Of a DNA stretch of 64,000 nt, positions 1-64,000 are shown one piece after another. The position numbers and the translations under genes are program-made. Each line of letters begins with the position of its first letter. Within the stretch, counting starts at the first letter, position 1. Origin of the DNA: Cristatella mucedo (taxonomy: Eukaryota > Bryozoa > Phylactolaemata > Cristatellidae); NCBI GenBank assembly GCA_009760855.2, contig WPIO01000002.1:10550501-10614500 (forward strand), in the 5' to 3' direction. Under the pieces are notes generated by a model that had not been told where the DNA came from, made no database searches, and saw only the letters and a program-made list of their open reading frames with translations.

Positions 1-107
1 CCCTCGAGCGTTCAAGTTCAAAGCCGCTCTCGAGGCGTACGGCATACCCACCAATCTAAAACCCTCCGGTTTCGTAATAACTTTAACGCTTGAGGATAAC
101 AGTAACA

Positions 108-215
108 TTATTATTATTATTATTATTATTAAGTTGTTTGCTAGCGCCCTGTCAAAACAAAGCTCTATCCAGTCGCTTTACAACTCGCAGCAAGAGAAGC
201 AATTACAAAGATTTA
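108..215 (-). mobile_element. L2-type LINE 3' tail fragment
   Basis: An (ATT)n run, then a diverged copy of the tail seen in the complete element at 11405-12365: a GCGCCCT box, an AAAGCTCT-like segment and the GCGCTTTACA-like box. Only the extreme 3' end remains. Confidence 0.55.
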
Positions 216-764
216 ATGACGTAGCAAGGTATCATTCGTAGACGTGGTTTCAAAAGCACGCGGGTATTATTAGGCTCAGACTAGCATGCTAGAGCACACA
301 ATAAGACTCTCAGGGCCATTTGTTCGTAGGGCCAACGGTTAGTGACATGCACTAAATAATGCGCAGATGTGCACTTGAATCACACATAAGAATCAAGAAA
401 AAAAAAACACTGGTTCACCACCGCGCAAGAAAGGCTGAGCGGAACAGATCATACGCATTCAGCTCACACCGAGGCAAAGTACCTGCAGGCGGTGACCGAA
501 GCCGGAAGCATGGTGGCATACTTTCGGCGGATATGAACTGAAAGCGACCACTAAAGGATTTCGATCAGATGCGAGAAATGGCAGGACGATAAAAAGAACA
601 TGTTTTGAAAGAATGAAGACTCCGTGCTCTCAAGATGCTTCTCCGGCAGGTGACCTGTCGGCTAGCAATTTTGTGGACAGGGCCGCTTCTGCCTGCATAG
701 GTAAAAGTGCTCCTTCAAGTATCTTCCGAATCATTAGGCTAAGGGGTACCAGATCGTTTTAGGA
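216..764. other. Non-coding stretch, nothing recognised
   Basis: Mixed-composition sequence between two LINE tails. The 60-codon ORF at 359-541 is low in complexity, and I see no splice or homology support for it. Confidence 0.5.
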
Positions 765-965
765 GTAGTTATAATAATAATAATAATAATAATAATGCAC
801 TTGATCAAGCCCTCTCAGAGAACTCAATCTCTTTCTAGGCGCTTTACATTTGCTGCATAGGGAAACGCAATTGAATGGTGAGTAATATCCTGCTTGATAA
901 ACAAGCAGCATGAATAACATGGTTAGGGGTGACATGCACAGGGTCAGCATGCAAATGGTTCAATG
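765..965 (-). mobile_element. L2-type LINE 3' end
   Basis: (AAT)n run, then CTCAGAGAACTCAATCTC, TTTCTAGGCGCTTTACATTT and the 3'-UTR segment with ATGAATAACATGGTTAGGGG, shared with the copies at 11.4 and 50.5 kb. The coding part is missing, as in a 5'-truncated insertion. Confidence 0.85.
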
Positions 966-1639
966 ATGTTTGCGGCTGACTCATCTTTGGCGTTGAGATA
1001 TGCAGGTTCTCCAAAAGTGGCATATATAACAAGTGTTTTTTTTATTTTCCTCTGGACGATTGTCCCTGGGGATGAACTATCGGGTGTTTCCAGAAGATGC
1101 TACCATTCTGCTCTGAAAGATGCTACTGCAGTTTTATTGGTGGAGCATTACGGATACATGCCGAGTAGAGTGGCGCACCTTTTATGCTAAGTTTCAATAT
1201 TTTTCATGGGGGGCTAGAGATGCCTAAATGGATGCTGAAAACGTTTTTCGTACACCGCAGTATTGTCACTCTGGATATTGGATACCAATTTCCAGGATCT
1301 TCCTGAGAATGAATTTCATGAGGTTTAACTATTAAAATCAGCTCTTTATTTTAAAATAAAAAAGAGGCAGTACCGCCAGTACGAACCGTAGCAAGTCACC
1401 TAAAGAAGTCAATATTATTCCATGTCAATCCAGATTGCTTTATCCCGGCTCTGACATTGCTTGAACGTGCACTTCGGCCTCGTGAGCCCCATGTCATTTC
1501 AGCGAGCAGCAAAAAAGCTTCGCTAAGTACTCACTTCAATGGCTTACTTTTCAAGGACCAAAAATTTCCTTTGTGTATTGAGAATAATTTGAGCATTTCT
1601 AACCACTAATAATCGCCGTTACCCTCCCCGTGGTGCCTT

Positions 1640-2325
1640 CAAAACAAGGAAGCCGCACCTGTAAGACCACTGGCACCCTAGAACCAAATGCGAGCACACT
1701 CCCGCCTGTGCAATCAAGTGCTTACAGTTGGTGCATAACTCTACAGCTAGGCTTGTCTGTCGTGACCACCGCAGTTTCTAGGTCACACCACTTTTCGCCG
1801 ACCTGCACTGGCTCCCAGCTTAAGCAACGCATCACCTTTAAGTTCCCTTCATTCTTCACCCGCTTTCAAGTCTCTTAATTCTTTGGCCCCAGCCTGCCTA
1901 TAAGATTTAATTCCCCACCAGACTAGGCATCGTATCATCAGCTTTACTGAATCAAATCGCTTTGGCTAGACCTCATAAGAACCTCAAATCCTTTGGAGAC
2001 CGTGCCATCCGTTCGTATGCTCCCGACGCTAGGAACTCACTCCCGACTGACGTAACCACATCCCCGGACTGTAGGATCTTTAAAAAAGAAGCTAAAAACG
2101 CATCTATTTATCACAGCATTAAACATGCCAATATCATTCATCCTTGTGTGCTTATGCGTGCTAACACTGTGCATGTCACCTCCAACCATGGACATTGGCA
2201 TGCTATCACTAACATTCGGTCATGCTTCACAACGTAATGTTCATGATCGCAACGTAACGTGCCTAGAAAGAAATTAATTTCACTGAGGGCGCTATGCATT
2301 CTTATTATTACTATTACACGTTTCA
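1640..2325 (+). mobile_element. L2-type LINE 3' end with decayed reverse-transcriptase C-terminus
   Basis: Broken frames carry the C-terminal part of the LINE protein: a CTGSQLKQRITFK-like piece (for LHWLPVKQRIDFK), then NLKSFGDRAIRSYAP and NSLPTDVTTSPD. The tail CTAGAAAGAAATTAATTTC and GGGCGCTATGCATTCTTATT follows. Several stops and frameshifts make it inactive. Confidence 0.85.
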
Positions 2326-2786
2326 AGTGATTTGGGCCCATTGGAAAGACACTCGTTCGCACTCGCCACTCGCGGAGCGCTGAGGATGAGGAAACATTCA
2401 CGATGATGTCACGTGCCCACGACTTCCGATGACGCACGCTGAAGTTGAATGTTTAGGCCCACACGTGCGCTAAATTCCTACCGAAGACGTCACCACTGCG
2501 GTTTACGTTCGCTCGCGAGCGATTGCCGTTCAAACTCGGCAGCGGTGGCACGATCGAACAGCCTCGATGGCAAAAGGGCGATTCGGCAACGCGGGCTAGC
2601 AGCGCCCGCGCGCGCTCGCGCTTTCGAACCGGGTCGCAACGAGAGCTTCGTTCTGCTCCTACTAAGCGCAGCCGGTGGCGGCTCGCGATCATTCCAGCGC
2701 GAGCGCCAGCTTCGGGTGCGGCAGCGAAAAGACGACGCGATGGGCGTGCGATGGCCAGCGACGGCGTCGTCGCTAGCGCCCATCTT

Positions 2787-2892
<106 letters not shown>

Positions 2893-3067
2893 GCCTCGCG
2901 CTTTGCCCCAGCAGCCGCATCGCAGCATTCTCTGAGGAACACTCGCCGCTGCCGCTCGAGCCTAGCAGACGACGGCGGCCGACATTCTTACCCACGTCAG
3001 CTTTTCCAACGGACGATCCAGCACTCAACCGATAGCCGCTCGCACCTGTCGCGAAATGTCGCGTGAG

Positions 3068-3100
3068 CTCCGTCAGTGCTTCTGAGAAGCACTGACGGAG
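3068..3100. repeat. Perfect 16-bp inverted repeat with 1-nt centre
   Basis: The left arm 3068-3083 (CTCCGTCAGTGCTTCT) is the exact reverse complement of 3085-3100; only one base separates them. It can extrude as a cruciform, or fold as an RNA hairpin if transcribed. It lies in the CpG-rich block. Confidence 0.95.
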
Positions 3101-3248
3101 CGCCCGTTTAGTCACGCCTCGCGGGTTTATTTTCGCCAGATGCGGCCATTACGCTCGCTCGAGGGCCAGCAAACAAGAGAGAGCGGCCAGCGGGTGCGCC
3201 AGGCCATTGTCGCGCATTCGCAGCACGCTGTTTTCTCAGCACGGCTCG

Positions 3249-3279
3249 GACGATCAGCGCCCGAGACGCGCTGATCGTC
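3249..3279. repeat. 12-bp perfect hairpin with 7-nt loop
   Basis: The left arm GACGATCAGCGC (3249-3260) pairs exactly with 3268-3279, with loop CCGAGAC. It lies 150 bp from the 3068 palindrome in the same CpG-rich block. Confidence 0.93.
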
Positions 3280-3764
3280 AGAGTCACCCGCCGAGCGCTG
3301 GCGCGCGCGCGCGCGCGAGAGCGTCCGGAGATCGATGTCGGCGGCGGCGGTGGCTTTGAGCGGCGCCGTGACCGAGCTGCGCGCGGGAGCACGCGGGTGC
3401 TTCAGGTAATCGAAACGGCGCCCCAACTGTGCCCGCACAGAGTGGAAATCCAGAAGCGCAGCCAGTCCTACCCGCCCTGGCCACTAATAAGGGTCGGGCT
3501 ATCTCGCCCACCGAGCTTGGACGCTGACGGCGACGGTTGCTGAGCGTTCCACACACCGGCAGCTCATACTTTTTGGCCGAGTGGGCTAAGATGAGTGGAC
3601 TCGTGGAGCCGTCACGCCACGTCAGTGGGGGGCGGGGGTTCGGGACGGGGCGGGCGGCGGGGGAGTCTACTTCGCGTCGTCCGCCCGGATGTACCGATAT
3701 GAAAGAGCGCTCGAGCGATTGCCATGCATGGCTCTAGGGCGAGAGCAGCCCCTGACGCATCAAA

Positions 3765-3925
3765 ATATAATTCTAAAAATATAATTCATTTGTATAGCGC
3801 CCCAAGAGAACTTAATCTCTATTCAGGCGTTTCACATATGCCTCGGGGCTCGAGCCCACGACCTCAGCCAGACCTTATTCGGGGGCGAGCACCTTAACCG
3901 CTGGACCAAACCAGCTCGGCGAAGT
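3765..3925 (-). mobile_element. tRNA-derived SINE with an L2-type tail
   Basis: Read on the minus strand, 3919-3841 is tRNA-like: TGGTCCAGCGGTTAAGG resembles an A box, and GGGCTCGAGCCCC about 40 nt later a B box. It runs straight into the L2-type tail (CTGAATAGAGATTAAGTTCT, GGGCGCTATACAAAT). This is the layout of a SINE that borrows the tail of its partner LINE. Confidence 0.7.
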
Positions 3926-3994
3926 CAATCAAAGACCCACTCAAAGGCTCAGCTGTGGTAGGAACCGATTGGCGCCGAGCTTTCAGCAGTTTCG

Positions 3995-4090
3995 CAAATA
4001 ATATTTGAATTTCGCCCTCAGAGAACGGAATCTCTTTCTAGGCACTCTACAGATGTTGTATAGAAGCGTTACTAAATGACTGCGGTTACA
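3995..4090 (-). mobile_element. L2-type LINE tail fragment
   Basis: Contains CGCCCTCAGAGAACGGAATC and TCTTTCTAGGCACTCTACAG, a diverged copy of the common tail, in the same orientation as the SINE just upstream. Confidence 0.7.
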
Positions 4091-4317
4091 TCCGCAAGCA
4101 CCGAGCACAGTATAGGCAGGCGAATGCACACGAAGGACGAATCACAAAAGAACCACTCATTGCTGTAATAGACATGTGTAATCGATGACTAATGCTTGCG
4201 ACGTCGCACCGACGCGTCGCGTACGCCCGGCGAGCCTATGCTGGACTGTTGCCACTGAATCAGAGCCTGGTACTTTGGGAATTTCTAGCGGATGCTACAA
4301 GTACTGTAAAGATTTGC

Positions 4318-4470
4318 TGATTCGACAGCCTCGTTTCTGAAGCGGTCGGAATAACCGACTTGACAGTCACTCCCGTTTGCAGCTGGCAATGAAGAATCGC
4401 TCACTGCCGGACCCAAACCCACGACCTGGGCAGTGTAGAACGACCGCCTCACCCGCTAGGCCGCGCACGA
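4318..4470 (-). mobile_element. tRNA-derived SINE (family with ATCCTTTATTGCC body)
   Basis: Diverged member of the family at 8.0, 20.1, 21.2, 34.2 and 45.0 kb: CAGCCTCGTTT..., GCAGCTGGCAATGAAGAATC, then GGACCCAAACCCACGACCTG, the reversed B box of a tRNA-like head. Confidence 0.6.
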
Positions 4471-5326
4471 TAGGTTCAATCAAGGTCTTTAACTGCTAGT
4501 ACGTTGGACCTAGAAAAATTATCTCTTCCGGTTCAGAAATTATTCGAAGCATCTTAACGCTGGACCGAGCATACGCCATGCTTCGCTGGATCAATTACGC
4601 ATTGCCGTAGTAGCAGACCCTGACGTATCTCTCTTGCCTTTGTAAATGCACGTATAAATCGTAATTTTGAGGCCTTGAGCGCCAGCACGACGTTGATGAA
4701 GTGGACCCGGATTAGCGGCTTCGGGAGAGGGATGCTTGAAAGCTCTTTGCAGCCAACTGGAGGGTAGCATGGATTCGGCGACGTAGTAAGCTCATTGGCG
4801 TTTGACTTTTCATACCACAGTTGGGAAAGCGGAGAGACGGTAAGAGCGAGGCAGCCCTGAATAGAAGCAGCGACAGGCAAGAGATTAAACGCCCATACAC
4901 AGCTGGCAGGGCATCTTAGCATCTCACGAAGAGCGACCTTTTCAGCGGTAACGGACGCCACGGAGGCTGCCTTCTGAGACCGCTGGTCAATGTGGCTATT
5001 AATCGTGTTATTAACACGAGTCAGTTAACATTGGTAGATCGAAAAGCATTTATTAAGAAGGCTGGCTCGTCCGGTTCACTTCAACTGCTCCTTGTGCGTC
5101 ATTTATTTTACAGTCATTTGGCTTTAACCATCGACACGATCTATCGATATCTATACACCATCTCACGCGAGCATAATCGGAGTGTCATTGCATGGCAATC
5201 AGTTCATGCCACGTTGACCTTAGGACTCCATTTAGTAATGCCATTTGACCACAAATTTCACAAGGATGTATGCTCTGAAAAAAAGAAGCATGATTTCCGC
5301 TGATTCTTATGCACACAATCTCCGAG

Positions 5327-5342
5327 CCCCCCCCCCCCCCCC
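5327..5342. repeat. Poly-C run (C16)
   Basis: Sixteen consecutive C on the plus strand, in a non-coding stretch between decayed repeats and the PSMD7 leader. Confidence 0.95.
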
Positions 5343-5570
5343 GACACCAGGGTTGCTTGTGCTCAACACGCCAATACGGTGGCTCTTGCAGTGGCACAGC
5401 CATACTAAGCCCGCAATTCCCGACAGCGAGCTTGACTAGATAGTGGATTATTTCTTAAAATTGGGGGTCCTTGCCAAAGTTCGTGTGTCTCAGTCAAAGT
5501 TCGTGTTCGTGCAAAAGGTTTCACAAATGAACGATCGCTCGTTGAATAGGGAACCGGAGCTCGGCGCCGC

Positions 5571-5630
5571 CATGATAGCTTCGGTGCTAGGCGACGACGA
5601 TGGCGCCGAACGGAGCCCACAGAATGAGTG
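5571..5630 (+). CDS. Short upstream ORF with strong Kozak context (19 codons)
   Basis: The ATG at 5571 is preceded by GGCGCCGCC, close to an ideal initiation context, and encodes 19 residues ending SPQNE before TGA. It lies 366 bp upstream of the PSMD7 start. If transcribed in that leader it would act as a uORF. If the leader is spliced at 5844 it would be removed. No homology is recognised. Confidence 0.2.
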
Positions 5631-5996
5631 ATACCGTGGGTTGCACTGGACTAACCCGATCCTCACAACTCATTTGAGCTTGTATAATATATAATTATTG
5701 TTGTATCCTTGATTGCTATGTTAAATTCGTCTCACGCCAGATCAGTGTACCCTCACAATGACAATGGACGGCCGTTGCGCACCTTAGATTGTCTGCAGCG
5801 ACGAGAGAGTGCCTTAGTTCTCACCAAATTCTTATTTTTTTCAGCTATATCACGAACGTTTGGTCAGGAAAGTATGCAGTGGTAGTTCCGGCTCGCGAGA
5901 CCGGCGGGCTAGGGGACTCATTGCCACACCATATCCTCCGGCAGAAGGCCATTTTGTAACATCCTCGCTGTGGAAACCATTCAAAGAAGTTAGGGG

Positions 5997-6446
5997 ATGT
6001 CGGCCGACGAAACCAAGAGGGCCGTGACCAAGGTGGTTGTCCATCCTTTGGTCTTACTAAGCGTAGTGGACCACTTTAACAGAATGGCCAAACTTGGAAA
6101 TGTTAAACGGGTGGTCGGCATACTTTTGGGATCTACCCGGCAAGGTATACTCGACATCTCCAATAGCTTCGCGATACCATTTGATGAGGATGACAAGGAC
6201 TCTACGGTATGGTTCCTTGATCACGACTACCTAGAAAGCATGTATGCCATGTTTAAGAAGGTGAACGCGAGGGAGAAAGTCGTCGGCTGGTATCACACCG
6301 GCCCCAAGCTCCATGCTAATGACATTGCAATTAATGATCTTATACGGAAATACAGCATGAACTCGGTACTCGTCGTCATCGACGCCAGACCCAAGGATTT
6401 AGGTCTGCCGACTGACGCGTACATTGAGGTGGAAGAGGTGCACGAC
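5997..6446 (+). CDS. PSMD7: PSMD7 coding exon 1 (MPN domain)
   Basis: 150 codons from the initiator ATG to the donor GAC|GTGAGT. It encodes the whole MPN core. Translation past 6446 loses similarity at once, which marks the border. Phase 0. Confidence 0.95.
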
Positions 6447-8531
6447 GTGAGTTGCTTGGCGCTGCTTGTGGCCGACGCGGGCGACGGAAGCGGTGCGAGC
6501 CATTTGCAAACTGCGCGGCAGCGGGCGGTTGAAATAAGCTAGCTAGCAACCGCGGCTAGCTCGCTCGCGCCCGTCTCCGCGGAATGCGGACTGGGCGTCG
6601 GCTTCGACCCGAGCGCGTTTTTGGCAACCGCCTTTCCTTTTTAGGATGGAACGCCCACGTCGAAAACGTTTGCCCACGTTCCTAGTGAGATTGGCGCCGA
6701 GGAAGCGGAGGAAGTGGGCGTTGAGCATCTCCTGCGAGACGTGAAAGACACTACCGTCGGCACGCTGTCTCAGCGGATAACCAGTCAATTAATGGGGCTC
6801 AAAGGCCTGAATACTCGGTTAAAGGAAATAGACGAATACTTGCAAAAGGTTGCATCCGGAAAGATGCCGATAAATCACCAAATCGTCTATCAGGTACCAC
6901 CTGGAAAACGTGCTTCAGCGACTGCCCGCGACTTCTTTTGCTCCAGGGAGTAGTTTCTCTTTTGAGCTTTACGCTTGGCGATTTATTTGTGCTAACTGTC
7001 GTCCCCCAGTAACCTTGAGAGACTATTGCTGAAATATATGTAAACGTTAAAATCCCCTGTCACTTGAGAGGGCAGTTGTGCATATTTAAGCTACTGTGTA
7101 CCGCAGGCTCTGTTGGACAATACCTTACCATGGGCCTTGGTGTGTTCATTTCTGCTGTCGTTTGTCGAAAATTTGTATTTTGTGGGTACTTGAAAATGTA
7201 TTTATTGTAAGTACTCGGGTGCCGCAACAAGCAGACGAGACGGGTTCGTATTCGGAAATGTGTAGTTTACACCCATGGCGATCGGTGTTTGTGCACCCTC
7301 AAAATTATAATTTCCTTCAATACTCACAAAACCGCTAATGCCCAGTAAGCATGCACGTGATAATAATAATAATAATACATGTGTATGCACCCTTAGAGAA
7401 CTTGATCTCTTTCTAGGTGCTTTACAGATGTTGTTAAGAAAGCATGACCAAATAATTAGTGTAACATTGACAGTGTCATCAAGCAGCATAAGCACACAAA
7501 GGGCTAAGCACAAGGACCCACTAAAGGCTCTAACAAACAGATGTGTTTAAGCTTATTTTTAAATGTCATGTCAGGATATGTCATGACATCAGTCGGAGTG
7601 AGTTCCAAGCTTTGGGAGCATACGAACTAAAGGCATGGTCTCCTAAAGCTTTTAAGTATGAGGTATAGCTAAACGATTTGAGTCGGAATAGTGGATTTTA
7701 CTATGCTTGGCCTGGTAGGGGAGTATTTCTGATAGGTAGGCTAGAGCCTGAGAATGAAGTGACCTTAAAGTGAGCAACAGAACCTTGAAGTTGATACCAT
7801 GCATGATTGGGAGCCAGTGCAGGTCGGCGAGAGGTTGTGTGATATGGCAACTGCAACACTCCTGACTGACAAGCCTAGCTGTTTCACACCAGCTATAAGG
7901 GCCTGATTGCACAGGCCTGTAGACCGGCAAGCAGTGAGTTACAGAAGTCGCGATGGGATCTTACAAAGACATGGACCAATTTGATGTAAAAGAAAATTAG
8001 CTGAGATTTAACAGCCTCATTTTGTATAGCAGCAGAAGAGCATTAACGGCTATCTGCGCCACTTACAGTTGGCAATAAAGGATCGCCCACTGCAGGATTC
8101 GAACCCGCGATCTTGGTCATAGTATATATGTCTAAGCAAGCCCGAATTTTAGCATGTTATGCAGCTGAAAGTAGGCATACTTGACTGGCCTAGTTAGGTG
8201 TTCATCTAGTGAAAGGTCGCTTCGGAAGAGGATGCCTAGATTTCGTGCAGATGAAACTTAAGATACTGTGGCAGAGCCGATTTTGAGCGACTATCTTTCT
8301 AGTTTCTGAGCCATGTGTGGTTTGCCCATAACTAGTAAGTCTGTTTCTATCGTCAAATAGCAATATTGAAGCATAAACTAAACTGGGCTGGCAGTTTTGA
8401 TCATTTGCAGAAAAATTCACTACAAGCCCTACCGGTGCAGCTGTTTTTGCCTCAGCCTGTCGCTTTGCCTCAAAGGTGCCAGAGATTCTGTAACCACCAT
8501 TCTTGGTTTCTTGGTGTGGTGTTTGTGTATG

Positions 8532-8571
<40 letters not shown>

Positions 8572-10390
8572 CTCGTGTGTGTGTGTGCGCTCGTGTGTGT
8601 GCGCACGCGTACGCGTGCATGCATATAGACATGTGGCTGGCTGGGTATTAGGGCCGGTTTGTTCACTTACTACCGGAAGCAGTGCCTCAATTTCACTGTG
8701 GTGCCAGTGTGCTTAATAGGGCAATATTTGGCTGCCGATAAAAATTCCAATCTAATCTTGAAACTGACAAGCCTAATGTTCTATCTCACGTTGTCCTTCC
8801 TCTTTCTTTGTACCTCAGATAGTGAGTTAAATTTCAGGATTGCTATTCCCGAAATGCACCCTAAGAAAAATACACAATCTTTCAGCATCGACATGCTTGG
8901 AGTAGGTTGGTGTTGTAAGAAATTAAGTCCATGCTAGTATTCATTGCATGCTTTGCCTGCCTTCTAGTCGTAGAACACTTTTGGCTGTCAATTGAACTAT
9001 CTGCTTTCCCAGAGGTGTAAGAAGGGTTTCGTAAGCTTAGCTCTCGTGTTGCCCCGGTGCAGTAAAAGGAAACTTGCATGTTCAAACGCAACAATGTTTA
9101 TTATTAGCCTGTTTGCACGTGACTTCTAGGAAATAGCAATTTTTATTAATATTGGAAAATTTCAGGAGCCGAAACGCTGCTTTGTCCAGGTTGTGTGTGC
9201 TGGAAGTGAATTGGGGTGATGGTCGCTTGCACTTTAGCCAGTAAACAACGTAGCCCTGAAAGACCCAACCAGCACCAAGGATCAGTTGTCTCTAATCCCA
9301 TGTTGACCCTAGGTCAAGAGACTTTCAATCACTCATTCAGCATCTTCCCATTACTACTTTCATGGCATTTGTAGAGCCACAGCCAACTTATTTTTCTTGT
9401 TTGTTCCTTATATATGATTAACTGCCGGTTTGCATTGTTTTGAATTTCTGAAGCGTCATTTGTTGCTTCTTGCATGCTAGGTAGGCCCAACACTGAGGCT
9501 GTGAGTGCATAACTGCAGGACGGCCCGTCTGCTGCATGCCTCTCCACAAGCTACCTCCCTCACCCTCTCCTCTAATTCTGGGATTAACTCGCAGATTTAA
9601 TAATCATTGAACAAGTAGCGATTGAACTATCACCATGCCATTATGAACTATCTTTTGTAACTATGTCTTGAGACGTCGACATTCTGGCTTCCTTGGAGAG
9701 CTAAAGTCCCAAAGTCTGTGGCTGAATTGGCAATCTAGAAAAAGCAACCGATTCGATACTATGCACTGTAAAATGTGTGCAAGACATGAAATAGTTCCCA
9801 AATCGAAATCGATTCCGTCTGTTTAGAATGCCCTTTAATTGGTTGCAAAGTTTTTGTGACAACTGGTTCTGCTTTTGCTAAAGCTTTGGCACAAGCAGAA
9901 TCAGCTGGGCCAGGCCTATCAAGCCGTTAAGAGCCAAACCTTAACTTTACCTGGGATGGCTAATCGAATGTGGAGACTGAAGGGGCATGCCCCGACTTGC
10001 AAGTGGCAGCCGATTGCACCTTCAGTGCACCTGTATTGCTGTGCACGTTCTTATCGTCAATTTATCGTGTTCTAGCTGCAAGACGTCTTCAATCTGCTTC
10101 CCAACATAAGCTTCGACGAATTCGTCCGCTCTGTGCACATACGCACCAACGACCAGATGCTTGCCATCTACGTGGCAGCACTGGTGCGCTCCATCATTGC
10201 TCTGCACAATCTCATCGGCAATAAGGTGGCAAACCGCGACGCCGAAAAGAACGAAGGCAAAGAGGCCTCCAAAGACAAGAAAGATAAGGCGGCAGCTGCT
10301 GCTGCAGGAGTTGCCAGCTCTACTGTCGGCGGCAGCACTGCATCGTCCGACAAGAAAGATGAGAAGCCTGACGGCAAGGAGAAGAAATAA
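5997..10390 (+). CDS. PSMD7: 26S proteasome non-ATPase regulatory subunit 7 (Rpn8), three coding exons
   Basis: Spliced product of 337 residues from 5997-6446, 6645-6893 and 10076-10390; all introns are GT-AG and phase 0. Rpn8 is a lid subunit of the 19S regulatory particle and forms the MPN dimer with the deubiquitinase Rpn11. Residues about 8-145 are the MPN domain. The family signature [10 protein letters not shown] is at 97-106; the second His of the JAMM zinc motif is a Gly, as in other Rpn8 proteins, so this subunit is non-catalytic. The middle exon carries the conserved [16 protein letters not shown] block and the helical region that joins the lid bundle. The last exon holds the C-terminal helices (NDQML...ALHNLI) and a Lys/Glu/Ala-rich tail. 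Length is close to the usual 320-340. The start is the only Met before the conserved [18 protein letters not shown] block. Identification is firm; the exon borders are read from splice consensus, not from transcripts. Confidence 0.96.
6645..6893 (+). CDS. PSMD7: PSMD7 coding exon 2
   Basis: 83 codons between the acceptor tttttag|GAT and the donor CAG|GTACCA. It begins DGTPTSKTF and ends INHQIVYQ, both well-conserved Rpn8 segments. The upstream intron is only 198 bp. Phase 0 on both sides. Confidence 0.95.
7355..8375 (-). mobile_element. L2-type LINE 3' end in PSMD7 intron 2, interrupted by a SINE
   Basis: Tail at 7360-7440 (CTTAGAGAACTTGATCTCTT), then a decayed RT C-terminus: minus frame 7652-7930 reads [21 protein letters not shown] and [20 protein letters not shown]. 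The homologous segment resumes at about 8130-8375, ending at the MGKP-like start (TTTGCCCATAACTAGTAAG). It is inserted antisense to PSMD7. Confidence 0.88.
8005..8125 (-). mobile_element. tRNA-derived SINE nested in the LINE
   Basis: CAGCCTCATTTTGTATAGCA, GGCAATAAAGGATCGCCCAC and GGATTCGAACCCGCGATC mark the family. It splits an L2-type copy whose sequence is continuous in the element at 12.1 kb, so it inserted later. A clear target-site duplication is not visible. Confidence 0.75.
8534..8566. repeat. (GT)n tract in PSMD7 intron 2
   Basis: About 16 GT copies followed by alternating GCGC and GTGT to about 8620; potential Z-DNA. Confidence 0.93.
8625..10075. other. Rest of PSMD7 intron 2
   Basis: No coding frame or repeat of the families described here is recognised; AT-richer, ordinary intron sequence. 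Confidence 0.5.
10076..10390 (+). CDS. PSMD7: PSMD7 coding exon 3 and stop
   Basis: 104 codons plus TAA, after the acceptor gttctag|CTG. It starts [16 protein letters not shown] and contains [21 protein letters not shown], the C-terminal lid helices. The tail after NRDAEKNEG is Lys/Asp/Ala/Ser-rich; it has an Ala6 run and a Ser/Thr/Gly stretch where vertebrate orthologues have an uninterrupted KEKE tail. The preceding intron is 3.2 kb and holds a LINE copy with a SINE inside it. Confidence 0.94.
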
Positions 10391-10672
10391 GGCGAAGAAT
10401 AGGGCGAATCCTAAATTCTGAGCCATGTACTGTGTCGTTACTGCAGAGTGGATGAGCATCCACTGACCTGGCTGTCCCGGGTGACCATAGCTGTACACAC
10501 GTTTAAATTCCTGCTACATCTACTGGCCCGAATAGCATCGGCAGACATTGACATAGTGCACTGTGGCTGGCAGCTGTGCCGCGCTGAAGCGGCTACAACC
10601 GAAATCGGCGATGTACACTGAGGGTTCTGGGGCCCAGGGTTCTGAGCAAATATTTAACAAATTTTTAGAAGA

Positions 10673-10678
10673 ATTAAA
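10673..10678 (+). terminator. Candidate PSMD7 polyadenylation signal ATTAAA
   Basis: ATTAAA lies 283 bp after the PSMD7 stop. About 40 bp further is a long GT run, which would serve as the GU-rich downstream element. No AATAAA occurs before about 11372. Position is inferred from sequence only. Confidence 0.4.
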
Positions 10679-10711
10679 AGTTTTCACAAACGTTGAGAGG
10701 GCTCGAGCTTT

Positions 10712-10825
<114 letters not shown>

Positions 10826-11404
10826 TGCGCGTGTCTGCGTGCGTGCGCACGCACACTCACGCAGGCATCATCTACATCAAGTACATCATCTATTTAGACC
10901 ATAGATCTGCAGCCTTTGCTACACATTCCAGACAAGCACCTAATCTCTTTTTTAATGTCAGCTTACTCATGTGTGCACACCCATTTTGACTGTCAACCAC
11001 TAGTTCGTCCCATGGCAAGAGGCGCAAAGGTTCATAACTATAGATTATTGCAATTCCATTAATTCAGGACTCCTGGCCTGTGCCCTTTATCAACCTGCTA
11101 TTTATCGCGACCCACAGATTGAAAACCGCTCAGCTAGAGTAAATCCGGGACTCGGAACTGTTATTCTTATAAGGGGACTCATGCTATATCCGATATTCTT
11201 ACATGCTTATTCGACCGTACTTATTTTTGCTAGGTGTCTGACTCAATTCCAACATTAGTCGGTTATTGCTATGGTCACCGCTGCGTTAAATTTTACTGAG
11301 CACAGTCTTGATATAGTCTGAAGATCTGAAAGTAGTCAATTACGTCAGCAGCGAACAGACCGTTAGCCAATAATAAAAATGTGTTCAAGTACCTAATGGT
11401 TCAT

Positions 11405-12365
11405 CCGATAATAATAATAATAATAATAATATTGCACTTGATAAAGCGCCCTCAGAGAACTTAATCTCTTTCTAGGCGCTTTACATTTGCTGCAAAGTGA
11501 TACGCAATAGAATAGTAAGTAAAATCATGCTTGAAAAACAAACAAAATGAATAACATGGTTAGGGGTTACATGCACTGGGTCAGCATGCAAATGTGGTCA
11601 GTGGCAGCATGAACAGTGTCAGCACGCATAAGCACATCGAGGACGAATCACAAGGACCCACTAAATGCTGTCCTAAATAGGTATGTTTTTAAGTTTCTTT
11701 TAAATGTGGTCAGGTCAGGGGATGTTCTGATGCAGGTCGGGAGGGAGTTCCAGGCTGTGGGAGCATACGAGCTAAATGCACGGTCTCCAAAGGATTTAAG
11801 GTTTGTGCGAGGTATTTCTAGACTGTTGGATTCCGAAAAGCGAGTGGTACGATGCTTTGCCTGATGGGTTAGTGTATCTGAAAGATAGGCTGGAGCCATA
11901 GAATGAAGAGACCTAAAAGTGAGCGACAAAACCTTGAAGTCAATCCGTTGCTTGACTGGTAACCAGTGCAGGTCGGCGAGAAGTGGAGTAATGTGGCAAC
12001 TGCGACGCTCACGACAGACAAGCCTAGCTGCAGAGTTTTGCACCAGCTGCAATCGCCTGATCGTACATGCTGGTAGGCCAGTCAGCAGTGAGTTGCAGAA
12101 GTCGAGACGAGATGTCACGAATGCATGGACCAACTTGGACGTGGTATCCTTATCTAAACAAGCCCTAATTTTAGCAATGTTATGAAGCTGAAAATAGGCT
12201 GATTTGACTGTGGAGCTGATGTGGTCGTCTAACGAGAGGTCGCTTTGGAATATGACACCTAGATTTCGAGCTGATGCAACTGGAGATATGCTGGCAGAGC
12301 CAATTTTGAAAGTCAGCCTTTCCAATTTCTGAATAACACTAGGTTTGCCCATAACTAGTAAGTTA
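11405..12365 (-). mobile_element. L2-type LINE, longest intact 3' part (RT C-terminus, 3' UTR and tail)
   Basis: Minus frame 12352-11648 is open for 234 codons and reads as the end of an L2/CR1-group polyprotein: [70 protein letters not shown] and TTFKRNLKTYLFRTAF. After the stop come a 240-bp 3' UTR, the CTAGAAAGAGATTAAGTTCT and GGGCGCTTTATCAAGTGC boxes and an (ATT)n end at 11410-11431. The catalytic RT core is absent (5' truncation). It serves as the reference copy for the other tails. Confidence 0.92.
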
Positions 12366-12452
12366 ATGAACGTTTATCATCGTAACAGATAATGTGGAAG
12401 TTTGGTTGGGGTATCAGTGACAGCTATTAGTTAGCCTCAAACAGCTCTAAGC

Positions 12453-12838
12453 CAGGGGTCGGCAAACTTTTCCGACTATGAGGCCATTTCAGGAGGTCAA
12501 GAAGGCAGGCGCACTCCACGGGGCCGCCCGGAGGGAGCTGGCCAGACGAACGAACAGTCGAAACAGACGATTAAATGCAAACGGGAGTTATAGGGATAGA
12601 CATTTAAAATCACTCCCTAGTCAGCCACTTCGGTTTGATATAAGTACCTGATATCAGTTCAAGAATCGAACAGGCCACAGACACAACTTGAGCTGCAACC
12701 AGCAGGAATGAAGGGGAATAAAACCGTGACAACTAAATTAGGCCAGATCCAATAATAAATAAGTAGGGGACGTAAGGCCGGACTGGAGTAACTAGCTAGG
12801 CCATATCTGGCCTAAAGGCCGGAGTTTGCCGACTTCTG
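12453..12838. mobile_element. hAT-type MITE, 386 bp
   Basis: It starts CAGGGGTCGGCAAACTTTTC and ends with the near-reverse complement (CCGGAGTTTGCCGACTTCTG), the terminal inverted repeats of many hAT elements. It is flanked by a perfect 8-bp duplication CTCTAAGC at 12445-12452 and 12839-12846, as expected for hAT insertion. There is no transposase frame, so it is non-autonomous. Confidence 0.92.
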
Positions 12839-12849
12839 CTCTAAGCTAT

Positions 12850-14440
12850 TTAAATTGTTCCAGGATTTTCTTCACCTGCTCAACTTTTCGTGTTGCAGAA
12901 ATATATCCGTGGCAGCTATTAGTGACCCTAAACACCATGCAACGGCTGCAGTATCTATGGAAGCTAACGAGTGTGCTCTAAAAATCACGGCCAAACCAAA
13001 GACAAGAGGGTCGTGATACATTTATCGATATCCTTACCTAGAGAATAAACTGCATTGTTGTTTCACAGAGAAGACATCCTTGTGTTTTCTTACACAAATT
13101 TACCCCTGTACATCTGCTAGTGAGGTGCTAAATGTGTAGGCATCCAGTTTTATTTCACGCCCAGCGATTTATGCACCAGGCAAGCTTACACTGGGTGATA
13201 AAATGAAAGAATGGTGACATCTATGATTGAACGATGTCAGAATGGATCAGTGACTCCTAGAGAACAGCATCGTGAGGTTTGTTGCTGCGAACGATATCTT
13301 GCTCACTTGAGTTCCTCGCTCAGCCGTAAGATGCTGGCGAGTCTCCGCGTGGAAATGTTTAAGGGGACCAACAGTAACACCTGTGCACGCGGACTCAAAT
13401 TGTACCATTACACTATACGTCTGCCGTGTAATGCTTCCATTGGCGTATGATAAAGTGCACGTTCAGTGTCATGCTATCATTAAACAGCCAACAGTAGTCT
13501 AGGAAACCTACCCTGGATCTGCCTTCAGAACCTTCACCACAAATCCAGGTTTGCACTATGCATTGTATCGCCAATTCAGGATTGGTGTGAGAGTCCAAAG
13601 TGGCACAAGGCTCCTGCAACATGCCTAGACAGTAGTAATGGCGAGTTGCAGCCAGCTGCTGCTTAACTGGTAGCTGCTTGTTAACACTGGCGCCTCCTAT
13701 CAGCCTGCCTCCAATGTTCACCTAGTGCTTTTCCAAAAATCAAGCAGGGACCCGTCAAAAAAGCTTTAAAACTCAGTCGGGCCCAGGTTAGGCTCATTCT
13801 TGCCAAGGAGTACTGCAATTGTAGGTTCAGTAGTTCTGAAGGCTCTAGATATACTTCACCCTCCACTCACGGTTCCAACTCCGAAAAGGAGTGCACGATC
13901 GTGCCTTCCGGTATGCCTCTAAACAAGGGCGGTCGCAAGGGGACAAGGCCTCCACCCCCTCCCCCTGTAAATACTGCATCCTGCTTGGGGCTGGTTAGTC
14001 AAGTCCCCTTCCCAAAAACAGGCCTTCAAGAGAAGCTGCCGGCATCAGCTGCTGGCTCCAAGTGCCTATTCGTGAACAGCTAGCGGCCAAGTCAAGCTCA
14101 CGTATTACCCGTTCGCCAAGAAGCAGCCCTTTCTAGCAGCTTCTAAGCTGTAGCGACGTTCGTCATTCGACTCGAGAAAGCCTTCGCAGCCACATTCTAC
14201 GATCCCAAGCCTTTGGCATGCAGCTGCAGATTGCAGGGCTGCAATTTTTTCTTAGCCGAGTTTATAACGGTTTATATTGCAGAGCATCTTCGGCACTCAC
14301 TCCGAGGTCACAGCTACTAGATTTATCTGTACTGCTTTAAAAAAAAAAAGTTGGGATCGTCACTGGTCGCCTCTGCTTCAGTCGTTATCGGACTGTTCCC
14401 CAAGTCTAATTCAGCCTTGGAGCTGCTGCCTAATTCCGCA
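12850..14440. other. Intergenic stretch, nothing recognised
   Basis: Between the MITE and the 3' end of the minus-strand MTUS-type gene. Small ORFs only; no splice-supported exon seen. Confidence 0.45.
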
Positions 14441-14444
14441 AACC

Positions 14445-14535
14445 TTAGGACGGGATTCGGGCACTCGTTAAGTGTGTAGAAGGAGATTTGGATTCCGTAG
14501 GGCACTATACAAATGTCATATTATAATTATTGCGA
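14445..14535 (+). mobile_element. L2-type LINE tail, diverged
   Basis: AGTGTGTAGAAGGAGATTTGG and GGGCACTATACAAATGTCAT followed by an AT-rich end; only the tail remains. Confidence 0.6.
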
Positions 14536-14770
14536 CAAGCACCGCCCATTCCAACAACCTTACAGCTCCACGCTGTTCTAGACGACCCCAACGAAAAGAA
14601 GGAATGCGACAGCTTTCGTTCTTTAGCCTCGGATAACACACCCAGTGCATTAAGCATGACTTAAGAATGACTCGTCGGCCAGCCTGTCTCACGTGGCCAT
14701 GCAAGTTGCCATGGTATGCATCCTACCAGGGCGACAAAGCCTGAAAGAGCGGCTCAACCAAGGCCTAAGC

Positions 14771-14776
14771 TTTAAT
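14771..14776 (-). terminator. Candidate poly(A) signal ATTAAA of the MTUS-type gene
   Basis: Plus-strand TTTAAT gives ATTAAA on the minus strand, about 470 bp after the stop at 15244. No AATAAA is seen between 14000 and 15243 on this strand. Confidence 0.3.
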
Positions 14777-15243
14777 CGCAGTCTCGCTGAAAGCTCTGTA
14801 ATGCAGCAACGCAGCGGTTGCTGCTGCTGATTGACTAGCGCTTACCCGGACATGCAGACACGCAAGCACACACGCAGAGCAGTCAGTCCCAGCCATGCAA
14901 TAAGTCAGAGGGTAAAGGCAGACTAGCGAGCGAACAGACTGAGAACAGCAGCAGCAGCAGGCGAACGGCTGCCACAACCGACTGCATCCGGCGGCTAATA
15001 GCTGGCGTAACAAAATGCAAGTTCGTCCTTGGAGATGCACAGCATCCAGCGAGCAGCAGCAGCAGCAGCAGCGGATCGAAGGAGTGGCAGAGGGGGGGGG
15101 AGGCAAACAATTGAGCTATTTTACGGCTATTCTGGAATTCTTCGGCTGCCAACCAACTAACGAGAGTGAAGCGCAGTACAACGACGACGCGCAGACGACA
15201 CGGGCGGCGAGGCAGCAGGGACGCGCAGCAGCAGCAGCTTATG

Positions 15244-16024
15244 CTACACGTCGGTCTCGGTGGACGACAGGCTCTGGCTACTTGTCGCTGACGTCGGCCC
15301 CCTCCTCATGCTGCCGCCGCCGTTTGACAGCTGCAGCAGTTTGGTGCCTCCGTGCGCAGGGCTGCCACCGCTCGCAGACGCCTGGCGTCCTGTCGCGCCG
15401 CCGCCGTCTGCTCCATGCTTGCTTATCGCACCCGGCGAGGCGTCGGTGGCGGCGGCAGCGTCCGCATAGCCGGCCGAAGCACTGTCGGAAGCCGAGCTGC
15501 ATCCTCCGCAATTCTCAGCCAAAGAGATGGCGGTGCTCGGCAACTGTGACTGCTGCAGCGGCTTAGCGTCCGCGACCCGGGCGCTGCTGCCATTGAAGCC
15601 AAGAGCAGCAGCACCTGTTGTGGCAGCGGCGGAAGTCTCGTCGGCAGCAGGCGTGCTAGCCGAAGGCGAGCAGCGGAGCTCGGGTGACGCGGCGGCAGTT
15701 AGCTCCTCCTCCTCCTCCTCCTGCTCCTCCAGTGGCAGGCCGTCGGCCAACTCGCACTGCTCGGGCAGCGCCGGCGTGGACGGCTGCGCTGCGGCAGCCG
15801 ACGGCGGGCTGCACTCGCGCTCGTACGACAGCCGGCGCCGCCGCTGCTGCCCGCCGCCGCCGCCACCGGTGGAGGCGGCCGCCACTCCCGACGACTGCGA
15901 CCGGCGCAGCCTGACGCCGTTGGCGACGTCGAAGGGTGACGAGCTCAGCGGTTCGTACAGCGACGTCGTCATCGAGGCACCGCTCCAGGCGGGTCCAGGT
16001 GAACGCGGCGAGAACGCGAACGAT
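15244..16024 (-). CDS. MTUS-type gene exon 17, Ser/Pro tail and stop
   Basis: 781 nt after acceptor atctttgccag, phase 2, to the stop at 15244. Starts SFAFSPRSPGPAW, like the short Ser/Pro tail of vertebrate MTUS, but is extended to about 260 residues with Gly, Ala and Glu runs and ends SSQSLSSTETDV. A second in-frame acceptor (cgcctggag, exon from about 15988) would shorten it by 12 residues. Confidence 0.82.
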
Positions 16025-19000
16025 CTGGCAAAGATACGGCCGAGATGATGGCACACACAGTCCTCCTGCTACGAGCCTCGGGGTCAACCATCGTATGGGG
16101 CCTTCCCGTGGGAAAAGTTTGAGTAAAAAAAAAGGAGTGGCCATATGAGAATTGCCAGCACTGCCTGGCTACTGAAGGGAACGAGGCCGGAAGTGGACGC
16201 CGAAGCTGCGTGCGGGAGGCGCAGAAGCGGAAGCTTTTGGTGAGCAAAGCGGCTCGGCGGCACAGCTGTGTCGAAACGTAAGCTGCAGAATCGCCTCAAG
16301 AAACTAATGCCCAACGGGCATTACGTCAGCGAGACTTTGCAATGGTTCGGTCGACTTCGGCAACGCGACGCGACCCTCTACATTCTACAGCTAGGATTTG
16401 ACGACGTTTGCAGCGCCGGGGCGAGGTGGGCAACGACGGCAGAGCAAGGGGCACGCCTCTAGCAGCGCCTCTAGCAGCTGAACTCGAGCGCGCGAGCGCA
16501 GAGCAGCAGCCGGGGCTTCCTAAGTCGGCAGGTCCTGCAGCTCCCCCGCGGCGGCGGCGTCCGGTCCTGCACCGAGCGTTGCAGTGCTGCTGGCAGGGAG
16601 TGGCGGCTTCGGTGACGGCTGGTGCGCTGCGGCAGCTACGCGCACTCACCGCTGCATGGCTGCCGCCGCCGGCGAGCCGGTCGCGCTGTAGTCGGCGGTT
16701 GAGCACGTGACGTCATGGAGGCGGTACTGCAGCTCCTCGCAGTTCATGGACATGCGCAGCTTCTCGCGCGACTCGTGCTCGCAGCGCCGCGCCAGCTCGT
16801 CGCAGCGCTCCTGCAGCTCGCGCTCCGACCGTGCTCGAGACTCGACGGCCGCCTCCAGGCTCTCGACTCGCTGCTCCAGCAGCGACGCCCGGTCGCAGCC
16901 GGTGCGCAGCTCGTCCACCTGGGGGCGGAGTCAAAGGCGAAACGGTAGGGGGTGCCACTGCAGCGGCCGGCCGACTTCCTTTCGGTCGCCCCCTCCGCTC
17001 GAGCGCAGTGGCGACCTGGGGCCGCGCCGCTGCTGCACGACCAGAGGCAGCGCAAACGCAGGCACACGACGACTGTGACGGCCGCAGCAGCTCACCAGCT
17101 TTTTACTCTCATTGTACTCCTTTCGCAGCTTCTGAATCTCGGCATTCTTCATATCGACCACAGTCATGAGGCTCTCGACTTCCTTTGGAAGGTGCTTATA
17201 GGGAGACAAGGCCAGCTGCACGGAACAGGTAAAGGAGCGCCTGGCAGACCGAGAGCTCCAAAGCGTCGGAAGAAGCTGCAGCAGCCTTCGGAAGGTCAGC
17301 TAGAAGGGGAGCGCGGTGGCAGCAGCAGCAGCAGCACACGACGTCTGGGCAGGCTGTCGTGAGGGGCTATGCTTCGGGGGCATGTCAGACTGTGGCCAGG
17401 AGGGTGGATGAGGAAGGAAGGTACGTAGGTAAGTAGGTAGGTAGGCAGGTAGGTAGGTAGGTTGGAGGAGTTGCGCCGAGCTGCAGGAAGAGCGACCTGA
17501 CAGCTGCAGGAGATGAGGAGGAGGAGGAGGAGGAGGAGGAGTAGGAGGAGGAGTAGGAGGAGGAGGAGGAGGAGGAGGAAGAGGAGGAGGAGGCCTCAGC
17601 AGCTCAGCAAACTTGAATGATGCGTGCCAGCGCTGCATCGAGTCGTCACCTGCACTTTGACGTCGGCATCCTTCGTGAGTGCGTCTTCGACACGCCTGTA
17701 CTGGCCGCACAGCTCGTCGCGTTCCCTCTGCAAGGTCTGCAGCTTGTTCTGCAACGTTCGGCCAATCAAAGCAGCGTGACATGTGACACCGGGCCGGTAG
17801 ACGAGCAGTGGTTGTGGTGGGGGTGGTGGTGGAGGTAGGGTAGGGGCAGGCACAGCTTAACCAATAGCTCGGCCGTGAGCGGCAGCCAGGCGCAGGTCGG
17901 CGAGTTCACCGCCACGCTCGGCATGGCCTGTCTGCTTCGCAACATGGAGGAGCCTAGTGTTTGGCAACGGCCAACCGTGAACAGCAGCAAACTAGCAGCA
18001 GCACTCGGGCGTTTTCAGATTTCCGAACTCGACTGCCCAATGCACAGTGCCTGTGTCTTCAGATTAAATTAGCTGCAGGAAAACATTAACATAATAATCC
18101 GGATAATTGCAATGCAGACCTGCTACACAAAGTGGATTCAGAACTGTGTGCCTACCAGAAAGACGTGGTTCAAGGAAACTAAAAACGCATACATTTACCA
18201 TAGCATTAAGTGGGTCCCTGTGATTCGACCTTTCATGTGCTTATGCTTGGTGACACTGTGAGTGCTGCCACTAACCACACTTGCATGCTGACCGTGTGCA
18301 TGTCACACCCTAACCACGTTATTCTTGTTGTTTATTGAGCAAGTTACCACTAACCATTCGATCGTGCTTGCTTTGCAGCAAATCTAAAGCGCCTAGAAAG
18401 AGATTGAGTTCTCTGAGGGCGCTTTATCAAATGTATTATTATTGTTGTTGTTGTTATAAGGACGAACGCTTTGGTTTTCAAAATCAGCACGGTAGCACCT
18501 GTATTTACCGTGATTTCTGAGCATATTTTTTTTTACATAGTAGACATATGATCATAACAGCACTTACCTCTAGTTTACATAGAAAAAGCTATGAATGAGA
18601 GTTGGCCAGAGCATTGTCAGAGCAACCGGAATGCGGGGCCAAACTTAATAAGTTATTATTTTACCTTGACCTTGCGCAAACCAGTATAGCAGGCAGTACA
18701 GGCTGAGGGAAGCTCAGCATGGCAGCTTCCCCTCCCTCCCTACCCCATGCCGCCGGATAAAAGTAACAAGAGGCATGGCCATTTGCAAAAATTTTGCACG
18801 TGACATCAGAGTCACTCCTCATATACTTCCAAAGACCTCGTTCATCGCTTGGTGGTTCATCTTCTTCCTAAATTTAACTCTTCATCCACGACTGTCAGCA
18901 GCACAGACTCACTGTACCAACACACAAGTTGCTTGTGGAAGGCAGAATCAGGTCAGCAGGAGCAGGCTCTAATGGTCGATCCTGCTGTCAAACCAGTATC

Positions 19001-22000
19001 ACTTAACGAGGCAAAGAGCAATGGAGAGGAAGAGGAGGAAACTTGACGTACTCACGAGACATCCTGCTCTCGAGTGACACTCGGCACCTGATGAGAAAAG
19101 TGAGACAATAGCGTCCGAGTTCACCGGGCGCGCAAGGGTCACGCTCGCCCACGGCAGCTACCTGCAGGTTGTTCTTTTCTTCCGTAGCCTTCGTCACTGC
19201 GTCGTTGATTTCCTCGGCACAGCAGGCCTTGATTGCTACAGCCGCCATCGTGGCATGGCAGCACCAGCAGCAGCACGGCGAAGCACGAGCGCACGTCGCT
19301 GGCGAGGCGTGCGCTCGATCGCAGCACGAGAGTCGCAGGCGATTTACCTTCGATTTGCCCCTGCAGCTCGGCTACCGTCTCCGCGCGCTCGCCCTGCAGC
19401 TGCGCCACGCGAGCCTCGTGCTCGGCAGCGGCACGAAGAGTGGCAGCAGCCGTCGAGCTCAGCTCAGCTTCCAGGGCACCTTCAACGGAGCAGCAAGCGA
19501 GATCAGACGTTGCTGCGGCAGCGACTCGCAAGCAGCAAGTAATTCGGCTGCGTTAGCCGACGTCACGCTTTTCCGAGGTCTCGCCGGCGCTCACACGACG
19601 ACAGATCGTGCCCGTGCAGGATAAGCCATCGTGCGGCGGCGGCGGCAGTGGCAGAGGAAGAAGCGATCCGTTGCGAGAGAACGTACCGAGTTTTACTGTT
19701 GCTTCTGACAGCCGCCTCTCCAGCTCCTTGTTGCGTGCCGCAAGCCTCGGCGTGGAAAAGGCATTCAGCTACAAGAAAAAGGAACGCTGCTTTAACGCAA
19801 TAGGAGGAAGCCACAGCGGTCAGTCACGTGGACGCGGGCAGTCACAAAATCTGTACTGCCCCACCCCTTGCAGCAGATGGCGTAGACGGTTCAAGAAGCT
19901 GCACGTGCCTGACCAACGCTATGGATCCAGTTTCATTAACAAAAACCTGCCGGCCCTCTAGAGTCCTGGGCAGGTGCAATTCACCGCCCCACTAAAGCTG
20001 CAAGCTGGCAATGCTCATCTACGAAAATCCATCTGTCGGGTCAGGACATTCAGAACTGAGCAGTCACTGTGATATAACCTCACTACGACCACTGGGTGTT
20101 TACTTAGCCCATGTGGGGTAACATGGTGCTCACACTGTACGACCCAGGTCATGGGTTCGAGTCCTAGACTAGGTAACACTTTAATGTCCACTGCAAGCGG
20201 AAGTGATGGCCGCTAAGATTCTTGAGTCACCATATAAATGAGGTGAGAGGCCCTAGAATCATCGACCTCTACTTTCACTCGACCTGAGAGACTGCAATAC
20301 TGAGTGAGAAAAGAAAGACATATGAAGAGTGACTGCATTTCGACCAGCCTTGCAAGGGTTTTCTTTCCCTTTCTTTCTTTATAATGCAACTCGATCTTCG
20401 CTTCTCGGGGGAACGGCTTCGATGCATCCTATCCATCGCATCCGGCTGATCACGGCCGGTTTGAGCCCATCGCTAGCCACCCTAAGGCTAGCTACAAATC
20501 GGTTCCAATTATCGCTGCAGCACAGATGAAAGCAGCCTGCCGGTGGTAGTGGCACGTTGCCATCGAGCAGCCGTGCAGCGCTCACACATCGATACTGTGC
20601 CGTAGCCGGCTTGCCGTCTGCAGCGCTTTGGCCACACCGTAGCACGTTCCGACAGACAGCACAGGCCGCCTAGCGTTGTCACAGGCGCTACTGCAGAGGT
20701 GCACGGCGTCCACATGCCTGCACCTAGCACCCTCACACTCACTTTCCAGGAGCTGCCTCCTACACCGGCAAGTGCATGAGCGAGGCAGGCGTTCAGCAGG
20801 GCTCGGATATGTTTTTCAACTCTTGCCGACCTACCGAGCCGGAAATGAGTGAGTCAGCGAAAGGATTACAGATGCAGGAAACGCCACCAGCACGCAATCT
20901 GCTAAGAGTGCTGTCGAGAGATCAAATGTCAGCTGGCCACGAGCTAAAAGGCCCGGTCCGCCCTGCCCTTCATCAGTATTGCGCCAACACCTGGCAACAA
21001 AAAAGGAGCTGCCTGCCTCAGTTCTGCAGACCGACGCTCCGACAGGCAGGCAAGACGCCGACTGGTAGCGTACAGCCAATTCCGAAGCCAGTCAGTCTGG
21101 GCAGCTTGCCTCGGCCGAACCAGCGCCCCCACTCGGCCAAAAGGAGGGCCACATTGAAAAGCTGCTGCACAAATGGTCGTGCGCAGCAGGCAGAAAAAAT
21201 ACCAGCTAATTCAAAAGCCTCTTTTTGTACAGCAGCAGCAAAGGAGCCTTGTCGGCTATCACCACTGCTTGCAGCTGCAAAAAGGATCGCCCACAGCAGG
21301 ATTCGAACCAACGACCTTGAGACCGAGGTTCGTGAAAAAGTGAAAGCCTTACAGGCGTAAAACACAACAGCCACTTCTCCACTAATCGATTGACATTCGC
21401 TCCCTTTCCAGCACGTGCAAAGTGCCTAGAAAGAGGTTCAGGCCTCTTAGGTTACTATACAAATTCTGTATTGCTATTACTACTTATTCTCAAGTCTGCA
21501 TCTCTTGCCACTCTAGAATTGCAAATGGCTACGATGCTGGCCGTGGGTAGGATGAGGTTAATTCAACTTCCGAGTCCGACCTATTATTACCGATATATGT
21601 ACATATTTTTCTCCAATTGATAAAAACCACACGAAAAGCCCGGATGGTTAGTTCCCTTCACATTGCAACAGCATGGCTGCTGGCCCGACTGCAAGGACGC
21701 CCTCCCTTTCGGGTGCGATTAGCCACCATTGGATCTTGACAGGGTAGGAGGGCAGCTGCTGTTGCCAACGTTGACTTGTGGATAGATTGCAAAAAGTCAC
21801 CTTTAATAATAATAATAATGATAACAATACATTTGCATAGCACCCTCAGAGAACTCAATCTCGTGCTAGGTACTTGGCTGTACCGGCGACTGAGTGACTT
21901 CAACGGCAAGCCACTGTGGAGTGGCGATGACATCCAAATGCTCGGCGACCATTCGAAAGGGCAGTACCCAAACGAAATCTGACTAGGCCGGGCGGATCCG

Positions 22001-22327
22001 ATGCCCAGCCGGCCGAGGACTAGAGGCTTTGCTAGAGCAGCGGCCACTGACTGACAGCCGAGTCCAGCAGGCCCATCTGTGAATGCTCGAACGAGGTAAC
22101 TCAGCAAGACAATGCAGGCCCATGCAGCGCTGCCCAACGATCAGCTGCTTCTGCTGCTACTCAATCCGGTGCTACATGGAGTTATGCTGAGACTCGCCGA
22201 GTGCCCCCATCGACAACACAACATCCGGGAGCCGGGTAGGCCGAAGGGATGGAAAACCGTCACAGCTTCGTACGACCGACTACAGTGGCAGCGTGAAAAG
22301 CATGGCTGCCACACGGGGAGACCTCCC

Positions 22328-22366
<39 letters not shown>

Positions 22367-25300
22367 CAGAGGAAAGCTTGCGGCAACGGCTGCTTGAAAC
22401 AACTGATAGACCAGAGCACAGATAAGCCGACTTACACGATGAGCAGCAGCCGGTGGCTCTGGCTGGGCTTGTGGAGCCGGGAGGGTGTGCCCTAAAGACC
22501 AGTGCCAACCAATCCCAGGCACGTGCCTGCTTGGCGGGCGGTTCCAGCATAGGTAAAGTGCATACATAGCAACACGATTCTCTTCTTATGGTACTATACA
22601 AACATATGATATTATTACTAGCTTAATCGCGCCAATAAACTGCTTTACCCTGTGGAGGGCAACCCCTTAGCAGTCTGAAAGCACACGCAGATAGCGAGCG
22701 AGCATCAACGAAGGGACAGCTCCTACCCAGGGGTGCCAACTCATCGTGAGCCGTCTCAGTCGAAAAGCAGTGAGCCACGCATACTCATCCAAATAAATAT
22801 GAGCGAATTTGTCTGCTAGGTCCCGCGACTAATTTTCCCATTCCATGCTATCATGGCTAGCCCAGCGATGTAACCATACATTCTTAAAGTGGCAAAGTTT
22901 TGATCCATTCCCAGGACCGATCCAATCACAGTAGACAACAAGTGAGTATAAAGCACCCCTTTTGGGGCAGCCCAGTGGGCTTCGGCAGATGGGAGGAACA
23001 GAAGCTGCATCTTCCTTGCCATGCATTGCAAGTCTCGGTACCAAAGGCCGAGCTGCAGCAGCAGCAGGAAGAGAATCTGCAGCAGCACTATGGCAGCATC
23101 AGAGCCACAGTGGCATTATCCGGTTCAAGCCACAAGATCACAAGGCAGGCAGACCCGACACACTTGCAGACTTGGGAGCCGCACCGCTAGTCGGTCGGCA
23201 GTCGCTGGGATTGTCCACATGAGTCAAGATATACTCCGCTTACTTAATACAGCGCAAGTTCGTTGGACGAAAGGCGCGTGTCTAGTAGCATTCATGCACT
23301 CGATTACACTTGCTTTCGTGCACACGACGTGCGCAGACACTAATCAACGGCATGAGCGAGCAAGTCTCGGGCACAGACGGTCCAACGAAAGCGTCGCATG
23401 AACAGTAGAATAAGAACCGACGTGCTCCTGCGCTGGGCGGCGAAGAGGCATCGGCAGGCAGCGGAAGAAGGACTGAGCGGATGAGGAGAAGAAGCCAAAG
23501 GGCTCTGACTGCTGCTCGCTGCTGCTGCTCGCTGCCACCACCAATTCAATGGCAGCTCCTAATGACTGACAAGTCTTGGCAAGGATATTGCAATCATCCC
23601 AAGCGACTTCACTCACAAGACGGCAGTTCGGTCGGAGTGGAGCGCAGTGCTATCGTCCACGCTACGCTACGCCTCGTACGGCTCCCGAGGCTCCTCCTTT
23701 TCATTGCTCCCAACCTAATCAACGTGGGGATAACTGCTGGACGTACAAGTAAACAGTTTAGGCTCTTTACTGGTTGAGCAAAGTCAAATAGCCGAGCCTT
23801 AGCCAAGTCTAAGCACAGACGACCAGTGCATTCAGGACTAATTGCACATCTGCCGTGTCCTCTGACGATAATAGATCTTCAATTATCTGTGGACATGGGG
23901 AAATAGGTGGCCGACAGTCGTGGTCACTGCACCAGGGCCTCGGCAGAATGAGACAAATCTAAGATGAATTTGCACTGGGAGAGGAGGCAAGAGAACCAGC
24001 TGGCGAGGGCAGATCGATGGGCCTCGATCAAAAGCTTCAGAGCAGCAGCACTGGCGACAGACGCTGAGACTGCTGCCACTCTCAGCTGCCACAAACGCAG
24101 ACATGGCGCTCGTCCAGCTCGGCAGACGTCGGACAAGGTTCGTGGAGGGGAGGGTAGGGGGAGGGGATGAGCTGAAAAGAGCTGCACATGCCGCGCCCTC
24201 CCGCCTCGCAAGCTGGAGCTGCAGTGCTTGGCAGCGGGTGGCAGTCACCTCTGACCGGCTCCGGCAGGAGCCGCTGCAGCTGCACTGCGATCAGATGCTG
24301 TCCGACTTCTGGACGATGGCAGGCTGCAGCGGGTTCAGCCGGAGCAAAGGAGGCCAAGGACAAGCTGTGCCGGAAGGGCTCAGAAGGGCATCAGAGAGAC
24401 CAGAGTGCCGCAGCCCGGCTGCCCTCCTCTGCCCCTACCCCTCTTTCCAGGCAATGCACAGGGAAAGGAGGGCTTCGACTGCCGCCGATCGGTCAGCCCG
24501 GCCTACAGATCGTGTGCTCCCAAAGCGTGGAGCTCATTGCCCACTGACGCCACTGCACTCCCTGACTTGACGACATGTACAAAGAAGCTCACCTGCTCCT
24601 CCACGGCATTTGCTTCGACATTGTGAATTTTCGTTGATGTGCCTATTCTTACTGAATCTACACATGTTATCACTAACCAACAGATATCCTTTCTTTCCAG
24701 CATGTGAAAAGTGCATAGAACGAGATCCGGTTCTCTTAGGGTGCAATACAAACATCTTATTATTATTATTATCATTGCAATACAGATATCCTATTGTTCC
24801 TCTTATCATTTGCGGTCAAATATGCTGCATACTCACACATTAAGAGGGATCAGAAAGGCCACAACACATCAGAGATAGCAATCAAACAATCCCTGTCCAC
24901 GTAGTTCAGGCATGCCTGACCGGGCAGCATCGTAAAAGGCTGGCTGGCCTATTATCTACCAGCAAAGGGGACAGCTGCCTGCTGACAGGAGACAGCCTGC
25001 TAGCACTGCTGCCGCCTGCTGCCATCCGAGAACAAACTGCCACGATGGTTCCCCACTTTGCATTTCCAGCTAGCCACAAAAGACTGTGTCTCAATAAAAT
25101 CTATCCAGGACAGCTGTCGGCAGCCAGCAGGCTAATCACCAACAGCTCGTAATTGCAGGCAGTGGTTGGACAGTGGGACAGCAGGGGTGGTAGTGGCACA
25201 AGCAGCACAAGCTGAGAGGGACAGCTTTTCACTGCACACTAACTTGGTAGATTGCCAGCCAAACGGCAGCTGAGATGATCATTGCCGACAAGCCGCCCCG

Positions 25301-25644
25301 ATGGTGAACCAACTGAGCTCTGAATCGTGGCGCTGCTGCCACAATCGAAGCTGACCGACTAGTTTCACGGCAAGCAACTCGGCATTCTTGCACTCCCTGC
25401 ATTGCTGAGAGGGAGTGCAAGAGGGGCGGCCATGGTGCCGCCATGTGCCCACGGCTACAGAATTTGCATTACGAATTCGCCTGGTGTCGTCAAGGCTGAC
25501 AAGCCTGGCCGATCAAGCAAGCATGCGTGGCGAATCCAAACAGATAGACGCACAGCACTGGAGGTAGCACACCTCCGTTCTTCGGTGAGCAGTTGCTGCA
25601 TTGCCCGGGCAGCAGCAACGGCGCCACTGCCGCATGCGTCATTG

Positions 25645-25693
<49 letters not shown>

Positions 25694-27448
25694 ACCTCTT
25701 CGGTGGTGTAGCGAAGGAGGACGGCCAAGGCGCTGATCGAGGTGCCCAGGCGCCGCTGCTCGCAGCGCAGCCTTGCGTTCTCCAGCTCGCGCCGCTCGCC
25801 GGCCGCCTTGAGCTGTCTCTCTCGCTCGGCGCCGGCCGAGACCTGGCCCAGCGCGGCGACGAGCGCCCGCTCCGCGGCGACGGCGGCAGAGTCCGTAACG
25901 TCGCTCGCAGCATCGGCGCCGTCCATCGGTGGCACCTGCCCGCCGCCTCCGCCGTCGACATTGCTCCCGATGGGAGACAAGAGCTCCCCGCTGCCGTCGG
26001 ACTCGCGAGGCAGCAGCAGAGCGCAAGGGACGACGTCAGGCTGATTGGCAGGCCGGTTACCGGAAGCGGTTGCGACTGAGGTGGCGTCCGCAGAGATGGT
26101 GCTGCTGCTGCCGACGCTCTCCGAAGCCGGCAGCAAAGGCTGCGGCTGCTGCACGGCCTTGAGTAAACTGCCGAAGCTGCCAGGGACGCCACCTCGTGGC
26201 AGTGGAGGCGGTACCTTGCTGGCTTGGTCTAGATAACGGAAATAGACGGTTGCCGTTGTGATCCTCTTGCCTGGCATTGTCAAGCAAGGCGGTCTTCAAC
26301 AAGAAGAAAGGACGAAGCAGGCAGGCAGCCTCTCGTCAGTGCTGGCACAGCAGGCCGGCCGGCACCAGCCCTGGTACTGCCGAGCTGTCCCGAGAGGGGC
26401 CGAGCTGCTGTACAAGGTAAGGGGAGGGCCCCACCTGACAGGCAGCCAATGGGAACGAGGGCCCCAGTGGTGTCTCAGGGGGGGAAGGGATGCTACCGTG
26501 CTGTGGGCCAATGGAGCAGCACGACGGCTGCCCTCCACCTGTCTAGAACGGCCGGCCTCTGCCTTGACAACCGGGAGACTGAAAGGCTACCCTGCTGCTG
26601 CTGCTGCTCTGTGAGACTGACTGACGTGCGAGAAGGACAGGGACGTAAGGCAGCACCGGCTGACCGATCACGGCAGATTCGGGCACTTACCGAAGAGAGC
26701 CCTAAGACTCTAGCTAGACGACACTCCACCTGCCTGCCTTGCCGGTAGATAACAATAAGCCGACAGCCGAAGGAGTGGTGCCTCGCGAGATGATCGCCCG
26801 GTAGGCCCTCCCTATCTGCCGTGAACTCATCGACAGCCAATGAGAATCCCCAGCACTCAGGCCCAGTGGTCTGGAGATGCCAACTGCATGCAACTGGCCT
26901 CCCTACATGACATTTGCCCGGCTGCCTGCCTGTGCCGACCCCAGCAGATGTGCATTATTACTCAGAGCTGCACAGTTGAGACATATGGGGTAGGGAGCCT
27001 CGTGGCAAAATGACGGCAGTGCAGCAGCGTCACGTCGTCCGGGCTGGACACAGGCTGGCCGCCGCCGTCCACCACCGATCGCTGCCCGGCGGCACAGCAG
27101 CCAGCCAGAGCTGTATGTCTATCTTCTTCCGCTGCCGCTACAAAACGCAGGCTGCCGAAGCAGCGAGCGGCACGGCAGCAAGGATTGGGCGAACGGCGAG
27201 CAGAGCAGCACCGATGGCCGGGCACAATCTGAGTTTTGCTGCCGTCTCCCCGCTGCTGCCGGGTATGAGGGTGTCTGGCAAGCCGAAACCAAGTGGGGAA
27301 GCACCACTGTGCAGAACACTGTGAGCAAGCAGAACGCACAGCAGCCGGTCAGAGCTAGCTGAAAAGACTGTGTCACGCCGTTCGATCGCAGTGCAGCTTT
27401 AAGGGGCACACAAGTGGACCTGTCGAGGGAGAAAGAGAGCGAGGGGGA

Positions 27449-27524
<76 letters not shown>

Positions 27525-30500
27525 AGGAAACAGAAGAGGCAGGTGGGTGCTGGTCAACTTCTCCCTGTAGCCTCTACCCTCCTCAGCCACCAGCAGGACA
27601 CTGCACCGAAAGGGTGGCTACACGTCGGCGAGGAAGCAGGCGCCGAATAATGCATGCTAGTCTATCGAGCAGCAGCCGAACCAGCTGAGGCTGCTGCCGA
27701 GAGCAAAGCACCGCTAAGGCATGCTGCTGCTGTTTGGGTGGATCGAGCGAGCGTGGCTTGCAAACACGACCGTCTGGCAGGCAAACAGCGAGGCAGCTAG
27801 GCGGCCTCTGTCGCACAAAGCACGACGTCTCTAACAAAGGGTTTAGATATGCGCAGTAGCTGGGCTGGCACACGAAAGTCTCACTGATGCTGAGCTGGGA
27901 AGGGCCACTCACTACCCCACCCACCCCCAGCAGCTTTCCACTGTCGAGGTGCTGCAACGGCAGGGTGGTCGATGGGCCGCACGTGGCAGAGACCACTGCC
28001 GCTAGGCAAGTGCCCACGAGTCCGACTAGCTTCAGGGCAAGGAGGCTTCCCCGGTGCACGGCTCCTTCTGCGCATGATCGCACAGCACTCTGCCGGGCAC
28101 GCACGTGTGCATTCACACGCTTACTCTCTCGAGTGCGCGCACACACGGCAGCATTGACAGGGCTCTATCCGTCGAGACCTGTGCACAATACATCAACATT
28201 AGCAATGCAGTGGCGCCGGCCATCTCTAGTACACGGCTCCTGTGCTGCAACCTGCCAAGCGACAGCCGGCCAGCTCGTGTCAGGAAGCGCTGCACAGTGT
28301 CACTCTCCCTGGGTGAGGTGGGGGGCCGCCAACATACGCGTCTAACGGTAAGCATGGCAACGCAGCAGCGCAGCCAGCAAAGCAGCAGTCCCAGCAGCTG
28401 CTGCGCCCCGGCAGCCCTCGGCCGGCCTGAGCACTACTAGCATAAACAAAGCTGCGCGGCACTTGTACTCACGACGAGAGCCAGCTTCGCCGGTTGCAGC
28501 AGCAGCCGCAGCCGCTGCGGACCTCCTCGGCGCAGCGGCGGGCAGCTGCCGCTTAGCCGTCGCAGTGCCGTGTCCAGCGGCACTTGCTGCCGAGGTCCCA
28601 GCAGGCTGAACTGCAGAAGCAGCAGCGGCGGCCCCAGTCCCAGCCACGGCAGCCGAGGGCTGAGGGCTTTTCAATCGTCGTTCTGCATTGAGATCAAGCA
28701 ACGGACGGTGACAGGGTAACTTGCTCTGCCAGCCTGCCGGCTGCCCGCAGGACTGTACCCTCGGCCCCCTTGCGTCCCGCGGCGCAAAAAGAAAGGGAGC
28801 GAGCGGTGGCACGGAGCCTGTGAGCGGCGCCGACTTGCCAAGCGTCAGACGGCTACTCGCTGACGTCGCCTACCTGACTTTGCCAGCGAGCGCCGGCTGA
28901 CGGCATGGCCGGCAGCAGCATTGGTGGCCGGAAGTAGCGACGAGTGCCGGCGTCTCGCCTGCACGCCGCCTGTGGTGTCAGCAGCTGCAGCCGGCGCAGA
29001 CTCAGCGGCACCCATGGACGACTGCAAGGAGCGCCGGCCAACGTGTCACGGGTCAGCCACGAGCTGGCGTGCTCGGGCGCCGACTGGCAAGAAAGTGGCG
29101 CAGAGCGTCAGCCGAGCACGAAGCAACACAAAAGTGGGCGGAGCTCGCTCCGAGCAGGCTACTTAGTTGCACAATAGCACACAGCGGTGCACAATTGCTG
29201 GGTACAAAAGCAAATATAAGCAATTAAACGCCCATAGAAAGGTCATCGACAAAGCCAGATACTCTTTGCAATCCTCAAAATTGATCCCATGAACAAAGAC
29301 GCCGAAGTTATGTAGGCTCGATCGAGCCTATCTCAAATCCACCGAGCCACTTACCACTCCCCCTCCCCACTCTCTTTCTTCTCTCCCTCTCTCTCTCTCT
29401 TTCCCTTCATGCCCCGAGCAATTCTCTATCTACTTGCAGTTGCACCGTGCTACGGTGCTAAGTACTCGTATGCATGTGCATGCGATGAACACGCAATGAC
29501 TTTTTCAACGACACTCGATAAGCGGTACGGATGCCTCGATACAAATCATGCATCGATGACAAGGAAGCAATACTGATAGTAAAATAACAAACATCGCTCG
29601 CATAGCATCCTAAGAGAACCACATCTCAGAGCAGCAGATGCTTTACAGATTGCTGCAGGAAAAGCAGTAAGCAAGGTTTCTATGATGACGTGCAAGGTAC
29701 CATGCTGAGACAAGCATGCAAAAGCATACAAGAAGGAACAAAGGGCCTCTGGTTAGCAAGACCCCTGGTTATATAAAACCTGTTTAGAGCATCATATACG
29801 ACAACTACACCTCACCCTTGGCACTTGACAGTAGATGAATAAAAAGCACTGCTGGTGACTGATTTTAGCAGGCAAATATCTTAGGACACATAAGCACGCC
29901 AAGAAGGATTCGCGCCCATAAATGAAGCACACCACAAGTGAACTGAAAGCAACAGCCAAAGATAGTACTGCCAAAGATGAGCATAGTCCATAGCGGCTTC
30001 CATTGTGACCGAAAGTATGCACATCAGAAGCACCATCAGTTCGTGAATTAGATCGTAAATTATCCAGCAGGTTAGATGATGGTAGCAGATTAACTTTTGT
30101 GCCGGTTTTTCACAGTGCAGCTGCACTGCACCCCTCAGTAGCCTATTAGTGCCATCACAGTGTTAAGGCACCGATCAGGTTTCGTCTTACCCCTAGTAAA
30201 ATAAGGAACCACCAAACCACCCAGTCAAGCCATATGGAGTAAAAAGTAATAATAATAATCAGCTGATTCCCGATCAAATATATACATTGGACGAACAGCA
30301 CTTAGTGCTTTACATCAATTGCAGCAATGAAATAAAAGGTTGCTGGATCTCTTAGGCTGGGCATCTGAAGCATGGCCAGCCGGCGACTAGATCTCGGACC
30401 AATCACGGCTAGCTGCCCTTCTTGAGACCTGGGTAGGCTTAAGCATCAAGTGAAAAGAACCAGAAAAGGGACCTGATGAACAGGCAATGAAAGAACCAAA

Positions 30501-33500
30501 AGGGGAGATAAAAGAACCTGCCAGATAGGCAGCTGCATGGGGCAATGGCATAGTGCTAACCGAGCACGTGGCTCGCGGCTTGCTCCTTTCAGGGTGACAT
30601 CACCATGGAGCACACGTACCGCCGACGAATGCACTTCTGCAAACATCTCGCACCCAGCTATTAGGCGTTGAATGAGGCATGGTTACAAATAAGCATCAAC
30701 AACAGATAATGCTGTTGCTTAATCCTGAATTTGAAGCAAATGGAGTCGAACCATTCTGAAGACTGCTCTCTGCTGATGACTGTTGTGCACACAAAGAGGT
30801 TATGCTATCAGAGGTCCTGCAATCTATTGTGATCTTGCGGTAGTGGTAATGCCCTTCGGTATTGTAAGTGGAATTATTGGCTGGGTTATGGTTCACAAAT
30901 ACCCCAGAAAATTCTCGAACTAGACAGAGATAAACATATTAAACTCCCAACTACAGGCATCGTTGCATTTTGACAAGTGTACAGTATATATATACAAATA
31001 GTAGCACCACGTATGTCTAGTACATCCATATATACACTCGAGCGAGAAAGTAATTTTGGGTTAATTCAAGACGTTAATTTAGAACTACTCCACAAAGTGA
31101 TTCAGTACCTAGCGCAATAAGCCTCAACGGAGATAATATTCTTTTCAAACAGGGCTATGGGCTTAAGCTATGGGCTAAAGGTGAGCAGTATTTTTCCTGT
31201 AACATTTTTTAATTTAATTTAGAGCCATTATATTAACGAAGGGGATGAGCCAATCTTCAGACCTGAATCACAATGGGTGTCTCTGGGGCAAAGTGGATGG
31301 AGGCTTAGGGCTCGAGCGTCGTGCCACGGTTGATGAATCGCTTTTTCAAGTTTGCCAGACGTTTGGAGAACGACAAGACCAGATTTTTGTGAAGGCTTAG
31401 TTTGCTCTAAGCCAGAGTGGCTCAGACAGATTATAGCTTAGTGTGGCAGTGTAACATAATTTTGGAACTTAAAATTAATATACTTGCACTAAGACTTTGC
31501 ATAAAGATTAGATAGGCGAACTTCTTAATAATACTGCTTACAATACTAATATATGATGGCAACAGGTTTAAATAACGTTTTATATATCAAAATTGGAGTT
31601 TGTACGGCCTGCTGGCCACTTCAGTTGGCCTCCTGATATATCTACCACTCGAGTGTATATATAGCATGAATGTGAATACATATGCACATATATATGTGCA
31701 TATTTTTATACTGTATACACAGAAACATATAAAATTACACATACGTGCACGTGCATTTAAAATAATGCAATAGCATTTGAGATTTACTGCTAAGATGACA
31801 CTATCCCAACCTGGTTCATGCATTTTCGACATACCAACTTGACTTCTGCAACTTACTGCCTGTAGGCCTTCATGCCTGTGCAATAACATGCTTTCAGCTG
31901 GTGCAAAACTGGGCATCTACGCTTATGCATCATGAACATCTCAACTGCCACATTATATAAAGTTGAGGAAAATGTTTGTGCACCTGCCAAAATAATTATG
32001 AATCATTATGATGATGGACCACTTCTGAAAGCTTCAGATCGTTGAATGAAGGTCGTGGAAATTATGGTTTTTATTTTGAAGAATAGCTGTTTTTCAATAA
32101 ATTCTTCCATAAGAAATCATTATTGCATGTAATTGATGCACAAACTTTTTCCTCGGCCTTTTACCACTACTCACCAATATGCACTGGCTGCCTATCAAGT
32201 AGTGTATCAACTTCACGATTCCATCACTTGTTTTAATCTCTTTCCATTTCCTTCCTCCGGCCTACATCAGGCATCCTATCCGACTACCATTTCTTCTGAC
32301 TCTGGTCGTTTGGCTGTGCCCCTATCGGTGCCCCTTCAGATTTGTTGGAGAACGTGCCTTCAGTCGCTATGCTACCAAAGCATGGAACTCACTAAAGACT
32401 GACATCCTGTCATCTCCTGATTTGACCAAATTTAGAAAGAACCTAACTGTTACTCATAGCTTTTGCTCTGTCGAAATAAATTCTTTTTTGTATACCTGCA
32501 CATTAGGAAAGTGTGCACGTCGTGGCTAATAATAATAATAATACTAATAATAACAATACATTTGTATAACACCTTCAGATAATTGTATCTCTTTCAGGGC
32601 ACTTTAAATTTGCTTTAAAAGAAGCATGATCGAAAAGTTAAAAGTAACATGTACAATGTCGACAAGCATAACATGGTTAGAGGCGACATGCAGTGTCAAC
32701 ATGTACATACGGTTAGTGGCAGCACGCACAGTTGCCACTCGCATAACAACTCACAAGACGAAACACGGGAACCCACTAAATGCTGTGATAAACAGGTGCA
32801 GCTACAGGCAAGAGCAATACGCTTGTGCACAGTGCCCTAGTGAACTTACCATTTCCTGTATTTTCACTGCTTCGCTCTTCATGATTGATTGCATTTTACT
32901 ACCCAGGGGTCCAACTAACCAGTGGTCTGGATACTTACTGTATGCTTTTGTAAGCTTGCCTAAACATGATATTTAGGTACTCTTGCAGGCTTACGTAAGC
33001 ATCATACCTTAACACTTTGCATAACGTTTCATTAGCTATTGGTTATTGCTTCTCTTGCAGCAAGTTGGACAGCACCAGAATAGAGAACTACTTCTCTAAG
33101 GGTGCTATACAACAAAAGATTTTACTATCATTATTAGTAGCTCTTTTACACCTGTGGTTTCTTTATATATTAACACCTACCATGGTGCAGATAGCACAGG
33201 CATACCTGCAAAATGGCATCCAGTGGCATATTTTGGGCTCTTATTCATCAAAAAAACTCAGTTGCCAACAACCTACGCAAGGAACCTTGCAGCCGGCACT
33301 CGCCCGGCAGCAAGTTTCAAGGCAGCACAAGCATATAAGAAGTGCAGAGCATCAGGCAGCCCCTTTGTCGTGGCTACCATAGCTGCTCTCCACTGCTGCA
33401 TGGCCACTACACCACTAACGACAGGCATGAATCGTGAGAGCGAATAATACAACGACCCAATCCACCACTGAACAGGTCTGTTAAAAAAAACAGGTCTGTT

Positions 33501-36500
33501 AGAACACCCGCCGGTTTGGTGGAGGAGAATCCTTAGTGGCTGACGGGGCGACCTGGAGCGAGATAATTTGCCATGGTAAAGGTGACTAGTCACAAGAGCC
33601 ACATGTAAACAGGCTCCAGGCAGCTGCTCCCGGACAATTACCGAATACAGTAATGCTGCCTCCTACTGCAACGAAAGAAATCTAGTCCAGCAAACGCCAA
33701 ATGCACACCAAGTTCCAAAACAGGCATGCATACATGCATGCATGCATGGGGAGCTCATGCACTAAACCCGATGCAAATGGTCTGTTTGATACATTCTAAT
33801 GTGGACAGAGAGGCATGCATATAGATAGGATTCGACTGCATTCAAAGGTTCAATTATTTAGGCCGTTATCTATTCACCCGCATTACCCAGGCTATATATA
33901 CCATGCAGCTTTTGCTGCCATCATCAGGTTAGCTCATGAATGGCACAGTAGTCTCAACGGTGCCCTATTAATGCCATCATCAAAGGCCACAAAGCAGCCA
34001 GCAGCAGCCGCGGCACCAGGTAGCACGTATGGACAGTGCACCCACTTGTTTGCATGTGCTCATACCACCCATCGGTGTGCACACGAATAGAGCAGCGTGC
34101 ATTCGCATATGCCTGCCACCGCACACGTACACATTGCAGAGCACACAATAAAATACTAGCTGATGAAACAGCCTCTTTTGTATAGCGACAGAAGAGCCTT
34201 TACGGCTATCATCACGCAGCAGCAATAAAGGATCGCCCACCGCAGGATTCAAACCCACGACCTCGGAATCGAGGTCGTGAAGGGCAACCACCTTACCTGG
34301 TAGTGTGCACGCTCACGCTCAGTGAGTCACGGCTTAACAAAAACAGTGTGGGCAGCACCCAGAGGTACCTTGACCTCTGGGGTTAGACATGGGGGAGGGG
34401 GTAGGGGGGACACACAAAAAGCGACCTGTGGTTGCAATGGCAGGTGAGGAAGGCAGGGTAGAGATGAGGGCTTCTTTTTACCCGTGAGATACGCCGTGCC
34501 GGTACCCCCAGCACCCCAGTACCCCCACCCCCATAATGCATAGAGAGCAAATGGCGACCTGAACCGAAAGTGGCGGTCGAGGCCACCGGCCACGGCGACC
34601 TCGACCGCCAGGTTCGAGCCGAGCATGGCTGGTAAAGGAGACTGTGCAACACTGTTACAGCCGTTCATAAGGAAATGCACGCCCATTGCCTGCCGTGGGA
34701 TCCGAGTCACGTGGGCAAAAACACGGGAAACAATGGAGTGTCATTCCTATCTCTGAAGCTAGAGCAGCAGCAGCAGCAGAGGCAGCAGCAGCCTCTGCTG
34801 CTGCCAGCTGCCACCCAAGATACGACTGCTACTGAAAGGCCCCGACGATTGACTGCTGCTTGCTTCGACATGAGCAAGCGGTACATCCCGTCGCAGGCCT
34901 CTACAGCCTTGGCCTTGACTGTGGCCAGTGGAAGTGGCATGCCTACAGAATGGCTAGGAGAGGTGCAGGCGGCTGCATTAAGCGTTAGAGCAGTATGCAC
35001 GCTACACCCGACTTTAGCGAAGCCGGCGAGGCATGCTGCTTCGTTGCAGCGTTTTCGTTCCTTCTCGAGAGCGGCAAACTAGATATCTGCTCACCCTGGT
35101 CGGGTCAGGCAGTAAGTGACTCGCTAGCGCCGCACTGACGTCGGCTCAGCCACTTTTAAACGCTGCTTCCCTTCAGCCACTTTAAAGTGTCATATCGCAC
35201 GGAGTGGACCAAAAGTCCACGTGGGCTGCATGACCAGCCCGCTGGAAGGTGCATGCAAGTGAGACAACAATGACATGCCGAGAGAGAGTCGCAGGGCGGC
35301 CAGCAAAGCATGCACACAGCGAGCAGCGGCATACTGCAGTAGCACACAGGTCAAGGCGGGCAGAGCGCGCGCCGGCGCACCTGTGACGAGATGCTGGCCA
35401 CGCTCGAGGCGCGCTCGAGCGATGGCGCTGCTGCGGCCTCTTTGCGGTTGACCGCAAGCGGCGGCACGAGTGCTGTCGCTGCCGGGCGAGGGAGCGGTGC
35501 TTTGAAGGTGGACGGCGCGATGAGAGAGCTCCTCTGTCCAACGGTGGCAGGCACGGGCAAGCACTGCAAGCAGACAACAGCTAAAGCTCACACTGCCGTC
35601 CCAGCGATAGGCAGTCGTGAGGTGAGGTTAAGGTGCACAAAGGTCGGTGGGTCGGCTGCCCTGTCCACCCGCCAAGCTAAGACCGGCTGAGGTGGCAAAG
35701 CTTGGTGGAACATGCTGCATGCACATGCAACTCGAAGCCACTTTTGAAGGTCAGGGTCAAGAATGGCTGCAGGCAGGCAAAAGCCCAGGGCACATGCTGC
35801 ATACGGGAGTTAAGCCGACTAATAAGGTTGAAAGCAGGGTGCGACGTAGGACAAACGAAGCTGAGCCACACAAGGAAAAAAGAAAAATACAAGATGAATA
35901 AAACACATGACAAAACTGACAAGACACGAGCTACAGACGCCGAGATACGTAAAAGACGATCAGAAAAAGTATTAAAAAAAAGTCCAGACAGCTTCCATGC
36001 AGCTGGCAATACACATTCGACATAATTTCAAAAATACAAGCAGTGCACATTGCCCATTTCTGTAGCAGCACGAACCGAATGAGGCTTATCACAATTGCCA
36101 GCGACAGGGCATTTTTTGTTTAAGACCCTAGGGCAAAGGTGACGGCAAATGCAGATAAAGAGATAGATAACGCTTGCTACCTCTCCCAGTGTGAGCAGCA
36201 AGCACCTAGCTTGTCCCTAGCTGCTACTCGTCCACACATTGAGAGTTGCAGAGTTGCAGGATACGCAGGCAGGAAACACGCACACCGTGCAACTCATGCC
36301 TGCAGCAGCCGCTGCCATTGTCGACATGATAGGCCATTACAGACAGGCTGACGTCGGTCTCATAGACGGCAACTCTGCTTGGTGGTCAACATTTGACAAA
36401 CAGGGCAGTTTTGCAGCCCAGCAGGACAACATGCAACAGGCTCGCACATTGAAACAGGTGCAGCAATATTGGGGCAAACGGCCAATTGTCCACCCCCCCC

Positions 36501-39500
36501 CCCAGAGTTGTTGCCCCCATAGGGTCATAACCCACGGGTAATGCACTCACACTATGCAACCGAAGTAACGGTTTAGAGTTCCGCAGCAGGCAGCGCTTGT
36601 TGCCAGCCGCTGGCAGGTGATCGCTACATAAATGAGGCAGTTAAGTCACCCACCCTTAGCTTGTTACCTATAATAGTAACCTGGCCAAAATGCAATGCAT
36701 CACCACTTGTAACCCCACAGTGCCACGACTGGGTGGTGCGCTTAGCTCGACCTAAGAACGGAGGCAGTTCGGAGCAAACTGCCCGACGCGTCCTTTGCAG
36801 CACCCTTCCCAGCAGAGACTAATGGCAAGCACGCTAGCTGCTGCAGTAGCCCACTCTCGGGTTGCCCGCTTGCCGACCAAGGGAGCTATGCAGCCTAGCG
36901 CTCACAGGTAGCCCGCATGCCACAAATGTTACCTTCAGAGAGGATGGTGCAATCGTCTGCCTCCTGCGCTGCTGCTGCTGCTGGGCAGCTAAGTCACGAG
37001 TGCCGCCTTCGCCTTCGTCGGACGGATTGCCGTGCACGGGTGCAACGTCGGCCGCACCTGCAGCTGCTACCGTCACCGCAGCTGAGCCACTGCCCGTCAG
37101 GGTCATCCTGCGAGCTGCCGAGGCATGGGCCGCAGCAGACGACGAGACGTCGGTCGCCGTGATGGTCGCAGCTGCGGCCATCGACTTGGGGTGCTGCGTC
37201 GGTGGCTGCAGCGGCTGCTGCTGGACAGCCGACGCCCTGCTCTCCTCCAGCTGCTTGCTTATGTCGGCCCAGCGGCTGCGAGGCGGGTTGCGCTTCACGT
37301 GCGCCTGATTTGCTGGCTGCACCGGCGGCGGTGGAGGCGAGCCCTAGGGCACACGTCGGCAGAGGGTCACTCAGCAAACGATTCGGACTCAGCCGGCGCT
37401 AGCAAGGCAAAACAGAGGCTTGCGCCGAAGCTCGGCCGGCGAGCTCGTTTAGCGGCTCGTGCCAGCAGAGCGCCGCTCCTCACCTTCTCCTGGCCGTGCT
37501 GGCCAGCGCTTCCTGGCCCTACAATCACCAGCGAAAGCATTGGCAAATGATGTTCGATGCCAATTGGCGTGCGACGCACGAGAGCGTGACGAGCCGCTCG
37601 CATTGCCCACAGTGGCCGCTCTCGGGGCAGCACGGACACCCCAAGGCAGCATCCCCTGACTTACGACAGCTTCGCAGAAGAGCCATTGAGCAGAGCGGCC
37701 GGCGGCACGAGCAGCTGCTGCAGCCACTGCTTTTCGCGGCAGCGCGTGCGGTGGCCACGACGGAAATGGTTGGCTGCGCTAGCCGGAAGCAACAGGCTAA
37801 TCGGCGCTGCCAGAGAAGCCCGCCGCAGCTGCCGGAGCCGCATTGGGCTCAGGCAATGCACTAAGCTGACTGCAAACAGGCGAGCTCGTGAAACTTCGCC
37901 GGCAAACACAAAGGGCTGACCGGCGCTATAATCTGCTGCAGCGAATTAGCTGAGCGAGCGCACACGCGGAGCCATTGCGGGTGGCAAGCAGCCTGTCTAG
38001 TATTAGGAAAGAACAACAGGCTCTCTCTCCTCAGCTCCGGGGTGGTCGGGCGGCCCAGCCACTGGCCATCACCAGCCGGTGGCCAGCACCGCAGGATGCA
38101 GCACTCTAGGGCGGACTCTTTACGTAAAAGGCTCGCCCTGTCCGGCTGCAGGTCTGTCTGTCCATCTGTCTGTCTGTGCACAGCAACAACACCAGTTGGC
38201 GCAAGCCAATTCAGCATGCAGCGAGCCTGGCGCAATGCAGCCAAAGGTTCGATTGCCAGTCGTAGCCGTGTGCTACGCAGTCAGGTGGCTATCTATGCTC
38301 TGGCACCTCGGCTCAGCGAACTGCCGGCTCAGCAGCAGCATCAGCGCAGCAGCAGGCGGTGGCGCTGCTGCTGCTGAGCCGGTTCATAATCGGTAGTCTG
38401 TAGTTGCAGCAGACGGCCAGCTTCTAGTAAGCAAGCTCATTTGAAAACGGCATATCTATGCTGAGGCCCAATGAGCTTATGAGCGCGCACCGTCCCATGG
38501 GCTTTTACAGTAGATGTGCAGGCAAAACCGGTCGGTCCATAACACTGCAGGATTAATGTACTGCTGGCAATTCTTTCCAAAAAGGTTGAGCTCACAGTGC
38601 CACTTAGGGCATTACAAACAGGAAATGATGAGTGAGACCCATTGAACAGCTCCATTTTCGCTGTATGCTCCCAATCAGCGGAGCTGAGCTCCACTCCAGC
38701 AGCGCCAGCTGCTGCGCACTCGGTAGTGCCCGGTCTAAGTCAGCTGCTCTGTGAAAGATGGTGCCCTCTCTCGGTACCGCAATTAATGTGGCCTCAGGCC
38801 AGAATGCAATCCAGCCGTCTTGAGCTGCTACTTCCATGTTACTCACTTCCTCGACTGCCTTCCTGACTCAGTTACTCTTCTCACTTTTTCTCTGCTGCTT
38901 ACGATTACATCAGTTGGCTACTGTATGCAACCAAAATATCACATAGACTTTGAGTCCGAGACAGATGTCCTGGTGGCCTTGTGGAATTAAAGATGGAGAT
39001 GCATTCCATTACACTAAGGAATGTGGGTTAGACTCAGACTGGAAGGGAATGAAGACCAGAGGACCCTTCGACACGGCAACGATGATCCCTCGACAAGCAG
39101 GATCTTGGGAACCCAGTATGCTGACCAATCCAGTAAGTGTCCTGCAATTAATATCTGCTGACACTTCACGTCGAATAAGATGGTTCAACAGCAGGCAGCA
39201 CGAGACAAAGACAAGAGGAAACAGATGGGCAAGATGCAAGCCGACGTTCGGCTAAAAGAATATTACATATTTTATTTAGTCCCGTTAGCGAACCAAATCT
39301 CTATCCAGAATAAGCCCAGGCAGCCCACAAGCAAAGTCAAACTGCCAGAAGCCAGAAGCCAACAGCAGCGGCGACAACGGCAGCACCGGCAGTCACCTGC
39401 TCACGACGGTCTACAGCTGGTTGATGTACCAGGCTGACCTCCTTGACAGTCTTTTTGTTACAGCAGTGCAAACATCTAGCTCGCTCGCTGCTCGAGATTC

Positions 39501-39752
39501 CAGGCCGGGGCTCTATTAAGCTGCCACCTCAGCCTGACCAGGCACACAACTGACCATGAGTCTGCAGTCTCAAGTCGACGGCAGCAGCCAGTATTAATAT
39601 CGACCGCATTAATGTAATTTGATGCCACCTTTTGCAAACGAGACCTAACAGACGGACAGCAGCAATTGCCACTGGCTACGCCCACATTAATATGGGTTCA
39701 GCCGGAATGTGGAATGGAGCTACGGACGCAGTGCATCAAACACACACTTACC

Positions 39753-39787
<35 letters not shown>

Positions 39788-42700
39788 GGACGCAGTGCAC
39801 CAAACACACACTTACCGACACACACACACGCACGCATAAACACACATACACAGCCAGTGTGCTGGTCTCGCAAACCCATGTGGCACAACGAGGTGACAGA
39901 TGCCAGCAGATAAACTGAACAAATGGCCTACGAGGTGAGGTCAGGCTGACAAAAACATCAGCCTGAAATGCTAAAAACAGCCAACCAATATGTGCCTGCA
40001 GGCTGCGGCCAGCATTGAGGCTTCACACCTACCGACCTCATGAAGGCCGTCGTGCTGTTAGTCAGCAGCTGCAGGGCAATATCAGCTACGACCGCTGTGT
40101 CGTAGGCAGCTCATCATATGCTATCGACCTATCGACAAGCTCGAATAATACCTGACATGCTTGGCTTCGGAGTTACAAATAATGCGACCAGCAAACTGGA
40201 AAAGTCGGCTGATGCCGACGTGAAGGCATGACACCGACATGAAGCCAGATGGCTAATCAGCCCTATAGAACAATTGTATGTACACTGATGGTCTCTTAAA
40301 ATCTCTTAAAATATCAGCTCAGAATATCAGGCTCAGCCATTCAGGCAAGCACACCGTCACCGCATAAGCCGATGGCACTGATACAAGGTCACTCGGTGAA
40401 ACCCAGAGGCTGCAGCACATGCTAGTGCCTAGAAAAAGATTTAGTTCAGTATACCTATTGCAGCTTTCCCATTGGCTGCTAGCGCTTTATTTAATGTTCT
40501 AAGACACCGATAATAGCCAGAGCAGCCATCAGGCCCAACCTGGTCTCACCAGGCGCTCTGCCGCAGCAACGATGCCGTCTGCGGTTCTAACTGCCAAACG
40601 TCCCCCCACTCGTCGTCGCCCCAGCGTCGCTTCTCGCTCAAGCACCCGACAGAACTTGCTAGCAGCCTCTGCAAAGCACGGAGCAGACAACGAAATGGTG
40701 CCAGAGCCGACGAGCGGCTCAGGTATTCGTTCGTCATCGGCGTGCCTGATGGTAGGGGAGCGATGGTAGGGCTTTGCTTATATTCCTGGGCCGGACATGA
40801 GATGCTCTCTGTCTTTGCTGCCCTGGTTTGGTCGAGGAGCAGCAGCACAGTGTGCTCACCTTTAAGGACCAGGGACTCGAGCGCTCGAGCCCTGCAGCAC
40901 ATGTAAAGCACTTGGAAAGAGATCGTGCTATATTAGCCTGCCGCAAAAATGAACCACGTTCTTCCTGACCTGTCCCTAACACTAAGTGCTAAGCGACTTC
41001 GCAATAGACGTCTCGGTTCCAGAAGCACCTAATGAATACGAAAGAAGTGACCGTTCGGCCGTAATTCTGACGGAGCAGTCCACTGCATACAGCCATGCAA
41101 CCCACCTACGCAGCCATACACACCACGCAGACGCCCCGGCGGCAGAAAATGGTCATACGCTACGCCAGCATTCGATGAACGATTCATCATCGATAAGACA
41201 CACAAGCTTCAGACACAGCGAGAGAAAGCGCACGGGACTACGTACAAACAGAGCCTCCTCTGCAGCCGCTGACGCCGCAGATGCATCGCATGGGCGGCGG
41301 CAGCGGCCGCTTTGGCAGTCTCGTCGGCTGAGGCATGCAGCTGCCCGAGCGGGCCGCTTCTCTCCGGGCAGCTCCGCACACGCTGGACATGCCGACCGCG
41401 GAGGTGAGCTGCACACACACACACACAGGTGAACAGCACGCACCCACCCCCAGTCGAGCAGATAAGGCAAGGCAGCGGAGAAGCTGCGGCTGCACCGGCA
41501 GCAGCCCGGGCGATAAGCAGTGCCTGCCACCAGCTCCCTGGCGAGAGCAAACCACAGCAAACAGGCACCAGGCAAGGCTGGCGTCGCGCCAGCCCTGGCT
41601 GAAAAGGGTCCGTCGTGGGGTGAGGCACGGTAGCACCAGCAGCTAGCTGGCAACAGAGCCCAAGACCGATTATGAACGAGAAGGCCAGGAGAGCAAGAGG
41701 TAGCGAAATGAAGCATGTGCATACATACGTAGGAACAGCACGGCAGCAGCAGCAGAAGCAGCAGCAGAAACACAAGCTGCAGAAGCAGCGGCAGCAGAAG
41801 CAGCAGCAGAAGCAGGCATGAGTGGGAAAGAGTTGAACAATCGATGCCAGAGCAAAAGGGTCTGCATTCAGAGCTCTAGCTTCGGAAAGGCACGAGGAGT
41901 GCCAAAGGCAACCCCGAGCAAGCGCAGCACAGAGTAACAACGCCCGGCGGTCCATGCAGCCAGAGCATATCGAGGCTGAAGCCTTATTACTTCCTCCTGC
42001 TGCTGACAGCGGCCGAGGCTGCATGCCGCGCCCACGGTCAGCTTCAATTTATACGCACCCGCGAAAGGTAAGCGAAAGGTACGGGGGTGCCCTAGAGCTG
42101 CTAGCGCACCAACCTATTAGCGACCGCAAGCACCAGCCACCCGCTGCACTCAACATTCTTGAACGTCTTCCATACCGACACGGCTGAGACAGAACAATTG
42201 CAATCAACCGAAAAATGACCTCACTCGAATTTCTGTCAAGGTCGAGCGCAATGCTGTCGTGCAGTCGATTGTGACAAAACATCGACAATGTAGTCTCACG
42301 GATGACAGCTATCCTTAGGATAACACAGTAAGCAGCCTAGGCACCTGGCACTGCCGACCGGCAGTCGAGCACATGCTAGAGGGCTGGGCGCAGCACAAAG
42401 CGCTGCGTGACTCCGATCGAGGGTCGCTGGCGCCAACTGACCGCTGCAGTTCATCGTATCACCTCATACGCGACTGGCAATACCGACGAGACAGGCAGGC
42501 ATTGCGCTAGCCAGGCGAGCGACAAGCCCCTGTGATGGTCGATCACACCCGTGTCGCAACTTATGCAAGCCGGTGCGCAAGCACTCACCGACGACACACT
42601 GCGCCAGCTTGGACGCGGCTGGCTTGCGAGTCACGGTGGAGCCTCCGGCGGCGGCCGACTGCTTCTCTCGCGCGGCCTTGCTCAGTCGCGGCGACGGCGT

Positions 42701-45700
42701 GCTGCTGCCACCGTTGCTGCTGCAGCTCTTGCTGCCGCTGATCTCACCACCGCCACCATCGCCCTCCAGCCGGCGGCCGTCATGGGCTGCGGCCGCCGGC
42801 CGCTGGCGGCCGACGGCCGCCTTAGCGGGAGCGGCGCGCTTGCCGTTGGCGACACTCGGAGTGGAGCAGTCTTCTGGCTCACGCAGGGCGCCAAACTCGA
42901 CGAGGCTGCCCAGGGAGCTGCGGCGACTGTGGCTCGTGAGATCGCCGACAAACGAGCCGTCCACGTCCTCGAGGTCTACCTGCGGCACAGGCTCGCAAGC
43001 AGGCGCTGACGACGACGACTGTGCCACGGCCGCATCAGCATCGACTGACAGCGTGACAGTGGTGTCGAGGACACCACGCTCGCGGCAAGCGATCGGACCG
43101 TTGTGGTGGCCGAGAGCGGCGATGTCAGCAGCGGCACTAGGAGCAATGACGGATGGCGAGCCGGCTGCACGCGCTGCCCGAGCAGAGCGCTCTCTGACTG
43201 GCGCCTCGCTTTCCCGGTCCGCAGGGGCTTCACCAGACAGCACGAAGGTGCCGTCCAAACGAGTGCCAACATTTTCCAGATCGTCATTACTTCCTGGATT
43301 GCCACGAGCGTCGACCGCGCTGACATCGGCACCGGGTAGGGCATCTTGTCGCGCAATCAACACGACAGTGGAGTCCTGAAAAAGATCAGTTCGTCACCTC
43401 TTTGGGCAGCACAAGCAGAACGCCGAGCAGGCTTATGGCTGACTTGACAACCAAGTAAGCAATCGACACACATGCAACCAAAAACTGTACAATATTACGA
43501 CACGTTAGCTCCATGCCAAAAGAATCGCACGACACGTTTTAAAACAACCCCATTGAGGCAGCCGGCAGTGGACAGTGGTCAAATGCACTGTACCCCATTG
43601 AGGCAGCCGGCAGTGGACAGTGGTCAAACGCACTGTCGGCACACATAAAGATGAGATGGCAAGTCAGTGGCTCAGCTATCGAGGCACCCACTGCCAGATG
43701 AACGCAAAGCAGTGCAGCACCCACGGCCGTACATGCTGGATGCATCGAGAATGCCACACTTTAGCTCAACAGGGGACAACTAGGTACATTGTGAGTTAAG
43801 AAAGTTTCACATTAAACTAAATAAATACAGCCTCAGCCGGAACACTGAGTGCAATAGTTCTCTGCTCAGGAGCAGAAGGCATTGCATAAGACTAGCATCT
43901 ACATTCCTTACGCACTAATACATGCAAAATGTTCGTGGCAGGCAAGGGCAAGTCAACGACAGCATGAACAACCGCACGTTAGGTTTTTTCATGCATTTCC
44001 GTCTGTAACTCCACAAAGACTATGTGGGAGTTACGCGGGAGAGTTGTGCGTAGTGCACTCAGAGCATAAGTGGCTTTCGGTACACATTCGGTAGCCAACA
44101 GACTTCATCACGAAACAAAAAGAAAGTGAGAAGCATAGCTAAGTCATGAAAGCAATTGAAGTAGTGAGTGGCATGGAAGTAGCAGCTCAGGGCGGCTGGA
44201 AAGGATGTGCCACAGTCGGCAGCAGGAGAGTACATGTCGTTACTTGAGGATTGTGGAAGTGAGTTCAACATTATAGGACCTTCAGAACTAAAGCTTCTGT
44301 CACCAACGTTCTTTAAGCAGAAGAATGGAACAGCTCATTTATTCTCCATACAGGAGCTGAGTACACGAGGAGGCTGAAACTAGTGCAGCAACGCCCAACT
44401 TGCGCATTGCAGCCACACACTAATTACAAATAGGGCTCATCTGGCAAAACATTTTCTACAAGCAGTCGAGCTCACCGTGCTTTGGAATGCCGGCACACAA
44501 GCATACGCAAAGATGTGCTCCTAGCTAATGGTAAACAGATTGTCTCGTGCCACCAAGCGCACCCGGCAACCCTGCCTTCCTAAAACAAACAGGGACAAGA
44601 AACGATGCTCCCAAAAACAAGAAAAATCGAACCGGCTTCACATCAACGATTTGGCATCTGCCGCCTAAAAAAAAATAGGTAATCCTAAATATCGTAGGAC
44701 ATCATCTACACTTCGAGCATGACGGCGGGAATGGCACAAGACTCATCTACCGCTCACTCCTCCTGCCCACGATGTTCACACGGAAAAGAACTGGGGACAC
44801 ATTTTCCTACGAGATCGTGCAAGATGAGCTTGCTTGTTGCATGATCCTTCGACTGTAAACTGAAGATGTTGATCGATGGCTCGCTCAGTGCTCACAGCTG
44901 TGAATCATGCAACTCACACGACAGCAAAAGCAACAAAGAAGCTCTTAGATGACGAGTAGCCAAATTTAAAGGTTGGCAGATTCAACAGCCTCATAAATAT
45001 AGCAGCAGAAAATCCTATACAGCTACCACCACCGCTTGCAGTGAGCAATAAAGGATCGCCCATAGCTGGACTCAAACCCACGATGAGGGTCGTCAAGAAC
45101 AAGCCTACTTACCCTGGGCTAAGTCCCAGTGGCTAATGATAGCATAATGCAGGGAGAAGGCACTGAAATGTAGCAAACCCTGGTATATTACATCCACCTG
45201 TGCGATGTAGTGACCCATAAGACAAATTGCTCATCCTGTAAAGAATAACTTGTTCGTATAGTGCCTAGATAATCTAAATATTTTGCTAGGCACTGCACCA
45301 GGTGGGAAAAGAAGCATGTTAACTAAATAGTGATAATTAATTGCACAATTGCATCAACCATTAGTACATAAAGGAAAATACTAGGAGGAACAGAAGGATT
45401 TATGGTTACGTTTTTAATAACATCTAGTCACGGAATGTCGTGATGTCGGTAGCAATTTATAGGCATTTGGGTGCATCAGAACTCAAGACACGATCTCTAC
45501 AGAATTAGAGGTTGATTAGAGGTACGAATAATTAAACAGAATTAGAGGAGCTGGTTTTGCAAAGGAAGCCTGAGGATAAATATTTCCGATATTTAAGCCT
45601 GAGCAAGAGAATGAAGAGATCTGCGACCGAACCAAAGTGTCAACAGGCAGTTTGGTGAGCCAGTGCAGGCTGCAGAAAAGTTGTATATTGTGACAGCTTC

Positions 45701-48700
45701 GACGCTGACGACAGACAATCTTAGCTGCCGAGTTTTCACCATCTGTAGGCACGTTATTGACCAGGCAGGAAGACCCACGAGGACTGGGCTATATAGAAGC
45801 GTAGACTGAATGTCACAAACGCCAGGGCTGACGCTAGACTATGCTTATCTCTTATCTCGGCATATTCAAAATGTCTACAAATGTACATAGCTGAAAGTCG
45901 ACAGGCTTGATGTGGTCCTCGTGTGGAGGTGATGTGGTCCTTTGTCATCCAAGAACTGGACACTGAGAATCCTTCTACAGGCGACTGGGGATATATATGT
46001 ATCTCCATCTGTAACTCCACAAAGCCATAAAGACAATGTGGGTGTTACGCAGGAGAGTTTTGTATAGAGCACTCACAGCCTGAGCGGCTTTCGGTACGCG
46101 TTCGGTAGCCAACAGACTTTGTCTCACGCAACAAAGAGAAAGTGGGAAGCATAGCAGAGTCAAGAGAGCAGTTGAGGTAGTGAGTAGCATGGAAGTAGCA
46201 GCTCAGGACCACTGAAAAGGATGAGCCATAGTCGGCAACAGAAGAGTAGTTGTCGTTGCGTAAGAATTGTGGAAGCGAGTTCCACAGTCTAGGGCCTGCA
46301 GAGTTAAAGCTTCTGTCGCCAACGGCCTTTAAGCGGAGGAATACAACAGCTAATTAATTTATTGTCCACACAGAACCTGAGGGCATAAAGAGGCTGAAAC
46401 TGGTGCAGAAGTTCAGCTAGGTATGAAGAAGCCAAGCCGTGGCGGGCCTTGTGGGTCAGCATAAGAACTTTGTTCTGTTGCTCAACCGGTATCCACCCTA
46501 GCTCTTTTAGCAAAGGAACGCGCGCTCAAACCTCAGTGATTGGCAAATTACCCTTGCAGCCATAGTCATAGCCAGCTGCAATGGCCTAGTTGCTTTTTTC
46601 GGTAGCCCAGCCAAAAGGGAATTACAGTAATCTAGTCGAGACAGAACTAGGGAGCTGGTTAAATATTTTGCATGACGGCTCCTAATCTTAGATAGGGATT
46701 GGACATGATGCCTAGCTGTAGACGGTCTTCTGAAAGAAGCTTTTAAAATTTAGGCAGCTGTCAAAAAACGACACCTAAATTTTGAGTATGTGGTGATGGT
46801 CACACAACAGCATCACTTATTAGGAGGGAAGTGCCTTTTAATCCAGCCACACACTTAGGGTGTCCTATGACAGCAGTTCGGTTCTATCGTCATTTAGTTT
46901 CAAGAAGTTTTCTGACATCCAGGATCGAATGTCGGCAAGGCAAGCATTCAGTTTCTCAGTGGCTGCAGCAGATTCCGACGGTTTGAATGACAAATACAGC
47001 TGAGTATCACCAGCATAAAAGTGATATCTTATTTCATGGGCCTTAATCACTTTTCCGAGAGGTTGAGTATAAATTGAGAACAGCAAGGGACTGAGTACAG
47101 ACCCTTGAGGGACTCCACAGGTGACCGGTCTCGTGTGTGAGACCTGACCCCCACACGACACGGATTGAACACGATCAGACAAGTACAATTTAAACCATGC
47201 CAGTTCCTCGTCTGCCAGACCGATCGCTGTTCTCAATCGTTCAAGTAGAACATCGTGATCAATGGTGGCAAAGGCAGCTGACAAATCTAGCAGAGCTAGG
47301 GCAGTGACATTCCCGTCATCGTTGCCACGTAGAATGCCATTGTTAACACGGAGGAGAGCAGTCTCAGTGGAGTGCTGCCACTTGAACCCTGAATGAAATG
47401 TTTCTGGGATTTCATTCTTTTCAATATGTTCAACCAGCTGCTTAGCTACAATTTTTTCAAGAATCTTTGACAAGAAAGAAAAAGGGAAACTGGACGATAG
47501 TTTGCAAGGACCTCTGTATCTAATCCTGGCTTTTTAAGTATGGGTCTAACGATTGCCGATTTGAAGGACTTGGGGACGACCCCTTTTCCCAAAGAAGCAT
47601 TAAAACTCTCGGTTATGGCAGGGCTAATTTGGTCTGCCACTGAAGACCACAGAGATGATGGTACAGGGTCTTCAGCAGACGAGTTTTTTCCTAGACCTAA
47701 TTGTGGTAGCCACATCGCATGCAGAAACCTCGGAAAACCTCTTAAGGAAGGTCACAGGTTGTGATTCCGCAATTGCTTTACTCGGAGGGAGCTTTATGGA
47801 GGCCGGTCGACCCAATTTTTAGTGCTGCTCTCTTTGGTGTCTGAGCAACACTGGGTTTGCCCATAACTATTAGGATAGGGTAATGAACAAAGACCACCTC
47901 AGAAATGCGGATCATCAAGCCGCCGGTTTAATCATCAGGGCTGGGGAGAGTAGGGAATACTTTGCTGTTTCCGTGCAAGACAGCCACCATAGGCAGGTCA
48001 CAACAGTAACCGCTTCAGAGCTAGCCACGCAGAGCAAGTTCATCTCGAAGTCTAAGAAGACTACTAGCCTTCTTGGCTAGCCTATCAAACTAATGTTCTC
48101 CATCTGAGATACCTAGACTTACTGTTGCATTGCATAACTAACCTAGCAAATCTGTAATTAATCTCAGCTCATGCCTCAGCACATTTCCAAGATGCTGTTG
48201 TCAAGCCACATAATAGGAAGTCTACATTACAGAAAGAGAACTAACTACCGTCTACTCAGTCTCCCTACTGCTATTCCTTTCGACAACAATTAAATAAGTA
48301 GCAGCAGCCCAGTTAAACTCGTACATCCAAACTTCAAACCTCGCAGATCAGTTCCGGTAAGGTTTTCACGCAAATCATTCGGCAGAGTCGGCACCGCTGC
48401 AAGTGTATAAAGACCTCAGGAATGCTCAGTTAAAGTGAGTCTTTCTGCTAGTTATGCTGGATTTCTCCGAAGCCTTTGATACAAAGATCACCAAATCCTT
48501 GTTGAGCGACTGTCGTCTTGCCTAGGCATCACAGGCACTGAGTTGCATTGGTCAAGGTCTTCCAAATGGGAGAAGTCAGGGAGTATATGTCAATGGAAAG
48601 CGATCATCCAGTGAGATTGACGTATGCAAAACAACAGAAACTCGTTTAGGTTCACTCCTTTTTCACAGTTCGCCCTCTCCCTGTTGCCTATGTAATTGCC

Positions 48701-51700
48701 AAGCACAATCTAGGCTTTCATTTGTATGAGACGCCAGGCAGCTTCATTTGTGCTTCGATCCTTCCCAGCCTTCCAGCATCTTAAACTCTATAAGCACTTT
48801 AACAGCCTGCACTGCTGACATTTGCATTCGGATGGCAACAAACTTTCTTAAATTGAATGACAACAAAACCAACTTACTAATTATGGGCAAACCAAGTGTA
48901 ACTCGGAAACTGGAAAACCTAACTCTCCAAATCGGCTCGACAAGCATATCTTCTGTAGCCTCAAACCACCCTCATATCCTTTGAAGTCCTTCAATGACCC
49001 AAAAGTATAGAGCTCCCGACTGACGACACATTATCTCCTGATTTGACGACATTCAAAATTAAGCTTATCCCAGATCTGTCCAACACAGCCTTTGCTATGT
49101 CCGAGTAATATTGTCCTTTTACTTTCTTACTCTTTTACTTTCTCGGTGGATGTGTCTTCTTCTAGTGTGCTATGTTTGCCTCCACACGATTGAGTGTGTT
49201 TTAACTATTCTTATAATTATTTTTATTACCATCCGCCACAAGTATTTTGCATGCTATTGCATTCTTGTCTTAGCATGATAACTATTGTGCTTCCGCATGC
49301 TTTCCTAAGCAATATACCTTGCCTCTTTTCCTTATCTACTGGTCATTGCTTCTCTTGCAGCAAGCGACTTATAAAGCACCTGAATAGAAATTAAGTTTTC
49401 TTAGACCGTCATCTAAAGACTTATTATCATTATAATTAACAGGCCGAAAGCTAACGTTCTTGCTGCCTAACCGGTCACTAGCAGAGTCGGATCGCTAGAG
49501 GAATCACTGAATGAATGATCACTGAAGGAATTACTGCATAGGTGCTGCTAGGCCGTACCTCGCAGGATTTGGTCACCAGTTCACTGAGCTTGTCGCAGCC
49601 GCCGAGCGAAGTGTCCTGCAGCCAGCTGCCTGCAACGAACGAAGCCGTTCAGCGCTTTCCAGTCGAGCACTAAACTAAGGGCTGGGTGGGGCGGGGCATG
49701 GTCGGACAGTGCTGCAGCAGCGGCGGCTGCTGCTTCTGCAGAGATTCGATCCAGCTCTTACCGGACACGCCGCTGCTGGCCATCTCAGCAGCCGGGGCCT
49801 CATCGCTGTGATCAGACAGCCCCTCGAACTGCTTGGCAAGGGCGAGGCTCTCCAGCTGGATGAGACTGGCGATGTCGTCATCGGGAAGCCAGCGATCTGA
49901 GATGAACCGAAGGCTGAGCTGGCAACACGGCCAAGAGAAGCGCACTAATACTCTGGTGCCAAGCAGCATGAGTCTAGCTGCACTCCTTCCAGCAAACGAG
50001 CTCGGCCCATCGGGCTAGGTAGCAGACGCGTGGTACTCGAAAACCTACTCTACTAATAACAATAAGCAAACTTTATAGAGCCAATTAACTCCTCTGGCAT
50101 CGCGGTAGCAGCCCAAAGCAACAAGTTCGGGCAAAGAAATCATAAGAGGGCTAGTGGCAAGAGTGTCAGCACGAGCAGTAGAACTGCTGGCATGGGATGC
50201 TCGAGAACAAGCAGCCACGTTGATGCTCCAAAAAAAAAAAACTTGGCCAGAGCTTGGGTGGCAGTCGTCTGCCAGCTGGACCTGATCCCACGCATCCTGT
50301 GCACACGGCACACAATTGAGCAGAGGCAGCCTATGAGATATGCGCCCGCAAAGCGGACTGATTCGTAGTTCACCACGTTATGCTCGAATCTAAACGGTTA
50401 GTGGTGGTAGCGGCTTGTCTAGGAGCCTGGACACAAGCAGCGCGACGGCAGGCGGCCAGGCCCTCAGCCGACGGCTGAAGGCAGGAGGGGATTGATGGCC
50501 AACTCGAACCTCGTGTAATGCATCGGGCGATCAAATAATAAAAATAATAATACACTTGATAAAGCGCCCTCAGAGAACTTAATCTCTTTCTAGGCGCTTT
50601 ACATTTCCTGCAAATGGAAATGCAATTGAATGGTAAGTAAAATCATGCTTGAAAAACAATCACAATGAATAATATGGTTAGGGGTGACATGCACAGGGTC
50701 AGCATGCAAATGTGGTTAGTGGCAGTATGCACAGTGTCAGCACGCATAAGCACATGAAGGACGAATTACAGGGACCCACTATATGCTGACCTAAATAGGT
50801 GTGTTTCAGAGCAGGACTCTTCACGATTGAATGCATGTGCACAAAACAGAGCGGCTCAATAACATCTTCTCCGTCTGCAACCAGCGTTTGTTTGGTGACA
50901 CACCAACAGAGTGAGTTTCTACGAACAACGCCACTATTGCAGGAGGGTGTGCGGGTTCACCCCACGAGTCCGACTCGACATTTTCGACTGCAGCCAACCG
51001 ACAGGACTCGACTTGTACCGGATAGCTACAAATAAACTTCATTAGATACACAGAAATCCGGTTGCCACTTCAACAATATTACACTTTTAGATTACCTTTT
51101 GGCAAAGCGACACCCTGAATGATCATAGAGGCGATTGCACGACGCGATTGCAATAAACGATTCCAAAATACCGAGCGATCGAAGGCAGCCTGCGGTGAGA
51201 CTGAACTCAGACCAAGAATTTCGCCTCGAGCTGCAAGAGCGGTCGCTCAACCTCTGGCAAACAGACACAGACCTCACTCAATCGGGATGCCAAGGCATAA
51301 ATAGCAGGCCTCGGCTAATTGTAAATGACAGCACAGTGGCACCATAGAGAGCAATGGCAGAGTGAAGCCATTGAGGACCAAACACCCACTGGCTGCAGAG
51401 CCAGCAGCCTGAGTTTGCTGGGTGGCACTTGTGTCAAGCAGCAGCCGAATGCCACTCGAGTTTGGTCGATGGTCAAGAGACTAGGTGAAAGTAGACAGAC
51501 TGGACTGCCGTGCTCTCGTGATAGGTCATCTAGTGAAAGGTCATATTAGAGCAGGACAACTAGATTCCGTGCAAAGGCTGCACGACATGTGCTGGCCGAG
51601 CCCATTTCGATGGTTCGACTTTCCTGTTTCTGAGCGACACTAGAAATTTCCTACTAAGTTGGCGCTATCGTCACTCAATCTGAGAAAATTTGCAGACATC

Positions 51701-53545
51701 ACAGAGAAAACTAGCTTGTACAAGGCAGTTGAATCGGCAAGAGGGATAGTAGAAATTGTGAAAAGTAGTTTACCTCAAACAGATCCCTAAGGTAACCCAC
51801 ACTTTAAAGACTCACAAGATGACCATTTGCCGTGGACATTTACTCTCTGAAATCTTCCACTGAGATAGGACCTTGACCATTTTAGAATAATGCATGTAAT
51901 GCCTAGACGAGACAACCGGCGCTCGAAGACTTTGTAGATCAATACTATGACAAGCTGCCGACAGATCCAGCAGAAGTAGCAGAGACACTATACCTAGGTC
52001 GGCAATCCTGAGAAGGCCATTATATACTCAAAGCAGTGCTGACTGAGTCGATTGGTAAGATAGGACCGCTAGTGCTAGCTTTGCAGCTCTGATATAAGTG
52101 TTTGACTGGTCAGACACTAGTCGCTCCGGTGTCTTTGATAGGAATGGCAAGAGGGAGACGGTGCAGTAGAAATTGCTTATACATCAAAAAGCCACTTTGA
52201 CTCGGACAGCGCTATAGATAACTCTCCAGTGTAACACCCATACACTTGGCCCCTATAGCTCTGTAAATTTAACAAAAGTTGTACACGTGTTCAACCAGAG
52301 CTTTCAATAGGCACATTATAAACAAAACCTCGTGCACGGGTGCACGTTCGCGAGCATGCATGCACTCACGTGTCCGCATGCGACCGCATGCAAGGACATA
52401 CATCATGTGGCAAACGATTAACACGTTTGTCACGGATCTTCGTGTGTGAATACACGTTGGCACATGCACAATATTGCCACACCCGGGCCTTGTTAAAAGC
52501 AATCACAGTTGTGGTTGGCTAAGTGAGAGCCGATCGACTGGCAGTCACGACGACATTCATACAGTGACCAAAGCCTGGCTCGTTTTGATGTGATCGTTAG
52601 CCCACACTCCCTGCTTCCGGTGAGCCTCGAAACCAGGCCTAATTTCCGGTTCGAATAAACACTAGCAGGCCTTCTCTGTTCAATCTTGATACACAAGCCA
52701 AAGCACCAACAGTGGCTCTACAAAGCTCTACGAAGCTCTACGAAGCAGCTCAATCGGCAGCTGAATCACGGCACACATCTCTCCAGGACATGAAAACTCA
52801 ATGTGAGCAACATATGTGCGTGCATGTGTGCATACAGACCGAGAGGCGCAAACATGTGACCACACCGCTGACGTAAGCCTGTGCTCTCTTTGGACTCATA
52901 CAAGGGTCTTAATTTCAAGTACACAACAGACCGGAATGATAGTCACGATCAGCCGACAGAGCAGCATGCACAAATCAGCGCTTGCTTGCTACCTACGGGT
53001 TAGATGTACCGTGTACCGTGTACCCTAGATTAGCGCCGAGCAATTTGGGCAGGAAAGGAACAGGAATGTGTACAAGCTCAGGACACAGGGGCCTCGATCA
53101 ATGACTGGCAAGCCTTCCGACGAAGCCCACAGCCTCGATTCAAGCTTTTAAAGCTCGCAGCCGGTACAGCCGACTCCGTGCTCCCTGCTCCTAACTGCTC
53201 CCACACATGTCTCAGCAGACAAAGAGCTAACAAACAACCGGCGCTCGAGGACTTGTACATCAATGCTATGAAAAGTTGCCGACAGATCCAGCAGAAGTAG
53301 CAGAGACACTCTACCTAAGTCGGCAATCCTGAGACGGCCATTATATACTCAAAGCAGTGCTGACTGTGTCGAGTGGTAAGATAGGACCGCTTGTGCTAGC
53401 TTTGCAGCTCTGATATAAGTGTTTGACTGGTCAGACACTAGTCACTCCGGTGTCTTTGATAGGAATGGCAAGAGGGAGACGGTGCAGTAGAAATTGCTTA
53501 TACATCAAAAAGCCACTTTGACTTGGACAGCGCTATATATATATA

Positions 53546-53599
<54 letters not shown>

Positions 53600-53600
53600 A

Positions 53601-53642
<42 letters not shown>

Positions 53643-55873
53643 CTCTCCAGTGTAACACCCACACACTTAGCCCTTATAGCTCTGCAAATTTAACCAAAGT
53701 TGTGCAAGAGCATCAGCCAGAGCTTTTAATAGGCACATTATAAACAAACAAAACCGCGTGCAATCCCGCCACACAGTGCCGACGAGTACCCCTGCTCGAC
53801 TGCTGTGGCAGCACTCCGCTGCACCGCCTCGGACTAGGCTGGCAGATGGTGAGTGAGCGAGGGGCTGCCCCTTCCTGCTCCCTACATGATCCGGCACCGT
53901 GAGCACATCATGGCAAGCCCAGAGCAGCCGCCCGAGCACGTGCGCTCGCGCAGATCAGTACAGGCGGCTACTTCTCAGCCGAGTCGTTTCTCAGATCTGA
54001 GCTGCAATCAGAGCTCAGAGCTCAGGCATCCTCCTCTTACAATCCTGCTGATGCATTCTATGCACGCCGGCATGCGGCCAGCTCCCCCCAGGCAGCCGCA
54101 GCAGCCAGCGCTTCGCTGCCATGCATTGCACCACGACTGCACCGGTTCCTACGACCCAGCAGCTCGAGGACGGCAAAAACGTCACCGGGGAAGAGCACGC
54201 CGGCTCGGTCTCGTTTAACGAAGCGAGGGCAACGACCAAGCAGAGGCTGGACGGTGCTGTTCAGAGGCAGCCGCAGGGCTGAGCTGCTCAATAAGGATTC
54301 ACACGCCCAGACTTCCGGCCACGTCACTGCTTGCAGGAAACGTCTCGTGCGGTCATGGGGTTCGAGCTGGCTGAGGGGAGTAGCAAAGCTGGGTTAGGGC
54401 ATTGGGAAAGGCTGAATGAACGGCACGAGGGCCCAAGCACGTACCGGCATGATGCTCGCCTGTGGTTGCCTGCTCGCCAGTCCAGCTTGTGGGCGTCTTG
54501 AACAGCTCAATGCTTCGGTTCAGCGACGTGTTGAGTGTCGTCGGGCTGCCACTATTTTCCACACCCACCGCCGGCGGCAGCAGCGGCGGTGCCACCGGTG
54601 AGCCGGCGGCAGCAGCAGCGGCGGCGGCAGCCATCTTGCGGCTCAGTTCGAGCAAGGCGAGGGCTTTCTTCTCTGCGCTGCCGCCACATCGTTCGGCTGC
54701 GTCATCCGCCGGCAGACGGCTCGCGAGAGTGAATGGAGACGCGTCCGGTGAGCCGCTGCCGCCACCGCCCCTGCTGCTCGGCTCACGGCGAGACGATGCA
54801 TCGCCGGGCAGCGTAGGAGATATGCACAGCGAAGAAGCATCCAAGGTCAGGTGATGCAAGGTGCCGTCCTTGCCCGTACAGTCACCAGCGCCATTGCCAT
54901 TGGCGCTCGACAAGGAGTCCTCAAGATGACTATCGACCAACTGCTTCTGGGGCGTAGCACCTCGCTCGACCCCTGCATCGGCCCCAGCCACGCAACTCAC
55001 TTTGCCGGTCCTCGGCATCAGAGAAACGGCGAATCGCAGCGACGACGCGTCGCTAGGCACCGGAGCGCGGTCCTCAAAGTCAGCCGCCTCGACGCGAGCG
55101 CTCGCTTCGCACTGGCGCCGCGGGCGCACTGGCGCCTCGAACGTCTCGTTGAGCACGCAGCGGGCCTGGCTCACCGAACGCTCAGCCCCGTCGAAGCTCC
55201 CCGGGCTGCCGCTGGCCTCTTCGGCGAGCGGTGATGCGCTGCCCAAGTCGTTCAATACGAACGTCGTGTCGCCGCCGCTGCCGCCGGCGTCATCTCTGTC
55301 GTCGCTGTTCCCGCGATCCGGCGCCACCTTCGACAGGAGCACGAAGATCCCCGAGTTGGCGGCGCAGCTGAAGTAGCGCACGTCTCGCACGGAGCCATCG
55401 TTCTTGCCACTGCCAGCCGCCGCATCGGCGGCGCACAGCTCGATGCCGCACCAGACGTCCGCGGCGAAGTGCACTGGCCCGCAGTAGCGCAGCGTGCCTC
55501 GGCGCGCTCCGCCGACGATCACAGGGCAGCCAACGGTCAGGTGTGCCAACGACGTTGAGCTCGGCGGCGCCGGCGGCTCCATGCCGGCAGCAGTGGCGGC
55601 AGCGAGGCCCTGGGGCTCGATGACACGGCTGCCCACCGCCTCGAGCCAGCTGCTGCCAGCTGCCTGATCGTACGCGGATGATAAATCGGCTGCAGCCGCC
55701 TCGGCAGCGGCTGCAGGGGCAGAGGCGGCCAGCGAGCGGTCGTCAGCGGAGCAGCTTCGGTCCGCTACCGCAGCTGCTGTCGATGCTGCTGCCGCTGTCA
55801 ACTGGTCGTCTGCAGACAGAGCAGCAACAGCAGCTGTGCCGGCCGCCCGATAGTGTCTGGGTGGCACCAGCAT
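15244..55873 (-). CDS. CAP-Gly plus MTUS/ATIP-type coiled-coil microtubule protein, 17 exons
   Basis: Joining 55873-54445, 49896-49762, 49629-49559, 43375-42589, 37518-37484, 37343-36933, 35563-35381, 29021-28874, 28682-28473, 26228-25696, 19768-19687, 19479-19348, 19235-19162, 17748-17650, 17215-17096, 16918-16650 and 16024-15244 gives 5499 nt, an open 1832-residue protein; every junction is GT-AG and in phase. Residues 112-183 are a CAP-Gly domain with GKNDGSV. About 190-1290 is Ser/Ala/Pro/Gly-rich. From about 1296 it matches the MTUS1/MTUS2 C-terminus: SISALAVLLRY, a long coiled coil, HLPKEVESLMTVVDMKNAEI (1451-) and MSMNCEELQYRLHD (1539-1552), then a Ser/Pro tail. CAP-Gly domains bind EEY/F tails of tubulin and EB proteins; MTUS proteins bind microtubules. 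An in-frame stop lies upstream of the Met, at 55928. One or more phase-0 exons may be missing between 25696 and 19768, and 5' exons are unknown. The C-terminal family call is strong; the link to the CAP-Gly exon is inferred. Confidence 0.78.
16650..16918 (-). CDS. MTUS-type gene exon 16, family signature
   Basis: 269 nt between cgcccccag and CAGCG|GTGAGT; phase 0 in, 2 out. Coiled coil ending HESREKLRMSMNCEELQYRL followed by HDVT, which matches the ExESxxNxRLSMENEELxxKLH end of the MTUS coiled coil. Confidence 0.9.
17096..17215 (-). CDS. MTUS-type gene exon 15, family signature
   Basis: 120 nt between ttccgtgcag and CTG|GTGAGC, phase 0. Encodes HLPKEVESLMTVVDMKNAEI and QKLRKEYNESKKL. This aligns with the MTUS1/2 segment of the form LExELESLKAVLEIKNEK, the clearest family marker here. 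Confidence 0.9.
17413..17595. repeat. (GTAG)n and (GGA)n tracts in an MTUS-type gene intron
   Basis: GTAG-type repeats at about 17413-17463 and an almost pure GGA run at about 17515-17595. On the gene's strand the latter is a long CCT pyrimidine tract just after exon 14. Confidence 0.9.
17650..17748 (-). CDS. MTUS-type gene exon 14, coiled coil
   Basis: 99 nt between aacgttgcag and CAG|GTGACG, phase 0. Encodes NKLQTLQRERDELCGQYRRV and EDALTKDADVKVQ. Confidence 0.85.
18175..18460 (+). mobile_element. L2-type LINE 3' end
   Basis: ACTAAAAACGCATACATTTA, the 3' UTR with CATGCTGACC, then AAAGCGCCTAGAAAGAGATT, GTTCTCTGAGGGCGCTTTAT and (ATT)/(GTT)n. Lies antisense in the intron between exons 13 and 14. 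Confidence 0.85.
19162..19235 (-). CDS. MTUS-type gene exon 13, coiled coil
   Basis: 74 nt between gcggctgtag and CAG|GTAGCT; phase 1 in, 0 out. Encodes AIKACCAEEINDAVTKATEE and KNNLQ. Confidence 0.8.
19348..19479 (-). CDS. MTUS-type gene exon 12, coiled coil
   Basis: 132 nt between ccgttgaag and GAAG|GTAAAT; phase 1 in and out. Encodes GALEAELSSTAAATLRAAAE, HEARVAQLQGERAETVAELQ and GQIE. Confidence 0.84.
19687..19768 (-). CDS. MTUS-type gene exon 11, coiled coil
   Basis: 82 nt between ttcttgtag and CTCG|GTACGT; phase 0 in, 1 out. Encodes LNAFSTPRLAARNKELERRL and SEATVKL, heptad-like. Confidence 0.82.
20100..20250 (+). mobile_element. tRNA-derived SINE, plus orientation
   Basis: A tRNA-like head with the B box GGGTTCGAGTCC near 20156, then the body CACTGCAAGCGGAAGTGATG, the reverse complement of the body in the minus-oriented copies. 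Confidence 0.68.
21205..21350 (-). mobile_element. tRNA-derived SINE
   Basis: AAAAGCCTCTTTTTGTACAG, AAAAGGATCGCCCACAGCAG and GGATTCGAACCAACGACC, matching the family pattern. Confidence 0.72.
21395..21490 (+). mobile_element. L2-type LINE tail
   Basis: AAAGTGCCTAGAAAGAGGTT, then CTCTTAGGTTACTATACAAAT and an AT-rich end. Confidence 0.72.
21800..21875 (-). mobile_element. L2-type LINE tail
   Basis: (AAT)n, then TTGCATAGCACCCTCAGAGA and CTCAATCTCGTGCTAGGTA. Opposite orientation to the copy 300 bp upstream. Confidence 0.75.
22330..22365. repeat. (CAG)n tract, 12 copies
   Basis: Pure CAG run in the intron between exons 10 and 11. Confidence 0.96.
22540..22620 (+). mobile_element. L2-type LINE tail, diverged
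   Basis: GATTCTCTTCTTATGGTACT followed by ATACAAACATATGATATTAT, the decayed tail. Confidence 0.5.
24480..24775 (+). mobile_element. L2-type LINE 3' end with a trace of the RT C-terminus
   Basis: Plus frame reads KAWSSLPTDATALPDLTTC and KKLTCSSTAFA, the end of the LINE protein, then AAAGTGCATAGAACGAGATC, GGTTCTCTTAGGGTGCAATA and (ATT)n. Confidence 0.82.
25386..25422. repeat. 13-bp perfect hairpin with 11-nt loop
   Basis: TCTTGCACTCCCT (25386-25398) pairs exactly with 25410-25422. Lies in the intron downstream of exon 10. Confidence 0.92.
25646..25690. repeat. (CTG)15 tract abutting the exon 10 donor
   Basis: Fifteen pure copies. On the gene's strand the order is GAG|GTGAG then (CAG)15, so the repeat begins at intron position +6. 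Read-through would encode poly-Ser. Confidence 0.95.
25696..26228 (-). CDS. MTUS-type gene exon 10, entry into the conserved region
   Basis: 533 nt between ccgttatctag and GAG|GTGAGC; phase 1 in, 0 out. Starts DQASKVPPPLPRGGVPGSFG, then runs into a helical part ending RRLGTSISALAVLLRYTTEE, which resembles the motif opening the MTUS coiled coil (ALxVVxxHLLxE). A (CAG)15 tract begins six bases inside the intron. Confidence 0.82.
26230..28470. other. Intron between MTUS-type exons 9 and 10
   Basis: GC-rich, CAG/CTG-sprinkled sequence with a (GA)n tract; no LINE tail or coding exon recognised. Confidence 0.45.
27450..27521. repeat. (GA)n tract, about 36 copies
   Basis: Pure GA run in the same intron; CT-rich on the gene's strand. 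Confidence 0.96.
28473..28682 (-). CDS. MTUS-type gene exon 9, Ala-rich
   Basis: 210 nt between tcaatgcag and CGTC|GTGAGT; phase 1 in and out. Starts ERRLKSPQPSAAVAG; includes long Ala runs and RQLPAAAPRRS. Confidence 0.75.
28874..29021 (-). CDS. MTUS-type gene exon 8
   Basis: 148 nt between ctccttgcag and TCAG|GTAGGC; phase 0 in, 1 out. Starts SSMGAAESAPAAAAD and ends VSRRSLAKS. Confidence 0.75.
29575..29760 (-). mobile_element. L2-type LINE 3' end, diverged
   Basis: GCATAGCATCCTAAGAGAAC, CACATCTCAGAGCAGCAGAT and a 3'-UTR-like remnant. No (AAT)n end is left. Confidence 0.6.
29761..32130. other. AT-richer intron stretch
   Basis: Lies between exons 7 and 8 of the MTUS-type gene. A weak tail-like piece with (AAT)n sits at 30245-30345; otherwise no coding frame or known repeat is recognised. 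Confidence 0.45.
32135..33140 (+). mobile_element. L2-type LINE remnant with an opposite-strand copy inside
   Basis: The plus part at 32135-32530 holds a decayed RT C-terminus, and the plus tail is at 33041-33138 (CAGAATAGAGAACTACTTCT, AAGGGTGCTATACAACAAAA). Between them, 32528-32790 is a minus-oriented tail with (AAT)n, CACCTTCAGATAATTGTATC and the 3' UTR. The simplest reading is a later insertion into an older copy. Confidence 0.7.
33470..33502. repeat. Short tandem duplication with A-run
   Basis: ACAGGTCTGTTA occurs twice, separated by an A-run. Confidence 0.8.
34160..34310 (-). mobile_element. tRNA-derived SINE
   Basis: CAGCCTCTTTTGTATAGCGA, GCAATAAAGGATCGCCCACC and GGATTCAAACCCACGACCTC, then a tRNA-like remainder with CAACCACCTTACCTGGTAGT. 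Confidence 0.75.
34561..34615. repeat. Hairpin: 12-bp arms extended to 17 bp with a bulge
   Basis: TGGCGGTCGAGG (34571-34582) pairs with 34599-34610, loop 16 nt. GAACC (34561-34565) and GGTTC (34611-34615) extend the stem past a 5-nt one-sided bulge. Confidence 0.9.
35381..35563 (-). CDS. MTUS-type gene exon 7
   Basis: 183 nt between tgcttgcag and CAG|GTGCGC, phase 0. Encodes CLPVPATVGQRSSLIAPS, TFKAPLPRPAATALVPP and ERASSVASISSQ. Confidence 0.8.
36933..37343 (-). CDS. MTUS-type gene exon 6
   Basis: 411 nt between gtgccctag and AAG|GTAACA, phase 0. Begins GSPPPPPVQPANQ and carries KRNPPRSRWADISKQLEESR, a basic/aromatic segment, followed by Ala/Ser-rich sequence and a Gln5 run. Confidence 0.82.
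37484..37518 (-). CDS. MTUS-type gene exon 5: 35-nt micro-exon
   Basis: Acceptor gattgtag and donor AAG|GTGAGG enclose 35 nt coding PGSAGQHGQEK. It enters in phase 1 and leaves in phase 0; without it, exon 4 and exon 6 would be out of frame. Confidence 0.65.
37530..42580. other. Intron between MTUS-type exons 4 and 5
   Basis: About 5 kb. Contains the CA duplication, weak L2-type tail pieces at 40410-40450 and 40900-40945, and CAG-type imperfect repeats near 41740-41815. A splice-bordered 163-nt segment at 41246-41408 is discussed under rejected items. Confidence 0.45.
39720..39835. repeat. CA-rich tandem duplication, about 61-bp unit
   Basis: GGACGCAGTGCATCAAACAC and its near copy GGACGCAGTGCACCAAACAC each lead into CTTACCGACACACACA runs. 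Lies in the intron between exons 4 and 5. Confidence 0.88.
42589..43375 (-). CDS. MTUS-type gene exon 4: Ser/Ala-rich linker
   Basis: 787 nt between ctttttcag and GTCG|GTGAGT; phase 0 in, 1 out. Starts DSTVVLIARQD and holds LDGTFVLSG, VLDTTVTLS and VDGSFVGD, repeats of a short D-x-T-x-V-L-like motif. The rest is basic and Ser-rich (SHSRRSSLGSLVEFG), typical of a disordered microtubule-binding linker. Confidence 0.82.
43550..43642. repeat. Two tandem copies of a 45-46-bp unit
   Basis: CCCCATTGAGGCAGCCGGCA starts both copies; they differ at about one base (AAATGCACTG versus AAACGCACTG). Located 175 bp upstream of exon 4. Confidence 0.92.
44010..44420 (-). mobile_element. LINE 3' end, second family (as at 46.0 kb)
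   Basis: TCTGTAACTCCACAAAGACT, GGCTTTCGGTACACATTCGG, AGTAGCATGGAAG-like and AGCTTCTGTCACCAACG segments match 46.0-46.4 kb. The 3' end differs from the L2-type copies with the (ATT)n tail. Confidence 0.78.
44975..45115 (-). mobile_element. tRNA-derived SINE
   Basis: CAACAGCCTCATAAATATAG, GAGCAATAAAGGATCGCCCA and GGACTCAAACCCACGATG, matching the family pattern with decay in the B-box region. Confidence 0.7.
45230..45960 (-). mobile_element. L2-type LINE 3' part, decayed
   Basis: Minus frames contain KIVCRQRRSCHNIQLFCSLH, the counterpart of RLVCRERRSCHITPLLADLH in the 11.4-kb copy, and a diverged tail near 45260-45295. Confidence 0.75.
46000..47785 (-). mobile_element. LINE with reverse-transcriptase core, second family
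   Basis: Two overlapping minus frames, 47715-47446 and 47473-46865, give an RT core broken by one frameshift near 47470: SAIVRPILKKPGLDTEVLAN, YRPVS, ALLDLSAAFATIDHDVLLER, TCGVPQGSVLSPLLFSIYTQ, then HFYAGDTQLYLSF and NFLKLNDDRTELL. The catalytic box, normally F/YADD, reads YAGD, so one active-site Asp is lost. Downstream the frame decays further to the family's 3' end near 46000. Placed with the L2/CR1-like non-LTR group by motif order. Inactive. Confidence 0.92.
47795..47885 (-). mobile_element. L2-type LINE fragment (MGKPSV region)
   Basis: Plus-strand TGGGTTTGCCCATAACTATT is the reverse of the MGKPSV-coding segment of the 11.4-kb element. A small piece abutting the other LINE. Confidence 0.6.
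48390..49440 (+). mobile_element. L2-type LINE, decayed RT to tail
   Basis: Plus frames show SLLVMLDFSEAFDT, then a better-kept stretch at 48748-48984 (ATNFLKLNDNKTNLLIMGKP, SVTRKLENLTLQIGSTSISS), and finally the tail CACCTGAATAGAAATTAAGT and TTATTATCATTATAATTA. Many stops and frameshifts. Confidence 0.85.
49559..49629 (-). CDS. MTUS-type gene exon 3
   Basis: 71 nt between cgttgcag and GAG|GTACGG; phase 1 in, 0 out. It encodes GSWLQDTSLGGCDKLSELVT and KSCE. Confidence 0.72.
49762..49896 (-). CDS. MTUS-type gene exon 2
   Basis: 135 nt between ttcatctcag and TCCG|GTAAGA; phase 1 in and out. It encodes DRWLPDDDIASLIQ, LESLALAKQFEGLSDHSD and more; acidic, helix-prone. Confidence 0.75.
50535..50805 (-). 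mobile_element. L2-type LINE 3' end, well preserved
   Basis: (AAT)n, AAGCGCCCTCAGAGAACTTA, TCTTTCTAGGCGCTTTACAT and a 3' UTR nearly identical to that of the copy at 11.4 kb. Truncated before the coding part. Confidence 0.88.
51520..52335 (-). mobile_element. L2-type LINE, decayed RT; contains duplication copy 1
   Basis: Minus-strand translation yields IVSLLLLLDLSAACHSID (RT DLSAAFDTID motif) and, near 51640, the CGAACCATCGAAATGGGCTC segment homologous to the reference copy. Stops are frequent. 51912-52335 is repeated at 53234-53761. Confidence 0.75.
53234..53761 (-). repeat. Duplication copy 2 of LINE-derived sequence, with (AT)n insertion
   Basis: Nearly identical to 51912-52335, including GATCCAGCAGAAGTAGCAGA and AGTGTTTGACTGGTCAGACA. 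It differs mainly by about 105 bp of (AT)n at 53532-53642, where copy 1 has GCTATAGATAAC. Direct orientation. Confidence 0.88.
53532..53642. repeat. (AT)n tract
   Basis: About 110 bp of nearly pure AT with a few phase shifts, inside duplication copy 2. Confidence 0.95.
54445..55873 (-). CDS. MTUS-type gene exon 1: CAP-Gly domain
   Basis: 476 codons from Met to the strong donor CCG|GTACGT (phase 1). After an Ala-rich lead, residues 112-183 carry GARRGTLRYCGPVHF, WCGIEL and GKNDGSV...VRYFSC, all hallmarks of CAP-Gly. A Ser-rich linker with DTTFVLN and VLNETF follows. A possible acceptor (ctgctgcag) lies 30 bp upstream of the ATG, so this may not be the first exon. Confidence 0.88.
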
Positions 55874-55929
55874 GGACCCTCTGGCAGTTGGCTGTTTTTT
55901 CTGCAGCAGACGATTACTAACTGCTGATT

Positions 55930-58880
55930 AAGACTACCAAAGAAATTAGCTTTCCAATCGGGCAAAACCGGCAGCAATGCAACGAGATGGCAGCCACTTG
56001 CCCACGCAGTGATAGCGCCGCCACTGCGGCCGCCGCCGTTGCCGCTGTCGCCGCCCCGCCTCTGCTGCTGCCACCGCTGCTGCCGCCGCTGCTGCTGCTA
56101 GCTCGGCCCTGTTCGGGTTAACACACCTGAGACTATATCACTCTCCCGCCTACCGACCCCCCAAATGCTCTCTATTCAGTCCTCACCTGCCTCGCCCAGT
56201 TAGTGTTGCTGCTGTCTGAAGGCGTGGCTGCCAATATGAGAGCTGCCGGAACTCCCTGGGCACCTAAATGGATGGCATATAGGTGCTTGCTTCACCGGCC
56301 CAGGTCAGCCCGGCCCTGTCTCCCACAGCAGGTGAGCTGCAAATGCAGCAGGCCGGTGTAGCAAGCCAGTCCAGCAGGCCAGTGCTGGCGGCAGACAGCT
56401 CCAGTGCGCTCGGCTCACCTCGGTGGGCGAGAGTAGCTTTCACTATGCTATGGATAATCAATAAGCTGACAGGCATTCAGCACCAGCTACCGGTAGTCGA
56501 AGAAGAAACTGATGCCCCAGGTCAGGAGAACCGCCGAGGCACCTTAGCTGACCCCGAGGCTCGCGCGCATGTGGGAGAAGTGGGAGGGAGGCACACGAAT
56601 AAATAGAGAATCCCCCAGAGGCGCTACCGACTAGGCCGATGCAAGTAATCCTGTTACAGCTAGGGCAGAGGCATGTCGCGGCAGCAAGCGTGGCGCAGCA
56701 CGTGAGCGCCGCCGCGTGACCTCGCTGGATGAGCAGCATGGATGGATCCGGTTCGATCCAGTAGAGCGATGATCGCTCAGCGGCAATCTCGCTTCACAAG
56801 TCACACCTCTCGATCATCACTTCGCCTCTCAGGGAGGCGCCTGTCCAGGACAGGAGAGGGAGAGGACATGCTGGCACATGCCTTGGTCCACTGCCCACCG
56901 TCCCCTTGGGGAAAGCAGACGGCAGGCAGCTCTAAAGGCTCCGGCTACGGAAAAGTGGGACACTTGCTTGAAATTGGCAGCATTGCTGTGAGCTTGGCTC
57001 CGAAGCTACCGTCGTCGTCATCGTGGCGGCCGGCTAGCTGCAGCAGCAGCAGCTGCGGCCCAGAGGCAGCACAAGGGCAGAGGCAGCAACCAAGCAGGTG
57101 GTCGCAATGCTGCAAAGCAACCACACGAGCCAATCGACCGTTCATTAGCTAACGAGCGGTGCAAATATTTGCCGTTCAACTGTAAGCAAGCAGTGGGTAA
57201 AAGGGATCCAATCTGTGGTTACACATAACATACAGGACAGATTGCAGGACTTGACATGCTTCTGCTTCGAAGTCAAAGGCTGTGCATGCCAAAGCATGGT
57301 TTGGTTACATAGCAGGACCGTCGACTTTGCTTTTTGGAAATCTCTAAATCGATAGCCGACAGACCAGCTGCCGGTGGCTAATCTGCAGAGACGTCACCGA
57401 GCAGAGGAAAGCATAGGAAAGGTCGGCAGTAGAAAGAGGCTATTACTGAGAGCCATTGTGAACGCTCGACGACACATCAAGTCATGATGAACAGAATACT
57501 GAAAGTAGAGCATACAAACGAAAGCAGCTATTTAGAGTGGCCACCAGGGGCTATTTAGATGCATTGGCAGGCAATAAAAAGCGGTGAGAAATGAACAGCC
57601 ACTGAAGGGGATAGCAGTAAAGGAAATAATAATTATAAGAAATAAGTCACTTGTAAAGCATCCTAAGAGAACTAGACCTCTCTAGGCAGTCTACATGTGC
57701 TGGAAGGTTTCCTAAGCACCGGAGCCCTAGTGGAGTGAACAGCATTGCTGTATTTCCGTTCCACTTCGTCACCGACGGCAGGTTTATAATAAAGGCACCG
57801 CCGCTGCTGTCGAATGTGCTAGCAGTGAAGACGGCAGCCAAGCACGGATGCCGTACAGAGAGATCTGCTGGATGCTGGTGAAGCATCGAACGTATATCAA
57901 CAGCTGCTGGCCGATGGGCCAAGTACCGAGAACACCAATCGCACACTCCCATGCGTTTATAAAATGCTACACAAACAAACCGGCGAGCAAACGAAACGCC
58001 GGGCCGTGAGCTGGCCCACAGGCAAGCTGCCAGCACGCTGGATCGACAGTGCTAGCTGTTATGGGCAGCTGGGCAGCACAACAAGGCAGGCAGGCAGGCC
58101 GGGTTGGCAACCCATTCGCCCACATGTTATCAGACACGCTCGGCAGAGAGAGGGGTGCCAATAAGCCTCAGATAGCATGCTGGCTCAATGTCGAGGTGGC
58201 TCCACGAGGTCTTGGTGATCGGCAGCTGTCGGCATCGTCAGCCGGAAAAGCTGAAAGCAACGGCTGCCCGATCAGGAGACAAGGCGGTGCCTTAAGTGCT
58301 GGCATGAGCAGCATCCTGCATGGGCACTCTCAGCGACAGCGCTTATCGCCGGGAGGGATGGCTCGGGAGGGAAGGCGAAGCGGTTGGTTATCAGCACAAG
58401 CGACGACGGCGATGGCGACCGGACCGGCTGAGAGCGGGAAAACGAAGCCGATCGTCGCATCGCTGAGGGGTGCCCGCAGATCCAGGGCCGATTGGCGCCG
58501 GCCTTAGGCGCCCTCGCAGTCGACACACTACCAGCCACCACGCGCTGGCTGCCGCCGATGCAACGACGAAGCACGTGGCGGCTACACAACGCTAGAGCTG
58601 CCTGCACGAGAGGCTGCACGATACGCCAACGAGAAGCGCTCGTCCGGCGAGCGAGCCCAGTCCATCGCCGGCTTTCCCGTTCGCTCGAACGGAATAGTAG
58701 TTACAAAAGCCGCTGGCGAAAAATTGGGAAAGAATAGAGAGGCATGCCTTTGCACGCCTCACGGCACTCGACTGGGCGAGGCTGCTCACAGAAATGCGAA
58801 CGGCTCGTGCGGTCTCAGGGATAGGAGCGGGCGCTTTGAAAGAGCATTGGTAAAAGAGACAACCACGTCTGACACTGCCG
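55930..58880. other. Region upstream of the MTUS-type start, nothing coding recognised
   Basis: GC-rich near 56000-56110 (CCG/CTG imperfect repeats), otherwise mixed. An L2-type tail sits at 57625-57700 (minus; GCATCCTAAGAGAACTAGAC). Untranslated 5' exons of the minus-strand gene may lie here or in the CpG-rich block beyond. Confidence 0.4.
57625..57700 (-). mobile_element. L2-type LINE tail, diverged
   Basis: (AAT)n remnant, then AAAGCATCCTAAGAGAACTA and CTCTCTAGGCAGTCTACATG. Confidence 0.62.
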
Positions 58881-58929
58881 AGAGAGAGAGAGAGACAGAC
58901 AGACAGCCAGACAGACAGACAGACAGACA

Positions 58930-58975
<46 letters not shown>
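58881..58975. repeat. (GA)n, (CAGA)n and (CA)n compound microsatellite
   Basis: GA run, CAGA units to about 58930, then about 22 CA copies. Confidence 0.95.
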
Positions 58976-58978
<3 letters not shown>

Positions 58979-58999
58979 GCGGGGCCAACTGCCCTGTGT

Positions 59000-60153
59000 G
59001 GGAGGGCTGTGAAGGTGCAATGAAGCCGGCGCGGTGAGGGCAAAAGGCGCGCAGACGGCTGTCCCTTTGCGGCCTACTTATTAGGCAAACCGCCGACAGC
59101 GGCAGCAGAGTCTCAGCTCGGCTAAGTGCTCCGGCGCTCGCGCTCCGGCGCAGCCGGCAGCGCGAGCCGTAATTCACAGCCGCGGCGCACGAACGTTGGC
59201 GAGCTCGGAAACGCTGGCGGCCAAAACAATTCGCGCAGGACAGCCTGGATTGGCGAGAACTCATCAAACGCGTGCGAGCGGCAACTCGCCAGAAAAAAAG
59301 CAGCCGAGAACGCACCAAATCAATCGCTTGGCCCTCTTACCATCGTCAGCGGCGACGCAGTACACGCGCGACGTTTCTCCCGCGCCGGCGGTCCCTTTTG
59401 AACTATGCTGAACTATGACACGGACAACGGCGACAGCATGTGGAATGCACCACGGCCGTGGCGATAGAGCTCCGTGTGACAGCCGAGGAAAGTTTTACAA
59501 AAATTAGATTTGAATTACGCAGCAGGCCAGACACGAATAGCTATCAGCCGCCCGAAGGCTTGGAAGCGATCGAATCGGAAGCCATGTATATCTATGATGG
59601 ATGCAATGGTTATCTATGACGGAAGCCGATCCACCTATAGCGAGCGAGCCCATTTCGCGATGTTGTTGAACTGATGTGACGTCTGAGCGGACGGCCCCGA
59701 CCTTTCCCTGTCGTCGGCCTTCATTGGAACACGTGCCTACACTGAAGGCCGTCGCTGATAAACTCTCCCTAGGCCAGCCTCAAGCTGTCCACAGTTTTGA
59801 AACTGACCGCTCGTAGTCGTTCATTCGTCTTGGGGCCCTGCGGCTGCGGCCCTCAATCCCAACCACCGACGCCCTCCTCGTCTCCGACGCAAGGCCGCAC
59901 CGCTCGGTGGGCGACGCGGCAGCCGACCGCCCTATATTCGTACGACTTCGTCTGTTCAATAAGGTACGCGGCGACAGCTGACACGTCGGCCGCTCCGCAC
60001 CGAGACCACGTTGGCAACGCCTTGACGTCCTCAGCCGCGGCCTGCGCCGGCCGCGACGCTCATCTCCGCCGCGGTGCTCTCGCTTAATGGCGATGCCGTC
60101 TCGAGCCCGAACTGAACGCTTGCCGTCGCGTATTTTCTCGCTCCTCCGCGCAG
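59000..60153. promoter_or_regulatory. CpG-rich block between two divergent genes
   Basis: CpG-dense sequence directly before the plus-strand SPIDR-like exon, and the first such block upstream of the minus-strand MTUS-type gene. It ends in a good acceptor (ctcctccgcgcag) at 60153. A donor AAG|GTACGC after 59963 would give a 190-bp 5'-UTR intron. Promoter role is inferred from composition and position. Confidence 0.4.
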
Positions 60154-62583
60154 ATGGCGGTCTCGAGAAACGTCGCAACGTGGAAGCGCAGCATGGAAGG
60201 GTTCCGCGAGCTCAGCGGCGGCGGCGAAGCCTCGCAGCGAAAGACTCGCAAGAGATTGGCTTGCGCGCCAATCGCCGAGCCGCGTCCGTCGCCGCATCGC
60301 GGTGTGCCGCTGAGAGCGTGCGCGCCTCCGCGGGACGGCAACGCTGCCGCGAGCCAGCTCCAGCCACTGGCAAGTGCTGAGGACGGTGGCGATGCAGCAG
60401 CCGGCTTAGACGAGTCCGTACAGACAGTGACGTCGGACACTCCCTTAGTAAGCAAAGGCGGCGGCGGCGCGTCATTGAATAATGCCTTTGAATTTCAAAA
60501 GTCGAAGGACTCGGGTGAAGCCGAGCCGCTTGGCGGCGGCAGGCCACCGGAAGCATCATTGCCTCAGGTGTCGCCGTCAACTCTCGCCTGCGAGGTGGTA
60601 ACCGACGCCCCAGTCACTCGCCGTCGATCCGATGACTCGACCGAACTTCGAGACCAGCCGAAAAATCTGCGGTCGACTTCCGGAGGAGAGCCTTGTCGAG
60701 CGGCCGTGCGGCAGAAGTCGCGACCCGGTTCGAGCTCCTCTGATGATCGCTCGGTGTCCGTGGACGAGCAATCGCCTTCGGCAGTGGCTTGCGCACTGAG
60801 CCGCCGCCGCCGCGTTTGCTTCGGCGGCGGTGGTGGCGGCAGCAGCATGAAAGTCTCGGGCATTAGCCGCACGTTCTTCGGTCAGCAGTGCATCGGCTTT
60901 TCGCGCGTCGCCGCTCGTCGCCATCGGCTTGCCTGGTCAGCACAGCTCCGGAAGGAAGCAGCAGCCGCAAGTAATGGGCCGCCGGCCCAGGCGGTCCGCC
61001 AACCTCCTAGAGCTGCCGCCTCTCCTCCGCTGGAGTGGCAGCCGAAGCAGCGGCAGTCACTCGCCGTCCTGCGGCAGCGCAATCGATCGAACGAGCTGCC
61101 GCCTGACTTGCTCTCGACGACGATCCCGACGTGCAGTGTTACCCCGCACGCAAGTACTCGTCCGGCCGTCGGTCGCGAGAGCGCCTGCCGGGCCGGCGGC
61201 AGCACCGGAAGTGTGCCAGGACCGTGCGGCGGCGCAGCGCAGGCCGCCGCTGCTGGATCGCCGTCGGAGCCCGTCTGCTCGGCTTGGTGCTGCACGTCGG
61301 GAGCGCCCTTGCCGGCTGCCGGCATTGCGCTTCGTCGGACAGCAGCCGGTGGCGAGCGTCCTAGTTTCGCCCAAGCCACGCCACTTCATGCAGAGGTCGC
61401 GCCAGCCTTCGTCACTGTGGCGGCTGCTGCTCTTGACACCGCAGCCAAGGCGGTCGTTGGTGACGAGCATGTGCCCGCCGCTGCTGTGGCCGCTGCTTGT
61501 GGCGGCTCGGCGGAGATGGCAGCGGAGGAGCCGATCATTGTTACGCAGTGGTCGTGCATTCCGAGCGCCTCGTGGGGCACCCAGTCGATCGAGTGCGCCT
61601 CGTCGGCCACCGCTGCAGCGGAATCGCCCGGCAACGAGCAGGTGGTGCTGCTCGCCTCGACTTCCGCCGTCATCTCGGACGAGCTCACTCAAGACGACCG
61701 CTCGTGCACCTCGGTGTCTCGGCGGCCGAGCCGCTCCGCCGCGGCTCTGCCGCAGGACGGCCGGAACTCGCTCAGCCGCTGCACGCGGTCGAGCTCACCG
61801 CCGTCGCTCTCGTCCGCGTCTTCCAGTGACTTCGATCGCTCGCTGCAGGCACCCAATGGCGGTTGGGGCACGAGCTCGGAATGCACCGAGCCGTCGGATT
61901 CGATGCCGGTGGAAGACGGCAGCGGGTGGCCTACTGGCGCTCGCGTCGTTGTTGCCGGAGCCGCGCAGCAGCGGCTGTTGCAGCAGTGGCAACAACCCAT
62001 GCCAGGCCGCCGCCGGACGGTCCGGGGCGGCCTGGCGAGGCGGCTGCTTCGTCTCGTCGCTCGCCAAGCCTCGGACCGGGCCGTGTGCGAGCACGACCTC
62101 CGGAGCGACGCTACCCGATCGGCCGCCGGACGTCCGGGTGCACTCGTGCGTGTGGCACATGCGGCCGAGGTCGACGCTGGCGGCGTGCCATCGGTCGCAT
62201 GCGACGTGCTTGAGGACGACACAGACGAGCTCGGCGTGGGATCACGCGTCACCCTCGTGCTGCACGACTTTGTCGCAGGCGGCGGCAGCGGCCGCCTGGC
62301 GGTGGGAGCCGTCTTGGAGGTGTTTCTGCCCTGGACGACTCTCGCAAGCGATGGGGACACCACTCTCGTGCTTTCGCCATCGTATTATCGTGTGCGTGCT
62401 GCACCCGATGCGGCAGAAGCGGCAGTCAATCGGACCGGCGAAGCGCTTGCCGTTGACATGGGCAGAGCGTGTAACCGCGGCATGAGATTACTGCAGATCG
62501 TCACCTGTGCTTGCCTCGACCCGGCAGCTGGCAGCTGCGATGCCACGGTCGAATATACGGAGGGGCCGTTTGCGTGCCTTTAG
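60154..62583 (+). CDS. SPIDR: SPIDR-like DNA-repair scaffold protein, single open exon
   Basis: 809 codons. SPIDR is a vertebrate-known nuclear scaffold that links BLM helicase and RAD51 in homologous recombination. Residues 1-620 are Ser/Ala/Gly-rich and poorly conserved. Residues 624-750 carry the recognisable block: RGGLARRLLRLVARQASD, GRPGALVRVA, GSRVTLVLHDFVA, AVGAVLEVFLPWTTL and TLVLSPSYYRV, in the same order and spacing as the conserved SPIDR N-terminal domain (RGGLAxRL ... GxxVxIFPPWQKL ... VILNTYFCEKV). Human SPIDR goes on for several hundred residues with OB-like and zinc-finger parts; here the frame stops soon after, and AATAAA follows 234 bp later. So the gene is either a short form or is spliced onward from an internal donor. 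The ATG is the first codon after an acceptor. Antisense and +2 frames are also open because of GC bias. Family call moderately sure. Confidence 0.65.
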   Translation: MAVSRNVATWKRSMEGFRELSGGGEASQRKTRKRLACAPIAEPRPSPHRGVPLRACAPPRDGNAAASQLQPLASAEDGGDAAAGLDESVQTVTSDTPLVSKGGGGASLNNAFEFQKSKDSGEAEPLGGGRPPEASLPQVSPSTLACEVVTDAPVTRRRSDDSTELRDQPKNLRSTSGGEPCRAAVRQKSRPGSSSSDDRSVSVDEQSPSAVACALSRRRRVCFGGGGGGSSMKVSGISRTFFGQQCIGFSRVAARRHRLAWSAQLRKEAAAASNGPPAQAVRQPPRAAASPPLEWQPKQRQSLAVLRQRNRSNELPPDLLSTTIPTCSVTPHASTRPAVGRESACRAGGSTGSVPGPCGGAAQAAAAGSPSEPVCSAWCCTSGAPLPAAGIALRRTAAGGERPSFAQATPLHAEVAPAFVTVAAAALDTAAKAVVGDEHVPAAAVAAACGGSAEMAAEEPIIVTQWSCIPSASWGTQSIECASSATAAAESPGNEQVVLLASTSAVISDELTQDDRSCTSVSRRPSRSAAALPQDGRNSLSRCTRSSSPPSLSSASSSDFDRSLQAPNGGWGTSSECTEPSDSMPVEDGSGWPTGARVVVAGAAQQRLLQQWQQPMPGRRRTVRGGLARRLLRLVARQASDRAVCEHDLRSDATRSAAGRPGALVRVAHAAEVDAGGVPSVACDVLEDDTDELGVGSRVTLVLHDFVAGGGSGRLAVGAVLEVFLPWTTLASDGDTTLVLSPSYYRVRAAPDAAEAAVNRTGEALAVDMGRACNRGMRLLQIVTCACLDPAAGSCDATVEYTEGPFACL

Positions 62584-62816
62584 TGTACCAGCTGCTGTTC
62601 GATCTCGCAGAGTGCTAGCATTCCTGACTCGCGTGCCATGTGATGTGCACACGTCGACTCTCTTGTTACTTGACGTCACGAGCTCGAATGTGCGAATGTA
62701 GACATGTTTTTTTCCCTAGTTTTGCTGCTTCTGCAAGATGCCAGGTGTGATGACCATGTCCACCACTGCTTATTAGGTATTAATCGCCCTGCCAAAAATT
62801 CTAGTCACATTGCTTG

Positions 62817-62822
62817 AATAAA
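62817..62822 (+). terminator. Poly(A) signal AATAAA of the SPIDR-like gene
   Basis: Canonical hexamer 234 bp after the stop, in a T-rich 3' UTR. It supports 62583 being a real terminus for at least one transcript. Confidence 0.55.
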
Positions 62823-62829
62823 TTGCTGT

Positions 62830-63405
62830 ATTGATGATCCAATGCAGCTTAGATTATTGCATCCTTTAGGCCTATGTAAGATAATCTGTTACTTTTGTTT
62901 TGAAGAGTTGGCATCGAAGTGCATGCCGAGCAATGGTGCAATTAATGCTGGTACCTTGTAAGTTAAGAGAATGTGGCTGGTTTGAGCTCGCCATCTGCAA
63001 TAACTGACATTGGTGCTTGTATAGCGTTCACTTTTAAAATGCTGACCTAAAGGCCGGCAAGGATGTTCATGCCCGAATCAAAGAAGTCCGTTGGACCTAT
63101 TCCTACTGCCTTGCTCCTATGTTGCATTGATCTGCTAATGCCATGTATAACTGACAGCATTAATATGTCATTAGCCTCAGGTCATGTCCTAGCACCTTTA
63201 TAAAGGCTGCCGTCAGGCACTCTAGAAAGCAGCACTTGACCAAATGAACATAAGCAACTTCGTTCAGTCTCTTCTCTACCGTTTCTCTTATTAAAGGCAC
63301 TGGAACGAGTAGTGGCAGACCAGCAGAACTCATATATTGAAACTTCAAACCTAGCTAGCAAGTTCCAGTCTGATTTTAGAGCTGATCACTGCATACGGTC
63401 AGCAA
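62830..63405. other. Intergenic stretch, nothing recognised
   Basis: AT-richer sequence between the SPIDR-like 3' UTR and a LINE remnant. Confidence 0.45.
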
Positions 63406-63409
63406 TCCT

Positions 63410-63990
63410 GCCGTGAGTATTGCAGTTGCCTTGTCAAACCACTTATTCGCGACCTGCACTGACTCCCAGTCGAGCAACTCATCGACTTCAAGGTTCTGTC
63501 ACTAACTTTTAAGTCTTCACTCTTATGCTCCAGCCTACATATCAGATTTACTCCCCCACCAGGCTAATCGTCGTATCACCAGCATTTCTAAATCTTATCG
63601 TTCAGCTACACCTCATATGTACCTCAAATCCTTTTGAGACCGAGTCTTTCATTACTATGCTCTCAAAGCCTGGAACTTAACTTCGACTTGTGTCACGACA
63701 TCCCCTGACTTAATGACATTAAAGTTAAGCTAAAAACGCATATGTTTATCACAGCATTTAGTGGGTCCATGTGATTCGTCCATAGTGTGCTTATTCGTGC
63801 TGACACTTCGCATGCTCCACTAACCATATTTGCATGCTGACCCTGTGCATGACTCTAACCATGTTATGCTTGCTGTCATTGAGCTTGCTACCAATAACCC
63901 ATTCGACCATGCTTCCTCTGCAGCATACAAAATGCTGAGAAAGTTCTCTTAGGGTGATATACAAATGTATTATTATTATTATGGATCCCT
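63410..63990 (+). mobile_element. L2-type LINE 3' end, decayed
   Basis: GACCTGCACTGACTCCCAGT matches the LHWLPV-coding segment, then ACCTCAAATCCTTTTGAGAC (LKSFGD), CTAAAAACGCATATGTTTAT, the 3' UTR and the tail AGTTCTCTTAGGGTGATATA with (ATT)n. Confidence 0.85.
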
Positions 63991-64000
63991 GAGTTTCTGT

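Follow-up and report, generated by a model that had tools for sequence, protein, structure and literature searches.

Exons and neighbours in the window

The window analysed here is a 64,000-nucleotide stretch of the Cristatella mucedo genome, corresponding to C222:10550501–10614500 in assembly coordinates. Its minus strand carries, from position 55873 down to position 15244, a chain of 17 exons that have GT-AG borders, match in phase and contain no internal stop. We rebuilt this chain independently and obtained 1832 residues, which reproduces the length of the single frame proposed in an earlier reading of the letters alone (the sequence-only reading). Our first hand model used another fifth exon (40668–40550) and comprised 1860 residues. 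It was set aside in favour of the 1832-residue model, and the amino acid numbers of the alignments below follow the 1860-residue model.

Exon 1 (54445–55873, with its donor at 54445) encodes a CAP-Gly domain (55325–55534, amino acids 114–183) followed by a Ser/Gly-rich stretch that includes the motifs DTTFV and NETFE. As a start codon, the ATG at 55582 (Met 98) appears at least as likely as that at 55873, because similarity to a paralogue described below starts only at residue 100. CpG content shows no rise at 55.5–57 kb and is not informative as a promoter mark. Exon 2 (49762–49896) contains the stretch DDDIASLIQLESLALAKQFEGLSDHSDE, exon 3 (49559–49629) is placed by phase fit, and exon 4 (42589–43375) carries [DN]x[TS][FV] motifs. 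A tentative 35-base exon 5 (37484–37518) links this part of the chain to exon 6 (36933–37343), which is rich in Pro, Ser and Gln and includes an IAPS motif. Exon 7 (35381–35563) encodes a basic Ser/Pro region with the sequence IAPSTFK, and exon 8 (28874–29021) has SLLP in a basic context. These are followed by exon 9 (28473–28682) and by exon 10 (25696–26228), where a coil begins (ALAVLLRYTTEE). The coil continues in exon 11 (19687–19768), exon 12 (19348–19479), exon 13 (19162–19235) and exon 14 (17650–17748). Signatures of the MTUS type lie in exon 15 (17096–17215; LPKEVESLMTVVDMKNAEIQKLRK) and exon 16 (16650–16918; SMNCEELQYRLHD), and exon 17 (15244–16024) contains an SPR motif and a low-complexity tail that runs to the stop codon TAG.

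The security of these exons is uneven. Exons 1, 2 and 4 are backed by the paralogue with ratios of non-synonymous to synonymous change (dN/dS) below 1, and exons 12 to the start of 17 fall inside an alignment to human MTUS1. Exons 6–11 are assigned by codon use, splice sites and phase. Specifically, the first 53 codons of exon 6 score 13.5, compared with 5.4 at the 99% point of intronic open frames, exons 8–10 are defined by splice borders and phase, and exon 11 fits in phase with a negative codon-use score. Exons 13 and 14 also fit in phase and have weak acceptors (−4.3 and −1.7 by our own matrix).

Two other features were observed in the window. Inside the intron between exons 3 and 4, a reverse transcriptase fragment (RVT_1, 8e-26) occupies positions 46865–47533 of the minus strand. 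Head-to-head with the CAP-Gly gene, an 831-codon open frame spans 60088–62583 on the plus strand. This frame matches DUF4502 below threshold (E 0.0065, 16.4 bits against 27) and is presumably SPIDR-like.

A CAP-Gly head with a diverged paralogue

The identity of the CAP-Gly domain in exon 1 is certain on the strength of its match to Pfam PF01302 (E 7.3e-21; 74.3 bits, where the cut-off is 26.5), and its GKNDG motif lies at 55408–55394. The sequence-only reading had thus correctly placed a CAP-Gly domain with this motif at the start of the chain. The closest solved relatives are CAP-Gly domains of the CLIP family, with 1whj, CLIPR-59 and CLIP-115 as the best PDB matches and Restin and dynactin-1 also among the relatives found. 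We take 1whj (RIKEN 1700024K14) to be CLIP4. Like CLIP-170, CLIP-115, CLIPR-59 and CLIP4, the protein combines a CAP-Gly domain with GKNDG. In contrast to the CLIP family, Pfam matches one CAP-Gly stretch in the whole model, not two in tandem, and the tail is of the MTUS type.

In an alignment to a provisional dynactin-1 sequence, the domain is 41% identical over 73 amino acids. PMC3583065 lists five residues of p150 that bind EEY/F, namely F52, W57, K68, N69 and R90. In this alignment to the provisional sequence four of the five are kept, and the position of R90 is occupied by Leu. Dynactin p150Glued resembles the predicted protein in having a single N-terminal CAP-Gly domain plus a coil, but the coil here matches MTUS1, no dynactin chain is found among the eight PDB matches of the coil, and a p150-like CAP-Gly exon (L006, named by eye) sits elsewhere in the assembly.

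A scan of the 572-Mb, 688-contig assembly revealed CAP-Gly domains in at least 16 places, the one in the window included. Two loci (L001/L008 and L002/L007) each have two CAP-Gly matches in one open frame and are CLIP-like by eye, and a further CAP-Gly exon, also named by eye, is Kif13-like (L003).

The same scan, together with tblastn of the model, uncovered a diverged paralogue on the contig of the window, at a distance of 2.4 Mb (C222:12976041–12985237; L009 and L010), in which counterparts of exons 1, 2 and 4 are arranged in the same order and on the same strand as in the window. The identities are 42% over amino acids 100–481 for exon 1 (E 5e-44), 65% over 37 amino acids for exon 2 (E 1e-7) and 36% over amino acids 545–731 for exon 4 (E 8e-13). 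Three splice sites coincide in position between the two copies: the donor of exon 1, the acceptor of exon 2 and the acceptor of exon 4. By the NG86 method, dN/dS for exon 1 is 0.31 in the CAP-Gly part (83 codons), 0.66 after it and 0.61 overall; the values for exons 2 and 4 are 0.14 and 0.37. Together these results show that the frames of exons 1, 2 and 4 are under selection, and they support the junction 54445/49896. On this comparison, exons 1, 2 and 4 belong to one gene.

These results bear on the checks that the sequence-only reading had proposed. The junction 54445/49896 that it proposed gains support from the paralogue, and a break between 49.5 and 54.4 kb, which it had named as one case that would refute the fusion, is made unlikely by the exon order, splice sites and dN/dS values of the paralogue. 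Its proposed junction 43375/49559 is corroborated on one side only: the exon 4 acceptor at 43375 is supported by the paralogue, and no separate counterpart of exon 3 was seen there.

The paralogue itself may have been shortened or may be decaying. Its second exon lacks the donor and apparently continues beyond that point, and its counterpart of exon 4 is stopped early, after amino acid 731, next to a possible donor. Downstream of the paralogue, tblastn detected none of exons 6–17 within 164 kb, a search that short diverged exons could escape. A weak match of exon 15 at C222:13,059,318 (E 0.037) was examined and judged to be due to chance. When the linker of exons 1–4 was searched against the whole assembly, nine matches were found: four of the window's own, three of the paralogue and two at chance level (E 0.5–0.7). 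For the plus-strand open frame at 60088–62583, tblastn gave no match within the 220 kb surrounding the paralogue, and this neighbour was hence not found duplicated with it. An interspersed repeat at 11408–12365 and 50534–50806 also has several copies in the region of the paralogue, with identities of mostly 92–94%.

An MTUS-type tail and motifs along the chain

Residues 1388–1611 of the 1860-residue model, beginning in exon 12 and reaching the first residues of exon 17, form a collinear alignment with the C-terminal coil of human MTUS1, with 26% identity over 228 columns (E 4e-12). The alignment scores 164, compared with a shuffle maximum of 95, and none of 1000 heptad-block shuffles did as well. 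The MTUS1 query is a provisional version of the human sequence. It is 1270 residues long, and the Ile-Pro of its SAIP motif falls at 1251–1252, in agreement with PMC8147298 and PMC4791250. Judged by this alignment, the coil is homologous to the common region of ATIP proteins. The MTUS1/2 signatures that had been noticed at 17.1 and 16.7 kb are accordingly genuine, as exons 15 and 16 both lie within the collinear alignment.

Close known counterparts are MTUS1/ATIP3, MTUS2 and Xenopus ICIS, with Drosophila Toucan as a relative. The C-terminal coil of MTUS1 also contains L.xE(V/L)ESL and SM..EEL..LH and is followed by an SPR motif. The predicted protein differs from human ATIP3 in length (1832 residues in the model against 1270) and in its head: PMC8147298, in the passages that describe a coiled coil and 874 unstructured residues at the N-terminus, names no CAP-Gly domain.

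A PDB search with the coil returned eight weak matches, all generic coils, and 18 pattern matches in viral contigs yielded no confirmed MTUS relative. Pfam XH exceeded its cut-off of 22.2 bits with a fragment of the coil (24.4 bits, E 3e-5) and fell below it with the whole model (18.1 bits), which we took as coil similarity. No second copy of exons 15–16 was found in the assembly, where both of the two matches (E up to 0.001) are the window's own. Likewise, no second copy of exons 6–8 and the start of exon 9 was found in the 572 Mb, where three of four matches are the window's own and the fourth has an E value of 0.62. These copy searches score best candidates only, and coil exons that are short and have diverged might escape them.

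Outside the coil, a short motif recurs in MTUS1. The pattern [DN]xTF[VEDTI], which was picked only after it had been sighted in this protein, occurs three times in exons 1–4 (0 of 5000 shuffles) and not in exons 6–17; the N-terminal region of the provisional MTUS1 sequence likewise contains it three times (0 of 5000 shuffles). Of the 14 other CAP-Gly places, 6 are covered by four distinct open frames, and none of these frames has it. Alignment of longer stretches gave no such signal. The part of exons 1–4 after the CAP-Gly domain, aligned to the N-terminal part of the provisional MTUS1 sequence, has a score that is reached by 203 of 300 shuffles for residues 1–690 and by 219 of 300 for residues 1–874, and exons 6–10 perform no better than shuffles against residues 1–874 (37 of 300 reach the score). 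Within the chain, the word IAPS, also selected only after it had been seen here, is found in exons 4, 6 and 7, and no shuffle of 5000 reaches three occurrences. Word sharing between exons is otherwise mostly weak.

The proposed join of head and tail and the predicted protein

The sequence-only reading had assigned both modules to one gene. Its components hold, in that both modules are real, share a strand, follow each other in the expected order and allow splicing in frame. The union itself is less firmly settled, and the chain may be broken somewhere between 42.6 and 37.3 kb. Ab initio parses gave a tie, with 547.9 for one gene and 548.2 for two. The one-gene chain of the dynamic programme has 22 exons, not 17, and excludes exon 13 by its acceptor cut-off. 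Among the best 12 two-gene parses, the breaks fall at 33, 39, 46 and 54 kb alike and never at 40 kb, and because they are so spread the tie reflects low power. Nevertheless, we consider it probable that a single gene is able to make the joined CAP-Gly–MTUS product.

On the side of one gene stand the lack of a stop within exon 4, the existence of a phase-compatible linker, the [DN]xTF motifs that exons 1–4 have in common with the N-terminal region of MTUS1, and the occurrence of IAPS in exons 4, 6 and 7. The failure of exons 1–4 after the CAP-Gly domain, and of exons 6–10, to align to MTUS1 above shuffles counts against it. The 35-base exon 5 scores 8.8, the best of 171 phase-compatible linkers in its intron. 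The best linkers of four introns score 1.8 to 3.8, against which exon 5 looks special. However, a score of 8.8 was reached in 8 of 79 genomic segments, 4 of 7 GC-rich segments and 19 of 28 overlapping antisense segments, a control from which segments touching paralogue exons were left out and in which some segments may hold real exons. The mini-exon is thus within chance, and we dropped it as evidence for the join.

The sequence between exons 4 and 6 also offers alternatives to exon 5. A phase-compatible exon at 40529–40668 could serve internally (40668–40550) or as a terminal exon with a stop at 40531–40529, followed by AATAAA at 40491 as a possible 3′ end, and an ATG at 37540 is a candidate start of an MTUS-only product. 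These elements would suit two neighbouring genes on the same strand, one for a CAP-Gly protein of roughly 850 residues that ends in 40668–40529, the other an MTUS gene whose start lies near 37.5 kb. This arrangement fits the equal overall ab initio score, one listed parse that starts a second gene at 37540 (547.2), and the fact that the CAP-Gly part alone has a paralogue, with none of exons 6–17 detected in the 164 kb beyond it and no second copy of the MTUS tail. We nonetheless regard it as rather unlikely. Over its 39 codons the exon at 40668 has a codon score of −0.87, and the start exon drops from 3.5 to −0.7 once the codons from ATG 37540 are included, although codon use is a weak guide here because exon 15, a sure exon, scores −2.6. 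Furthermore, no listed split falls near 40 kb, and some listed parses place their break at 46 or 54 kb, against the evidence of the paralogue. It is also improbable, by an estimate that is not a computed one, that a CAP-Gly gene (at least 16 CAP-Gly places per 572 Mb) should by chance adjoin, on the same strand, the only detected MTUS tail, which would bring two plus-end proteins together.

The same 3′ end (40531/40491) and 5′ start (ATG 37540) could instead belong to one locus with several promoters and ends, which would produce a long CAP-Gly–MTUS form together with short CAP-Gly-only and MTUS-only forms. Human MTUS1 makes ATIP1, ATIP3 and ATIP4 by promoter usage and splicing, according to PMC8147298. 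We hold such a set of forms to be doubtful but conceivable; it agrees with the one-gene explanation, which covers it in part. GC-rich sequence has many open frames, and exons 5, 13 and 14 are weak, which might suggest that the whole chain is an artefact of stitching such frames together. This is highly improbable, being contradicted by the paralogue, Pfam and MTUS1 comparisons for exons 1, 2, 4, 12, 15 and 16.

The best explanation is a single gene whose product is probably a large protein of the MTUS/ATIP kind, with a place at microtubule plus ends and an N-terminal CAP-Gly domain. Coiled-coil motifs of the common ATIP C-terminal region take part in dimerization, as reported in PMC8147298, and dimerization through the C-terminal coil would place two CAP-Gly heads on each molecule. 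CAP-Gly domains use the GKNDG loop to read the EEY/F tails of tyrosinated α-tubulin and composite EB/tubulin sites (PMC13406575), and the heads would be expected to read such tails on tyrosinated α-tubulin and EB proteins. ATIP3 binds microtubules and the C-terminal region of EB1 by its central D2 region, not by SxIP (PMC4791250). By analogy, the long low-complexity middle, with its basic Ser/Pro stretches, may bind the lattice and EB1, and a dimer would have two such middles. The product might then behave as an ATIP3 equipped with heads of the CLIP type, staying at plus ends and making them less dynamic.

CAP-Gly domains and the MTUS/ATIP coil normally occur in different proteins. If they are united here, the tubulin-tail reader of CLIP-170 and p150 would be joined to a protein that restrains EB1 turnover in humans. 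The gene could then be tested as an ancestor of MTUS1/2 or as a side branch, the N-terminal half of these proteins having been described as unstructured. The combination might represent an old architecture of the MTUS/ATIP family that was lost in vertebrates, with the [DN]xTF motifs of MTUS1 as a remnant of the linker between head and coil, an idea that we consider unlikely; the sequence-only reading had set an ancestral origin beside a lineage-specific fusion. No paper on CAP-Gly and MTUS in one protein was found among the matches listed, which cover part of the literature, and the architecture may already be present, unremarked, in predicted proteomes.

The assembly also contains mitochondrial COX1 (C688, L037), which has 14 TGA, 11 AGA/AGG and 2 AAA codons in 512. 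Translated with table 5, it matches solved COX1 chains along almost all of its length, and the vertebrate code would introduce 12 stops, 11 of them AGR. In the best alignment, read by eye, AAA stands at Lys in both cases, and the ten AGR codons within it stand at Ser (three), Ala (four), Thr, Gly and Lys (one each) and never at Arg. These observations agree with the invertebrate mitochondrial code and point to a protostome-like invertebrate. They count against the codes of vertebrates, flatworms/echinoderms and cnidarians, and less strongly against that of tunicates. Five more partial COX1 matches outside C688 (C166:4375626–4376390, C83, C549 and C299) are possibly nuclear copies of mitochondrial DNA.
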